In this document: piece by piece, positions 1 to 64,000 of the stretch
How positions within the stretch are numbered: position 1 is the first letter of the stretch
Layout of the letters: every line of letters begins with the position of its first letter
Assembly: GCA_944472155.2 (NCBI GenBank)
Contig: OX235277.1
Location: 16,874,804-16,938,803 of the forward strand
DNA length: 64,000 bases
Origin: Trichobilharzia szidati
Taxonomy: Eukaryota; Platyhelminthes; Trematoda; Strigeidida; Schistosomatidae
Direction: 5' to 3'
Notes under the pieces: generated by a model
What the model was told of the DNA's origin: nothing
What the model saw: the letters and a program-made list of their open reading frames with translations, nothing else
The model's database searches: none
Program-made: the position numbers and the translations under genes

Positions 1-1540
1 TCGATTAGAAGAGTTAGCAAATCTCTAAATTCCAAATTCATCAGCTGTAATGGTGGATGCATATAGTGATCAGATGAAATAACTTGATGCTTTATAATGT
101 GCTAAGATTACTACCTCTGAACGACATTGAAACCTTGAAATATTATTTTCTTCTTGTTCTTTTATCAGACGAAGTACGAAGGTTTGAAGACATCTGAGCA
201 TATGTGTATGTAAAAATGAAAGTTATACATATATATATATATACTTATATAAACAAAAGCTTAGTCTTAACGTTGTTGAGCGACCCGTTGTCAACCTGCC
301 TGCATCATTAGTACGCAGTGTTAGAATTTCTCAAAACGGAGTTTATTATCTGCTCATAAGATGAGTAACAAGGTCGACTAGTTTGAGTGCAGACAAATAA
401 ATACACAGACAGCGTGAAGACCAGAATGTAATATGTGGATTCGGAAAAAGATGCTGTAACATTCAACGACAACAGGATGTCAAACACTGAATCAAGTCAT
501 GTTGCCACAAAATGATAATGCAGCTGTTTACTGCTTAGTATGATGATGTCATAAGTTTGCTGTTAACTAAAACGGTAAACCTATAGAGGATTCTGAAAAA
601 ATCACATTTTGATTGTCGGTCGTTCCGTTTACTTTTCCGCGATCATTGAGTTCAGTACTGATAAACATAAAAGAAGTAGAAGTACATGTAGATGGCCTAG
701 TTGCGCCAAGTGAAACATTAAGTGAGCCAGCTAGTCGATAACTTCAAAGAGATAGCAAAGACATTTTAGCGGTTCCTAGGTGACACAGGATACATTTAGA
801 GTAAAGACGGCCAACGCGTTTGATCTGTTTGAGGAATTCTTCGATTGTCAACAGACGATACTGGAACCAGTGGTGCATTTCAAGCAGTATATAGCTTCAT
901 TTTTTTTGTAATATGCTGTGGAGTCGATACAGTTGAAGTCAATTTATATTTTCGAGAATTTCTCACGAAGCTTAACAAATACACATTAAAATAAATTATC
1001 ATAGACATTCAGTGCGAATCTTTCTTCATTAAATGACTTGAATCAACAATCAAACAAAATTATTTATATCAAACTGAGACGCTGAATCTTCACTGGTTGC
1101 ATTAAAATGAGGGAATCAGCGTAACACTAAAAAAACACTCAGCAACCATGATAGATGGTTGCACCTAGAGGACTTGTGATCACAGTCATTCGCTCACCAG
1201 TCCTCTTCAGATTAACAGATTTATTCTGATGAAATGCCATTAATTGTTTGGCTGAGTTATTTCGAAGATCCAGTAACCTGAAGGTCACTTAGTTGGTTCT
1301 TCGTCAGATAAGTTACAAAATGAAGTTTCCGCTCATGTCATCACCTCGATGAAATTATCATAATTTTATTTTCTGTTGTTATGTGAGTGAAATATGCTCA
1401 ACTGTCAGTCCTTGCCAACACACCAGCTTCCCATTTGTGTACTGTCTTTTGAGTCCTCTCTTCAATAATAAGAAGTAGAGCAGGTTAATAATTTTTTGAG
1501 ATTATCATATACATTTAATTGGCGGATGGTGAATAGGAGT
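1..1540. other. AT-rich non-coding stretch
   Basis: No open frame with a recognisable motif was seen on either strand. A short (AT)n run lies at about 228-243. No relation to another part of the window was noticed, in contrast to the DNA that follows it. Confidence 0.4.
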
Positions 1541-1590
1541 GTAATCCAGGATGCTCATTTCGTCCCGTTTGGGACTCGTTATCTAGATGT
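1541..1590 (-). ncRNA. degenerate hammerhead-ribozyme motif
   Basis: On the minus strand there is a helix-II hairpin GTCCCAAACGGGAC with the expected flanks: a box reading ATAACGA in place of CTGANGA before it and GAAA after it, followed by ATGAGCATCC. Hammerheads of this layout are known from schistosome SINE-like repeats. The catalytic C and G of the first box appear changed, so this copy is probably inactive. It lies 30 bp from a second motif on the opposite strand. Confidence 0.5.
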
Positions 1591-1620
1591 ACTTGCATTT
1601 CTCAGTGAGTGATGATGTTC

Positions 1621-1666
1621 TTAGATAAGGAGTCGCAAATAGGATGAAATGCGCACCTCGAATTCC
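1621..1666 (+). ncRNA. degenerate hammerhead-ribozyme motif, opposite orientation
   Basis: The plus strand reads GGAGTCGCAAATAGGATGAAA followed by TGCGCACC. This matches the right half of the schistosome-type hammerhead: helix II with a CAAATA loop, then GAAA, then a GC-rich arm. The first catalytic box is eroded (GATAAGGA). The DNA after it (to about 1760) resembles the body of the same repeat class. Together with 1541-1590 it forms a divergent, back-to-back pair. Confidence 0.45.
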
Positions 1667-1804
1667 ACTGGTAGTCACCACTCAGCAATTAAATCCTAAT
1701 TTAATGCTAAGACATCTTCGAAGCATATGCACAAGAAGCCGACATGTCAATCTGAGACCGAGCGCTTCTGTCCAATCAATCGACAAGAAAATCTAAAATT
1801 AATT

Positions 1805-4262
1805 ATATCATATACATTTTTCGGGTGACTGATTGAGGACATTTCTGAAAACACAATGTTCGTGGAACTGACTCCTTGCAAAGAATTTATCATCAAACTG
1901 TAAAACCATATATGTATATATAGTTCGAAGAATTTCTATCCTGTGAGGAAATTTAAACGAAGTTGTGATTGTTCTAACAATAATATCATGAAACCCATTT
2001 CTCAGCGGCTGGCATGAAAACTTGAACCCGTTTACCTACAATGATATGTTCAAATTTATTGATAGCTCATATGTTAGGTTAAATCATGTCCTCACTAAAT
2101 GTTACTTTGTTATTTACTAATCCATCTCTCATGGAAATCGTCTGTTATATTAGCTACTATATGATGCGCGTAGTATAGACAAAGAGTTGACAACAACAAA
2201 TTACCTTCACAGTTGTCCTCCATCTCTGCAAAATATAAGCCTTATCTTACCACTTCCATGAGCATCTTTCAGTTCACACACTCCTATGATGCAGAGTGAA
2301 CTAGCCGTAACCAAATTCTACATTCCACTATTATACAAGAACAAATCCCAGCAATGACTTATAAGTGAGGAAGGCAGGGTGTGTGATGCTCTATTCGTGA
2401 ACATGTTATTGACTGTTGTAATTATACCAACCCTGACCATGCATTCGTTATTATCTATCCCATTCATGCTAACCTGATGCGTTGTCAGAGTTTTTCGAAT
2501 TCCACAGACAGTAGAGGACTTAGCGTTGCTGGAATTTAAGCCAGACCGATGCATATGAAAGAGGTATGTTCAAACTTCAATTACACTGTGGCTGTAGGAA
2601 ATGCACATCTGAGTATTCTGTTAGTCTGTTTACCTTTCCTTCATCACTATGATCAGGATTGTTATTATTGTTAATATTATTATTCTCATTGAACTGTTCC
2701 TGTTATATTTCACTTGGCCTATATTTCAATCGAAAGATCGTCAAAATATTCTTTCCAATGTTGAATTCTATGACATCAAATTTCTTATCGTGTTAAGCTG
2801 AGCTTCTTATTTGTCTAGTAATCTTATAATTTACAACCCCTTTCTATATCTAAACATCTCTTGAACTATTTTATATATGAACCTGTTGTTGCTCAACCAC
2901 CTGAAATTTTTCTGTGATTACAATAATAGATATTTTTGATTGTATTTTATTATATCGTTTGGTATATACTCTCTTTCGTTAAAATTTCTTAACAGTATAT
3001 GATTTTAAAAACCATATGTTTGTATACAAGCATATATGTGTATATAGGATTGTACATTGTGACAATAAATCCTTTGAAAATAATCTACTCGCTGAAATGT
3101 ATGCGCATATTATTAAAACAGTAGTCATTACATTATTGACAAAAATATCCGGGTTAGTATATATACGTTCGGTAGTTGATTGAAGACTCCCAGATCAAAT
3201 CACGAGTTCAATTAAGCTTTCATTCAACACTCAGTTACTTCTTATTCCGTGAATATTTTCCTGCTAATCCAAGGATGCCACATCATGCGGAAGCATTATC
3301 TGATGAATCTGTTGGCGAATATTTATTTTTGTAAAAATGTACTACTAACAACGAATAGAGTAGTATCAGAATGATTTAAAATTCATGAATTCATGTAGAG
3401 ACAGCTCCACAAAAATGGCATGCGTTTCAGTTACATTTGATTTACTGTAAAAGCAATCTCACTAACATCAAATGGTCAAGAACAGATAAGCAAATTGACT
3501 GTTAATTCTGAAGTTTAAATATCTTTATGAGTAGTGAACAGGTAGTGAAGATTATAGAAGCGCAACACTTAAAAATTTAACAGATTGCAAGTCTGCTGAG
3601 AGAGAAGTGATGTCTATCTGCATGAAGCATCCAAACATCTGAAATTAATCCATATTTCAGGTTACTAGTCACATATGTTACCCTATGTCATGGGTAAATA
3701 TAAATAACAGTAGATGAGAAGTATATTTCAAGGTAAACCGATTGTATTGATATATAGAGACATAATATTCAACTAAAAACCCAGCGAAACTGAAGAAGCC
3801 ACTAAATGATATAGAATTGACATTTGAACGACCTGATAAAAAAGAACGAGATTTCATCTGTATTCCCTTGCTAATTAAGTATTGAACTCTGATTATGTGG
3901 AAGAATAATATTCCTTTGAACACATTGTCGGTATCACACCACCAAAATATGTCTGGTTAATTATATCTGGTATATGAAGCGCCATTGTCCGAGTATCAGT
4001 TATGAATGTTTCATAATTATTGACTTATTTTCTTGAGTATTTACTAAAGTACCTGTATTTCGGTTGACATATCAGTAGCTTGTTGCTCCTCAGAGCATGA
4101 AATAACCAACTACGCTTAGGTCTTACCATTGGAAAGTTAATCACCTATAATGATAGAGAGGTTCACCACTGATCATAGCCATCTCAATGCTATTATAAGA
4201 GTACATAGAACAGTAGTTTCAGTGACCCAATTGTCAAAAATACCAAGCATTCTATAAGCCGA
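1805..4262. repeat. segmental duplication A, copy 1
   Basis: About 2.4 kb matches 53350-58140 in the same orientation. Anchors are the ttttcgggtgactgat segment (about 1819 and 53363), the insertion point of the RTE element (about 2515 and 54065) and the TGGTATATGAAGCGCCATTG segment (about 3970 and 57850). Copy 1 lacks both the RTE element and the SINE found in copy 2, so it serves as the empty allele for both. No gene is seen in it. The match stops where the Penelope-like fragment begins near 4262. Confidence 0.75.
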
Positions 4263-4740
4263 AGAGAATGCAGTCAATGTTCATCCGCATCCAAAGGACC
4301 TTAAACAAGCTTACCAAACCTGGACAAATCACAAAAGAAGACCAATGGCAAATGAAATCCAGTGGACCAGTCCTACCCTGATTCTACGGCAGACCCAAAA
4401 TACACCAGTCAAATATCCCCTTACGACCAATTGCATCACTACTAGGAACTCCAACATACAATTTATCCAAAGAATTATACTGAAAACTAAAACATCTAAT
4501 GGAATCTTGTGATCACTCCATCAACTCCGCTATCCAATTCCTAGAGAAAATCAGAGGCATCCCAATAGATGAACAAGAGATGATGACATCTTTCGACGTC
4601 ACAGCATTGTATATCTCAATCGGACAAAAACTAGCAAAAGAAACCATGGAGCAATTACTTTCAACGACGAACGCCTTCCACAAAAATCAAAAATGCAACA
4701 CACAAGTTGGATGGAATGCATAAACCTATGTCTAACAACA
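4262..4740 (+). mobile_element. Penelope-like element fragment, reverse transcriptase
   Basis: The plus strand encodes a partial Penelope-type reverse transcriptase. Readable pieces in order are FYGRPKIHQSNIPLRPIASL, GTPTYNLSKELY, KLKHLMESCDHSINSAIQFL, then motif A as SFDVTALYISIGQKL. The motif-A aspartate is kept. Stops interrupt the reading around 4380 and at the tryptophan after KELY, and the match ends after about 4725. The same peptide blocks occur at 41180-42610 (minus) and, more weakly, at 11850-11970. No endonuclease domain follows, so this is a dead fragment. Its 5' junction coincides with the end of duplication A. Confidence 0.8.
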
Positions 4741-4809
4741 ACGTCATATAAGTCATGGAGCCAGGTTTCTTGCAGAGTAGCAATACCAGTAGCAATACCT
4801 CTTCTTTTC

Positions 4810-5815
4810 TTTTAAACTCTAAGTGTCGATGCGCAACAACCACGCATCTTCTTTCTTCTTAAAACGACCATTTATAATTTGCTGAACTTCACATTCAAAA
4901 CGATTTGTCCACCACTTTCTGAATGTTCAACTTAAGTTCTGGTCCACTCCTAATGCTTTCAAAACATTCACGTTAAACCTGAACACCTGTCACACTATTT
5001 AATTCTGTGAGCCAATATCTGCTCCTATCCTGAATATTGGGTTCAGCAGACTCCATTTAAGCTCTCTTCAGATTGAAATGATGTCTACCTAATTTCTGTT
5101 GTGTCCGTCGGGCGAAAGCCATCTCTCACTGCAAACATAGTTATCTTCCCATACCTTCAAATCACTTGATGCGGAAAATTCTTGAAGACTTCTCCTTTCT
5201 TATTTATTTTACTGATAGTCACTTGAGCTATCTATCTTCATTGTTTTAGGCACATTACATTGAATGATCTTGAATTTCCTATATTTGAAATGAACTGTGC
5301 CGCCAATAACCTGAAAGAGATCGGTTTCCAGTGCATGACAGCTTTGGATGGCTGAAGTGATGTCATGATAAACACTGCTGTAGTGTGCACCTAGTTACTT
5401 TCTGATTAATGCAAGTAGATTATCGACCTCCCTGTTGTCCATTTCCACTCCATCTGCTTTCACTGACCACCAGCACTTCTGAACTAGTGTCTTCTGAGTA
5501 GCTACATCAGCTTTATATCTAGTTCACCCATTCTTTGTGTCCATGGGTGTATTTTGATTTCGTATAAAGAAGACAGTAAAATGCGAGTCACATGGTATCC
5601 TCAGTTGTTCGATGATTGTAATGTAACGTAGCAGGGATGTTGAGAATATACCAGCGTGTATTCAGAACATATGGTGGTTAGTCAGGACCAATGACAGTAC
5701 CATAGAGACCTGCTTTGTGTGCAAACACAGTATATATCTTGACTTTTGTTTTTTGGACTGCTATCAATCAGCCTAATTGTAACAGAAGATAACCGAGTGA
5801 CATGTAATTCTTCCT
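4810..5815 (-). pseudogene. degenerate coding remnant, family unknown
   Basis: Reading from 5815 down to 4810, the minus strand stays mostly open over about 300 codons, with a few in-frame stops and at least two frame changes. Blocks such as KVKIYTVFAHKAGLYGTVIG, CDSHFTVFFIRNQNTPMDT, ATQKTLVQKCWWSVKADG, NREVDNLLALIR and LETDLFQVIGGTVHFKYRKF have protein-like composition. I do not recognise the family. It could be a decayed host gene or an unfamiliar mobile-element protein. No copy was noticed elsewhere in the window. Confidence 0.35.
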
Positions 5816-6196
5816 ATTATCGATAAATGTTTCAAATATCAGTGAAGATGTTGTGCTCACTCGAATCAAGGTAAATGTTGGTTATGTCAAAATGGAATAT
5901 GAAAGTCTACCACTAGACCTATTTTCATATCAATGTTTTGCGAAGCCATGGCGACTGATTCACTTAATTTCATATCATTAACATAATTCACAAAACGTGC
6001 TTAATGTTGTATTGAAGATTACCTCATCAAATCATTGCCAGAGAAAACCGACAAAACTGACCCGATTACTGCAATATACAAAGTTTTTCAAAATTTGTTT
6101 ATTGCAAATTTTAAACTACCAGTATGTGATTCATAAAGCACAAGCAGATTACTTCAATTTATTGTGATTGTTATATACTACGGTTTCTGATTATGT

Positions 6197-6382
6197 ATGA
6201 GTGAATCAACATTCAAGCCCGAGATAACTGATCATTTATCTGTAATATTGACCTCCATAATACAAAATGAAGAAATTTTACATGATGACTTCATTTTTAC
6301 TTTCAAAACTTTTATATACATTTTGCTTACTTTTCACTTTCCACCAACAACTGATTACGTGAATAGATCGATGTCTAAGTAA
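6197..6382 (+). CDS. short open frame conserved in the inverted duplicate
   Basis: A 61-codon frame ends in FHFPPTTDYVNRSMSK. The inverted duplicate carries the same frame on the minus strand at 21969-21712, with the same C-terminus and an uninterrupted reading. Both contain the core IIQNEEILH. It lies upstream of, and on the same strand as, the exon remnant near 6.85 kb in both copies, so it may be another exon of that gene. No family is recognised. Shared ancestry of the DNA alone could also explain the similarity. Confidence 0.25.
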   Translation: MSESTFKPEITDHLSVILTSIIQNEEILHDDFIFTFKTFIYILLTFHFPPTTDYVNRSMSK

Positions 6383-6835
6383 GTCACGAGGTCACATAAG
6401 GCTAATTTACAAACCAATAATAATAAATGACTTCGCATTTCACTATGTGAATATATTAGCGCCATAAAAGTTGAGCGTCAAACATTTGGATGACTGTATT
6501 AGCAAGTTCCTTATATCAGTCACTTCATTGATATAACCCAGTCAAGATAATTAAGTGCTAGACGCGTTTAACTATCCATAAATCAGAATCAGTGATTAGA
6601 AAAGATGAATAACATTTGTCAATCTATTTCAAATTATTCAACAGCTGTTTCAAAACTTCGATACGATCCGTTATTTGAATGAATCTATTCTGTTTGAACT
6701 CCCTCCTTTATCATTATTATGTTGGGTTTAGTCCAAATACGAAGGTGTGATTTTACAGGGTGAACATTGTCTAATTTCATGGTGTCACTCTGGTAGCAAT
6801 GATATGGAATGATTGATTGGATCATGGACCTACAT

Positions 6836-7025
6836 CGGAAGATACTTCTCATAGAAGTGAAATGTTTCAGGAGAGATGCGATGAGGCAATTCATATTTGT
6901 GACTACGTGAAGAGAATGATTTTCTTCATTCATCAATGTTGTGTGGATGCAAAAAGGTGAACATTCAAGTTTGATGTGGTATTTGGTGGAGCGTATGGTC
7001 AGCGTCTGTCAAAATTCTTAATTTT
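6836..7025 (+). pseudogene. broken copy of the 59.6-kb exon
   Basis: The frame reads SEDTSHRSEMFQERCDEAIH, then YVKRMIFFIHQCCVDAKR, a TGA stop, then a changed FEF block and GGAYGQRLS. It is clearly the same exon as at 59.6 kb, where the frame is open. The stop replaces the cysteine codon of the DAQRCTFEF motif. A plausible acceptor (cttctcatag) precedes the conserved part. Confidence 0.5.
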
Positions 7026-9399
7026 TCTTAGAATCGATTGGACAATACACTAACTCTTCAGTTGCTTTATTGCCAAAGTCAATTTCATGACCCACTTACA
7101 AGAATTAGAGTCTAACTGACAATGACAGAAGAGGATGAATAGTACTTATTATATTTTTCTCAAATGGTTGATAAAGGAAGGAAGTTTCCACGTCATTATT
7201 ATCGCAGAGTCTTTGAGATATTACCTCATTGCAGACATTTGAATGCTTCCAGAACCAACACAAATATATAACATATATCCACATCAATAATATATATTTC
7301 AGAGATGATAAAAATAAGTCTTTATGTTGCATAAATAAGGACACAGATGATTTGTAGCTCAGGTGTGTGTTATTATACAGTGATGTTTTGTGATCTCGTC
7401 AGTTTGTCCACACTGTAACTCTATAGAGGGAAATTGAAAGCTTAGAAATTAAATCAGTCAAATCAGAGAACACAAACAGAGAAAAAGAATCACGATTATA
7501 CTGAACGTTCCAGTATTGTAGCGCGCACTTGACTCGCTTCGGGAAATAAATTATTCGAGACAGTATACATCGATGCAGTAACATAAATTCACATATGTTC
7601 ACTCATCCATTGTGCAGTAGGAATCAGCTGATATTTTGAGTTTTGCTACGAAAAACAATTATTGAAATCTGATCCTAAGTGACTTGATCAAAATACACAC
7701 TCAACATCAACACAATTTGTGAGTAGGTATTCATTATTGAAAATTTTATGATAAAACCTCATGGTCAATAATGTCGTACGTTTACTGAATTATGTTCACA
7801 TATTTTGTGGAAACAACGTCCTCTTGCGAAAAAAGTGTGCCTTTGTGCAGTAAATTTCTACAGTTTTATCTAAAATATTGTTTTGAACGAGTTATGTTAC
7901 CTCCACTTTGAAGTAGACGACTTTTCATATATCAGTTTCGACGTATCAAATATGAGTTCCCTTCAAGGTGTTTGTAGGAATTACAATTCAAAACAGGCTA
8001 CATTAACGAGATATATTTGCTTTATTTATCAAATTTTTTTAAAGAGACATTTGTATACACATTTATCAAGGGATACAAATATTTGTATTTTTGATTTACA
8101 GAAGACCAGCAGATTAGCCATAAAGAGGTTCACTGAATCAAAATCTTCAACATGAAAAATTATGTGGTCAAGTTGTTACTTTTTACAAGTGAATTTCACT
8201 GTCTTCTAAAATGACTATGTCATACATCAAACCACATCTGGAACTATTCGACGTGTGCATTTCTTTTGATTTTGAAATAATCCATAAGCAATTAACACTC
8301 AAAAAATAAATAATTCACATAGGAAATTTATGTACACAAATGGAGGTTTCTACCTAAAATGAAAGAAGAAGTACAGTATCGAGAGTTTAATAGCAGTCCA
8401 CTTTAGGAATCGTGGTTGTTTAAAGTTAACTGCTTTGTTTTCCACTATTCAAAATATTCTATATGCGGAAGAGTTTAGGAAAAATACCTACACATGGCCA
8501 TAATTCATGCTCGAAAATAATAACATTTCACACTGTTTTATGCAAGAATCTAATGGATTGTTTTCAAAAACACCAGGAATAAATAATGTCATATCAAACC
8601 ATAATTAAACAATATATCTGAATCATCGTTAATCAAAGAATAACCGGATTACTCAATTAATTAAGAGTGAAATATAGTCCATTTGACAAAAAAGACAATA
8701 TACTCGATAGAACCATATGGCATATATGTCAGTGATGCTCCTGCTCTGTTTCAAAGTATGCTGAACTCATGAAATAGCTTCTTAATCATTAAGAACCCAC
8801 CGGGAAATCATTTTTTTATAATGCATGAAATAGATCTATCACTAAGTCAATATATTTATCAGACCAAGGGGATATAGATTCGCAAATGTAGGATCCCCTT
8901 ACACTGTTTATCTCATGAAAAGAAATCACTCATAAATATTTTTCTTTCCGAGAATACACCCGCAGTGTACAGTAAACGAACGCAACTGAAAGACCACTAG
9001 AAATATTGTTAATGAAATCTCTATCGGCATAGGACGGCGTAAATTTGTAGCTCAAGAGAGTAATACGTTGGTTCATTCGAGTTCTCCGAGCTGTATTGAT
9101 TAGTTGTGAAGCCTTCATTGGCTAATCACACTTGAATAAAGCAATAAAAATTATCTCAGAGAGACGAAAACATGTTAACACTAATCATGATGGCATGGAT
9201 CTCTTTCATAACACTTACATCGGTGAAAATTTAAGAATAATTTCTTAAGGCTTTCTTCTAATAAGATGTTACCTTTCGAATCAACTTACTGAATCAAAAG
9301 ACCTCAGTGAAACCAAAAGAAAAAATGTCCCGCCAGATTTAAAGAACATATTCATCACAAGACCATTCAAAGCTTGCGTGAGTGAAGTCTCTCTCCCAC

Positions 9400-9741
9400 A
9401 AACCAAAAATTTACTTCGCTTGTTTTTATGTGAATCGAAAGACTTGACAGCGAAAGTAGACTAAACCAACATCATCTACACGATAGATTTCAAAACCTTT
9501 GCAAATTATTACATTGGCCATAGTGAACGTTCATCTTCGACTTTGCATCACTGACCATAAATTAACCATGAAAACATGGACAGCTGTTTCATCCTAGTTT
9601 GGGAATCATTGGCAATACGCACCTACTCGGGCTCAAATACAGGACATTCCGGTTACAAGGCAAGCTCGTATACCATTCGAGCACTGGGACACGTTTCAAT
9701 GACTCATGAATACTCATTCAACAAATTTGCGATTTAGAGTT
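9400..9741. mobile_element. Penelope-like 3' remnant with hammerhead-like tail
   Basis: The plus strand keeps a GIY-YIG endonuclease piece reading NIIYTIDFKTFANYYIGHSE at about 9460-9545, related to the NHYIGQSGRLLRLRIQEY block at 41.4 kb. It is followed by the repeat tail containing CATGGACAGCTGTTTCATCC, whose complement is hammerhead-like, and by a conserved end near 9740. The same tail recurs at 62.25-62.56 kb and, inverted, at 17.84-18.11 kb. It abuts the micro-exon gene unit that starts at about 9742. Confidence 0.6.
9577..9613 (-). ncRNA. degenerate hammerhead motif in Penelope-like tail
   Basis: The minus strand reads CCAATGATTCCCAAACTAGG then ATGAAACAGCTGTCC. GAAAC and the TCC/GGA helix II are intact. 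The CTGATGA box has become CCAATGA, with two changes. The palindromic CAGCTG arm suits the very short helix III reported for Penelope-type hammerheads, which are thought to act as dimers. Catalytic activity of this copy is unlikely. Confidence 0.5.
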
Positions 9742-9835
9742 GAACTAGAATTAATCCAGTCTCAAGCTGATAACAAGGAGTAATGTGTAGCGAAAAATGA
9801 ATAACTATTATAATTCAAAACAATGTTTAACTCAC

Positions 9836-10181
9836 AATTCAAACCACTTCCTACAATGAGGCGTACATGAATGATTGAAGGATATCACAAAACACACTTG
9901 AACTGATTGTATTTGAAAAAAATGTTTTGGCACACGCACGTTTTACACATTTCCATTCACAATTCACATATGTATTCCATTTTATTTGGGATTGTGTTTG
10001 ATTCTTCATTTCAACTATGATTTTTAATCAATTATGAAATGGTAAAACGTCTTCAAAAGCAAAAGTTTGGGAAAAGTATTAAAGCAATATAAACACTTAG
10101 AATATTGTTATACTCACCTTCAACAAGCGAATCAGCAATGAAAAAGGAAGAAGAAATAGCCAACAAATCAGTGAAAAACCA
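9836..10181 (-). pseudogene. micro-exon gene copy 1, start codon lost
   Basis: On the minus strand a hydrophobic first exon ends at 10118 with GAAG|gtgagt in phase 1. It is followed by a 15-nt exon at 9850-9836, GAAGTGGTTTGAATT, bounded by cattgtag and gtgagttaaac; the pair would add G-S-G-L-N. Compared with the copies at 33.0 and 62.9 kb, the ATG position reads CTG and one extra T follows it, so the usual start is gone; the nearest upstream ATG is in another frame. About 95 bp beyond the 15-nt exon the DNA changes to the Penelope/hammerhead tail, so later exons are missing. Confidence 0.55.
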
Positions 10182-10218
10182 GTTTTCAACCCAGAGACAG
10201 AAATGATCAAAGTCATCC

Positions 10219-10226
10219 CTTAAATA
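10219..10226 (-). promoter_or_regulatory. TATA-like element of micro-exon gene copy 1
   Basis: The minus strand reads TATTTAAG, about 40 nt upstream of the former start site. An inverted CCAAT (ATTGG) lies about 30 bp further upstream. Both are at the same spacing in the copies at 33.1 and 63.05 kb. Confidence 0.45.
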
Positions 10227-11004
10227 CTTGTTCTCGCGTTAAGCAACCAATAAAATTTCAGTTTCCAACAGAAAGCAGATATTATCAAAAGAAAGAAAAC
10301 TTTGAACACAAAACAAAGCAAATTTTCAGAATGTTGTTTAGAAATGTCACCTCCATCATTTTTGTTTTTCATCTCGCTCTTGTTTAGTTACTATTTTTAC
10401 AATCAATATGACATCAATCTCTGTCGCAGTAACAAGAAACCAAGATTCACTTCAATACGAAACCATAAACAAGTTAGGCAGAAAGATATTATCGTAATGT
10501 ATTCATTTCAACATTATTTTTATCGTGTAAGTACAAAATGACGTCTTACACAAAATAGAACGTTCTATGCGAATAGGGCGTACAAAAGCATGTGACGTTT
10601 GTAAACCTCAAAGCATCAAAATGTTGTATACAATCGATGAATTATTGCTGTTACTTGTTAGCTCATTCAGTCACCACATCATTAGCACAGCTTCATATCA
10701 GGGCTCAATAAGCAAAAAATATGTACATATATATCTAGTTGGATATTGTTGCATAGAAGACAGCGGGATTTACGTCCACAACTTTTGTATCTACTGTTTT
10801 GAATGGAGCATTAAGTGAGCAAAATACTCACTCATCTAACTTTAAACTTTGAAATTTGTCGTGCATATTATGCACGAGGCAATCTCATCAAATAGTATGA
10901 TACTGTCACGTAACAGATAAGCTAACATCCATTGATTCCTAAGGAATTCACAGATCAAGTATGTAAAGCTGATGATATAAACTGATTTTTCTGAGCATTC
11001 TCAG

Positions 11005-11155
11005 CTACAAATATATTTTCAGGTTTGTGTGAATGGATTCTCGAGGTGGTATGACATCATAATTGATGGATGCTTCACGTGCATATGCAGAGTCTGACTT
11101 TATGTTCTCCAGCGTCACGACAAACACATATAGACTGAATAACATTACGAATAAT
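11005..11155 (-). CDS. short conserved open frame upstream of micro-exon gene
   Basis: The minus-strand frame reads NEDSLFVMLFSLYVFVVTLE, then IKSDSAYAREAS and IHTNLKIYL. Its duplicate at 63978-63815 reads IILISLYVIVVTQEDIKSD, then YAHVASTDLDVI and HTNLQTYLEP. The start resembles a signal peptide (hydrophobic FSLYVFVV followed by polar residues). It sits about 0.85 kb upstream of the micro-exon first exon on the same strand in both copies. A weaker relative may be the plus-strand frame at 35870-36079 (DLDYAHVKSTEDY). Family unknown. Confidence 0.3.
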
Positions 11156-11185
11156 GAGTCTTCATTTGGCAAGGATATATATTTT

Positions 11186-11849
11186 CCCACTTATTTTGAA
11201 TATACAGTGATTCCCCTTATGAGTTTGGGTATGATAATGGAATTTTCAGCATGTCATATCTACAGGCCAACGTTTGCTGACCAAATGTTGATATCAAGTG
11301 TGCGTTGGCATGTGATTGGGCCCAAGGCGATAAGCATGGTCGGCGACATTCCTATACGCTGTGTCAGCAACGCATATGTCAACTTTGTTGTGGCCAGTTG
11401 GTTTGCATTTGTCTGCGATAATAAGCTTGATTGAACGTGACAGTTCCTCCGGTACTGAAATCTTTTCGTGGTTTGTGTTCTTTATATTACTGATGTGTGT
11501 TTTAAGAACCAGGCACTTTCAGAGGAAGTTTGGAAGCAAATCATAGCACAGAAATTCATACACAGCCAACGACAAAATGAAAAAGATAATTGAAGTGGTA
11601 CTGTAAGGAAAAAATACTGTTGTGGTAGACTAACTAGAGTTGAATAAAGTGGTAAAAATCGTGAAGAGGAACAAATTTGAAATGAAAATCTGAAAATTTT
11701 GGTTTATTGGTGGAGGGAGGCAAGACGTTATACTAAACTTCGGCAGCCACCAAGCCTCACTGCATCAATGACTTGATCTAGGTTGACAGATCCTACGTGA
11801 ATGGGTCAAATTAACACACATTGACTTCATATATTGAATGCGCGTTTTG
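11186..11849. other. no recognisable gene
   Basis: A plus-strand open frame runs through about 11230-11434 but shows no motif and no counterpart elsewhere in the window. The rest, to the Penelope-like block at 11850, is AT-rich without features. Confidence 0.3.
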
Positions 11850-12006
11850 ATTACACCACTAATTACAGCTTCCAGGAACTATAACACACAATTTTCACAA
11901 AGAATTTTACAGAAAATTTAGACACCTAAAGGATTCCTCCAATCATTTAACCAATTCTGCTTTCCAATTTCATACATTTGTTCCCCTTAATGAATTTAAA
12001 CAAAGC

Positions 12007-12140
12007 AACAACTACAGATTTTGCAGAATAAAATGGCACCATATTTTATTTCGTCGCCTTCTCTTCAGGGCAAAAAGATTATTAAATGTATCTACAATAA
12101 CAATTTAACATACTTACACAGAGTTCATTTTAAACAGAAA
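12007..12140 (+). repeat. left arm of the Penelope-like inverted repeat
   Basis: This 134-bp arm is an exact reverse complement of 12790-12923 as far as I can read it. It contains the segment gccttctcttcagggcaaaa. Confidence 0.8.
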
Positions 12141-12217
12141 TCAATCGATCAATATAGACATACACTAATAATATATGTATATATATATATATGCAATCTT
12201 GAACACAATTCCGAGCA

Positions 12218-12571
12218 TTAATAATCATACAAAATGATAACTGCTTCTTTCTGAACGCACAAATTAGGTTTTAGGCGCTTGATGGAAAAGGCTTCAGCAA
12301 ACTTAAGGAGCATTGAACTCGTTTGCTTATTGATAATTTTGAATGACTTTTCCACGTCCACCTCATGACTTGTGTCAAGAAGATGCCTGGCGATGGCACT
12401 GCCTAAAGCATTTGTTCCCTTTAGACGTAGGCTTTTTGGTACATGTTCAGAAAATCGTAGATATGCTCTTCTTTCTGTTCTTCCAATGTAACTGCTCCCG
12501 CAGATACATGTAAATTTGTATATACAGTTGGAGTTAACATGAGAAGGATATCTATCGATTTTTGATTGCAC
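12218..12571 (-). CDS. GIY-YIG endonuclease domain of Penelope-like element
   Basis: A 117-codon frame carries the Penelope-type GIY-YIG fold: the Cys pair and catalytic Tyr region CICGSSYIGRT, the Arg-rich RRAYLRF, and the EH of SEHVPKSL. It ends in the conserved tail KIINKQTSSMLLKFAEAFSI. In the family this domain nicks target DNA for element insertion and follows the reverse transcriptase. The upstream linker is in another frame near 12560, so the protein is no longer continuous with its reverse transcriptase. It is probably not expressed. Confidence 0.75.
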   Translation of the reverse strand: MQSKIDRYPSHVNSNCIYKFTCICGSSYIGRTERRAYLRFSEHVPKSLRLKGTNALGSAIARHLLDTSHEVDVEKSFKIINKQTSSMLLKFAEAFSIKRLKPNLCVQKEAVIILYDY

Positions 12572-12789
12572 CAGAGAGCAAGTTGTTCGAAAACGTGAAC
12601 GAGCTTAGCTGCAGGATAGGCTATGGCTAGTGATGTACTCAGCCTTCTGTTGATCATCGCTGCAATGTTTTCGCCTTTATAATCAAGCTCAAAGTAGATT
12701 GGCTTTTTCCTACTGTGATTAGTTTTTCATTTGCGACTGCAATGGGTACCTTCAAAGGTTTATCAATAATTATGGAAGATCTGCTGTTT

Positions 12790-12923
12790 TTTCTGTTTAA
12801 AATGAACTCTGTGTAAGTATGTTAAATTGTTATTGTAGATACATTTAATAATCTTTTTGCCCTGAAGAGAAGGCGACGAAATAAAATATGGTGCCATTTT
12901 ATTCTGCAAAATCTGTAGTTGTT
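12790..12923 (-). repeat. right arm of the Penelope-like inverted repeat
   Basis: Exact reverse complement of 12007-12140, with about 650 bp between the arms. Its outer edge abuts duplication E. Confidence 0.8.
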
Positions 12924-13714
12924 TCCAATTTCACTCAAAGTGTGAAGTGATACTACTTGCTTTTGGTGATCAGTAGTACGGTATAGAAATGAAAGTAATT
13001 TTTCATAATAATTATTATATGAATTTCGGCAATAAATAATTTATCGTGCAATTTGTATAGTTTTCTATGAAATAGATGAATCGAAAATGGAGCAGTGTAG
13101 AAATAATAAGATTAACATGATATTAGTGCCTCATGTAATAAACAGTCTGACGATTCGAATGAGACAAAGATGCTAAAAATTAAACTGAATTAAACAAATG
13201 TGAGGAGTGAAATAATGCAGAGTACAAATTACACTATTTATACACCTCTTTTAGACTGATAGATTTCATGATAGATTTCAATGAAGAAATCAACAATTTT
13301 TAGTGGGTAAAGTGTATTTTTCGAAGCATTATTCTCCTTTATGAATTTGTTTGGAGCCATGGCGAAAGTTGAAGAGAAATAAAACGGTTATATCCAAATG
13401 CTGTTCTTGCTCAACTCAAATTGCATACCGTCATATACACATTGAAATATATGCAACGCTTCACTTGACATTTTCTGTTTAAATTATGATGCATCTTCAA
13501 TATTCATTTGAATATTTTGAGTGGAATATTTTCAATGTACTACATATGTTCACTGTTGAGAATGAGACCCTAATGCACACAGCAACATACATTTTGTGTA
13601 AAAGACGATTTCTATCATTTCTAATGCAGTGACGTGTAAAACTGTTCCATCGATGCGATGACTTCCAATTTCTGTACACAGAAAGATAATATAAATAACG
13701 TCGAAATATTCCCA

Positions 13715-14530
13715 CAAACTGGAAGATATGCAAGCGAAAAGCAACAAGTTAGCAGAAGAAGCATCAAAGATAGGACTCCAGGTGAACATAGACGAAACAG
13801 AGGTGATGAAAATTCCTGGGCAACACCATCAACAGCAACAACAACAACAACTGACAACAATCAGCATAAATGGGAGGAACCTGAAAGAAACAACCTCCTT
13901 TACCTACCTGGGAAGCATCGTTTCAACTACAGGCGGAACTGATGGGGATTTCAAAGCAAAAATCGAAAAAGCAAGACAAGCTTTCACCACTCTCAAGTCT
14001 GTGTGGAGGTCAACGGCACCCAACACCAAAAATAGGATCCGGATTTTTAACTCCAATGTGAAGTCAGTCAGTGCTACTCACTATACGGATCAGAGACTTG
14101 CACTGCGCGTCATAAAAAGCATCTCAAACAAAGTACAGACCTTCATTAACAGTTGTCTTCGCTCAATACCACTCAAGATCAGATGGCCAGCCAGAAAAGT
14201 TCAGCAACAGAGATCTCTGGCAATGAGCGAACCAACCCAGCAGGAACCGATTGTGAAACAAATAGGCAGGAGGAAATGGAGATGGATTGGACATACTCTT
14301 AGGAAACCATCAAGTGACATCACTAGACAAGCCATTGAGTGGAACCTGAAAGGGAAGCGGCGAGTTGGTCGTCCAAGGGTGACTTGGAGGAACACATGTG
14401 AAGAGGAGATGAAAACGTGTGGGCAAACTTGGATCCAGGTGAAGACTCTAGCAGAGAACAGAACGCAATGGAGACGCACGGCCGAAGCCCTATGTTCCTG
14501 TAGGAATTAAAGGATACAATAATAATAATA
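13715..14530 (+). mobile_element. 5'-truncated RTE-clade retrotransposon, 3' part
   Basis: The open frame from about 13728 to 14510 covers only the region after the reverse-transcriptase catalytic core. Blocks include LAEEASKIGLQVNIDETEVM, TTSFTYLGSIVSTTGGTDGD, RRKWRWIGHTLRKPSSDITR and RVGRPRVTWRNTCEEEMK, typical of the C-terminus of RTE-type elements. A glutamine run is coded by a CAA/CAG repeat at about 13828-13855. The frame ends in CRN-stop, and a short AAT-repeat tail follows, as in RTE elements. A 7-bp ATTCCCA occurs at 13708-13714 and 14531-14537 and may be the target duplication. The element lacks endonuclease and core, so it is dead. Confidence 0.8.
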
Positions 14531-16150
14531 ATTCCCAAGTACAACAAGACGCTAGTGTTTTACTTCTTCGTCAGCAGACCACTTTGGACTTGTTAGTTAC
14601 AGGAAGAATATTCTGCGTCTGAGCGGCACCAATCCCATACTGATAACAATTAGAAAATTGATGTGATTATTCGTTTACATATGCATATGCATATGCATTT
14701 TTAAATGTATATTTCTATCAAACCATATAATGTCGGTAATTTTTAATTAGGATTATTAGAGTGTATTTATATAATTTTGTATATTGTATACTCATGAAAA
14801 CCTGGAATTTTAGTATTCAGAAAATGAAAACGATTGATTCAGCTATTGGTTTCATTTCGTCGGATTATTTATCAATGTGTACAGTAGCATACATACAGAT
14901 TGTCATATTGAGGAATTATAAACAGTGAGTGAAACTAATCATAGATGTGAATGCATTCATGCATGTATGAAAAGCACATAAAATATATTTGTGATCATAA
15001 ACATATTTCAATTTTAATTTGTAAAACATGCAATGTCATATGTAGTAAAATCCATTGGATGTATATATGTTGAGAGGGATGTGCATTTATAGGATTCGAA
15101 TGCGAATTGAATGAAAAGGTAACTTTGTGTGAAAATATAGAATTTAACTTTGCAAATCAAAATTGATTTAGAATAACAAATGGAAAAATGTTAAATATTA
15201 CTGTGATCGGTTCAGAGTGAGAAAACTAATAGTAACAATTGACGTAATACCGGAAGAGAATACAAATTGTGTACTTCTAATGATATACTTCTATTTTTAT
15301 TTTATGTAGTCATATTATGCATACAATTCCTTCACCAAAAATAATAATACGAAATTATATGTATATATATATATATTGATAGGACTATATGTCTTGATAA
15401 TAAATAAGATGAAAGAAGACTCTCCGCTGAATCCATTGTTATCTAAATGAGAAATTGCCAGCATAAATGAACATTTATTTATACTACTCACTGTAAAACA
15501 TTATCAGTAGTGTTAATAATGGCGATGTGTTTTACCAGAAACAATTGGAGATGTATAAATTTCAGCAGATTTCATGACTAATGAACAACCCTTTCATCCA
15601 CAATGCTATTTCTATTTAACCTGTGGAATGAGTTAATTCTAAACGCATTATTTTGAGCGTTCACGCCTAATAAATGACAATTTTTTTACAATAATACATC
15701 CTGATAATTTCTTCTCACGTAAACTATTCACCGTCTAAGAGGAAACAGGTACAGAAAGTGTCCTAATCTGAATTTGCATTATTTGATGCCACTCTGTACA
15801 CTGTTTCCAACATGTTCAATTAGAAATCAAAATATCCGTAAATATTTCAATGCGCCTGCTTTTCACAGTTTCGATAACCTTTAGTTGCACACTTGTATCT
15901 TCGTTATTTTAAAATCTGTTTCTTCAGGTACGATGCCCGTCACAAAGAGAAATTGACTTTCAAAATGAAAACCAATGCTGTTCGTCGTACACAAAGTAAT
16001 TTATTCTGAAATGAATGTCAAAATCCATATCTCCTAATACTAATTCTTAACTTACATTCGTCCGAAGAATACTGATAATCTTATGAAAACTGATCGTCCT
16101 GTGATATTTTAAAATAAAAAAGCATTTTCAACTTCCTAACCTTACACGAA

Positions 16151-16378
16151 GTGTGGCGGTGGTATAGCGGTTAGGACCCTCGCCGACCATGAACATGTTC
16201 CGGGGTTCGATCCCCGGCCGACTCACTCCTTTACCTCGCTAAGCCAGAAATAATACTGTTGAAGTGGTAGGGTTGGGTATGAGGCTGGCAACCCCATGCT
16301 GTAATATAAACACTGCTAAATAAACTTCAAGCCACTAGCTTGAATCCCCATGTTACACTAGGGAACCTGAAAGAAAAT
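16151..16378 (+). mobile_element. tRNA-derived SINE, tail type 1
   Basis: It starts with a tRNA-like head carrying an RNA polymerase III A box (TGGTATAGCGG, 16160-16170) and B box (GGTTCGATCCC, 16204-16214). A body follows containing TTTACCTCGCTAAGCCAGAA and AACTTCAAGCCACTAGCTTG. The same body occurs at 29395-29609. The duplicate region at 49.34 kb lacks it (its flanks ctaaccta...ctgtttcctaaat are nearly adjacent), which defines an empty site. The acceptor stem is eroded, so this is not a functional tRNA gene. Confidence 0.75.
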
Positions 16379-16961
16379 AAATGTCAGTGAATATTCTGTT
16401 TCCTAAATATATTAGGCTGATATTTCATCACTGATCGATAAATTCAGTGCCATTCACCAGCAGTTGACAAGCACAAAAACTGACTAATTTCATTGGTAAT
16501 TGGATGCATCGCAATAATTTTTCATCGTTCAAAAGTTCTTGTCATTGTCATCATCATCTACTGTCTGACAAACTAATCCATTCATAAAGTGTAATTATGT
16601 TGCATAGTTGATGAATTAGCTTAGCTTCAGTTAATATTAGGGGACACATTGTGAAATGAACAGCACGAAAGTCTTATTGCCTTCAAATTCCGTATCACTC
16701 AGTACTGAAATCAGATTTGATGCAAACAGTAACTTTGTTAAACATATTGTTTTTTAAAAAATAATTATTTCTTTTTATGAATTTCGGAGAAAAATTTAGA
16801 AGACGTGGTGAATGTTACACTTGAATGGTATTTGCGTTACACGTTCTGAACATTCTTAAAACACGTTCTCATAACACACAGTAACATTGAAGTCAAGAGA
16901 ACATGAATTATTAAAATGCATGTCACTCGTATGAAGACGAAAGAACGCGGTGAAAATATTA

Positions 16962-17282
16962 TTAAAATTTTGTTATTGAACTTATGCCTTTAATTAATAC
17001 ATCAAGGCAGAAGAAAAGTAATAACGATTTATTATTGGGTAGCGAACGATGGGTTCGGCCAAAATACTTAGCTCCACACGGGTGGAAGTGTTGATAGATG
17101 CTCGTTAATGTGGCCAACAGTGGGGAATTGTGCTTTATTTTCATGCAATTCACAGCTTTTCTATAGATATAAAAGTTTAAATTCAACAGAGGTGATATCT
17201 TTTTCAATGTAAAAGAGAAGAGGTTTCTTATTATTTCTGCAGAATAATCTGCATTAGATTGCAAAGAATTTTTCAGTCTCAA
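16962..17282 (-). mobile_element. Penelope-like endonuclease remnant
   Basis: A 106-codon minus-strand frame includes HFHPCGAKYFGRTHRSL, which matches the CxCGxxYIGRTxRxL block of Penelope-type GIY-YIG domains, with Ile replaced by Phe. The inverted duplicate keeps a related piece at 48.61-48.70 kb on the plus strand (SGAEYFGRSHRW), so this insertion predates duplication E. Neither copy has a complete domain. Confidence 0.5.
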
Positions 17283-17504
17283 TGCGTACTTTGAGCTAGA
17301 AAGCTTAATAGCGGAAATTTCATTGTCTCACTGGATACCATCTGCAGAGCATACTTCAACATGAAAAAAACCTGAAAAATGAAGGTGTAAATAATGTGTC
17401 ATTTTATGGCTAATTTATGCATTCAATATTTGGTTTGGAGGGATTACATTTGTTTTTACGATCTGATCATAGATTGATATCAGTTGTAGAATCATTGAAA
17501 ACCA

Positions 17505-17583
17505 GGGAGTACTGGACAGCTGTTTTATTCTGCCTAGTGCCGATGATTCTCATACTACGATGAAACAGCTGTCCAGTACTCTG
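17505..17583 (+). ncRNA. near-perfect palindrome with hammerhead-like core
   Basis: AGTACTGGACAGCTGTTTTA at 17508 and the complement of ATGAAACAGCTGTCCAGTAC near 17560-17579 form inverted arms of about 21 bp. Between them the plus strand has CCGATGA (17540-17546), a poor helix II, then GAAACAGCTGTCC. Only one base of the CTGATGA box differs. The inverted arm gives a second, weaker version on the minus strand (TAAAACAGCTGTCC). Confidence 0.5.
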
Positions 17584-17931
17584 CAGTTTTCAATAATTCT
17601 CTTCCTGATATCCATCTGTGATCAACTTGTGAAAACAAATCTCATATTTAAAAAGGCAACCATTGAAAATTATTCTGATGCTCAACAGTGACTTGCTGCA
17701 GGATGGAGTTCCTTGGAGTTCGAGTGAGAAGTCGTGACCAGTGAGGTCCGTTCATGTAACACTTGTGAGTAAGGATGTCCCACTGATTTTATTGGTTGGG
17801 GTTGCACTAAATCACGAATTGAAAGAAGTTAGAATTCACTAGTCATTGAAACGTGTTTCAATGTCTGAATGATATACGAGCTTGCCTTGTAACCAGAAGG
17901 TCCTGGATTTAAGCCTTAGCATGCGCGCATC

Positions 17932-17976
17932 GCCAGTGATTCCTAATCTAGGATAACAGCTGTCAATTACATCCTG
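17932..17976 (+). ncRNA. eroded hammerhead motif in Penelope-like tail
   Basis: The plus strand reads CCAGTGATTCCTAATCTAGG then ATAACAGCTGTC. Helix II (TCC/GGA) is kept, but both catalytic boxes are altered (CTGATGA to CCAGTGA, GAAA to ATAA). It is the inverted counterpart of 9577-9613. Confidence 0.35.
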
Positions 17977-20081
17977 GTTAATTTGTGCCCATTGATACAA
18001 AGTTGAAGAGGTGGTCCACCATGGCCAATGTAATTATTTTAAAGGTGTTGAAATCTATCTTGTAGATGATGTTGGCTTAGTCTTCTTTCGCTGTCAAGTC
18101 TGTCGATTCACACAAAAACGAGTGGAGTAGATTGTTGGTTTGTGGGAGAGAGAGACTTCCCTCAAATAAGCACTGAATGGTATTTCGGTGATTTCAAATA
18201 TGTTCTTTAAATCTGGTGAGCGATTTTTCTTTTGGTTTCAATGAGGACTTTTGATTTAGTTAGTTGAATTGAAGGTTTGCATCTTCAGTAGAAGACAGCC
18301 TTGAAAAATTTTTCTCTCATTTTTGCAAATGCAAGGGCGATGAAATAGATCCATGCCATCATGAGTAATATTTCATGTATTTGTCTGTTTTCTATTCGGT
18401 TGAAGCTGGTGTAACTGATTATTTGGCCAACATGAGTTCATAGTTTGTACACTCACAAAACACCACTTCTGCTCAGGTTTGCCAGGTTAAGTGAATAACA
18501 AATCATTTGAGAATTCTTAATGCTTTCTTCAAGCGTGATTAGTCAATAAATACCTCAAAACTAAGCAATTAAGCTTGGAGAACTCGACTAAACCAACATA
18601 TTACACTCTTGAGCTAAATATTAGTGGTTCTATGCTTGTCGAGATTTCATTAATAATATTTGTATTATTCTTTCAGTTGCGTTCGTTCACTGTATATTGC
18701 TGGTATATTCTCGGAGAGAAAGACATTTATTAGTGATATCTCTGCATGATATAAACAGCGTGAGATTACACGTTTGCGAATCTATTTCCCCGTCGGTCTG
18801 TTGAATATATGTATGACAAATATATTGACTTAGTGAAAGATCTATTTCATGAATTATAAAATAATAATTTTCCGGTGTGTTCTAGAGGATTATAAAGCTT
18901 TTTCCAGAGTTCAGCATGCTTTGAAGCAGAGAAGGAGTATCACCGGCATATATATGTCACATATTTCTATGGAGTATCTTGTTGTTTTTTTCAAGTGGAC
19001 TACATTTCACTCTTAATTAAGTGAGGATTCTGGTTATTCTTTGATTAACGATGATTCTGATATATTGTTTAATTATGACTTGATATGACATTACTTATTC
19101 TTGGTGTTTCTGTGAACAATACATCACATTCTTGCATTAAACAGTGTTAAATGTTAATATCATCGCAGTAACTTTGGCAACGTTTAAGAATATCTGCGAA
19201 ACTCTACTATCTAACGAATACTATGAACTGTAGAAAACAAAACATTACACTTTAAACAGTCAGGAACCTCAACGTGACTTGTTATTAACCCATCAGTAAT
19301 GTAGAAACTCCTATTTCGTATACATAAATCTCCTTTATGAATTATTTATTTAAATGAGTGTATATTAGTTATAGGTTATTTCAAAATCAGAAGAAGTACA
19401 TTCATGAAACAGTTCCAGATGTGGTTTGTTATATGAATAAGTTATTTTAGAAGACAGTGAAATCTACTTGTAAAAAGTGACAAATCGACCACATAATTTT
19501 TCATTTTGAAGCTTTCGATCCCCTCGGGCTCTCTTTGTCAAATTTTTCGGCTTTCTGTAAATCAAAAAATACAAATATTTGTATCCTTTGATAAAAATAT
19601 ATACAAATGTCTCTTTTTTACTAATGTTTGATACATAAGCTATTTATTAAAGATATAAACAGCAACTGTTTCTAGTTAATATAGCCTGTTTTGAATTGTA
19701 GTCCTTACAAACACATTTAAATGAACTCGTATTTGATACATCGAAACTGATATATGAAAAGTCGTCTACATCAGAGCAGAGATGACATAACCCGTTTAAA
19801 GCAATATGTTAGATAAAACTGTAGAAATCTATCACACAAAGGCACATTTTTTTCTCAAGAGGACGTGGTCTCCGCAAAATGTGTGAACAATAAGGAGCAC
19901 CTCATTTATGTAAGGAACTGAAAATATTTCGAAATGTGGACAGTCGTTTAGTAACCGTACGACATTATTGACCATGAAGTATCACTATTATTTTTTCACT
20001 AATGAATATCTCCTCACAAATTATGTGTCGATGTTCAATTTGTGTTGTTATCAAGTCACTTTGGATAAGATTTCGATGATT

Positions 20082-20426
20082 TGAACAAATCAAGAACAAC
20101 ATTTGTATCAGGATAATGTGAGCTCATCTTTTATTATTTCGAGGATTCTTCGCAACTGGCTACAACCTGAAAGATGAAAAATATGAATAACATTACATTA
20201 AAGTTTGAACATAATTTTCCACGATCACAAGGAGTAATTGGTATGAAGTAGAAATAAATTCAGTCCGGAATGATTTAACTAATAAAGAGTTAATGAAAAT
20301 CAATTCACATTTTTCATCGTTAAGGTTGTAACCAGTTGAGAAGGATCCTCCAAATAATGAAAGTGAGCTCATATTATCTTGGTACAAATGTTGTTCATGC
20401 TTTGTTCAAGTTTATTAATGGGAAGA
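20082..20426. mobile_element. foldback (MITE-like) element with 12-bp target duplication
   Basis: Two arms of about 110 bp are inverted copies (about 20083-20190 and 20297-20415), each beginning TGAACAAA and containing GAACAACATTTGTA. The block is flanked by ATTTCGATGATT at 20070-20081 and 20427-20438. The direct duplicates near 7.65 and 60.44 kb have one uninterrupted version of that target, so the insertion is bounded on both sides. It codes for nothing. A short related piece with TTGTAACCAGTTGAGAAG lies near 29650. Confidence 0.65.
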
Positions 20427-21711
20427 ATTTCGATGATTGTTTTCCAAAAGTAAACTCAAAATTTCAACTGATTCTTAATGCACACGGATGAGAGGATATA
20501 TGTGGATTTATATTACTGTATCGATGTAAACAGTTTCGATTAATTTATTACTCGAAGCGAGTCGTGTACACGCTACAATCCTGTAAAGTTCAGTGCAATC
20601 GTGATGCTTCTTCTTCGTTTGTGTTCTCCGATTTGATTGACTGAATTTCTAAGCTTTCCATTACCCTCTAGACAATTACATCGCAATTAAACTGACCAGA
20701 TCACAGAACACAACCGAATAATAACATACACCTGAGCTACAAATCATCTGTGATATTATTTTTGCAACATAAAGACTTATTCATGTCATCCCTGACAAAT
20801 ATGATAATGACGTGGATATATGTAATATAGTTGTGTTTGTTCTGGAAGCATTCAAATGTCTATAATGGAGTAACATCTCGAAGACCGTACAATAATGATG
20901 AGGTGGAAACTTACTTTCTCTATCAATCATTTGAGAAAAATATATTTAGTACTATTCATCTTCTTCTATTATCTTCACTTAGACTCTAATTCTGTTAAGT
21001 GGGTCATAAACTTGACTTTTGCATTTATGCAACTGAGGAGTTAGTGTATTGTCCAATAGTTTGATAGAAAAATAAGTTATTTTGACAGGCGTCAATGGCC
21101 ATCTCAAATTCGAATGTACTTCATTGTGCATCCACACAACATTGATGAATGATGAAAAACATTCCCTTCACGTAGTTAGAAAAATGGATAGGCTCATTTT
21201 ATTTCTCCTCATACATTTCAGTTTCATGGGAAATATCTTCCAATGTAGGTCTATGATAAAATCAACCATTCCATATCATTGCTAACAGAGTGACACCATG
21301 ACTTCAGACAGTGTTCACACTGTAAAATGACACCTTCATATTTCGCCTGAATCTCACATATCTTAATGATAAGGGAGGAAGTTCAACTTAAATGGACTCA
21401 TTCAAATAAGAGATCATATCTTAGTTTTGCAGCCGCTGTTGAGATATTTTGTAATAGATTTGCAAATGCTATTCATCTTTTCTAATCACTGGTTCTGATT
21501 TATCAATAGCAAAACTTGTCTGGCACTCAGTTATCCTGACTAAATAACATCACCGAGGTTCACACGAAAGCGGCTGATATAAATGACTTGCTAATACAGT
21601 CATTAAAATGTTTGACACTCAATTTTTATGGCACTAATAAATTCACATATTGAAATCCGAAATCATTTAAGTATTATTGGTTTGTAAATAAGCCTTATGG
21701 GACATTGTGAC

Positions 21712-21969
21712 TTACTTAGACATCGATCTATTTACATAGTCAGTTGTTGGTGGAAAGTGAAAAGTAAGCAAACTGTATATTAAAGATTTGAAAGTAAAAA
21801 TGGAGTCACCATGTAAAATTTCTTCATTTTGTATTATGAAGGTCAGTATTGCAGAAATCTGATCAGTTATCTTGAGCTTGAATGTTGATGCATTCATACA
21901 TGCTTTGATTTTATATTGCACTACGGAAAACAACCACATTCGAATTTTGGATAATACGCAATAGGTCAC
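21712..21969 (-). CDS. short open frame, inverted partner of 6197-6382
   Basis: The frame reads on the minus strand and ends FHFPPTTDYVNRSMSK; its core IIQNEEILHGDSIFTFK stays open. See the entry at 6197. The neighbouring downstream exon remnant (21.29-21.08 kb, minus) has several stops, so any gene here is broken. Confidence 0.25.
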   Translation of the reverse strand: MTYCVLSKIRMWLFSVVQYKIKACMNASTFKLKITDQISAILTFIIQNEEILHGDSIFTFKSLIYSLLTFHFPPTTDYVNRSMSK

Positions 21970-22430
21970 TCACTGATGTCTTCAATTTTAAATACAGAGA
22001 TCATTAGATAAGTTCGTTCTGAAAGCTATTTAACTGTCTTCCGTAATAACAAGCAGTGTAGGGGAGTATAACATGATATATATATGTATATATACATGGT
22101 CATATAATATCTCTAAGATATCAGTCTCTTTCCAAACTTCACTATGGATTCTTCACAACTTTCGTCACCAGAGTATTCATACTTTAGAGTTAAATGAGGT
22201 ATGGCAAAGTAATACTACAACCTGTTTTTCAATATTTAGTGATTGCAGCCATAAAACTTAGTAGCTTCCTGGATTTAGTTGATGCCATCATCAATTTATT
22301 ATACAGATATGTGATTTTACCAGTTTTATGTGAAATGCATAAAATGATATGTTTTCAAATGTGTTTTTGATGGAATGCTCAGAGCACTCAAAACAACTTT
22401 CATTTTCGTGCATACGTTTTGAAGACTTAC

Positions 22431-22545
22431 CGTCATCTGTATTGAAAAATGAAAGCCTATTTTATTTTTGTCTACCAAAGCTTTGTCTAATTCGCTGTCA
22501 TGTCGTATGACCAGTGTAGAAGCGATGATCTTTACCAAAGTCATC
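22431..22545 (-). CDS. candidate exon, 115 nt
   Basis: It is bounded by a strong acceptor (tttctctttttatag) and a strong donor (ATGACG|gtaagtc). With one leading base the frame stays open as MTLVKIIASTLVIRHDSE, then LDKALVDKNKIGFHFSIQMT. The opening ATGACTTTGGTAAAGATC resembles the exon at 32192-32137 (GMTFEKITVDS), so the two may be paralogous exons. Family not recognised. In phase 0 it would instead end after 15 codons, which remains possible. Confidence 0.4.
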
Positions 22546-23054
22546 CTATAAAAAGAGAAACTTCAAAGAATGTTATAAGCTTAACTTTGATACAAACATA
22601 AGTGATGACGGCTGGTAAGAGCACTCGAAACCTATGATTATCAACAATCCCTCTTCAGATGAGCAACAATACAACACTGATCATTCGGAAATTTCATGAT
22701 ATATTCGGGATTATTAGGTCTCTTGAGAGCACAGAGAAAACTACATTTTGTCGTATAGATTTATCGCGAAACGGATAAAGATGATCAATATCCAGACTAC
22801 AGCAATAAACAAATTGACAGTGTAACCAGCGTGATGTCACGAACGGAATCGTGTATCGTCATAATCAACACACCAGAATAACAATCACATGCCTATTACG
22901 AATTCATCCGTTCGATGTGATCAACTAAAAAGTAATCTGAATACTGATTTCGCAATATGAAGCGCAGTGCCATGAACCTTTATACAACCTTCTCAATGGC
23001 TACCTTATGATGAAGGACGCAGAGTAATTCCTAACGGGACTCGCACTTAAGCAC

Positions 23055-23165
23055 CTGAAGTGAAGATAGGACTGAATCAGGCTTGATTATTACAACCAAC
23101 TTTCTTTGTGATTCCGATGGACCATGAGGAGGAAAATTATTTGCATTTGAAAGGTCTTTAAATGA
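23055..23165 (-). CDS. candidate exon, 111 nt, phase 0-0
   Basis: The acceptor tttcttgcag and the CAG|gtgctt donor bound exactly 37 codons: SFKDLSNANNFPPHGP, then SESQRKLVVIIKPDSVLSSL. The composition is protein-like, and the frame is also open upstream of the acceptor. A related but broken piece at about 28.44-28.34 kb (CDVKSAKNVVVLNSLSL) suggests exon duplication. No family is recognised. Confidence 0.4.
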
Positions 23166-24499
23166 CTGCAAGAAACTATCAATGAATTGTGTATCGCGAA
23201 CCAAAAGAATGAGAAATGATACATAATTTAGAAAAACAGCATCAAATAAGAGTCTTGAAGTGGACTTCAGAGATGAATATACCGCACGAAATAGAGACAG
23301 AACCAAAGACTATGTTGAAAGTAGAATTAAATACAAGTGAATTTTAGAACGTATACATGCCACACTGTAACCCACATTATACACCGAAAAATCACTACGT
23401 AACTTCAGCATGAAAAAATTCAGTACTTGCGCTGAATAACTCACCAACAGTTTCTATTCCATGAAATAAAATGTGTTATATTTATAATCTTCTAAGAATT
23501 TGAGCATCAAAAATGTGTTTCAGATGTATTTCATTCAGAGTATGTGATGTCATTGTCACCAAAATTTGTTTGAATAAATGCTTCCACCAGGTCATTTACC
23601 CTAGTTGAGTGAGTTAAGTGACATCAGTCTGGATAACATTCTATTCACGCTTATTTAAACTCACGTCAGTTACATATCTCTTAAATGTTCAGTTCAAACC
23701 GTCTTTATCATGGGCTTTCAATAAAAATTGAATAAGTTGAAATAAGCAAGTTGATCGTTGTAAGAACTCACGAATGATTCCTGAGCAACAATGAAGACGT
23801 AAATATAGCTACAGTTTGAAAACAGTTTCTAATAATTTCTATTATATGTTCAATAAGATAATGTCACTTATTCAATGAGAAACACTTATCAGCCTAAATG
23901 GACCAAAGCAGGTTACGCAATGCTTTTGAAGTTACCATCTAGTGTCATATTACATACAATATGAAGCTTGGAAGAAACTGCTATCCAAAATACATTTGAC
24001 AATGCAATCTGTAATGCAATGAAACTAACAACCATTATTTCATCTAATTCATAAAACATTTTATTCGTTTACTCACGGGCTCTTTCTTCAAGTGAAAAGT
24101 GAAACAATTAATCTATGAGCAGAGAGCTGGAATCATGCTTTATTGAAATTCGTGTTGTTTTAAAATATGTTTGTGAAAACGCAGTGGAAAATTTCGATGC
24201 AGATAAATTCTTCTTCTGACTAGCGATCTAGTGACATCAGTTCCACCATAGTTATATGAAGCCTTGTAGGTAAAATGTCTCTGTGTAAGGTAGTAAGAGA
24301 ACTAAAGTCATATTTCAGTAACTACCCAGTTATTTGACTTATATCATTCAACCTAAGAAATTATGAAAATTGATGAATGCAACTTGAGAGAACTCAATCT
24401 AGAGAAACAATGAATAGGTAAATACTCAGCAGGGATGTTTAATCTCTCAGAAAATGTCTCTGGAGAGAGAATTTTCCAAAATCTAAACTCACTGAACAT

Positions 24500-24647
24500 C
24501 TATTTTCCCAATCTTTTCCGAACTTCCATCCAATCAGAATTTATTGGGAACGGATCCTCAAGAATCAAAGCATTGATTTGAACAATGTATTCTCCCAGGG
24601 AAATATCGCTGAATGTTACTACGTGTTCATGCGACATTTTAGTGGTA
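24500..24647 (-). CDS. candidate terminal exon
   Basis: After the acceptor atattttgtcag one base completes a codon, and the frame runs KMSHEHVVTFSDISLGEY, IVQINALILEDPFPINSD, WMEVRKRLGK, stop. The alternating hydrophobic pattern would suit beta strands, but no domain is claimed. Its start phase equals that of the exon at 25173, so the two could be alternative partners of the same upstream exon. A plus-strand frame overlapping part of it (24679-24861) looks less protein-like. Confidence 0.4.
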
Positions 24648-24851
24648 CTGACAAAATATATGTTCACCGCATTATATATTGATTTCCCACAAACCTTTTC
24701 AAGCCTACATGTTTGATCAATACAGAAAATATGTAGGATCAAAAGACTCAGTCAATAGAGTGCTTTGCTACACAAATAGGAAAGGTATGGACACCAATGA
24801 CTGGAAAATCCTACTGAGTGGTATTTTCGAAGCAAACAAGTGTTTACTTAC

Positions 24852-24857
24852 CTTGCG
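24852..24857 (-). CDS. possible 6-nt micro-exon
   Basis: On the minus strand CGCAAG lies between a strong pyrimidine-rich acceptor (catttcttcctttctag) and a consensus donor (gtaagt). In phase 0 it would add R-K after the exon ending at 25023 (GTGCAG|gtgaga). The call rests only on splice-site strength. Confidence 0.3.
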
Positions 24858-24968
24858 CTAGAAAGGAAGAAATGTCATTTCTGAATTTGAGATCAAATAG
24901 CAAACATTAAATTCTATTCTAACTAAGCACTTTCACGACATACTGATGATGTGTTTCAGATTTGATTT

Positions 24969-25173
24969 TTACAATTCATCAATGTCAGGTTTTACTTTCA
25001 TAAGCTTAAATCTTTCTCTCACCTGCACGGTCACCTCTACTATTTGCCATAAGTCCTTGAAATGTGAACATACGTATGGGTGGCTCACTTGAATACCATT
25101 CACTTGAACAAATTCTAGTTTGCATTTCTGATCCGCTAAGTTATACACATGGAGTATCTTAAGATACCAATTA
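24969..25173 (-). CDS. candidate exon of an unrecognised protein
   Basis: The acceptor attttttcag is followed by one base and then an open frame of 67 codons: NWYLKILHVYNLADQKCKLE, FVQVNGIQVSHPYVCSHFKD, LWQIVEVTVQ, ending in KVKPDIDEL-stop. A good internal donor (GTGCAG|gtgaga, exon end 25023) offers an alternative to the stop. The segment ILHVYNLADQKCKLEF resembles FIHQCFVDAQRCTFEF in the open exon at 59.6 kb. I do not recognise a family; the four cysteines could suit an extracellular domain. Confidence 0.5.
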
Positions 25174-25665
25174 CTGAAAAAATCTTGGTTGAATATTGAA
25201 CTCTACGCAAACATGTCAGTATTGATGCTCCGGCAGTTGGCATGGAATATGAACGAAGTCATTTTTTTATCGAAACTTGATAAGTTTTCACAAAAATACA
25301 AAAACACATAGGTACTTATATTGAAGAAAATTGTCTAGTGAAGTTAGGAATGAAATCTTGGAAATGAGATTTCTTTGACATAAATCTATAATCACCACAC
25401 CTTTCGTGAAATAAGAAATGTGTGGAAATTTGAACTTTGTGAACACAACTAAGATACTGTGAAACTATACTACGGCAAACTTACGAACATCTTTTTTAAT
25501 AAAACAAAAGGTGTATACATTCAGTTCTACTTCACAGGAATAGTATATGGGAGTAATACATTTTGAAAGTGTCTGCTCTTAGTTTACACTTATATAAAAG
25601 TCAAAAAAGTTTCAAATTTAATGAAATTCGCATTTATTTTTATGAAAAACCTCTCAGATTGATAA

Positions 25666-25923
25666 ATGACGAAAAATGAAACCATACACTTAAGCAAACT
25701 GACAAGAGATAGTTATTTTACCAACTTAGTCAATGAAGAAGATTTGTTAAAAGATGATATGACTCACTATATTCTTCTTCAGAGAGAAAAAATTGAACAT
25801 ATTCAGTGTGTGACCCATTATATACACATCAATACAGGTAAAATTTATAAGTGTAAAGTCATTTGTTATCGGTGGAAAAACAATTCTGATATGATGCTCG
25901 CATTATTTAATGACGACGAATAA
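25666..25923 (+). CDS. open frame of 85 codons, unknown
   Basis: It begins ATGACGAAAAATGAAACC just after a possible acceptor (aaacctctcag). The frame is rich in charged residues (DSYFTNLVNEEDLLKDD, YIHINTGKIYKCKVICYRW) and ends NDDE-stop. It is on the strand opposite to the neighbouring candidate exons. No signal peptide or known motif is seen. It could be a single-exon remnant or chance. Confidence 0.3.
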   Translation: MTKNETIHLSKLTRDSYFTNLVNEEDLLKDDMTHYILLQREKIEHIQCVTHYIHINTGKIYKCKVICYRWKNNSDMMLALFNDDE

Positions 25924-26129
25924 AGTGTGACCAATATAACTACGTTCATGTGTTTAGAGGAAGCTTTGTGATAATGCGTACCCAGTATGGTTTCATCACA
26001 AAACTGCAATCAAAAGCAATCACATAGTATGTAAAACATTTTATATATGAACTTATAACAACTTATATCCATGCATCTCTAGTTCATTTATTTTTGTAGA
26101 GTGTAAATTAACAATTGCAAAGCACTTAC

Positions 26130-26138
26130 CCATGAGAC
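26130..26138 (-). CDS. possible 9-nt micro-exon
   Basis: On the minus strand GTCTCATGG is flanked by ctgaattttag and the consensus donor gtaagt. In phase 2 it would keep the frame into the exon at 25173. It is supported only by its splice sites and its multiple-of-three length. Confidence 0.25.
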
Positions 26139-27199
26139 CTAAAATTCAGATGTGATTATAAATGTTAGTTATAAACTCTGACATCACCAAATAAATTTGT
26201 AGAATTGGTTGGATTCGATTAATTTTATTACATTATAATACAAGATTTGAAAATTCATAAATAATTTGTCACTCAGAGTAGCTTTCAGAAGACCCAAGAT
26301 AATTGAATCTCGACCACAAAATACTAACTTATATTGAATAAACCGTATGGATAAACTACAGATTCATGAATGACTCTGCACACTATTCCGCTGAAAGCAT
26401 TTTTCATAGTTGCTTTGATAAACTGCAAATGAGTTCTTTTGTCTTCTTTTCTCTGACTGAACTCCAAACATTGCTCAGCCTCTATTTATTTAAGATTCTT
26501 CAGGCAAGAAATCTCTAGTCTTTATTTGCCATTGCAAATGCTAATCTGACTACAGACTGATATGCAAGATAACCAATTTAAGGATTCAACACATATCACA
26601 TTTGAGAAGAGCTTGGGCTTGAAGCAAATTACAGCGTCTAGTAAAAATCTCATCACGAGTTTAAGTCAACTGATTCACTGTTATTTGTGTGTTTACCACG
26701 TCAAGACTCTCCGTGAATTGTGTCTTAGATTCGTCTTTGGTTATCTTGTTTGGTATTATTCACTCCTCCTAAGTATTCCAGAAAATACTGTGAAAACATT
26801 TAATGATTTTAGTAAATAGATGATTTACTTTTCACGCCTGTGTAAAAGAATGGCGTAAAAGTTTATATGCTAACTACATTTTTCTGAACAGTGAGTGTAA
26901 TCAGAATATGCAGAAGTCAAATTAAAGTACGATACTTTAATGGAATCATGCACTGCTTTTACATCACCCAGTGAAAGTGCTTTTATAAAAATGACTTCAG
27001 ATGAATATATCAAGTTTACCCAGAATTCCATGATCAATTTTTTCATCAGGTAAATTTACACAGAATCCTACTATTCTATATATCCATGAACATTCTTCTC
27101 AAGGAAATCCGATAAACACTGCAGAAAGTTGATTTAATGGGGAAACGTTATGTGGCATGGCGTATGTTTTAGAAAGCTTAAGGAAAAGCATCTTTCAAT

Positions 27200-28490
27200 T
27201 ATCGCCATGATTGTTCGTCCGCTGACCTCCATTTTTTATACATTTTTTCTCCACACCACATTTCCATTGCATTACCAATGTATTCACAAAGACTTGACTA
27301 CCTTTTATATCTAAACATCATGTCATGTATAAAATGTCATCGAACAGCTACATCTGTGAAATCATGATAAATCTCGAGATAAATTCCTCAGCGAGTATGT
27401 AATGAGGTATCCCAGTGAATATGAAGTTTTTATAATTTTTACTGCTTACGTCATCGAGCACAGACAGAATGTCAACTAATTCATGCATAGTCCATGGTTA
27501 AACCGTAAAAATCTTGACTGTTTTGTAGTTTTCGTAGGAAACTTTACAAACTCAGTGTTCACACAGTGCGTAGGCCGAACATAATCATTTACATCTTTTA
27601 TTATTTTCATGTGTTCATATATTTGAAACTAAACTGACCACACTAGAAAAATTCTAGAAATCTTACTTCTTTGAACTTCAGCTGTAGATTTTAAAATGAT
27701 TCAGTATACGTCACTGATAGAAGTGTTGACCGGTTTTAAATCTCTACATGTGACAACATTCACAACAAGTGAAAATGTTAACATCAAAAGGAAGCAAGTA
27801 TAAGGAAACCCTGCTCATAAATCTACTTATAACTTTGTTCACCTCTGAAATAATAATCATTCTTCTCAAGGATAATCACTGAACACTTAATAGTGTTTGC
27901 TTCACACAGAATATTGCTTTGATGTTTACTTCTAAAGTATCAGCATATACAACTTTTATTTATTACTATTTTTATTCATCCCTTTGCCTCAAGGTGAAGC
28001 ATACGGACTGCTTAGGATATTTCCATTGTGTTTCTAACATATCTATACAGACGTAATTGTTCACAATAATTTCATGTTTCGCCATCACTAAGTCAAATAT
28101 AAGATGATTTCATTCGAAACAAATTCCTCATTTTGTGGTCAAAGGGATCATGTTGCAAAGAATTCCAGTGAATATGAGCTGATTGTAATTCTTCAAGATA
28201 AATATACTACTGTTGCTAATAAGAATACCGGATTCACATGAATTATCAATGAACTACTTTACGTGTCACAGTTTAACTTATCAAACCTCGAATTACTGTT
28301 TTCAAGAATACTGTCAATTTGCAAAGTTTCACAGCGAAAGAGAGTTGAGCACAACAACGTTTTTCGCACTTTTCACATCACATGTTCGGATATATAATGA
28401 TGGTATTGGGAAAAATTTCAGAAAAATTTACCTTCCGTTAGATATCCTGGATCTACTGCAATATTTCAGCAAAAGTAATTTCAATGATTG
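27200..28490 (-). pseudogene. tandemly repeated, partly decayed exon block
   Basis: Two versions of one segment lie in tandem (about 27.5-27.2 and 28.2-27.97 kb), both containing CTTCATATTCACTGG or CTCATATTCACTGG. The second holds an open 37-codon piece at 28085-27972: MAKHEIIVNNYVCIDM, LETQWKYPKQSVCFTLRQRD, stop, after a possible acceptor (tttgacttag). Further upstream, CDVKSAKNVVVLNSLSL (about 28.4 kb) resembles the exon at 23165. Frames are broken in both versions. Likely older copies of the exons at 22.4-25.2 kb. Confidence 0.35.
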
Positions 28491-28499
28491 ATAACAAAA

Positions 28500-29382
28500 T
28501 TAGGAAGTGGTTCACGTAAGACTACTGTTTACTGATAAAATTGTTAAAAATAATGAATAGCAGTTAGAAAATGTCGTGCTCAAAATAGTCAGTCAGCATT
28601 TTGTTCAGTATATAATGGACAGTCTTCATCAGTTTTGTAGTTAGATAATGACTGATGAACTACATTGAGTTGATGTAAAGACACTCAATGGAAACAATTT
28701 TGTCTATGCGAATCGGAACAGTTAAAATTACGCTCCAGTTAGATGAAACAAAACGATTTTCTTTGTTCATCATTAGAAGGCGTGACTTATCTTAAAAGTG
28801 TGACAGATTCGCGCAACTTATTCGAATATTCTCATCAAAAATGCAAATATCACACACATTTATACAGAAGGTGAGAAAGCATGAATTATTACAATACATT
28901 TGAGTGAGTCAAGAATGACAAATGTGTCAGCATAATATGAATTCAGTTTTTTTTTATTTTTTATATGATTCCTCCTAACTGGTTACATGATGGACTATGT
29001 AAAACGTAAATTACACTACAGATTTGAAAATACATTTTTATGACGACAAAGTTAAATTGTAGAAACTAAGGATGACATCAGTAAGTGTTACATGTAATGT
29101 TTGTCATTATATTGAGCCTCCTAGAGTGATCGAGTTTGGAAGGAAAGTACAATTTACCTAGTAACGGTTTCATCAACTTCCTTCTTCTCTTTCACCCACA
29201 GCTTGACGCCATTTGTTCACCTCTTATTTGACATTCTCGCCTGTTTTGCAATGGTCTTGTAATTTCTGTAAAGTCGTCATTCCTTTTCAATCCTAACTAT
29301 TTAACAACTTACATCGTTCCTGGCTAATGTTATCCTTAGTTTCTACTGATTTATCTTTGTCATCATGGAAAATGTATGTTCT
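28500..29382. other. no recognisable gene
   Basis: AT-rich, no supported frame, no noticed duplicate in the window. Confidence 0.3.
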
Positions 29383-29394
29383 AATCTATAATGT

Positions 29395-29609
29395 GTGCGT
29401 TGGTGGCACAGAGGTTAGGACGCTTGTCGACCATGCACATGGTCCGGCCGGCGCACTTCTTTACCTCGCTGAGCCAGAAATAATGCTGGTGAAGAGGAAA
29501 GGTTGAACATGAGGCTAGCAACCCCATCCTGCAAAAATAAACACTGCTACAGAAACTTCAAGCTTCTAGCTTGAAGCTCTATATTTCACTGGAGAACGTG
29601 AAGGGAAAA
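29395..29609 (+). mobile_element. tRNA-derived SINE, tail type 1, with target duplication
   Basis: The head begins GTGCGTTGGTGGCACAGAGG and is followed by the same body as at 16151 (TTTACCTCGCTGAGCCAGAA, CTAGCTTGAAGC). The exact 12-bp direct repeat AATCTATAATGT flanks it at 29383-29394 and 29610-29621. The B-box part of the head is deleted, so this copy could not drive its own polymerase III transcription. Confidence 0.8.
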
Positions 29610-30134
29610 AATCTATAATGTAATTTACATTTATATATCGTTCATCTTGTAACCAGTTGAGAAGAGTCATGGAAAACACAAACATTTAGTTAATATTAAA
29701 CTGGCACATTTTTTATTCTTCCTCCAATCAAAGGTATTGTATTAATTCACGCTTTGTCGCCTTTTAGATAAATGTGCGTGGTAATTACGTGTTTGTTGTG
29801 AACGTCCGCATATGTTTCGCAAATTTTTCGCATTACACACTGCAATAATTTAGATGTTTTGGATCGCAAAACGTGTTGCGTTTAATGATTCTATTGACAT
29901 AGGTTTCATCAGCATTGGAACAAAGAATCGCTTTTCTGAATTCGCCTTGCGGCATCAATGATTCAGGAAAGAAAAGTCGTTAGTGGATTTAACACTAGTA
30001 ACTAGTTTGACGTCTCTAGTCTTTTCGTTGTTGCAGGCTGAATTCTATCAGTCAGGTCTGCAATGTGGCCACCATTCTAGGTAGCTCGCCATCACCGTGC
30101 ACATTATTGTGATGATATTTGATAGTTGAACGCA

Positions 30135-30410
30135 ATCAGCAGGAAGCCTTGGACACAAATTTCGTGCTAGTTGACACTCGTCAGCAAGACCTTTCTGCAG
30201 CCCTAAAGGAACTCATGTCCCTTATGAGATTTGAAAGCCCGTATTAAGGTCTCTGACTGCAGCACTAGTTGACGCGGATTCGAATCTCAGGAGGGACATG
30301 AGTTCCTTCAAGTCTGTAGGTACGCATTGCTGACAAGTGTCAATTAGCACGAAAAGTAAGTCCAAGGCTCCCTGTCGATTGCCTCCGACTATCTTATATC
30401 ATGGGTCCTC
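30135..30410. mobile_element. foldback element with 13-bp flanking repeats
   Basis: Arms at about 30135-30241 and 30273-30383 are inverted copies sharing AAGGAACTCATGTCCCT and TTTCGTGCTA. The spacer is about 31 bp. The direct repeat ATAGTTGAACGCA lies at 30122-30134 and 30411-30423 and looks like a target duplication. GGATTCGAATC at 30277 resembles a tRNA T-arm or B box. No coding capacity. Confidence 0.6.
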
Positions 30411-30423
30411 ATAGTTGAACGCA

Positions 30424-31980
30424 GTCCCTAAAATAAGTTCCATGTGTACATCAAATTAAAACTTTGTAGTGCCTTACAACAGAGTTGAGAGTAAAGAATT
30501 TTACATGCACTTCATATATACATAGTTCACAGATGAAAAAATTTATACTTCTCATTCAACAGCTGTGAGGAGAAGGCGACCATGAATGGATTCATGAATG
30601 CAGTCTCAGCAAAGAATTTGAGGTGAAGACAAGATTGAGATAACATGGATTTAAGAATAAAACTTGTGCAATCTGGCGGAGTATAATTCCATTGTGGGTA
30701 AAATTTATGTTGGTTAAGTCACAAAGTGTTATAAATTACTATTTACTGATGACGTTTCGAGCACTATTTATTGTTCATAATCATATCACGGTACTCACAC
30801 AACTTTCTAACTTCGTTTATATAATTCCATTATTTTCCATTTTTGGTTTGATTTGTAGTAGTAATTCACATATTTCCGATATGAGTGATGAGTCTTACTA
30901 CTCTAATGGACAATCATTTCCATTGTGATGAACTGTATTGTGCAGCATACCATCGACAAGGAGAAGACAGGCATATAAACTCACGTTCTGTGAAACCTGA
31001 AAAGAACAAATTTTTACATGGTCTTACCACTATACACTAATTTATAGAAGACACCTTTTCCGTCTTCATTACACAGCAATTTTATATCAAGCTGCCAATT
31101 ACCCACGATTCTACATTTTAGTCTAACGAATAGTTGCCAACTGGTTCAGATAGTATATGATATGCCCTCAGAGTCACTCTAGAGTAAAGATATAACACAA
31201 TGACTACATTATGTCATTATAGGTTTCCAGGCTGTAGGTGTTACGAAATTCCTGAAATAATTTAAACCCTGAATCATATTGATTCATTATAAATTATTTA
31301 AATTATTACCAGCGTGTTAAGAAAATCTTGTTTTGACCTCATGAATGCAAGCCAGATTCTCATTTAGGTCTTGTGAGCCATTAAATATAAAAAAGTAATA
31401 CTGGCTTCTGATTCAAATGAGTGCCATATGGGAATGATAAGATTTCTATCAGGATATATGTACCGGAAAAAATGATGTATTTATGGACTCTCATCATCAA
31501 ATAATTTAATTGTTCAAAGTAATTCTAGAGAACATTGGTCCAACTTAAATCCATACATGCCTGCAGACTTTTAAACACGCGGTCCTTCAGTTTCAAAATA
31601 AAGGAAACCGTTCAATCAATTATCTGTATCGAACTAAAATTTAAATCACAAGTTTTTTGCAGACCTTGCAGACTAGAAATTCACAAACACTGATAATCCG
31701 CTACCAGTTTCATCATGCTTAATTTGACTTCACACAATTGCCTGTTTCATACAAAACTCATTGAACCTATGGGGTAATACATGCCATATTTGATTTAAAT
31801 AAGGGCGAATAAGTGAGATTTTTAAGCACACAGCAAAAAATTTAGCGATTTTAGCCACGAAAATTCATTTGAGCATATGCGAGGAACGAAATGAAATGAG
31901 TGTCAGAAAGAATACTGATGTTGACAACTTTACTGAATTTATTGTGTAAAACCCAAATTATAAACATTTTACAGATGACT
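30424..31980. other. no supported gene
   Basis: A plus-strand frame at 30692-30928 is hydrophobic and without motif. If the gene at 33.1 kb continues through here on the minus strand, its exons were not recognised. Confidence 0.3.
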
Positions 31981-31991
31981 TGTGGACTTAC

Positions 31992-32012
31992 ATTTAAACA
32001 TATTTTCCACTT
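31992..32012 (-). CDS. candidate 21-nt micro-exon, paralogue of 32451-32471
   Basis: The minus strand has acceptor tttttacatag and consensus donor gtaagtcc around a 21-nt segment. In phase 1, the phase used by the gene at 33.1 kb, it reads x-VENMFK, close to x-ETMFRK of the 21-nt exon at 32471-32451. The equal length, phase and related peptide suggest a tandem exon duplication. In the phase left by the exon at 32102-32077 it would give a stop, so inclusion order is unclear. Confidence 0.45.
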
Positions 32013-32076
32013 CTATGTAAAAATATGTAGAAAGAAGACCTTTAAATTTTTTGTCGAAGTGATATGATCTACTCAC

Positions 32077-32192
32077 TCAGTTCTCATAATATGGCGGTGT
32101 TTCTAGAAAAGAAAGGAACTTGTAATCGATTTACACATAGTTCTGATGAGATATGCTGTCAACAGTAATCTTTTCAAAAGTCATCCCGTCAT
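32077..32192 (-). CDS. candidate exon pair around a 34-nt intron
   Basis: An exon at 32192-32137 (56 nt) follows acceptor cattacaacttcag and reads NDGMTFEKITVDSISHQNY when entered in phase 1. A 34-nt intron (32136-32103, GT...ctttcttttctag) leads to a 26-nt exon at 32102-32077 reading KHRHIMRT and ending at a strong donor (CTGA|gtgagta). Very short introns of this size are usual in schistosomes. The first exon resembles the one at 22545. Whether both belong to the gene starting at 33081 is inferred from strand and phase only. Confidence 0.45.
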
Positions 32193-32450
32193 CTGAAGTT
32201 GTAATGACGCAGGGTCCCCCATAGATATGTGTTATCGCAAGTCGGAATCGTCTATCAGTAATGCATAATCAGGAGACAAAAGGATGTCTCTCGTTCAATG
32301 ACGACAAGTTTCGACGACTGATAAATCCCTTCTGTGAATCGCAAACATGCTATTCCTAACTTTGAATGTCCATGATGGTCATTGCTGATATACCTTTCTG
32401 TAGTAACCACATGAAAGACTTAGATGGAATATTCGATAAACATCACTCAC

Positions 32451-33081
32451 TTTTTCTGAACATAGTTTCAGCTGTAGAAGATTAATACGATAATACTCTG
32501 GAAAGTAGTGTTATAGTTTTTCATATATTTCGCTGATTATATTTTGAAAACCTGCCTGAAATTATATACCTAAATTGAATGTCTCTGATTGAGTCCTCAC
32601 TGTAAACACAGCAGAGTCACAATTAATCTGGTTGTTTACATGAACTAGAACTTATCCAGTCCTAAACTGATAACAAGGAGTTATGTGTAGCGACAAATGA
32701 ATAATTATTATAATTCAAAACAGTGTTTAACTCACAATTCAAACCACTTCCTACAATGAAGCGTACATAAATGATTGAAGGAGATCACAGAACACACTTG
32801 AAGTGATTGTATTTGGAAATAAATTGTTTGGCACACGAATGTTTTACACATTTCTATTCACAATTCATAGATGTAGTCCCTTTCATTAGAGATTGTATTT
32901 AGTTCTTGATTTCAACTATGATTTTAATCAATTATGAAATGGTAAAACGTCTTCAGTAGCAAAAGTTTGGGAAAAGTATTAAAGCAATATAAACACTGAG
33001 AATATTGTTATACTCACCGTCAACGAGCATAGCAGCAATGAGAAAGGAAAGAGGAGTAGCCAACAAATGAGTGAAAACCAT
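32451..33081 (-). CDS. micro-exon gene (MEG-like secreted protein), best-preserved copy
   Basis: Exon 1, 33081-33018, is 64 nt: an ATG, a signal peptide (MVFTHLLATPLSF followed by LIAAMLVD) and GACG|gtgagt in phase 1. Exon 2, 32750-32736, is 15 nt after cattgtag and adds G-S-G-L-N. Exon 3, 32599-32570, is 30 nt after tctgctgtgtttacag, reading LRTQSETFNL. Exon 4, 32471-32451, is 21 nt after cttctacag and before gtgagtg, reading AETMFRK. All internal exons are multiples of three in phase 1, so any can be skipped without a frameshift, the defining feature of schistosome micro-exon genes, which encode variable secreted proteins. Further candidates lie at 32192-32077 and 32012-31992; the 3' end was not found. 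No family number is assigned. Confidence 0.75.
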
Positions 33082-33613
33082 GCTTCGTCTCAGAAGGAGA
33101 AATGATCAAAGTCCTCACTTAAATAGTTGTTTTCGCGTTGAGCAACCAATAAAATCTCAGTTTTCAACAGAGAGCAGATTTTATCACAGCAAAGCATTCT
33201 ATCATCATTACATTGATCAAGTTGTCAGAATGTTGTTTAGAAATGTCATCTGCTACATCTTTGACTTTCATCTTGCTCATGTTTACTTACTATTTTTACA
33301 ATCAGTCTGACAGCAATCTCTGTCGCAATAAAAAGATAAACAAGATTCACTTCAACACGAAAGCATAAATAAGTTAAGCAGAAAGATATTATGGTAATGT
33401 ATTCATATTTATATTATTTTTTATCGTGTAAGTACAAAATGTTGTCTTACACAAAATAGAATTTTCTATGCGAATAGGGCGTACAAAAAGCATGTGACGT
33501 TTGTAAACCTCAAAACATGAAAATGTTGTGAAGCATCAATGAATTATTGATGATACTTGTAAGCTCGTTCAGTCAACACACCATGACCACAGCTTCTTAT
33601 AAGGCTTTAATAA
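32641..33613. repeat. micro-exon gene 5' unit, duplicated
   Basis: About 950 bp matches 9742-10690 and 62560-63530 in the same orientation. The unit spans part of intron 2, exon 2, intron 1, exon 1, promoter and upstream DNA. On the low side the match ends inside intron 2; on the high side it ends at the Penelope-like fragment near 33613. Confidence 0.75.
33118..33125 (-). promoter_or_regulatory. TATA-like element of the 33.1-kb micro-exon gene
   Basis: TATTTAAG on the minus strand lies 36-44 nt before the ATG. An inverted CCAAT (CAACCAATAAAA on the plus strand) lies about 30 bp further upstream. Both are kept in copies 1 and 3, and the TATA-like part also occurs at 39837-39844. Confidence 0.5.
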
Positions 33614-33614
33614 T

Positions 33615-34165
33615 AAGGCTGGATCAGACAAAGCTATGGCCTATTGCACACTCGAGCTTTGTCTGTTGCAGACTGGCCATAAAAATATCAGCTAATTTCG
33701 GACACAGTGGACTCCCTATTGCATTCAGTCAACCTGGCGATACATTTTGTTGTCGAACTGGAATTTTATATCATTTATATATAACACGAGAAGCTGCTTA
33801 AATTCCAGTTTTGGTAGAAAAAAATGAGATCAGAATGTTCACAGATGATGTCTGATGTCTCATGCAGAGAGATCAGTCGAATAAAGAAGTCACATCGGAG
33901 GAAACCAGGATTTCGCCATGTACATTGAGTTGATTCACCTTCTCAACAAATCGGAAAAAAGTTTTAAGGAGAATGCTTAGCAGAGTGATAGAATATAACT
34001 TATATTTATTTGAGATATAAGCCAATGAAATGAATGATGGTACCATATTATTCTGCAAACCATAGTTGTTCTTGCTGAATTCAAATTCATCAAGGCGAAT
34101 AAATGCATGAAGGAGATTGCAGTATTGTCAATGCTGGTAACACTACTGACGAGTGAACCACACTA
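33615..34165 (-). mobile_element. Penelope-like reverse-transcriptase fragment
   Basis: On the minus strand, from 34058: NNMVPSFISLAYISNKYK, FFRFVEKVNQLNVHGEIL, SSDVTSLFD. After a frame change near 33740 comes DNKMYRQVD, and then NAIGSPLCPKLADIFMASL. The last block corresponds to the conserved QxDGxxMGSPLGPxLA region of Penelope reverse transcriptases. Stops and at least two frameshifts are present. It is a different stretch of the element from that at 12 kb and truncates the upstream side of the 33-kb duplicated unit. Confidence 0.75.
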
Positions 34166-35060
34166 CTGCACTTTTGAATTCTGCACTATCCTGATGAATG
34201 TTCTTACTTCTCACTGAGATAGAGAGAGTGCTTATGGTATAACCTACTCCGATTCTTTACCTGGTTATATCAATCGTCAGTGAGAATCACTTAATGATTA
34301 TTTGCAATTGTTTTTTATTGATTGGTATTGTTGTTTACATGAAATGTATTTTGAATTATTTTTATTCTTTGTTGTTTTCAATGTAAGATGAACAGAGGGT
34401 TCATTGACATCTACTTACAGGATGAGAATAGAGAATGATCAACAAAGGGTGGAAAAGAAATCGATAATAATGTGTAAACAGCGCTGAAGTATAAAAGAGT
34501 AATTACTGCAGATCAAGTAAAATGTCAACAATCGTAATGGCTAGATTAGCATGAAATTTCACTCAAAGTGTGAAATGATACTACTTGCTGTTGATAATCA
34601 GTAGTGCAGTGTATATATTGAAGTATTTTCCATAATAATTATGATGTGAATTTTGAAAATAAATAATTGGTCGTGCAATTTGTGAAGTTTTCCATGAAAT
34701 AGATGAATCACAAATGGAGCAATGTAGAAATACTAAGATTTACAGGTTATCAGTGCCTCATGCAACAAACAGTCTGACGATTTGGATGAGAAGAGTTTGC
34801 TAGAAATTGTACTGAATTAAACAAACGTGACAAGTGGAATAATGCAGGAGTGAAATTATCAATGTCAGTCTACATAATACGAGAAGGATATACAAACTGA
34901 ATGCAAATAGACAAAGTTGGTTAGAGCCACATTAGGAATATGTCTGAGAATAGTTTAGCACAGATGGAGTGGTCGAACAAACTTAACTCTCTTCAAAGTT
35001 AATGAGCGACGGATACAAATTTCATTATTTCTACACCTCTTGTAGACTGATGAATCATTC
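34130..35060. repeat. partial third copy of duplication E region
   Basis: 34130-35060 matches about 50990-51960 in inverted orientation, and 34550-35060 matches 12950-13330 directly. No gene. Confidence 0.6.
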
Positions 35061-35132
35061 CGTTAATTTAAGCAGCTTTTTCCTAGAATGTGGGGTTGGT
35101 TGATGTAATATTGTAATCCTCACTTATTCATC

Positions 35133-35329
35133 GTGCGTCGGTGGCACAGAGGTTAGGACTCCCGCCGACCATGCACATCGTCCGGGGTTCGATCCCCTCC
35201 CGACGCACACTCGATATCAATGGTTGGCCTGCCAAATTGGGCTACCGATATCACATGGTGAAAATTCCATACTTGTAGCAGAAATACGGTGTGGAATCAA
35301 GCTATATTCAAAATTTAAAAAAAATAAAA
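35133..35329 (+). mobile_element. tRNA-derived SINE, tail type 2
   Basis: The head (35133-35208) is the best preserved in the window. GTGCGTC and GACGCAC can form a 7-bp acceptor-like stem; the A box (TGGCACAGAGG, 35142) and B box (GGTTCGATCCC, 35186) are intact. The body differs from tail type 1 and contains GGTTGGCCTGCCAAATTGGG, CTACCGATATC and GGTGTGGAATCAAGCT, ending in an A-rich tail. The same body occurs at 57279-57472 (minus). Confidence 0.75.
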
Positions 35330-35869
35330 TCAGCCATCTGGCTACTGTTTAACTTCAACTGGGCTTGTTGCTTTCATGCATTGTGTCAACTTCTAGTCTG
35401 AATATTTCGGAAATAAGACTTTACGCTCATGTATTTTTTCTTATGGATTGAGAAATGTTTTTATTGCCATTGCATATGCTGATTGCCTTTCCACTTCAAA
35501 AAACAGTCTTCTAGAAATCATCTGCTGTGTTTAGCTTTCCTCTCTCTCTCAGATATGCAAATAGTTGTAACAGAATAATTACAATGAATATGCAGAAGGA
35601 AGGAATCATAGCTACCTAAGTTGTGAAAATAATATGTATTTCTTCATTTCATCCACATCATTATTTTTGACTCTTTTATAAACAAACACCATCAAAACAA
35701 ATCATTTTTTCACAGTGAACAACTGATCTGTTTATTATTATTTGTTGAAATTATTTTCAATGTTCTCGTGTGTGATCTGTTTTGTTCATCCTCAGCATTA
35801 TGAAAACAGTACCATTTCTGATGAGGTGGAAATGAAGTTAACTTACATGAACAAACAAAAGACAAAATA

Positions 35870-36079
35870 ATGAAATGTACTACTCACATTTCAATAATAA
35901 AAACAAATACAAAATATTCTGTAAACAGTATGCACACTTTATCACAGTTTATACTCAGCTACTTAAAGTTAACAAATACTGATTTGGACTATGCGCATGT
36001 AAAATCAACAGAAGATTATTGCATTAATGGCAAAAGTACTATTAGACTGAATAAAAAAATGGCCTTGAAACATGGTTAA
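35870..36079 (+). CDS. short open frame, possible relative of 11.0-kb frame
   Basis: 69 codons containing LKLTNTDLDYAHVKSTEDY. The DLDYAHVKST part resembles CTYAHVASTDLD at 63.9 kb. It lies upstream of the plus-strand micro-exon gene copies on the same strand, as the other two do for theirs. The similarity is short and may be chance. Confidence 0.2.
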   Translation: MKCTTHISIIKTNTKYSVNSMHTLSQFILSYLKLTNTDLDYAHVKSTEDYCINGKSTIRLNKKMALKHG

Positions 36080-36390
36080 CAGCTCCTTCACAAATGATTA
36101 ATCTAATACTGAGAAAAAAAATAAGCTTGAGACAAGAAAAGTGAGCATCAGCTATTCTTGATGGTATTATATAAAGAACACTGACAGTGCGTGAAAGCCG
36201 GAGGCCTGCTTTTCGCAACAAAGCAAGTTTCTTTCGTCTATTCACATAAACTATGCAGTTCTTATCATTGTACGATTAGTGCTACTCAGATGAAGCACAG
36301 TGTTCCTGTAAATTACAGGACCGAAGTAGTTTGGTTAAACAGAAACAAAACACAGTCGTCTTGTTGTTATCGGCTATATTTAGACGTTAG

Positions 36391-36597
36391 TCATATTATT
36401 CTTCTATACATAGAGTTTAGAGCGGCCTCGTTTTTATCAAACGACTTCATATATGTTTGCATTTCGAAAAACATACGTCGTTTTAGGAATTGAAAATGCT
36501 GTTCCAGTGTTTCTGATGTCGTGATCATCTCATTCCTGGCGGAAAAGATTCGTCGCACATTCGATGTGAAATGTTCAAATAAATAATAGGAATTCAT
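36391..36597 (-). mobile_element. possible Penelope-like linker remnant
   Basis: The minus-strand frame includes SETLEQHFQFLKRRMFF and MKSFDKNEAALN, similar in layout to the helix-rich segment between reverse transcriptase and GIY-YIG domain in Penelope-like proteins. No catalytic motif is present, so the call is tentative. Confidence 0.25.
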
Positions 36598-36599
36598 GA

Positions 36600-37755
36600 T
36601 AATTTTGACGCATAAAATTCGGGTGACAAATTGCCCACATTTCTGTTTAAGTCTAAGGTAATATATTTTGAATGAAGGGATTCATGAGTGAACTTTTTCA
36701 ATATGCAAGGTCCATGTTGTTCTATAGTTCTGGCTAATCTCGATTCTGATCCCTAGGTTGATATGCACACTGTCTGTTTCTGAATAAGTTTATCGGAAGG
36801 GATTAAAATAATTCTCAGCAAACATTCATATTTCATAACACATAACAATGAAGTTAATTTTCTGCACAGATATTCATTATGCAAATGTTTATGCGTAAAT
36901 CTCCTGAAATACTGATAAATATATTTCCTTTATGAAATGATGGTGGAAAATATTATTATTATATTATATTACTACCCAGTCGATCATAATAGAAAGCATT
37001 AAATCATCAATCTCAAAGAGAAACGCCAACATGCAAGTAACATTCAAAAAGAATAAATAGAGGAGATTTGAAGATGCGAGCACCTGTCAGCTGTGATCAC
37101 AACGATGACATTGTACAGAAGAAGACATAAATAAAAAAGATGAATTTTATGAAAGATAAGCCAGTCAAAGCAACTAAATATGGAACTGAAATTATATCAC
37201 TTATATAATGACGCCTTGAGCAACAACAATTTTTCAATGAAATACATAGTGTCATATATTAATGGTTGGAAGACATGTATACAGGGCGATAAACCGCACT
37301 CCCACATATGTATAAGTGCATTATTATTGGAGAGGAATATGATTTGTATTCAGTAGTTTGAACGCCTAAATTATTTTATGGAAGACGTCGTGTTCTATTT
37401 ACACGATGAATTAATGTTGTAATAAATAGATAACTAGGATAACCCCTCGCCTAGCTGATTGATGTTTTTGTGTTGATGTCAATTTCGCTATCATTTCGCT
37501 GAGACAGAATCTGCTATCAGGCACCTTGTAGAAAAGTAAAGAAACACGACAATGACGAAAATGCAAGATGCAGCAGATGACATGACTACACAAGATTTTG
37601 AAATTTTGCGGAGTTAAAAGATGGTTGTTCTAATGATGGGTGATTTGTTCTGATAGAGTTTTCTTTAAGCGGAATATTGAAACCTAGTTAGTTACTTGAT
37701 GAGAAGAAAGCTGTTGAAAGGAACGCTTTGATCACTTCTGTCTATGTGAAAGAGT
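36600..37755. other. no recognisable gene
   Basis: AT-rich, without a supported frame or a noticed duplicate. Confidence 0.3.
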
Positions 37756-38084
37756 GTTTGTTCTACGCATCTGACTGCTATTTCTATTTCCATTTTCACT
37801 GCTGGTATACTTGTCATTGGTGAGCATAACAATGTTCCCAGTGATCATATTGTCTCATTTTTTTCACTACATTTTGTTTCTGAGTGAGTTTTATCAACTC
37901 ATAATTGATTAAAATCAACGTTGAAATAAAGCATTGAGGACCATCTCCAATAAAATGCAATCCATCTGTGAACTGAATAAATATGCGGAAAATATATATT
38001 TACTAAATATTTGCACATGTGATCAGTTCAAGTGTTGGTGATGTTCGCTACTTAATTGCCTCACTGTGAGAAATGGTTGGAATT
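37756..38084 (+). pseudogene. decayed micro-exon gene copy
   Basis: 37756-37819 is a 64-nt version of the signal-peptide exon (THLTAISISIFTAGILVI) ending ATTG|gtgagc, but the start codon reads GTT. About 250 bp on, 38070-38084 is a recognisable 15-nt exon (GAAATGGTTGGAATT) whose acceptor AG has become GA and whose donor is gtgcgt. The upstream TATA-like element is not recognisable. The copy is therefore dead, lying 2 kb upstream of the intact plus-strand copy at 39882. Confidence 0.55.
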
Positions 38085-39836
38085 GTGCGTTTAATACGGT
38101 TTTAAATGATTGGATTAACTCATTTTCTCCAGACTTTACTCCTCGGTATCAAGTTCATACTGGTTTATTTTTGACTTCACAAATGCGTTTTTACTTCAAC
38201 ATACGAGAAGAAATTAGAAATGAAACCTGAGAATAATAATAAAAACAGATGCTTTCATTATCCTCATAAAAAAAGGAATATTAATCTTATATGTGACATT
38301 TTTATCAAAGAACATATATCCATATGCATATTTGCGTTAAAATGCGGGTTAAAAAAATTGATACATAAGGTAGTTGCAGCTCCACTGATTCAAGTAACTG
38401 AGATAACAACAGTAAACTGAAAATACGAAATGAATAAATTGAAACTCTCTGCCTTGTGAAAATGGTCCTCCTGAGATTTGGAAAAACACCCAATACTGAC
38501 CTAACATTGTGTTCGTTTTCATCTTAGCCGAAAGCGTAATCAATTTTCACCTCATGCAGATTACAGAGAATTGAACAGCTTATACGCAAACTATAAAATA
38601 TATCATGTGCTGCAATCAACCCTACTTATTGTCAAATGTAATCTGAATCAACCTGTCTGTTATCAACGATTTCGCTTCTCTTTTGTAAGCCGTTCAAAAA
38701 GAATCTTACGATGAGCCTGTGAAAATTATTCAAATTCACTAATCTGAGTTGAACTCAAGTTAGGTTAGGTGAATAAGTTTTATGTTCGATAATCAAAGTG
38801 TACTGGCGCTTGAGAATGTAATTCTCAATAGATAACAGCATTATGAAGAAGAGCTTGATTCGACAACATACTTTGTGAAACGTCGCCGATGTAGGTTGAA
38901 ACTCCAAAAGTTGTGTCTTACGTAGGCTGAAAGTCACATATAATGACAGTGCAATAGTAGACTGATAAAAGGATGTCAGAAAACAATAAATATTCAAAAC
39001 CAGACAAAACATCGCATAGGGAAAAGAACCGGGTAAATCGGTGGAAAAAGTAGGTGTGATGACAAAATTGTCGATATTCTCAGTCTTCTGAAGAAAGGAC
39101 TAACCGTCAGATACGATCATCGAAGTGAAAACAACTTCGGTAACAGAACATGTGGGCAGAATTAAACCGAAATACAGTTGTCTAACAGAACTAAACTTTA
39201 CTTCAGGTCTGCAGTTGTTAACTCTCGATATTTTTCTCGTGGATATCAGAATCGATGTATTCTAAGTGTCAATAACGGGATAAGGAATATTTGCTGTAGC
39301 TAAGAAACTACTCTCCGGTACTCAAAATGCTGTAATTTGTACACAACAACTAACTTGATTTAAACACAAAGGTAAGTTGGAGATTCAATTATCGATCAAG
39401 TTTAAGCACACATGGCAATAAAATTACGTAGCAGCTTGTCCATATGCTTCCCAGTTGTCCACCATCTACACACTAAAAATGCAGTAACTTAGGTCGGTAT
39501 ACGATACACAAAACACTGTCGACAAGCAAACATCTAAGTCACAACAAGGAATTAATGTTGTCAAAAAACAAAACATTGAAATCTTTATTTTTTTTGTTTG
39601 AAAACTTAGTCGTCTCACGTGATTTGCATTGAAATCACATACACGGATGAGGAGATACTGAAACTATGATGTTTTGACGTGCTGCTTTTATCAATTTCCA
39701 CGTCAAATGCATGATCTATGCAGTATACGTGTAATAAATAAGATTGTTTTTTCCATTGAGTGACAACTTCGTTCTGATTGGACCTAACATCAAAACAATA
39801 CATAAATCTTTTTGATGTTTCCATGACAACTAAAGG
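38085..39836. other. intergenic, no recognisable gene
   Basis: Several short frames exist on both strands, none with a motif, splice context or duplicate. Confidence 0.3.
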
Positions 39837-39844
39837 TATTTAAA
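39837..39844 (+). promoter_or_regulatory. TATA-like element of plus-strand micro-exon gene
   Basis: TATTTAAA lies 38-45 nt before the ATG at 39882, the same arrangement as the TATTTAAG of the minus-strand copies. Confidence 0.5.
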
Positions 39845-39881
39845 GCAAAAGATTTTGGAGATCTCCATGTGTGATCAAAAA

Positions 39882-40220
39882 ATGGTTTCTCAGCGTTTGA
39901 TAGGAGTTATTTTTGCTGTCTGCATCGTCCGTGAACTGGTTGATGGTGAGTATACCCATTTTCCGAATTATGATATTACTTTCTTGCTTACTGAAAATTG
40001 TCGTTTCTGCATATGTTTAACCAAGCCGTGTGTAAATAAAACACGGCCGAAATGAATAAATGAGGACTATTTTTAATGGAATGAAATACAACTGTGGTCC
40101 TATTAAACAGAACGTACAGAATATATGTATGGATTGCACATAAAATTTGTAGAGTTTAGGTGTAGCTGATGTGATCTTTAATCTTTCATATATACTCTAT
40201 TGTAGGTAGCGGCACACAAA
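39882..40220 (+). CDS. micro-exon gene (MEG-like secreted protein), 5' exons
   Basis: Exon 1 runs 39882-39945: 64 nt, starting ATGGTTTCTCAG, with the hydrophobic core LIGVIFAVCIV of a signal peptide and GATG|gtgagt in phase 1. An in-frame ATG also exists at 39867, but the later one matches the position in the other copies and the TATA spacing. Exon 2 at 40206-40220 is 15 nt (GTAGCGGCACACAAA) between attgtag and gtgagttaaac, adding G-S-G-T-Q. Exon 1 has the same length as at 33081, yet its peptide differs, so this copy is more diverged. Later exons were not identified with confidence; candidates of the exon-2 type lie at 46751 and 47677. Confidence 0.7.
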
Positions 40221-41179
40221 GTGAGTTAAACTATGATATTTATTTGTCATAAAACATTTCTTGCGTTCACGTCTGAAATGAGCTAGTTCTGTTTTAACTC
40301 ATGCTTGAAACCAAGAACCCGTTTATTGTATGAAATCATTTTGAATACATTTTTGAAATGTATTCGGAATCTATCGAATAATTCCCGATGACACTGGCTT
40401 ACCGAATTTAGCACAAATGAATGTTCCTCAGAATAATTGTTTACAGGATGACCTATGCAGGTTAACATTGACAGGTGTTTTCGTTTTATGATTCAATTGT
40501 TCTTAGAATAATTTCGAGAAAGTGCGAAGCAAAGTATATAGAACTGAAGCAGACATGAATAGATTGACTGCATTGCTGTTCATTAGTTGTCAGTAGCCTA
40601 TAGATTCATTAAAAAAATATTTCTTCAATGAACATCAATGAGAAATTCGGTTAGACTATTCGTAAACGTAAGTCTGAATATATCAAGGTTACTCAATTGG
40701 TGCCTTAAGATATTGATATCACTCCTCAAAATTAAATAAGACAAAAGCGAGTCAGGCTCCGTTGTAAACACTGATTAACTAATGAACTGTGACTGGGAAG
40801 AAAGAACAATATCAACCAGCAAACCATGAAACAATCAAGACATTTTTTAGAAGGTAAGGAAGCTATTCTGCTGATAAAATACGCAGATTCCTGCATGGGA
40901 AAATATTACTAATCGTAATAATAGCTTGGGTGTTTGCTTTTGATGTAGTCGTATTCTGGGCTAAGTGATTTATTTATGAAACTTTTGTTGCCCTACTAGC
41001 CAACATCTTCTGCACATACTTAAATTTGAAGTGATCTCTTAGATTTTCTCCACGAGTTTATTTGTCATCTCTCCTGATAACCTTCATCGCGTTTGGCTGT
41101 ATGTTTCCATACCCTGTAGATTACGCAAATTTGTAGTCATCGTTTCCTTATCCTGAAGTGTGTCCCCATATGTGTGAGA

Positions 41180-42610
41180 TTTCCTTCCTTTTGATTAGTA
41201 AATGTCGTCAATGACGATGTGTCTATTGATTGACGATTCACTGAAATATCAGGCTCCCAGACATTCTCCGACAATCTTGGTGTTTTCTCTGTTTAATATT
41301 TGAACGCTATCACAGTCGAAATGATGTCAGTGTTTGTCTTTATGAACATAAATTTTGGAGTGGATGTTATGTCTTTGACGGCTTGTTTATATTCTTGGAT
41401 ACGAAGTCGAAGGAGACGTCCACTTTGGCCAATGTAGTGATTTTCGTAGTCATTGAAACCTTTATTGTAGATGATTTTGGTTTTATCTTGTTACGCGTTA
41501 AAGTATTTTGACTGACACAGAGATTGGTGAAGTGATTTTACTTTTCTGTCTGCAACATGAATTTCCAAAGGATTGAAGATGCTCGCAGAGCTTTCTGCAA
41601 TGTCCTTTAAAAACTATAGGGCGATTTATCTCCTGCTTTTCATGGAGGTCTATGATTTGGAAGGTTGGCTTAGGGTATACGTTTTTTGATGAAATCACGT
41701 GAATATCTATTCCTTAGCAAGACGTTTATGAAATAACTTTCTGCAATTTTCCTTACAGTGGGTGTGCTGTGATGAGTCCTAGGTATCTTGGATAGTGTTT
41801 GTATAGCATTTCATTTGTGTGTAATGGGATCGTCGCCGTTGTAATTCATTAGTTGGTCTGTGAGAGTATATGTTCTATAAACTTTGGTTTCCCATTCTTT
41901 TGTGGTTGTTCGCTTGACTTAGACGTCCAAAAATAGGATTTTGCTCTCGGATTCTACTTTAGTTGCAAATTTGATGTCGTTGATGATGATAATTATTGAG
42001 TTGTGAGGTTTTTTACTCGTTTTGTATTGGGGAATGCAAATGTGTCATTTACGTAACGTATCCAAATTTAGGGTTTGATCTTTGGAAGGATCGTGTTTTT
42101 GATTCTTTGCGTCACAGCTTTTGCACTCAAACCTCATATCAGCGAATCCATGGGTGTTTCTTTAATTTGTTCAAATATTTGCCCGTTGAAGTGAAATTAC
42201 GTCGTTAAGAATAGGTTTATGTATTTCATGTAATTTTGTGTTGCATTTTTGATGATTATGGGAGGTGTTCGACGTTGCTGAGCAACTCCTCCATGGTTTC
42301 TTTTGTAAATTTCTGTCCAATCGAGTAACAGATTACTGTGACTTCGAAGAATACCATAAATTCTCAGTCATCTACTCGCATGTCTCTGATTTTCTGCAGA
42401 AATCGGATAGCAGATTTGATGGTATGATTGCAGGAATCCGTTAGCTGTTTCAATTTTCTATATAGTTCTTCGGAGAAATTGTATGTGGCGGTTCCTGATA
42501 TGATTGCAGCTGGTCTTAGTGGGATATTTAGTCTGCGTATTTTCGGCATATCGTAGAAACGGTGTAAGACGTTTACGTTGGATTTAATTCGCATTCGATC
42601 TTACTTTGTG
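41180..42610 (-). mobile_element. Penelope-like element, reverse transcriptase to endonuclease
   Basis: This is the longest Penelope-like stretch. From 42594 the minus strand reads VNVLHRFYDMPKIRRLNIPL, GTATYNFSEELYRKLKQL, then an altered motif A (FFEVTVICYSIGQKF, with the catalytic Asp replaced by Glu). A GIY-YIG block, NDYENHYIGQSGRLLRLRI, follows at about 41.45-41.39 kb, and a C-terminal block with VQILNRENTKIVGECL and ESSINRHIVIDD at about 41.28-41.19 kb. Several stops and frame changes occur between blocks. No terminal repeats were recognised. Confidence 0.75.
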
Positions 42611-43540
42611 ATCTGATCCGTCTGATGAGCTAAACAATCCTAACATTGGTCAAACTGAGAGAAAACAACACGTACAACTTAACATTAAAGAACAAAAGGC
42701 CCTGAAATAGATGAAAAAAAATCAAAATTCGACACACAATATATCTAAAAGTTCACTTCAAATTAAAGATTACGCAGAGGATGTTACGAAGTAGGGCAAT
42801 GATAGTTTCATAATTAAACAATCCAGCTCAGGAAACAGAAGTGCACCAAATTCGCATTACACAGCATTAAATAATCCTGAAGCAAATCTACTCAGATTCA
42901 TGATCTCAAGGAGAATAAACTTGAATATGAATTGAGATCATACCATTAACTAGTTTACCGCTGTGTATCTCACCGCCAGCAAATCGGAAAATAATTCTTA
43001 GTTTATTATATAGTTCAATGTAGGTTGATAAACACACAATAGCCTGAATAGGTTCATTAGCAAGAACGATTCAAACATGGATAGTAGATCTGATATTGTT
43101 GAGTAAATTCGCCAAGTTTTCTGCATAACCATGAAAACGCGACATTTCAGAAAGTAAAGATGTTTTTCTCATATTCGAGCCTTAATAATATTATCCTCCA
43201 TAATGGGCAGCTTCTCAGCTAACAACCTACCTAATACTTATCAGAAATCTTAACTTCTTTTAGTAGTTCATTTCTTTTGCACAGTGTAGTCATGAGAATA
43301 TGCAAATATTTACGTGTTTGCACGCAAACTTCCAATAACTCACTGGTAGTCTAATTCATTATCATTCAATGAGTTCATCAAGCTGTACAGAATGACGAAG
43401 TGTGTGATCAGTTTACAGACCGCATTTTTACTACGATTTTGTTAACAAAGTAAAAATAGAGGATTGTTTACTCTCAGTCGACGTGGTGCTGTGGTATATA
43501 GCTTAATTTTGAAACTAAATTGACTTAATTTTTACAATAT

Positions 43541-44370
43541 GGCAATTTGTTTTCACACTCAGCACGATGAAGCAATGTAGCATACATCTTAATATTCATG
43601 TCATGAATTAAAAACAGCATCATTGAAAATGATTTGATGAATAAACAATAACAAGATCAAGAATAATAATAATAAGGTGATTTGTAGGCGGTAGCTAATG
43701 GACTTTAGTTAAATCAACAAGAGTTGTTTATAGTGAATTAATGTATTCATGCGTTTATTTTGTGGAGTTAGTTTTGAAAAATGAGAAAGGTTTCACAATG
43801 TATTACGCTCTGCAGTCTACACGGCTTCACTAACTAGCAATGGAACATTAATGTACATGTTTATGAGAAGAACTAGGAATCATTATCAATGGAAATGATT
43901 CTATGAATAAACAATGAATGAATGCATGAATGCGTAAATTTGGTTATCTTTGAAAGGAGTAATGAAATTATGATTAGCGTGCGAAAGATTTCTCTGTGTG
44001 TTACGTATTGTGATAGACACGGCTTCACTAACTAGGATTCCTTCCATGTACATCAGTATCTCAATGCAGGAAATCCTAGTTAGTGAAGCCGTGTAGACAG
44101 CAGAGCATAATACACAGTGAAACCTTCTTTCTCACTTTTCAAAACTGACTCCATCAAATAAACACATTCATCATAAACAACTCTTGTTGATTTAACTAAA
44201 GTCCATTAGCTACCACCTACAAATTATATTATTATAATGACTATTATTCTTGATTTTGTTATTGTTTATTCATTAAATCATTTCCAATGATGCTGATTTT
44301 TAATTCATGACATAAACATTAAGATGTATGCTACATTGCTTCATCGTGCTGAGTGTGAAAACAAAATGCC
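43541..44370. repeat. large foldback with nested inner repeat
   Basis: Arms 43541-43837 and 44076-44370 are inverted copies of about 295 bp (shared GATGAAGCAATGTAGCATAC and CAACTCTTGTTGATTTAAC on opposite strands). The spacer contains a third, direct partial copy ending at about 44036. CACGGCTTCACTAACTAGGA at 44018 faces its own complement at 44069-44093 across about 35 bp. No coding capacity. Confidence 0.65.
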
Positions 44371-44559
44371 GTATAGTTGAAAGAGAATCACGCTGACTAT
44401 AGAGATAAACTATATATCACACCACTGAGACTACTGAAAGAAAACAATCTTGTATTGACAATTCAATAACAAAAATAAAAATTATCATGGTAATAATGAA
44501 TTCTGTAAACTGAACACACACGTTCTCATTGTTTACAGCCATGCTTCTCAAGCTAGAAA

Positions 44560-45240
44560 TATTAATTTGGTCTTTTGTGAACAAATAAGCAACAGAAGAA
44601 AGGTAATTTGGTTGATAATGAGAAAAATAGAAGCATGTAGACTAAAGCTAATCTCCATCTCTATTTCGTGAACATACTGTATCAGCAAAATCAACTATCT
44701 AAATAAGGTCAGAACTCTTAGTAAAATTTTAGTTCATCACTAGAAGAGAAGTGTTCTCACATGCGGGATTGCATTACTCATACATATGAGTGAATAATAC
44801 ATCAGATAACTGAAATGTTAAATTTTCCTGGTAACACATCCAACTTGGAGAATTCACTTCACAAAAGCAGATCGACTTTCTATTTCTTATCAATGTTTGA
44901 TACGTTGTTACATCTGAAGATAAGAAATACTGATTTGGTCTTTTGTGCATATGTCCAAGTAACAAAAGATGGTTATTTAGACTATTGGTGACAATAACAG
45001 ATGTATGCGTATAATCAATAATCTCTTACACTATTCTTTAGAAGACATTGCTTCAACAAAATAAACTATCAAAATTATGTGTGATTTGTGATGAATATAG
45101 TGCTTTGTGACCAGATGGGCCGAAGCTGTCCGACATGCAAGATGGTATTACGTAAATACATGGGTGAATACTACATAAAATTCCAGAAATGTTTAATTGT
45201 CCTAGATCGACTTTCCATTCATCATCGATGTTTTATTACT
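44560..45240. repeat. two-unit direct repeat of about 370 bp
   Basis: 44560-44890 and 44930-45240 share ATTTGGTCTTTTGTG near their starts and the series tgaataatac, gaaatgttaa, ttttcct or ttgtcct near their ends. No gene recognised. The arrangement resembles the exon-bearing duplication at 46.3 kb but no micro-exon was identified. Confidence 0.45.
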
Positions 45241-46750
45241 TGGTGGTAGTAGAGTAAAATTTTCGGTTTTGCTGTGACTGTGAGAACCTGGTTGTTGAGT
45301 CCTAAACGAATTAAGCAAACAACTAGCACTTTTCTTTATCTTCCCATATTTTGTCAAGAATGGAATAGAATTCACGTTCACATTTTAACTGCATGCTGCT
45401 CGTAATTCCACACATTATTATTTTCATTGCTATCAGGGAAAAAATGACTGGTTATTATGATGAAAGCAAGAGATCTTTATTTAACTCTTGTAATCATGAT
45501 ATCACGCGTAAAAGGAAAGAATTCTTGAGTCGAGATATGCTCTCATATCGAAATATGTATTGATAGTCTAAATAATCTGATTGTTCTTGCAGAATTTTTA
45601 AAGTGAATTGTTCTTCTCAGGATTTGATATGTGAAAAACTGAGAAAGTGTTTTTATCGTTTAGCAGTATGCAGCTACATCACTGTTGGAAATAATTCAGC
45701 AATAGCTGCCGTGAACAGCTGTGTTTCTCACTTCACTCTTTGAGAGGAGTATATTTATTTTACTTAGTTACTTGTTGGCTGATAGCAAGTGAAATCTGAC
45801 CACATAGCCAACCAAAAAATAATCCGAATAAAGTGTTCGACTGAATCTTGATTTGATACGTGAACTCTGCATTAAATAAGGATAAAAATGATGTCAGTAT
45901 ATCAGAATAATTTCATCACCTGACATCTAGTCATGTCTTGTTCATCTTCGCGTACATATATCAATTGGCAGAATGCTTCACTATAATGTGAAATGAAAAT
46001 TTACTGCTGAATACATTAGTCGGATATGTGTCTCTTCATGTATATATACACATATATATTGAACTACTTATAAGATTAATATTCTCAGTAATATTCGTAT
46101 GTTTCACATACTGGGCAGTTCATCATGGCAGAATAGTAAATGATTTTTAAATTAGGAATATTGGCTGTCAATGTAGCTTCATTCAGGCATTATTAATCTT
46201 TGTATATTGCTTATTATCCATTGTACATATAATGTAATTGGTGTATACGGAATAAAAAATAGGCTCAACAGTATGAATTTGCAGAATGACAAGATCAGAT
46301 TAAACAATGTCCGGCAGACGGTGACATATAAATTAAATATTTGCAGCAGATGTGAAACAAATATATACCAGAGAAATTGCTTAAGATGAAAAAAAGCAAA
46401 GTTTACCTATGAGGTCAGATAACCATGCATTGACAAAAACAAATAAAATTTGGTCATGATGCGAATAATCTCAAAGATTAAAATGGTACAATTGAGAGTG
46501 AGACACAATAGAAACAAAAAACAAAAAAAGGAAACCCAACCACAACGAAAGAGATTCAGGCATCAAGACAATATTTGGAAAAACATAGAACTGATATGCC
46601 ATCTGATTGAGCATACAAGAGGAACAACCTCATTAGAGTTCGATAACACCACAAAAAGAAAGTTGTATAACGTAAAAAAGGAGTAAGTTTTTGGTTGATA
46701 AAATTGGCTCGTTTCACATCTTTAATTATTTTATTTATGCGTCATTGTAG

Positions 46751-46765
46751 GAAGCAGTTCAGCTG
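46751..46765 (+). CDS. 15-nt micro-exon
   Basis: GAAGCAGTTCAGCTG between gtcattgtag and gtgagttaaac. In phase 1 it reads G-S-S-S-A. The acceptor, donor and the TTAAAC just inside the intron match exon 2 of the copies at 9.84, 32.7, 40.2 and 62.7 kb. It may be a later exon of the gene at 39882 or exon 2 of a copy whose first exon was not found. Confidence 0.5.
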
Positions 46766-47676
46766 GTGAGTTAAACGTCGTTGTTTAAATGATTGTGTTG
46801 ATTTGTCATTCGCCATGCAATGTCTTTTCTGATCAGTTTCAAAATAAATTTCTCCTGTTTAAACACATGCTTTATACGAAGTAGCTGACTGTTGTAACAT
46901 TTGACATCCAATATATATGCCACAGACAGATTGTCTTATTCCCACACCTGCTAATATCCCTCCTCAGATATCTGTTTTGCGTAGAAAGACAAAATGTTGC
47001 ACCAATGACTAAAGTTGCTTTCTGAATCTCTATTCTTACTCTGGCCACTATTTTCTGGCCAAAACAAGACGTGAATAAAATGCTGTTGAATACAGACGAT
47101 AAATTCTCATTACATTTGAATGATATGTGAGGACGGCAGGGAGATAATTCTGTATACTATCTCCTAAGATGTTTCTGATTTCGGTATACTGGATAATCCG
47201 ACAGAAATCGTGCAGCGAGGAAACAGGTATAAAATGGAACCTCACAAAATAAATTGCAGGATCTGGACTTCACCAAAGAAGATGTGAAACAAATATACGA
47301 GAGAAATTACTTGAGGTGAAAACAAGCAAGGTTTATCTTTAAGGTCAGATAATCGTCCATTGAAAAAAAAACAGATAAAAATAGGTAACGATGCGAATAA
47401 ACGCAAAAAATAAAATTTTAAAGTTGAGAGGTGATACACGATAGAAACAGAAATCAATAGAGAAACCCAACTACAACGAAGGAGACTCAGGCATCAACAG
47501 AATAAATGGAAAACATAAAACTGATATGCCATCTGAATGAGCATAACCTTAAACAGAACATTAAAAGAAGAAACAATCCCAATAAAGTTTGATAACAGCA
47601 CAAAAAGAAAGGAAAATAACGTAAAAAAGAAATCAGTTTTTGATGAATAAAATTGCCTCATTTCTCATCATTGTAG

Positions 47677-47691
47677 GAAGCGGTTCGGCTG
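47677..47691 (+). CDS. 15-nt micro-exon, second tandem copy
   Basis: GAAGCGGTTCGGCTG after atcattgtag reads G-S-G-S-A in phase 1. The donor is gtcagt instead of gtgagt, weaker but possible. The 154 bp after it lead into the gap. Confidence 0.4.
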
Positions 47692-47845
47692 GTCAGTTAA
47701 ACTTCGTTTTTTAAATAATTGAGTTCATTTGTCATTCGCCATGTAATGTCTTTTCCGATCAGTTTCAAAATAAATTTCTCATGTTTAAACGCATGCTTTC
47801 TAGGAAGAAGCGGACTATTGTAACATTTAACATCCAATATGTATA

Positions 47846-48345
47846 NNNNNNNNNNNNNNNNNNNNNNNNNNNNNNNNNNNNNNNNNNNNNNNNNNNNNNN
47901 NNNNNNNNNNNNNNNNNNNNNNNNNNNNNNNNNNNNNNNNNNNNNNNNNNNNNNNNNNNNNNNNNNNNNNNNNNNNNNNNNNNNNNNNNNNNNNNNNNNN
48001 NNNNNNNNNNNNNNNNNNNNNNNNNNNNNNNNNNNNNNNNNNNNNNNNNNNNNNNNNNNNNNNNNNNNNNNNNNNNNNNNNNNNNNNNNNNNNNNNNNNN
48101 NNNNNNNNNNNNNNNNNNNNNNNNNNNNNNNNNNNNNNNNNNNNNNNNNNNNNNNNNNNNNNNNNNNNNNNNNNNNNNNNNNNNNNNNNNNNNNNNNNNN
48201 NNNNNNNNNNNNNNNNNNNNNNNNNNNNNNNNNNNNNNNNNNNNNNNNNNNNNNNNNNNNNNNNNNNNNNNNNNNNNNNNNNNNNNNNNNNNNNNNNNNN
48301 NNNNNNNNNNNNNNNNNNNNNNNNNNNNNNNNNNNNNNNNNNNNN
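47846..48345. other. assembly gap of 500 N
   Basis: Exactly 500 N, a size often used as a placeholder. It follows a tandem duplication on the left and inverted-duplicate DNA on the right, a likely collapse point. Confidence 0.95.
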
Positions 48346-48359
48346 CCCTCATCTCTTCA

Positions 48360-51300
48360 GGCTTATTTCATGTAGAATTAGGCTACGCAGATGGTATCCA
48401 GTGAGGCAATGTAATCTCCGCAACTAAACTTTTCAGCTCAAAGAACGCATTTAAACCGAAACATACTCCGCAATTCAATGAAGACTGATGGGTAGAAATA
48501 ATTAGAAACCTCTGATCTCTTTCATTGATAAATATTTTCGCCGCTGTTGAATTTCAACTTTTTTCAACAGAAAACCTATGATTTGCATAAAACTAAGGCA
48601 CTTGTCCTCAACGAGCATCTATCAACACACCTGCTCCAGCGGAGCTGAGTACTTTGGCCGATCTCATCGATGGCGACCCAGTAATTGATCGCTTTAATTT
48701 TTCCGTTGCCTTGATATACAAATTCAGAGCTTAAAATCAACATAATAATATTTTCACCGTGTTCTTTCGTCTTCACGCAACTGAAATGTATTGTAATAAT
48801 TCATGTTCTCTTGACTTCAGTATTACTGTGTATGATAAGAACGTGTTTCGTAAGAATGTTCAGAACGTGTAACGCAAATACCATTCACGTGTAAGATCAA
48901 CCACGTCTTCTAAATTTTTCGTCGAAATTCATGAAAAGAAATGATTTTTTGAAAAAAAATATGTCTAACAAAGTTTCCGCTTGAATCGAAGTTGGTTTCA
49001 ATACTGACTGACACGGAATTTGAAGACAATAAGCCTTTTCGAGCCAAACATTTCACAATTTCTCACCTAATACTAACTGAAGCTAAGCTAATTCACCAAC
49101 TACGCAACATAATTACATTTTATGGATGGAGTAGTTTGTCAAATCATAGATAATGATGACGATGACTAGAATCTTTTGAACCATGAAAAATTATTGCGAT
49201 GCGTAACATTAACAATGCAGTTAGAGGTGGCGGTGCTGGTGAACGACTGGTGAGTGGCACTGAATTTGTCGATAAGTGGGGAAATATCAGCCTTATATAT
49301 TTAGGAAACAGAAAGAAGAAAATGTTAGGTTAGAAAGATGAAAAAGTTTCATTATTTTAAAATGTCTCAGGATGATCAATTTCTATAAGATTATCAGAAT
49401 TCTTCGGACGGATGTTAGTTAAGAATAAGTATTTAGAGAGGCGGATTTTGGGTAAGGCTGACGTTCACTTTAGAATAAATTACTTCTGCCTACCATGAAC
49501 AGCATTGATTTTCATCTGGAAAGTCGATTTCTCTTTATTACCTTCAGCGTACTTGAAGAAACAGATTGCAATCAAAGAGGATGAAATTTTGCAACTAAAC
49601 GTTATTGATAACGTGGAAAGCAGGCGTATTTCAATATTTGCGCATTCTTTAACCATTATTTAAACCTATTCGAAACAGTGTACAGAGTTTACAGTATTTT
49701 ATTGAATAGCACCACGTAACGCACATTCATATTAGGACGCTTTCTGTGGCTCTTCATCATTGGGTCTTGAATCCGTGAGAAGAAATATTCAGGAAGAAAC
49801 ACTCAACTATTCTTGGAAGAGTATTATTGAAAACATTGCCATTTACTGGATGTGGAGGCTTAAAATGATGCTACTGGAATGAATCGATTTACAGATTAAA
49901 GAGAAATCGCATTGCGGATGAAATCATTATTCATTATTCATGTAATCTGCTGAAATATATGCATTTCTTAATGTTTCTGTTAAAAGACATAGTCATTATT
50001 GACACTTCTGAAGATGTTTTTCAGTGGGCAGTATGAATGAATGTTCATTTCTGCTGGCCATTTCCCATTTATACGAAATCAAAACAAGTGATTCAGCGAA
50101 GAGACTCTTCTCATCTTATTTATTATTATCAAGACATTCAATCCTATATGTATATATATATAGCTTTTCGTATTGAGGAATTATATCCGGTGAAGGAGTC
50201 GAATGCATAATGTAAATGCATAAAATAATAATAGAAGTATACAATTTGTATACTCTGCCTCTATTGCGTCAATTAGTACTATTACTTTTCTCACTTTCAA
50301 TTGATAATGCTTCTATTCACACTTTCAACTGTCCCCAGTATCATTTCACTCTTTCCGATTGTCATTCTATATCAATATTGTTTGGCAACGTTAAATTCTA
50401 CGTTTCCGAATTCCTCAGAAGGTTACTTTACGTATCTTTCTCATTCAATTCGCCTTCTAATCCTATAGTTGCACACCCCTCCGAACTTATATACATACTT
50501 CCTATGGATTATTCTATATATGACATTACTTGTTTTACACATTGACAGCTGAATATGTTTATAATAACAAATATTTGTATTGCATTTCATACTCGCACAT
50601 TTGCATTCACATCTATGATTCATTTCCCTCACCGTCTATAAAGCTATATATATACGATTATTCACCTTGATAAATAATCCAACGAAATAAGTCTCTTCTC
50701 TGAATCACTCGTTGTAATTTTCTGATTGTTACAGCGAGAGATTTCTATTAAATTACAGCCTACACAAATATTCAACTTCCCCCTAACACTCCTTACTTAA
50801 AATCGCAGTCGTAATGTGATTTGATAGACAGGCATATCCCGTAGAAAGCAAAATCCGGAGGAGTTGATCTGATTTTACTGAGCCGCGTATATGACAGTAT
50901 GCAATTTGAGTTGAGCAAGAACAGCATTTCGATATAACCGTTTTATTTCTCTTCAACTTTCGCCATGGCTTCAAACAAATTCATAAAGGAGAATAATGCT
51001 TTGAAAAATACGCTTCACCCACTAAAGATTGTTGGCTTTTTCTTTATAGAATAGTTAACGAAATCTATCAATCTAAAAGAGGTGAAGAAATAAAAAAATT
51101 GTACTCTTCACTCATTACTTCTGAAGAGAGTAAAGATTTGTTCGACCATTCCATCTGTGCTAAAATATTCTCAGCCATATTCCTAATGTGGCTCTATTCA
51201 ACTTTTTTTGCATTCAATTTGTGTATCTTTCTCCCGTTATGTAGATTGACATTCACAATTTATCTGAACAATATCCTGCATTATTTCACTTGTCTCATCC

Positions 51301-51540
51301 GAATTGTCAGACTGTTTCTTGCATGAGGCATTAATAACCTGTGAATCTTATGATTTCTACACTGATCCATTTGCGATTCATCTATTTCATGGAAAACTTT
51401 ACTCATTGCACGATCAATTATTCATTGTCTCGATTGACATCAAATTTATTATGAAAAAATTACTTTCATATCGATACTGTACTACTGATCATCGACAGCA
51501 AGTAGTATCTTTTCACACTTTGAGTTAAATTTCGTGCTTA
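48360..51540. repeat. segmental duplication E, inverted copy
   Basis: Reverse complement of 12930-17370 without the 13440-14800 insert and without the SINE at 16151. It contains the Penelope-type scrap TCSSGAEYFGRSHRW near 48.65 kb (plus). Matching DNA of 34130-34550 extends it to about 51960. No intact gene. Confidence 0.7.
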
Positions 51541-51959
51541 TCTGCCTATTATAATTGTTGACATTTTGCTTTATCTGCAGTAATTACTCTTTTATATTTC
51601 AGTGCTGTTTACACATTATTGTGTATTTCTATTCCACATTTTGTTGATCATTCTCTATTCTGATCCTGTAAGTAGATGTCAATGTGCGCTTTCTTCATCT
51701 TACATTGAAAACAACAAAGAATAACAATAATTCAAAATACGTTTCATGTGAATAATAACATCAATCAATGAAAAGTCATTGCAAATTATGAAGTGATGCT
51801 TACTGACGATTGATATAAGCAAGTAATGAATCGTAGTAGGTTATACCATGAACACTGTCTCTTTCTCAGTGAAAAGCAAGATCATTCATCAGGATCGTGT
51901 GGAATTCAAAAGTGCAGTAGTGTGGCTTTCCCGTCAGTAGTGTGATTAACAGCGATGGT

Positions 51960-53349
51960 GTGTAAAATAATAAGGTATTCATCCATTCATTCTCGCGCTG
52001 TCTGGAAATTCCTTGAAATTACTGGGTGAATGCTGTATTCGTCGTTAAGAGAATTTTTTTCAGCTCCACTTATTAATTTCATATGAGGTTCATATCATGT
52101 TTCTTTTAAGTTTTTGATATCCTTCCAGCGGAAATGTAATATATGAACTTTACAGAAAGATGCCTCTCAACACATTTTTCATTAGGCCATAAATATTCTC
52201 ATACAAGCTTTCCCCCTGCCAAATAGAATTAAAGATTAATTTTATAAATTCTCATATCATTTACTCTTGGCGTCACCAATGAATTTCCTCAAAGTTCTGA
52301 AAGCTAATTTTGAAGTAGTCAGTGGAGTTTAACCAGAATTTATCCGTCTAACAAATGTTAGCAACATCCAAAATCACAAAATTTCACACGTAATTTAAGG
52401 GTATTTGTCTCCACTTTTGAAGTAATCACAAAAGTAAATGACAAATTTCTTGCTCGTATAATTTGCTTTCAAATTTTAGCATATCTACAAATTGTAAAAT
52501 ATTTATTTATTTGGCAATAGAAGTTATCAAAAGGTGCTTTATATTTAGAGAAAATATTTGGTAAGGGACTATCTGATGAAGTCACAATATTCAGCTGCAC
52601 TTGCGAATTCCTTCAGTGGCATATACAAGGTCTTATCTTACGTCTAAAATATAGTTGGATCAAGGAATCTGAGCACAAATAGGGCACTAGCGATCTAAAT
52701 GTTCAAGACCAGGCTGTATATTGAAGAGAACAGCGTCCACCCCTTCTCTCTATCACGGCCATAGTAAGCAGTTAGCTCTCTCAATAACTGTTTCCTAGCC
52801 AAGCTTCCTGCTCATTGGTGCTGTTTTCACAGTTTGCATCCATGTTTGTGGTTCTTATATTTTGACTCTTGACCGGAAATAGCTATGGGACTTTCTCACC
52901 CATTCACTGTTAATGCACGGACGTACAATCTAGTTGATGACTTCGTCGAATGGAAATGTTTCTTCGCCACATCTGTATATTGATACTTCCTAATTATAAG
53001 TGAATGGATAAAAGAAGAGGCATTAATCTTCCCTATTTCTTTCAGTGATTAAATTTTAGTTTGCGCAAACTGTCATAAAAATCATTTTGCTTATCAAATT
53101 TAGATAAAGCCATAAGAAGACGAAATTTGTCTGAATTGTGTAAAGCATTTGTGCAACACATTTCGAACAATCTGATCACACACGGACTTGAAACAAATGG
53201 AATCTCACGAACCTAATAATGGTGAGAACAGGAGACCCAGCTTCTCTATTGTCAAACATATTTTAGAGACAGAACATAGAATTAACCTTAACAGATCTTT
53301 TAAACTCGCTTGAATAAGAAGGAGAAGAGCAGGCTGGTGATTTTTTGAT
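51960..53349. other. no recognisable gene
   Basis: No supported frame, repeat or motif was seen between the end of duplication E and the start of duplication A. Confidence 0.3.
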
Positions 53350-54081
53350 GCTATCATAACATTTTTCGGGTGACTGATAGAGAATATTGCTGAAGACACA
53401 GTGTTCTGGGAACTGACTCTTTGCAACGAATTTATCATCAAACTGTGAAATCGTATGTATATATGTACATATGGTTTGAAGAAATTCTTTCCTATGATGA
53501 AATTTAAATGAATTCTGATTGTTCTAACAATGATATCATAAAACCCATTTCTCAGCGGCTTGCACGAAAACTGGAACCTTATTTGTTACAATGATATGTT
53601 CAAATATATTGGGCGTTAATATGCTACGCAAAGTCAAGTCCTCACTAGATGTTACTTTGTTATATACTAATACACCTCTCATAGAAATCGTCTGTTTTAT
53701 TAGCTACTATATGATGCACGTAGTATAGACAAAGAGTTGACAATAACAAATTACCTTCACAATTGTCCTCCATCTCTGTGAAAGGTAAGCCTAATCCGGC
53801 CACTTCCATGAGCATCCATCAGTTCACGCGCGACTATGATGCAGGGTGAACTAGCCGTAACCGAAGTCTCATTTCCACTCTGATACAAGAACAAATCCCA
53901 GCAATGACTTATATGAGAAGAAGGGAGGGTGTGTGATGCTCTATTCGTGAACATATTATTGACTGTTGTAATTCTACCAACTATGAACATGCACTTTTTA
54001 TTATCTACCCAATTCATGCTAACTTGATGCGTTTTCAGAGCTTTTCAAATACCACAGACAGTAGAGGTCTCGGCCTTCCTT

Positions 54082-56238
54082 CCAAGGTGAGTAAAAACCA
54101 TTGGATTTCGACTGCCTCATCCGAACTGGTAGATGCTAGAAGACATATTCCGGCCAGCTCCGAATTCAATGAGGAGCGAAAGCTGCACAAAAGGAAACTT
54201 ACGAAAAGTCTCCGCAAGGACCGTGAACAGTGGTGGTTGACAAAGGCGAAAGAGATGGAAAAAGCATCGGCGATAGGCAACACTAGGCAACTCTTTAGAC
54301 TCATAAAGGAAACGGGTGGGAGAAGGCAAATCATAAGTGAGACTATTCGTGAGAAAAATGGCTCCTTAATTAGCTCTCAGGATAGACGCCTCGAAAGCTG
54401 GAAAGAACACTTCGAGGAACAGTTTAACTTGCCTACAGCCACACTGAGCCTCCCCGCCATCCAGCACACACCCGAATGGGACATAGACACTGGCCCGCCG
54501 TCTGTAAGTGAGGTCACCAAAGCAATCTGTAATTTGAAACGAGGCAAAGCGGCAGGACCCGACGGAATTATTCCGGAGGTGTTTAAATATGGGGGTGACA
54601 TACTGGTTTATAGTTTAACTAAGGTACTAGGTAACGTCTGGGAATCAGAGACGGTTCCATCAGACTGGGGTAAGTCACTTATTATACCGATTTTCAAGAA
54701 GGGAGACAAGTCGTCATGTGATAATCATAGGGGGATCAGCTTAACGAACATAGTCTCTAAAATCCTAGGCTCAGTAATCATGAACAGACTAAGCCGAACT
54801 CGGGAGGAACAAACGAGGGAAAATCAAGCGGGCTTTAGGCCAGGTAGAGGGTGCATAGATCATATCTTCACTCTCCGACAGATCCTAGAACATAGGCACA
54901 CTTTTAGGCGTCCAACAATTGCCATATTTCTTGACTTGAAGGCGGCCTTCGACTCCGTGGATCGAGAGGTACTATGGCAATGTTTGACTATGAAGGGAGT
55001 GCCAAGAAAGTACATTGCACTAATCAAGGCACTCTACTCAAACTCACGTAGCTGTGTAAGGGCTTATGGGGAATTGTCATCTGAATTGATAATAACCAGT
55101 GGTGTCCGTCAAGGATGTCCACTTTCCCCTTTTTCTGTTTAACTTCATCATAGGTATGCTAATGGAAGTATCCTTAACTGAACCTAACGACTTAGGAATC
55201 GACTTGTTACCAGGGAATAGTCTTATAGACTTGGAATACGCAGATGACATAGTCCTGTGAGGGGAGGATGCTGACAAAATGCAGAGTCTTCTGAACACCT
55301 TGAGCAGCAATCTTCGTATGTTTGGCATGCGATTTGCCCCTGTAAAATGTAAGATGCTGCTACAGGACTGGACTACGCCAACTCCAAGCTTAGTGATAGG
55401 GAGTGAAGTGATAGAACATGTTGACCACTTCACCTATTTGGGAAGTTGTATCAGCACCAGCGGATTGATTGGTAACGAAATCTCAGCATGGATCCAAAAA
55501 GCTCGGGCTGCTTTCGCCAACTTACACCGTCTCTGGCGTAGGTGTGACATCCAGCTGTCAACTAAGGGACGTGTATACTGCTCGGCAGTTCGCTCCGTCC
55601 TTCTCTATGGCGGTGAGACGTGGACATTGAGAGCGGAAGACATGAAGAGATTGTCTGTTTTTGACCACAGATGTTTACGATCTCTTTTTCGCGTTAGGTG
55701 GTATAATAAGGTAAGTAATGTTGACGTTAGGCGTAGAGTGTTGGGCAAAGAGGGAAAATCACTCGAAGAGGCTATGAAGTTACATAGATTGAGATGGTTA
55801 GGTCACGTGCTGCGCATGCCTAACCATCGTCTCCCCCGACGGGCATTACTAGCTGATATAGGTGCAGGTTGGAAAAGAGTAAGTGGTGGCCAAACAAAAA
55901 CATGGCATCAATCCATGAAATCTCTGACAGTCAGACGGAGTCAGGTAGGGAGATGCAGACTTCCGGGTTGGGGCCCTCGGGACTCTAAGAATCAATGGCT
56001 GGAGACAATAGGTGACATGGCTCAAAATCGTTGTCAATGGCGCAGATGTATTCAGTCTCTTTAACCTTCATATTCCTTTCTACCATTACTCATTCTGTTT
56101 CAATCTTATACTTATCTAAACTCTATTGATTCTCTTCTCTCATTTTCCTGTCTACCTTTGTGTGCTATTTGGAAGGTGGCAACTCGAACTGCTGCACTTC
56201 GGTGCCAAGTTCTATCTTGAATCCAGCAGCCAGCAGCA
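54082..56238 (+). mobile_element. 5'-truncated RTE-clade non-LTR retrotransposon
   Basis: The insertion is bounded by GCCTTCCTT at 54073-54081 and 56239-56247 and by comparison with the empty site near 2515-2543. The protein starts after the endonuclease domain. Reverse-transcriptase blocks follow in order: GKAAGPDGIIPEVFKYGG, LIIPIFKKGDKSSCDNHRG, NQAGFRPGRGCIDH, FLDLKAAFDSVDRE, SGVRQGCPLSP and, after a 1-nt frame change near 55130, LEYADDIVL. A TGA stop (55258) follows at once. The C-terminal part is open from 55279 to 56061 ([36 protein letters not shown]). It ends in AGCAGC repeats. The missing endonuclease, the frameshift and the stop make it inactive. The frame entering from 54024 is host flank. 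Confidence 0.85.
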
Positions 56239-57278
56239 GCCTTCCTTGAATTTTAGCCAGACCGATGCGTATAAAAGTGGTATGTTCAAACATTAATTAC
56301 ACTGTGGCTGTAGGAAATGCACATCTCAGTATTCTATTATTCTGTTTACCTTTCCCTCATCACTATGATTATGACTGGTATTGTGGTTAATATTATTATT
56401 CTCACTGAACTATTCCTAGTAATATTTCACTTGGCCCATTTTTCAATCGAAAGATTTTCCAAAGATTCTTTCCAACGTTGAATTCTATGACATCAAATTT
56501 CTTATCGTGTTAAGTCACGTTTCTTATTTGTCTAGTAATCTTCTAATTTACAACACCTTTCAACATCTATACATCTCATGGAGTAATTTATATCTGAACT
56601 TGTTGTTGTTGTTCAACAACTTAAAATTTAACTATGATTACAAAAATGGATATTTTAGATTGTATTTCATTATATCGTATTATATATACTCACTTTCGTT
56701 TAAATTTCTTAAAAGTATACGATTTTTTAAAATCCATATATATGTATAAGGTCATATATGGATTGCAGATCTTGATAATAAATCCTTTGAAAACGATCTG
56801 TTCGCTGAATAGCATGTACAAAGTAATAAAACAGCAATCATTACACTATTGACAAAGACAACCGGGTTCGTATATTTTTACGTTCGGTAGTTGATTAAGG
56901 ACTCAGATCAGATCACGAGCTGAATTAAGCTTTCATTCAACACTCCATGAATATTTTGCTGCTAATCCAAGTATGCCATACCAGACGGAAGTATTATCTG
57001 ATGAATCTATTTGGGGAATATTTATTTTTTGTGAAAATTAACTACTAACAACGAATAGAGTAGTATCAGAATGATTTAAAATTTATGAATTCCTGTAGAG
57101 ACAGCTCCACTAAATGGCACGCGTTTCAGTTACATTTGATTTACTGTATAAGCAATCTCATTAACGTTGTATAGTCGAGAACAGCTAAGCAAATTGGCTG
57201 TTAATTCTGAAGTTTAAATATCTTTATGAGTAGTGAACAGGTAGTGAAGATTGCAGAAGCGCAACACTTAAAAATTTA

Positions 57279-57472
57279 TTTTATTTTTTAAAATTTTTTT
57301 TATTTTGATTTACAGCTTGATTCCACACCGTATTTTCAGTACAAGTGTGGAATTTTCAGCATGGATATCGGTAGCCCAAATTCAGGCCGACCATAGATAT
57401 CGGGTGAGCGCCGGCAGGGGATCGAACCCCGGACCATGTGCATGGTCGGCGAGAGTCCTAACCACTGTGCCC
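57279..57472 (-). mobile_element. tRNA-derived SINE, tail type 2
   Basis: Minus-strand copy of the 35133 SINE: head near 57395-57472 with a B box (GGTTCGATCCC), body with CCGATATC and GGTGTGGAATCAAGCT, and a long A/T tail at 57279-57312. The duplicate near 3567-3600 is empty, which sets the borders within a few bases; about 10 bp of the target seem lost. The acceptor stem is eroded. Confidence 0.75.
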
Positions 57473-58144
57473 GTCTACTGAGAGAGAAGTGATGTCTATC
57501 TGCATGAAGCACCCAAACATCTGGAATTATTCCATGTTTCAGGTTAATAGTCACACATTTTACCCTATGTCATGGGTAAATATAAATAACAGTAGATGAG
57601 AAGAATACTTCAAGGTATAGTGTTTCCATCGATAGATAGAGACATACCATTCAACTGAAAACTGAACGAAACTGAAGAAGCCACTGAATGATATAGAGCT
57701 GACATTTAACAACCTGATAAAAATGATATGACATCTGTATTCGCTTGCTAATGGAGTATTGAACTGTGATTAAATGGGAAAAAAATATTCCTTTTGAACA
57801 CATTGTCCGTATCACACCACCATAATGTGTCTGGTTAATTATATTTGGTATATGAAGCGCCATTGTCCAAGTATCAGTTATGAATGTTTCATAATTATTG
57901 ACTTATTTGCTTGAGTTCTTACTGAAGTACTTGTATTTCGGTTGACACATGAGTAGCAAGTTGCTTTTCAGAGCATAAAATAAGGAAATACGCGTAGGTC
58001 TCACCATTGGAAAGCCAATTACCTATGATGATATACAGGTTCTGGAAGATGCTGTAAATTTCACCATTGATCATAGCAATGCCAATTCCATTTTGAAAGA
58101 CCATATCCAAGTGGTTTCAGTGACCCAGTTGTCCAAAAATAATA

Positions 58145-59290
58145 TATAATCCCCGGAAAATGCAGTCAGCAGGGTCTTACTGACAGGATCTGATGTGGAC
58201 AGAGGAGGCAGTCATTCTACTAGTGAGGTCAAAACAGTCTTTACAGCAGAGTTATGGTGGCAACTTGATAGAAACTGACCTGAAACCTGAAGCAGGTCGG
58301 GCAACGAAGGTAGGAAAATCGCAAAACAAATGCGTCGACTTCGTGCTCAGTATGAAAGTGGTTTAGTAAATATAACTTCGAGGATGATGGTAGCGGAAAA
58401 AAGTGTACAAGCCTGTTGGGTGACTTGAAAAACTAAATTGATTTTCTTTGCATTATTCTGAACATTCACAGGAAGAATGCCCTATGTGACATAAAACTGA
58501 GAGAAATGGTTTTCACAGGAAAAATTAAATTAGTGTCAAGGCATGCATAGGTGACGAATGGATGTTAACAATCACACAGATAATGTCGTAGAGAAAATAC
58601 AATCCTGAATAGCCATAAACCAGGGTACTAGACTAATTAAAAGAGGAAAATTAAGAACGATCAAACGATCGTCAAAAATAAACACATTTGATTTCTGAAA
58701 CACGAATGTAAAAATGCAAACAAGATTGACAGAATCTTGCAAAGACGTCATATAGAGGTGACGAGAAGGATTGGAAATCTACTCGTCACTTCCAGGCAGA
58801 TTGACGGAGTTTAGTCTCCCAATTCTTTCTAATCATGACTGATTCTACACAGATTAATTCAAAGTAATTTATTATACTGTAATAATTTTCTGACATACCC
58901 TGCAAGCTCACCATTATTATTACTTGAATTAGAATTTCATTTGCATACATTCGTAACAAAGTTACGTGTAACTGGAGAACTACTTCATCTGTGATGATTA
59001 TTGTGCTGTTGTTAGTCCTGATGACAATGATGACGTTGATGATATCATTCCATAGATATTAGGGACTTTTTCAGTTGGCGATTTCACTTTAGGTGTGCTT
59101 TGAGATGATGATTCAACTTGAGAATACGAAAGATCAGTTCGCTAACTGAATATGAATGACATGATTAGAATGAGTTGTGTTAAAACATAAGATTCATGCA
59201 AATAAACCACACCACCCATTATTCTTGTTTGAAGAGTTATGGTTAGCGTAATGCACTTAGCTAGTACAATAATCATATAACAGGGAAAAT
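58145..59290. other. unassigned DNA with one protein-like fragment
   Basis: At 58320-58430 the plus strand reads KQMRRLRAQYESGLVNITSR, then MMVAEKSVQACWVT-stop, of plausible protein composition but with no family or splice context that I can support. Nothing else was recognised before duplication B resumes. Confidence 0.25.
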
Positions 59291-59601
59291 TTAGTATCAT
59301 ACATTTCGATGACTGTATTATATCGCTCACTTCAGTGTGAACCTCGCTGATATAACCCAGTCAAGATAACTAAGTGCTAGACATCAATCAGAACCAGTGA
59401 TTAGGAAAGATGAATAACATTTGAAATTCTATTTCAAAACTTCGTTACGATCCGTTATTTGATTCAATCTATTCTATTTGAACTCCTCTTTTTATCATTA
59501 TTATTTTAAAGTTAAGCAAAATACGAAAGTGTGATTTTACAGGGTTAACACTTTAAATTCATGGTGTCACTCTCTTAGCAATGATATGGAATGATTGATT
59601 G

Positions 59602-59814
59602 GATCATGAACGTATATCGGATGATACGTCCCATAGAAGTGAAATGTTTCAGGAGAGATGGGATGAGGCTATCCATTTGTGTACCTACGTGGAGAGAATG
59701 TTTTTCTTCATTCATCAATGTTTTGTGGATGCTCAAAGATGTACATTCGAATTTCAGATGGCCATTGACGGAGCGTATGGTCAGCGTCTGTCAAACTCCC
59801 CTACTTTTCTTTAA
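59602..59814 (+). CDS. open exon of an unrecognised protein family
   Basis: The frame reads DHERISDDTSHRSEMF, QERWDEAIHLCTYVERM, FFFIHQCFVDAQRCTFEF, QMAIDGAYGQRLSNSPTFL, stop. A stop lies just before it, and a possible acceptor (gatacgtcccatag, at about 59634) would start the exon at A|AGT GAA ATG. Decayed copies at 6.85 kb (one stop) and 21.2 kb (several) follow the same frame, and the exon at 25.17 kb has a related core (ADQKCKLEF). A different plus-strand frame (59591-59857) overlaps it but is not kept in the copies. Function unknown. Confidence 0.45.
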   Translation, partial: DHERISDDTSHRSEMFQERWDEAIHLCTYVERMFFFIHQCFVDAQRCTFEFQMAIDGAYGQRLSNSPTFL

Positions 59815-62404
59815 ATCTATTGAACAATACACTAACTCTTCAGTTGCATTATTGTGAAAGTCAAGTTCATGACCCACTTACAAGAATTACAGTCTAACTG
59901 AAGATAACAGAAGAGGATGAATGGTGCCTAATATATTTTTCTCAAATGGTTGATAGAGGACGTACGTTTCCACCTCATTATTATCGCAGGGTCTTTGAGA
60001 TGTAACCTCACTGCAGACATTTGAATGATTCGAAAACAAACATCAATGTTTAACATATATCCACATCATTATCATACATGTCAGGGATGGCAAGAATAAG
60101 ACTTTCTGTTGCATACATAATAATACAGATGATTTGTACCTCAGGTGTGTGTTTTTATACAGTGTTGTTCTGTGATCTCCTCAGTTTGATCATGATGTAA
60201 CCGTCTAGAGGGAAGTTGAAAGCTTACAAACTAAATTAATCAAATCAGAGAACACATACAGAGAAAAAGAATCACGATTGTACTGAACCTTCCCGTATTG
60301 TAGCGCTCACTTGACTCGCTTCAGGAAATAAATTAATCAAGACACTATACATCGATGCTGTAATTTAAATTCACATATGTTCACTCATCCATTGTGCAGT
60401 AGGAATCAGTTGATATTTTGAGTTTAGCTACGAAAAACAATCATCGAAATCTTATCCAAAGTGACCTGATCACAATATACACTGAAAATCGACACATAGT
60501 TTGTGAGGAGGTATTCATTATTGAAAAGTTTATGATGAAACCTCATGTTCAATAATGTCGTACGTTTACTAAACGACTGTCCACATTTCGGAATATTTTC
60601 AGTTCTTTACATAAATGAGGCGCTCCTTATTGTTCACACATTTTGCGGAGACCATGTTCTCTTGTGTAAAAATATGTGCCATTTCTACATTTTTATCTAT
60701 TATATTGTTTGAACGAGTTAAGTTACCTCCTTTCTGAAGTAGACGACTTTTCATAAAACAGTTTCGGTGTATCAAATACGAGTTCCCTTCAAGGTGTTTG
60801 TTAGAATTACAATTCAAAACTGGCTACATTAAAGAGAAATATTTGCTTTATTTATCAAAATTTTGTAAAGAGACATTTGTATACACATTTATCAAGGGAT
60901 AAACATATTTGTATTTTTGATTTACAGAAGGCCAGCAGATTACCCAAAAAGAGGTTCACTGAAACAAAATCTTCAACATGAAAATTATGTGTTCAAATTG
61001 TTACTTTTTACAAGTGAATTTCACTGTCTTCTAAAATAACTTTTTAATATAACAAACCACATCTGGAACTATTCGACGTGTGCATTTCTTTTGATTTTGA
61101 AATAACTCATAAGCAATTAACACTCAAAAAATAAATAATTCACAAAGGAAATTTATGTACACAAACGGAGGTTTCTACCTAAAATGAAGGAAAAAGCACA
61201 GTATCGAAAGTTTATTAGCAATTCATTTTAGGAATCGTGGTTGTTAAAAGTTAACTGTTTTGTTTTCCACTATTCAAAATATTCTATATGCGGAAGAGTT
61301 TAGGAAAAATACCAACACATGGCCATAATTCTTGCTCGAAAATAATAACACTTCACACTGATTTATGCAAGAATCTATTGGATTGTTTTCAAAAACACCA
61401 GGAATAAATCATGTCATATCAAACCATAATTAAACCATTTATCAGAATCATCGTCAATCAATGAATAACCGGATAACTCAATTAATTAAGAGTGAAATAT
61501 AGTCTACTTGACAAAAAGGACAATATACTCCATAGAACCATATGGCATATATGTCAGTGATGATCCTCCTCTGTTTCAAAGTATGCTGAACTCATGAAAT
61601 AGCTTCTTAATCATTGAGAAACCACCGAAAAGTCAATTTTTATAATACATGAAATAGATCTATCACTAAGTCAATATATTTATCAGACCGAGGGGATATA
61701 GATTCGCAAACGTGGTATCTTCTTACACTACTTATCTCTTGCAGAGATATCACTCATAAATATCTTTCTCTCCGAGAATATACCCGCAGTATACAGTAAA
61801 CGAAAGCAATTGAAAGACCACTACAAATAGTGTTAATGAAATATCTTTCGACATAGGACGGCGAAAATTTGTAGCTCAAGAGAGTAACATGTTGGTCAAT
61901 TTGAGTTCTCCGAGCTGTACTGATTTGTTGTGAAGCCTTCATTGGTTAATCACACTTGGAGAAAGCAATAAGAATTCTTGCAAAGAGACGAAAACATGTT
62001 AACATTACTCATGATGTCATGGATCTATTTCATAACTCTTACATCGGTGGAAATTTAGGAATAATTTCTTAAGACTGTATTCTTATAAGATGCTAACCTC
62101 CGAATCAACTTACTTAATCAAAAGACCTCAGTGAAACCAAAAGAAAAAATGTCACACCAGATATAAAGAACATATTAATAATCATCGGAAGACAACTCAA
62201 TGCTTGTGTGAGTGAAATCTCTCCCCCACAAACCAAAACATTACTTCGCTTGTTTTATGTGAATCGAAAGACTTGACAGCGAAAGTAGACTAAACCAACA
62301 TCATCTACACGATAGATTTCACCGCCTTTGCAAATTATTACATTAGCCATAGTGAACGTTCATCTTCGACTTTGCATCAATGAGCATAAATTAAACATGA
62401 AAAC

Positions 62405-62441
62405 ATGGACAGCTGTTTCATCCTAGTTTGGGAATCATTGG
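62405..62441 (-). ncRNA. degenerate hammerhead motif in Penelope-like tail
   Basis: Same sequence as 9577-9613 on the minus strand: CCAATGA, TCC/GGA helix II with a CAAACTA loop, then GAAACAGCTGTCC. The flanking GIY-YIG remnant (about 62.29-62.39 kb) is more eroded than at 9.5 kb. Confidence 0.5.
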
Positions 62442-62664
62442 CAATACGCACCTACTCGGGCTCAAATCCAGGACCTTCCGGTTACAAGGCAAGCTCGTAT
62501 ACCATTCGAGCACTGGGACACGTTTCAATGGCTCATGAATACTCATTCAACCAATTCGCGATTAAGAGTTGAACTAGAACAAATCAAGTCTCAACCTGAA
62601 AACAAGGAGTCATGTGTAGGGACAAATGAATAATTATTATAATTCAAAACAGTGTTCAACTCAC

Positions 62665-63010
62665 AGTTCAAACCACTTCCTACAATGAGGCGTACACGAA
62701 TGATTGAAGCAGATCAAAGAACACACTTGAACTGATTGTATTTGGAAATAAATTGTTTGGCACACGCATGTTTTACACATTTCTATTCACAATTCATAGA
62801 TGTAGTCCCTTTAATTAGGGATGATATTTAGATCTTGGTTTCAACTTTGATTTTAATCAATTGTGAAATGGTAAAACGTCTTCAAAAGCAAAAGTTTACG
62901 AAAAGTAATGAAGCAAAATAAACACCTAGAATATTGTTATACTCACCGTCAACAAGTATACCAGCAATGAGAAAAGAAAGGGTGATAGCCGACAAATGAG
63001 TGAAAATCAT
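62665..63010 (-). CDS. micro-exon gene copy 3, 5' exons
   Basis: Exon 1, 63010-62947, is 64 nt with an intact ATG and signal peptide (MIFTHLSAITLSF followed by LIAGILVD), ending GACG|gtgagt in phase 1. Exon 2, 62679-62665, is GAAGTGGTTTGAACT between cattgtag and gtgagttgaac, giving G-S-G-L-N. About 100 bp beyond exon 2 the DNA switches to the Penelope/hammerhead tail, as in copy 1, so exons 3 and 4 of the 33-kb gene are not present here. It may be a truncated gene or may splice to unknown exons. Confidence 0.6.
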
Positions 63011-63046
63011 GTTTCGTCTCAGAGAGAGAAATGATCAAAGCACTCC

Positions 63047-63054
63047 CTTAAATA
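63047..63054 (-). promoter_or_regulatory. TATA-like element of micro-exon gene copy 3
   Basis: TATTTAAG on the minus strand lies 37-44 nt before the ATG; an inverted CCAAT (CAACCAATAAAG) lies just upstream. Confidence 0.5.
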
Positions 63055-63814
63055 GCTGTTTTCGCGTTAAGCAACCAATAAAGTTTCAGTTTACAACAGA
63101 ATGCAGTTTTTACCAGAACAAATTAGTCTCTCATCATTACATTAAACAAATTGTTAAAATGTTGTTTAGAAATGTCATTTGCTACATTTTGACTTTCATC
63201 TTGCTCATGTTTAGTTACTATTTTTACAATCAATCTGATAACAATCTCTGTCGCAGTGACAGGAAAACAAGATTCACTTCAACACGAAACCATAAACAAG
63301 TTAGGCAGAAAGACATTATTGTAATGTATTCATTTCAATATATTTTGTGTAGTGTAAGTAGAAAATGACGTCTTCCACAAAATAGAACGTCATATGAAAA
63401 TAAGGCGTACAAATCATGTGACGTTTGTAAACCTCAAAACATCAAAATAGTGTATACCATCGATGAATTACTGCTGTTACTTGTAAGCTTGTTCAGTCAC
63501 CATATCATGAGCACAGCTTTATATTAGGCTTTGATAAGCAGAATATATATATATATATTTATGAAGGTGGATATTGTTGCATACAAGATAACAGAATTTA
63601 CGTCTACATCTTGTGTATCCATTGTTTTCAAAGAAGCATTATGTAGTGAGCGAAATACTTGCTTATCGAAGTTAAACTTTGTTGTGCATATTATGCAGGA
63701 GGCAATCTCATGAAATAAGTATAATACTGTCACGTAACAGATTAGCTACCATCCATTGATCCATAAGGAAATCAGAGATCAAGTATGTACTGCTGATGAT
63801 ATGAACTGATTTTT

Positions 63815-63978
63815 TTAAACATTCTGGGCTCCAAATATGTTTGCAGGTTTGTATGAACGGAATTTAGGGGTAATATGACATCCAAATCGGTGGACGCTAC
63901 GTGTGCATAGGTACAGTCTGACTTAATGTCCTCTTGCGTCACTACAATCACATATAGACTGATTAGGATTATAAACAA
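63815..63978 (-). CDS. short conserved open frame upstream of micro-exon gene copy 3
   Basis: Duplicate of the frame at 11155-11005: NEDSLFIILISLYVIVVTQE, IKSDCTYAHVASTDLDVI, HTNLQTYLEP. It has no ATG before the hydrophobic part, so if coding it is an internal exon or lost its start. Same position and strand relative to the micro-exon gene as at 11 kb. Confidence 0.3.
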
Positions 63979-64000
63979 TGAGTCTTCATTTAATAAATAT

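Follow-up and report, generated by a model that had tools for sequence, protein, structure and literature searches.

Predicted micro-exon genes in a large paralogous array on one chromosome of Trichobilharzia szidati

Micro-exon genes (MEGs) count among the candidate means by which blood flukes face host defences, and automatic annotation struggles with them because their exons are so small. They are a schistosomatid gene class, characterised by a signal peptide in the first coding exon and by secreted products that are alternatively spliced and expressed stage-specifically. In the available text of the papers cited here, a MEG has most of its coding region in short symmetric exons of ≤36 bp (PMC8293314, PMC5825161), a share quoted as about 80% (PMC5825161), and introns of about 0.1–5 kb that are shorter at the ends and longer mid-gene (PMC10526429). 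These accounts describe the S. mansoni MEG-2 cluster as a row of eight genes, all on the leading strand of chromosome 3 (PMC10526429), and within MEG-3/Grail an extra 9-bp micro-exon of MEG-3.1 that is flanked by an SM-alpha-like element (PMC8293314). Ten MEG transcripts are reported there from T. szidati (PMC6362228) and four from T. regenti, namely MEG-4, -8, -9 and -26 (PMC5825161), some Trichobilharzia MEGs not being close to those of S. mansoni (PMC6362228, PMC5825161). We found no MEG array described for Trichobilharzia in the open-licence PMC literature.

We analysed a stretch of 64,000 nucleotides from T. szidati (the window). A preliminary description had placed five copies of a MEG 5′ end at 10.1 (−), 33.0 (−), 37.8 (+), 39.9 (+) and 62.9 kb (−), and five homologous loci, here A to E, are indeed present at these places. 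It is highly probable, in our judgement, that each marks the 5′ end of a copy in a predicted MEG family that extends over about 3 Mb of one chromosome, C7, and whose products are likely small secreted peptides. We interpret it as an MEG family of schistosomatids that forms an exceptionally large array. The S. mansoni MEG-2 genes, as far as the available account goes, resemble the C7 array in their clustered paralogues, in exons that are mostly short and symmetric (15 nt among other lengths), in long introns and in a leader peptide. However, MEG-2 comprises eight genes on one strand, whereas the scored matches on C7 form 69 same-strand clusters, which occur on either strand and span about 3 Mb; the 5′-only copies and convergent inverted pairs also set the C7 array apart from MEG-2 as described there. 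Named MEG families were compared by description, and no sequence link between the C7 family and MEG-2 was found. Micro-exon gain by duplication is common to MEG-3/Grail and the C7 family (here exons 3–4 in paralogue L024 and exon 5 in L025), but in contrast to MEG-3.1, as far as it is portrayed in the cited text, the C7 family multiplies whole cassettes that differ among paralogues, and no element flanking its duplicates was identified. The reported Trichobilharzia transcripts come from the same genus, and the available text describes no array with them.

The preliminary description had given all five loci a 64-nt signal-peptide exon ending at a gtgag donor and a 15-nt second exon reading G-S-x-x-x, with the ATG kept in three copies and lost in two. 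The ATG count was correct. The 64-nt exon 1 with ATG and GTGAGT donor is intact in B (33018..33081, −, with a hydrophobic leader and homologues in the paralogues), E (62947..63010, −) and the divergent copy D (39882..39945, +). Intron 1 measures 267, 260 and 267 nt in B, D and E, and exon 2 reads GSGLN in B (32736..32750, −, also identified by paralogue comparison), GSGTQ in D (40206..40220, +) and GSGLN in E (62665..62679, −). On both strands of the window, only B, D and E pair an ATG, 64 nt and GTRAG with a 15-nt exon; 0.1 such pairs per 127 kb are expected by chance (60 dinucleotide resamples). The exon-1 relic of A (10118..10181, −) is without ATG. Directly behind the missing ATG it has one nucleotide more than B, D and E, and its length comes to 64 nt only if the count starts at the donor; exon 2 of A (9836..9850, −, GSGLN) has both splice sites intact. 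In C, exon 1 is a relic without ATG (37756..37819, +), and the exon-2 relic (38070..38084, +) has GA instead of AG as acceptor and GTGCGT as donor and would read G-N-G-W-N, so the G-S-x-x-x claim stood for four of the five copies. A and C are broken copies. The common 64-nt length across the five loci is common descent and not five independent events.

The 5′ module of A (9741..10711, −) is homologous to 32641–33613 in B and 62570–63537 in E, with identities of 86–87% for B versus A and B versus E and with borders common to all three. The predicted core promoter of B is TATTTAA (33119..33125, −), at −44 from the ATG; the same motif lies at −44 in E, at −45 in D and at 10220–10226 in A. By hydropathy alone, exon 1 of B, E and D ranked in the top 7.2%, 2.5% and 2.4%, respectively, of 762 open 21-codon ATG stretches. 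Two lone copies of exon 2, both absent from the preliminary description, lie at 46751..46765 (+, GSSSA, splice sites intact, no exon 1 found nearby) and 47677..47691 (+, GSGSA, donor GTCAGT).

Beyond exon 2, B runs on for more than 10 kb in a series of predicted symmetric micro-exons of 6–21 nt, all on the minus strand, which were tested against paralogues from the same genome (L009–L029). Predicted exons 3 to 9, retained on comparison with the paralogues, lie at 32451..32471 (21 nt), 31992..32012 (21 nt, but 24 nt in two of the L024 copies), 30985..30996 (12 nt, with the strongest excess of exon over intron divergence), 27667..27681 (15 nt), 26829..26837, 26130..26138 and 25768..25776 (9 nt each). 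Two paralogues each point to exon 10 (24852..24857, 6 nt; L017 and L029) and to the 9-nt exons 11 (24077..24085), 12 (23772..23780) and 13 (23445..23453; L027 and L029), and one, L027, to exon 14 (22431..22436, 6 nt). A weak candidate terminal exon (21966..22018, −) has its acceptor kept in B, L027 and L014, and its frame is ended by a stop at differing places. B is predicted to be nearly a whole gene inside the window, with its splicing, expression, secretion and 3′ end all standing as predictions from sequence. This chain had been missed in the preliminary description.

Within one 11.5-kb stretch of a single strand, B has 8 open candidates with lengths that are multiples of three (7 retained), compared with at most 4 in any 11.5-kb stretch of 100 resamples. 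At a looser threshold there are 15 candidates after B exon 2, of which the 12 retained are exons 3–14. Every one of exons 2–14 is a multiple of three, and together they make up 150 of 214 predicted coding nucleotides, terminal exon excluded; this share of 70% may be set against the figure quoted for MEGs. The introns preceding exons 2 to 10 measure 267, 264, 438, 995, 3303, 829, 690, 353 and 910 nt, and those preceding exons 11 to 14 measure 766, 296, 318 and 1008 nt. Their size range, and their being shorter at the ends and longer mid-gene, agree with MEG introns, although the last one found is not short.

Three of the 15 candidates were left out. The 9-nt candidate at 31036 was dropped because its acceptor was kept in none of nine paralogous copies, which indicates that the splice-site conservation test is able to fail. 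An internal exon of 45 nt at 22018 is interrupted by stops in L014 and L027, its two homologues, and a 51-nt candidate at 24008 (donor GTATGT, one homologue) was not adopted. A terminal exon formed by a 47-aa read-through at 22436 is broken and ends at once in L027. Relatives of the predicted B product (in 68-aa and 111-aa versions), among them any named family from MEG-1 to MEG-32, were not found by a protein search that needs exact 5-residue words, in a family that evolves fast; neither Pfam nor PDB yielded a relative (best PDB E 0.49).

No B-like chain was found after exon 2 of A and E. Downstream of E there are isolated weak candidates only. Some isolated candidates of A and E keep both splice sites in most or all homologues, namely 59893 read as 57 nt (9/11), 2225/53775 (15 or 21 nt, 4/4 each) and 5004 (9 nt, 4/4), and some others keep both sites but have broken frames; we tentatively take all of these as background. 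A 12-nt reading at 7111/59893, shared by A and E, failed the comparison.

The family occupies C7:14.08–17.08 Mb on both strands, and all 69 same-strand clusters among the scored matches are on C7 (for 5′ ends, the best 40 of 115 candidates were scored; for gene bodies, the best 40 of 87, giving 44 matches). The preliminary description had suspected an expanding and decaying family; far more than five copies exist, and the decay is real in A and C. Among the fetched copies, however, intact 5′ ends are the rule. The retrieved stretches contain 28 of the 37 listed 5′ ends outside the window. The ATG is kept in all 29 compared copies and an open 64-nt exon 1 in 23. Exons 2–13 are present and in order in L029. 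Tandem duplication of cassettes has left L024 with three sets of exons 3–4 and L025 with two copies of exon 5.

Across the 12 retained exons (31036, 22018 and 24008 left out), AG was kept in 55/56 homologous copies and GT in 55/56, compared with a background outside exons of 70.8% for AG, 71.3% for GT and 37/46 (80%) for GTRAGW motifs. All 86 copies of exons 2–14 have lengths that are multiples of three, and one contains an in-phase stop. The MEG architecture proposed in the preliminary description is borne out to this extent. Relative to B, divergence is 24.6% in exons 3–14 (162/659), 15.0% in introns (1300/8650) and 3.0% at splice sites (12/403). The pooled exons thus show the fast evolution looked for in MEGs, while single exons are mixed: the excess over intron divergence is not significant for 7 of the 13 exons 2–14 taken singly, and the p-values overstate independence because paralogues share history. 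Neutral segmental duplication, in which untranscribed copies decay and inherit their splice-like patterns from one dead ancestor, would account for the broken A and C, for a region that is a mosaic of duplicated blocks, for the lack, in all 10 pairs among A–E, of higher conservation in exon 1 than in intron 1, and for the 6 of 29 compared exon-1 copies that are not 64 nt. But passive decay does not fit splice sites and frame that are kept while pooled exon interiors diverge faster than introns, and we regard this explanation as improbable. Somewhat less improbable, though still unlikely, is a short two-exon gene in which exon 2 reads through its donor to a stop, mostly about 28 codons on, to give a secreted peptide of about 50 aa; 5′-only copies would make no other product, and full copies would have it as an alternative end. 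In 28/32 copies the read-through frame stays open over the 24 codons that follow the donor; either of the remaining frames does so in 0/32, and about 65% would be expected if an open ancestor had drifted. The read-through stop falls at the same place in most copies. Yet an open ancestral stretch would yield much of this signal, and dN 0.160 with dS 0.219 over 27 distinct sequences indicates little constraint. Furthermore, 28 of the 29 copies compared retain AG as well as GT at the two ends of exon 2, and in full copies conserved exons follow further downstream.

The arrangement of the 5′ ends bears on a further explanation, that a mobile element took up the promoter and leader exon of a MEG and has the exon 1–2 module as its terminal inverted repeat. 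Nine convergent pairs occur among the 40 listed 5′ ends, with arms of about 460–1160 bp that are 90–99% alike in the nine loci examined; this speaks for such a repeat, as do the common module borders of A, B and E. Arm identity is 93.3–100% within pairs and averages 89.4% between loci, the ranges overlapping (lowest pair 93.3%, highest between-locus value 97.9%). Against a mobile element, spacer lengths range between 1.3 and 6.5 kb, a listed gene body follows within 6 kb for 9 of the 40 listed 5′ ends, and the listed copies (best 40 candidates) are all confined to a single 3-Mb stretch in a genome of 1.11 Gb. Of the three alternatives, we give this one the least credence.

For the predicted MEG family, exon 1 would provide a signal peptide and transcription would start near TATTTAA at −44/−45. 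Inclusion or skipping of a symmetric exon would leave the frame intact, and the peptides may vary under host selection. Copies like E, which stop at exon 2, are probably genes cut short or donors of sequence. Tentatively, and with considerable doubt, diversification could act at three levels: hypervariable 6–24-nt exons framed by splice sites that hardly vary, tandem cassettes, and 5′-only copies serving as a gene-conversion reservoir. Such a reservoir, often of near-identical inverted pairs that feed expressed genes, would be akin to the archives of protozoan antigen genes. For exons 1 and 2 of B versus E (26 codons), dN 0.109 against dS 0.328 points the opposite way from diversification. In the 25 whole codons of exons 3–9 the dN/dS comparison was erratic (dS 0.04–0.49 among 10 pairs) and too noisy to use.

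If the reading as a MEG family is true, one bird-schistosome chromosome carries a large MEG array, far exceeding the S. mansoni clusters in the accounts available. With so many close paralogues, MEG exons would be recognisable by splice-site and frame conservation alone, without RNA. The paralogues would also reveal the most variable exons and offer a direct test of exon duplication and gene conversion as drivers of variation, and the array would supply lineage-specific candidates for the biology of swimmer's itch.

Other elements were observed in the region. A retrotransposon ORF has its best protein matches in Trichobilharzia regenti (84%). The hammerhead is a hallmark of SM-alpha elements; a type I hammerhead is present, and a sub-threshold hammerhead lies in the B intron that separates exons 5 and 6.

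When the window was compared with itself and loci A (10.1 kb, minus), B (33.0 kb, minus), C (37.8 kb, plus), D (39.9 kb, plus) and E (62.9 kb, minus) were aligned, the five proved to be mutually homologous 5' ends, located where the preliminary description had placed them. An ATG, an open 64-nt stretch and a GTGAGT donor were found in B (33081, minus), D (39882, plus) and E (63010, minus); intron 1 (260-267 nt) comes next, then a 15-nt exon 2 encoding GSGLN in B and E and GSGTQ in D. The ATG is kept in these three copies and lost in two, as proposed: A has a 1-nt insertion adjoining the lost site, and C has GA instead of AG as its exon-2 acceptor and GTGCGT as its second donor. The 64-nt exon claimed for all five loci was upheld for B, D and E and not for A, and the 15-nt G-S-x-x-x exon was upheld for A, B, D and E and not for C. 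TATTTAA lies upstream of the ATG at -44 in B and E and at -45 in D, and was not found in C. The pattern ATG-61nt-GTRAG with AG-15nt-GTRAG no more than 330 nt further on, sought on both strands of the window, occurs exactly three times, in B, D and E (chance level 0.1 per 127 kb of resampled DNA).

A mechanical scan for an acceptor, an open phase-1 segment of multiple-of-three length and a donor uncovered a same-strand chain of exon candidates downstream of B, which the preliminary description had overlooked. At the stricter threshold there were 8 candidates in 21.5-33.0 kb of the minus strand and 7 in the remainder of both strands; the densest 11.5-kb stretch among 100 resamples held at most 4. 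The same scan of the B region gave 9 lengths divisible by three versus 1 and 4 in the other two classes. A looser threshold gave 15 candidates past exon 2, versus 2 on the region's opposite strand, and 12 of the 15 were retained as exons 3-14. Exon tallies omit the other three: 31036, which fails in 9/9 paralogous copies; 22018, one of the 8 stricter-threshold candidates, dropped for stops in both homologues; and 24008, a looser-threshold candidate that was not adopted.

Conservation was assessed in 20 stretches from elsewhere in the genome (L009-L028), representing 28 of the 37 listed copy-A matches outside the window. Since copy A, the query, lacks the ATG, the sample is not biased towards intact copies. 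One additional stretch, L029, is close to B and contains exons 2-13 in order; its exon 1 falls outside the sequence compared. All 29 copies of exon 1 in L009-L028 have the ATG, 23 are 64 nt and open, and 21 of those 23 have a GTRAG donor; mean dN was 0.129 and mean dS 0.070 (18 distinct open sequences). Exon 2 is 15 nt in 29/29 copies, with both AG and GT in 28/29. Among 56 copies of exons 3-14 in L009-L029, AG and GT were each kept in 55, compared with background retention of 70.8% for AG and 71.3% for GT outside exons in the same alignments; GTRAGW motifs outside exons kept GT in 37 of 46 cases. The multiple of three was broken in 0/86 copies of exons 2-14, and an in-phase stop occurred in 1/86. 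At a still looser threshold there were 56 open candidates; three or more homologues were available for 38, of which 8 retain acceptor and donor in every homologue. Five of the 8 are exons 4, 6, 7, 8 and 9, a sixth is exon 9 in a shorter reading, and 25526 marks a 9-nt exon of the paralogues whose acceptor is altered in B; the last, 25448, was set aside, and its donor is poor. This strict test excludes exons 3 and 5, each of which lacks one site in a single copy. The micro-exon gene (MEG) architecture suggested earlier was thus borne out in B and its paralogues, and by the architectural tests run on these sequences the A-E family is a micro-exon gene family that could not be matched to a named one.

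Divergence was measured against B in L009-L028. In exons 3-14, 162/659 sites differ (24.6%), versus 1300/8650 in flanking intron (15.0%) and 12/403 in splice sites (3.0%). Pooled exons 3-14 therefore change faster than introns, with a p-value that overstates the excess because the copies are related. The most significant single exon is exon 5 (39/96 versus 176/1460), and exon 1 also exceeds its own flank (246/1853 versus 310/3294); exons 2, 3, 6, 9, 11, 12 and 14 taken singly did not differ significantly from flank. Whole-codon dN/dS for exons 3-9, computed for 10 pairs over 25 codons, was too noisy to be informative; for exons 1-2 of B versus E, dN was 0.109 and dS 0.328. The anatomy and divergence pattern of the family are shown by these comparisons.

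Two kinds of copy were present. Some continue into the body (e.g. B, L017, L024, L025, L026 and L029); others break off past exon 2, where a different block takes over (e.g. A, E and most convergent-pair arms). The same comparative scan found no micro-exon chain downstream of A and E, only isolated weak candidates, among them 59893 (as a 57-nt exon, acceptor and donor kept in 9/11 homologues) and 2225/53775 and 5004 (both sites kept in 4/4 each). An exon-3 motif lies within 1.6 kb of available sequence at 9 of 32 exon-2 places and is missing at 23. The exon-2 frame is open past its own donor in 28/32 copies, so read-through may give a short alternative product; selection on such read-through is weak at best. 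Within the body, L024 carries three successive exon 3-4 pairs, in which exon 4 measures 24, 24 and 21 nt, and exon 5 is doubled in L025. Lone exon-2 copies near D, at 46751 and 47677 within a tandem duplication of 78% identity, may be similar cassette duplications or relics of them. A 500-base assembly gap (47846-48345) follows this tandem immediately, and further copies may therefore be missing from the assembly there.

A and E are carried by a segmental duplication (6467-11167 versus 59286-63991, 85%), with further blocks at 1806-4242 versus 53352-58141. A module of ~970 bp with common borders is shared by A, B and E, B being 86-87% identical to the other two. On the downstream side of this module A and E continue into a block also present at 17807-21901, and B diverges into its own sequence. 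This 3.3-4.1-kb block (17807-21901, 6193-9737 and 59286-62566), adjoining the 5'-only copies A and E, has by eye a tRNA-like stretch at one end and looks non-coding.

Searching the genome (1,113,721,179 bases, 907 contigs) placed the A module at no fewer than 40 sites (best 40 of 115 first-look candidates scored), all on one contig, C7, at 14.08-17.05 Mb. The B exon 3-4 region gave at least 44 matches (best 40 of 87 candidates scored), all on C7, at 14.12-17.08 Mb. Joining same-strand hits of both kinds within 6 kb gave at least 69 clusters; with only the best candidates scored, these counts leave out divergent copies on C7 or elsewhere. Nine convergent pairs of 5' ends occur among the 40 listed places, and a tenth in L021; in nine loci examined, their arms are 90-99% alike over 460-1160 bp. 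Among 31 exon 1-2 modules, identity was 93.3-100% within one locus (9 comparisons) and averaged 89.4% between loci (95th percentile 93.5%, highest 97.9%; 456 comparisons). Such higher within-locus identity is as expected from recent inverted duplication or gene conversion, although the two ranges overlap. In 7 of the 9 loci (L009, L012, L014, L019, L020, L021 and L022) a ~350-bp near-palindrome, adjoined in most cases by a 125-150-bp repeat, is situated close to the 5' modules and may have caused the inverted duplications.

In the best-supported mechanism, a TATA-like promoter would drive a short first exon encoding a signal peptide, and symmetric 6-24-nt exons would be included or skipped with the frame intact, giving families of short secreted peptides. 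Variants would arise as whole genes and exon cassettes are duplicated and as inverted arms are homogenised. That the family is transcribed, spliced, secreted and functional is predicted by analogy with the MEG literature (PMC10526429, PMC5825161, PMC4350168, PMC8293314 and PMC6362228, and DeMarco 2010 as cited in them); the array here is much larger than the MEG arrays described in these papers.

One copy of the A/E duplication contains a non-LTR retrotransposon (53985-56064) that encodes a reverse transcriptase (PF00078), its tail resembling DUF6451 below cut-off. It matched 1231 proteins at E <= 0.001, the best from Trichobilharzia, and the proteins closest to its reverse-transcriptase ORF (53985-55142) are from Trichobilharzia regenti (84% over 76%). 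A second retrotransposon 3' fragment lies at 13695-14510 (DUF6451, E 5.8e-11). A type I hammerhead ribozyme was found at 1544-1588 (minus), and a second, below the Rfam cut-off, at 30146-30190 (minus) within the B intron that separates exons 5 and 6. The Trichobilharzia matches and the hammerheads make a bird schistosome the likely source of the sequence. A 128-aa ORF (12218-12604, minus) had no Pfam match above cut-off and presumably resembles a Penelope-type GIY-YIG end. It is flanked by inverted, 100% identical 134-bp arms (12007-12140 and 12790-12923), and arms and ORF together (12007-12923) look like a very recent insertion.
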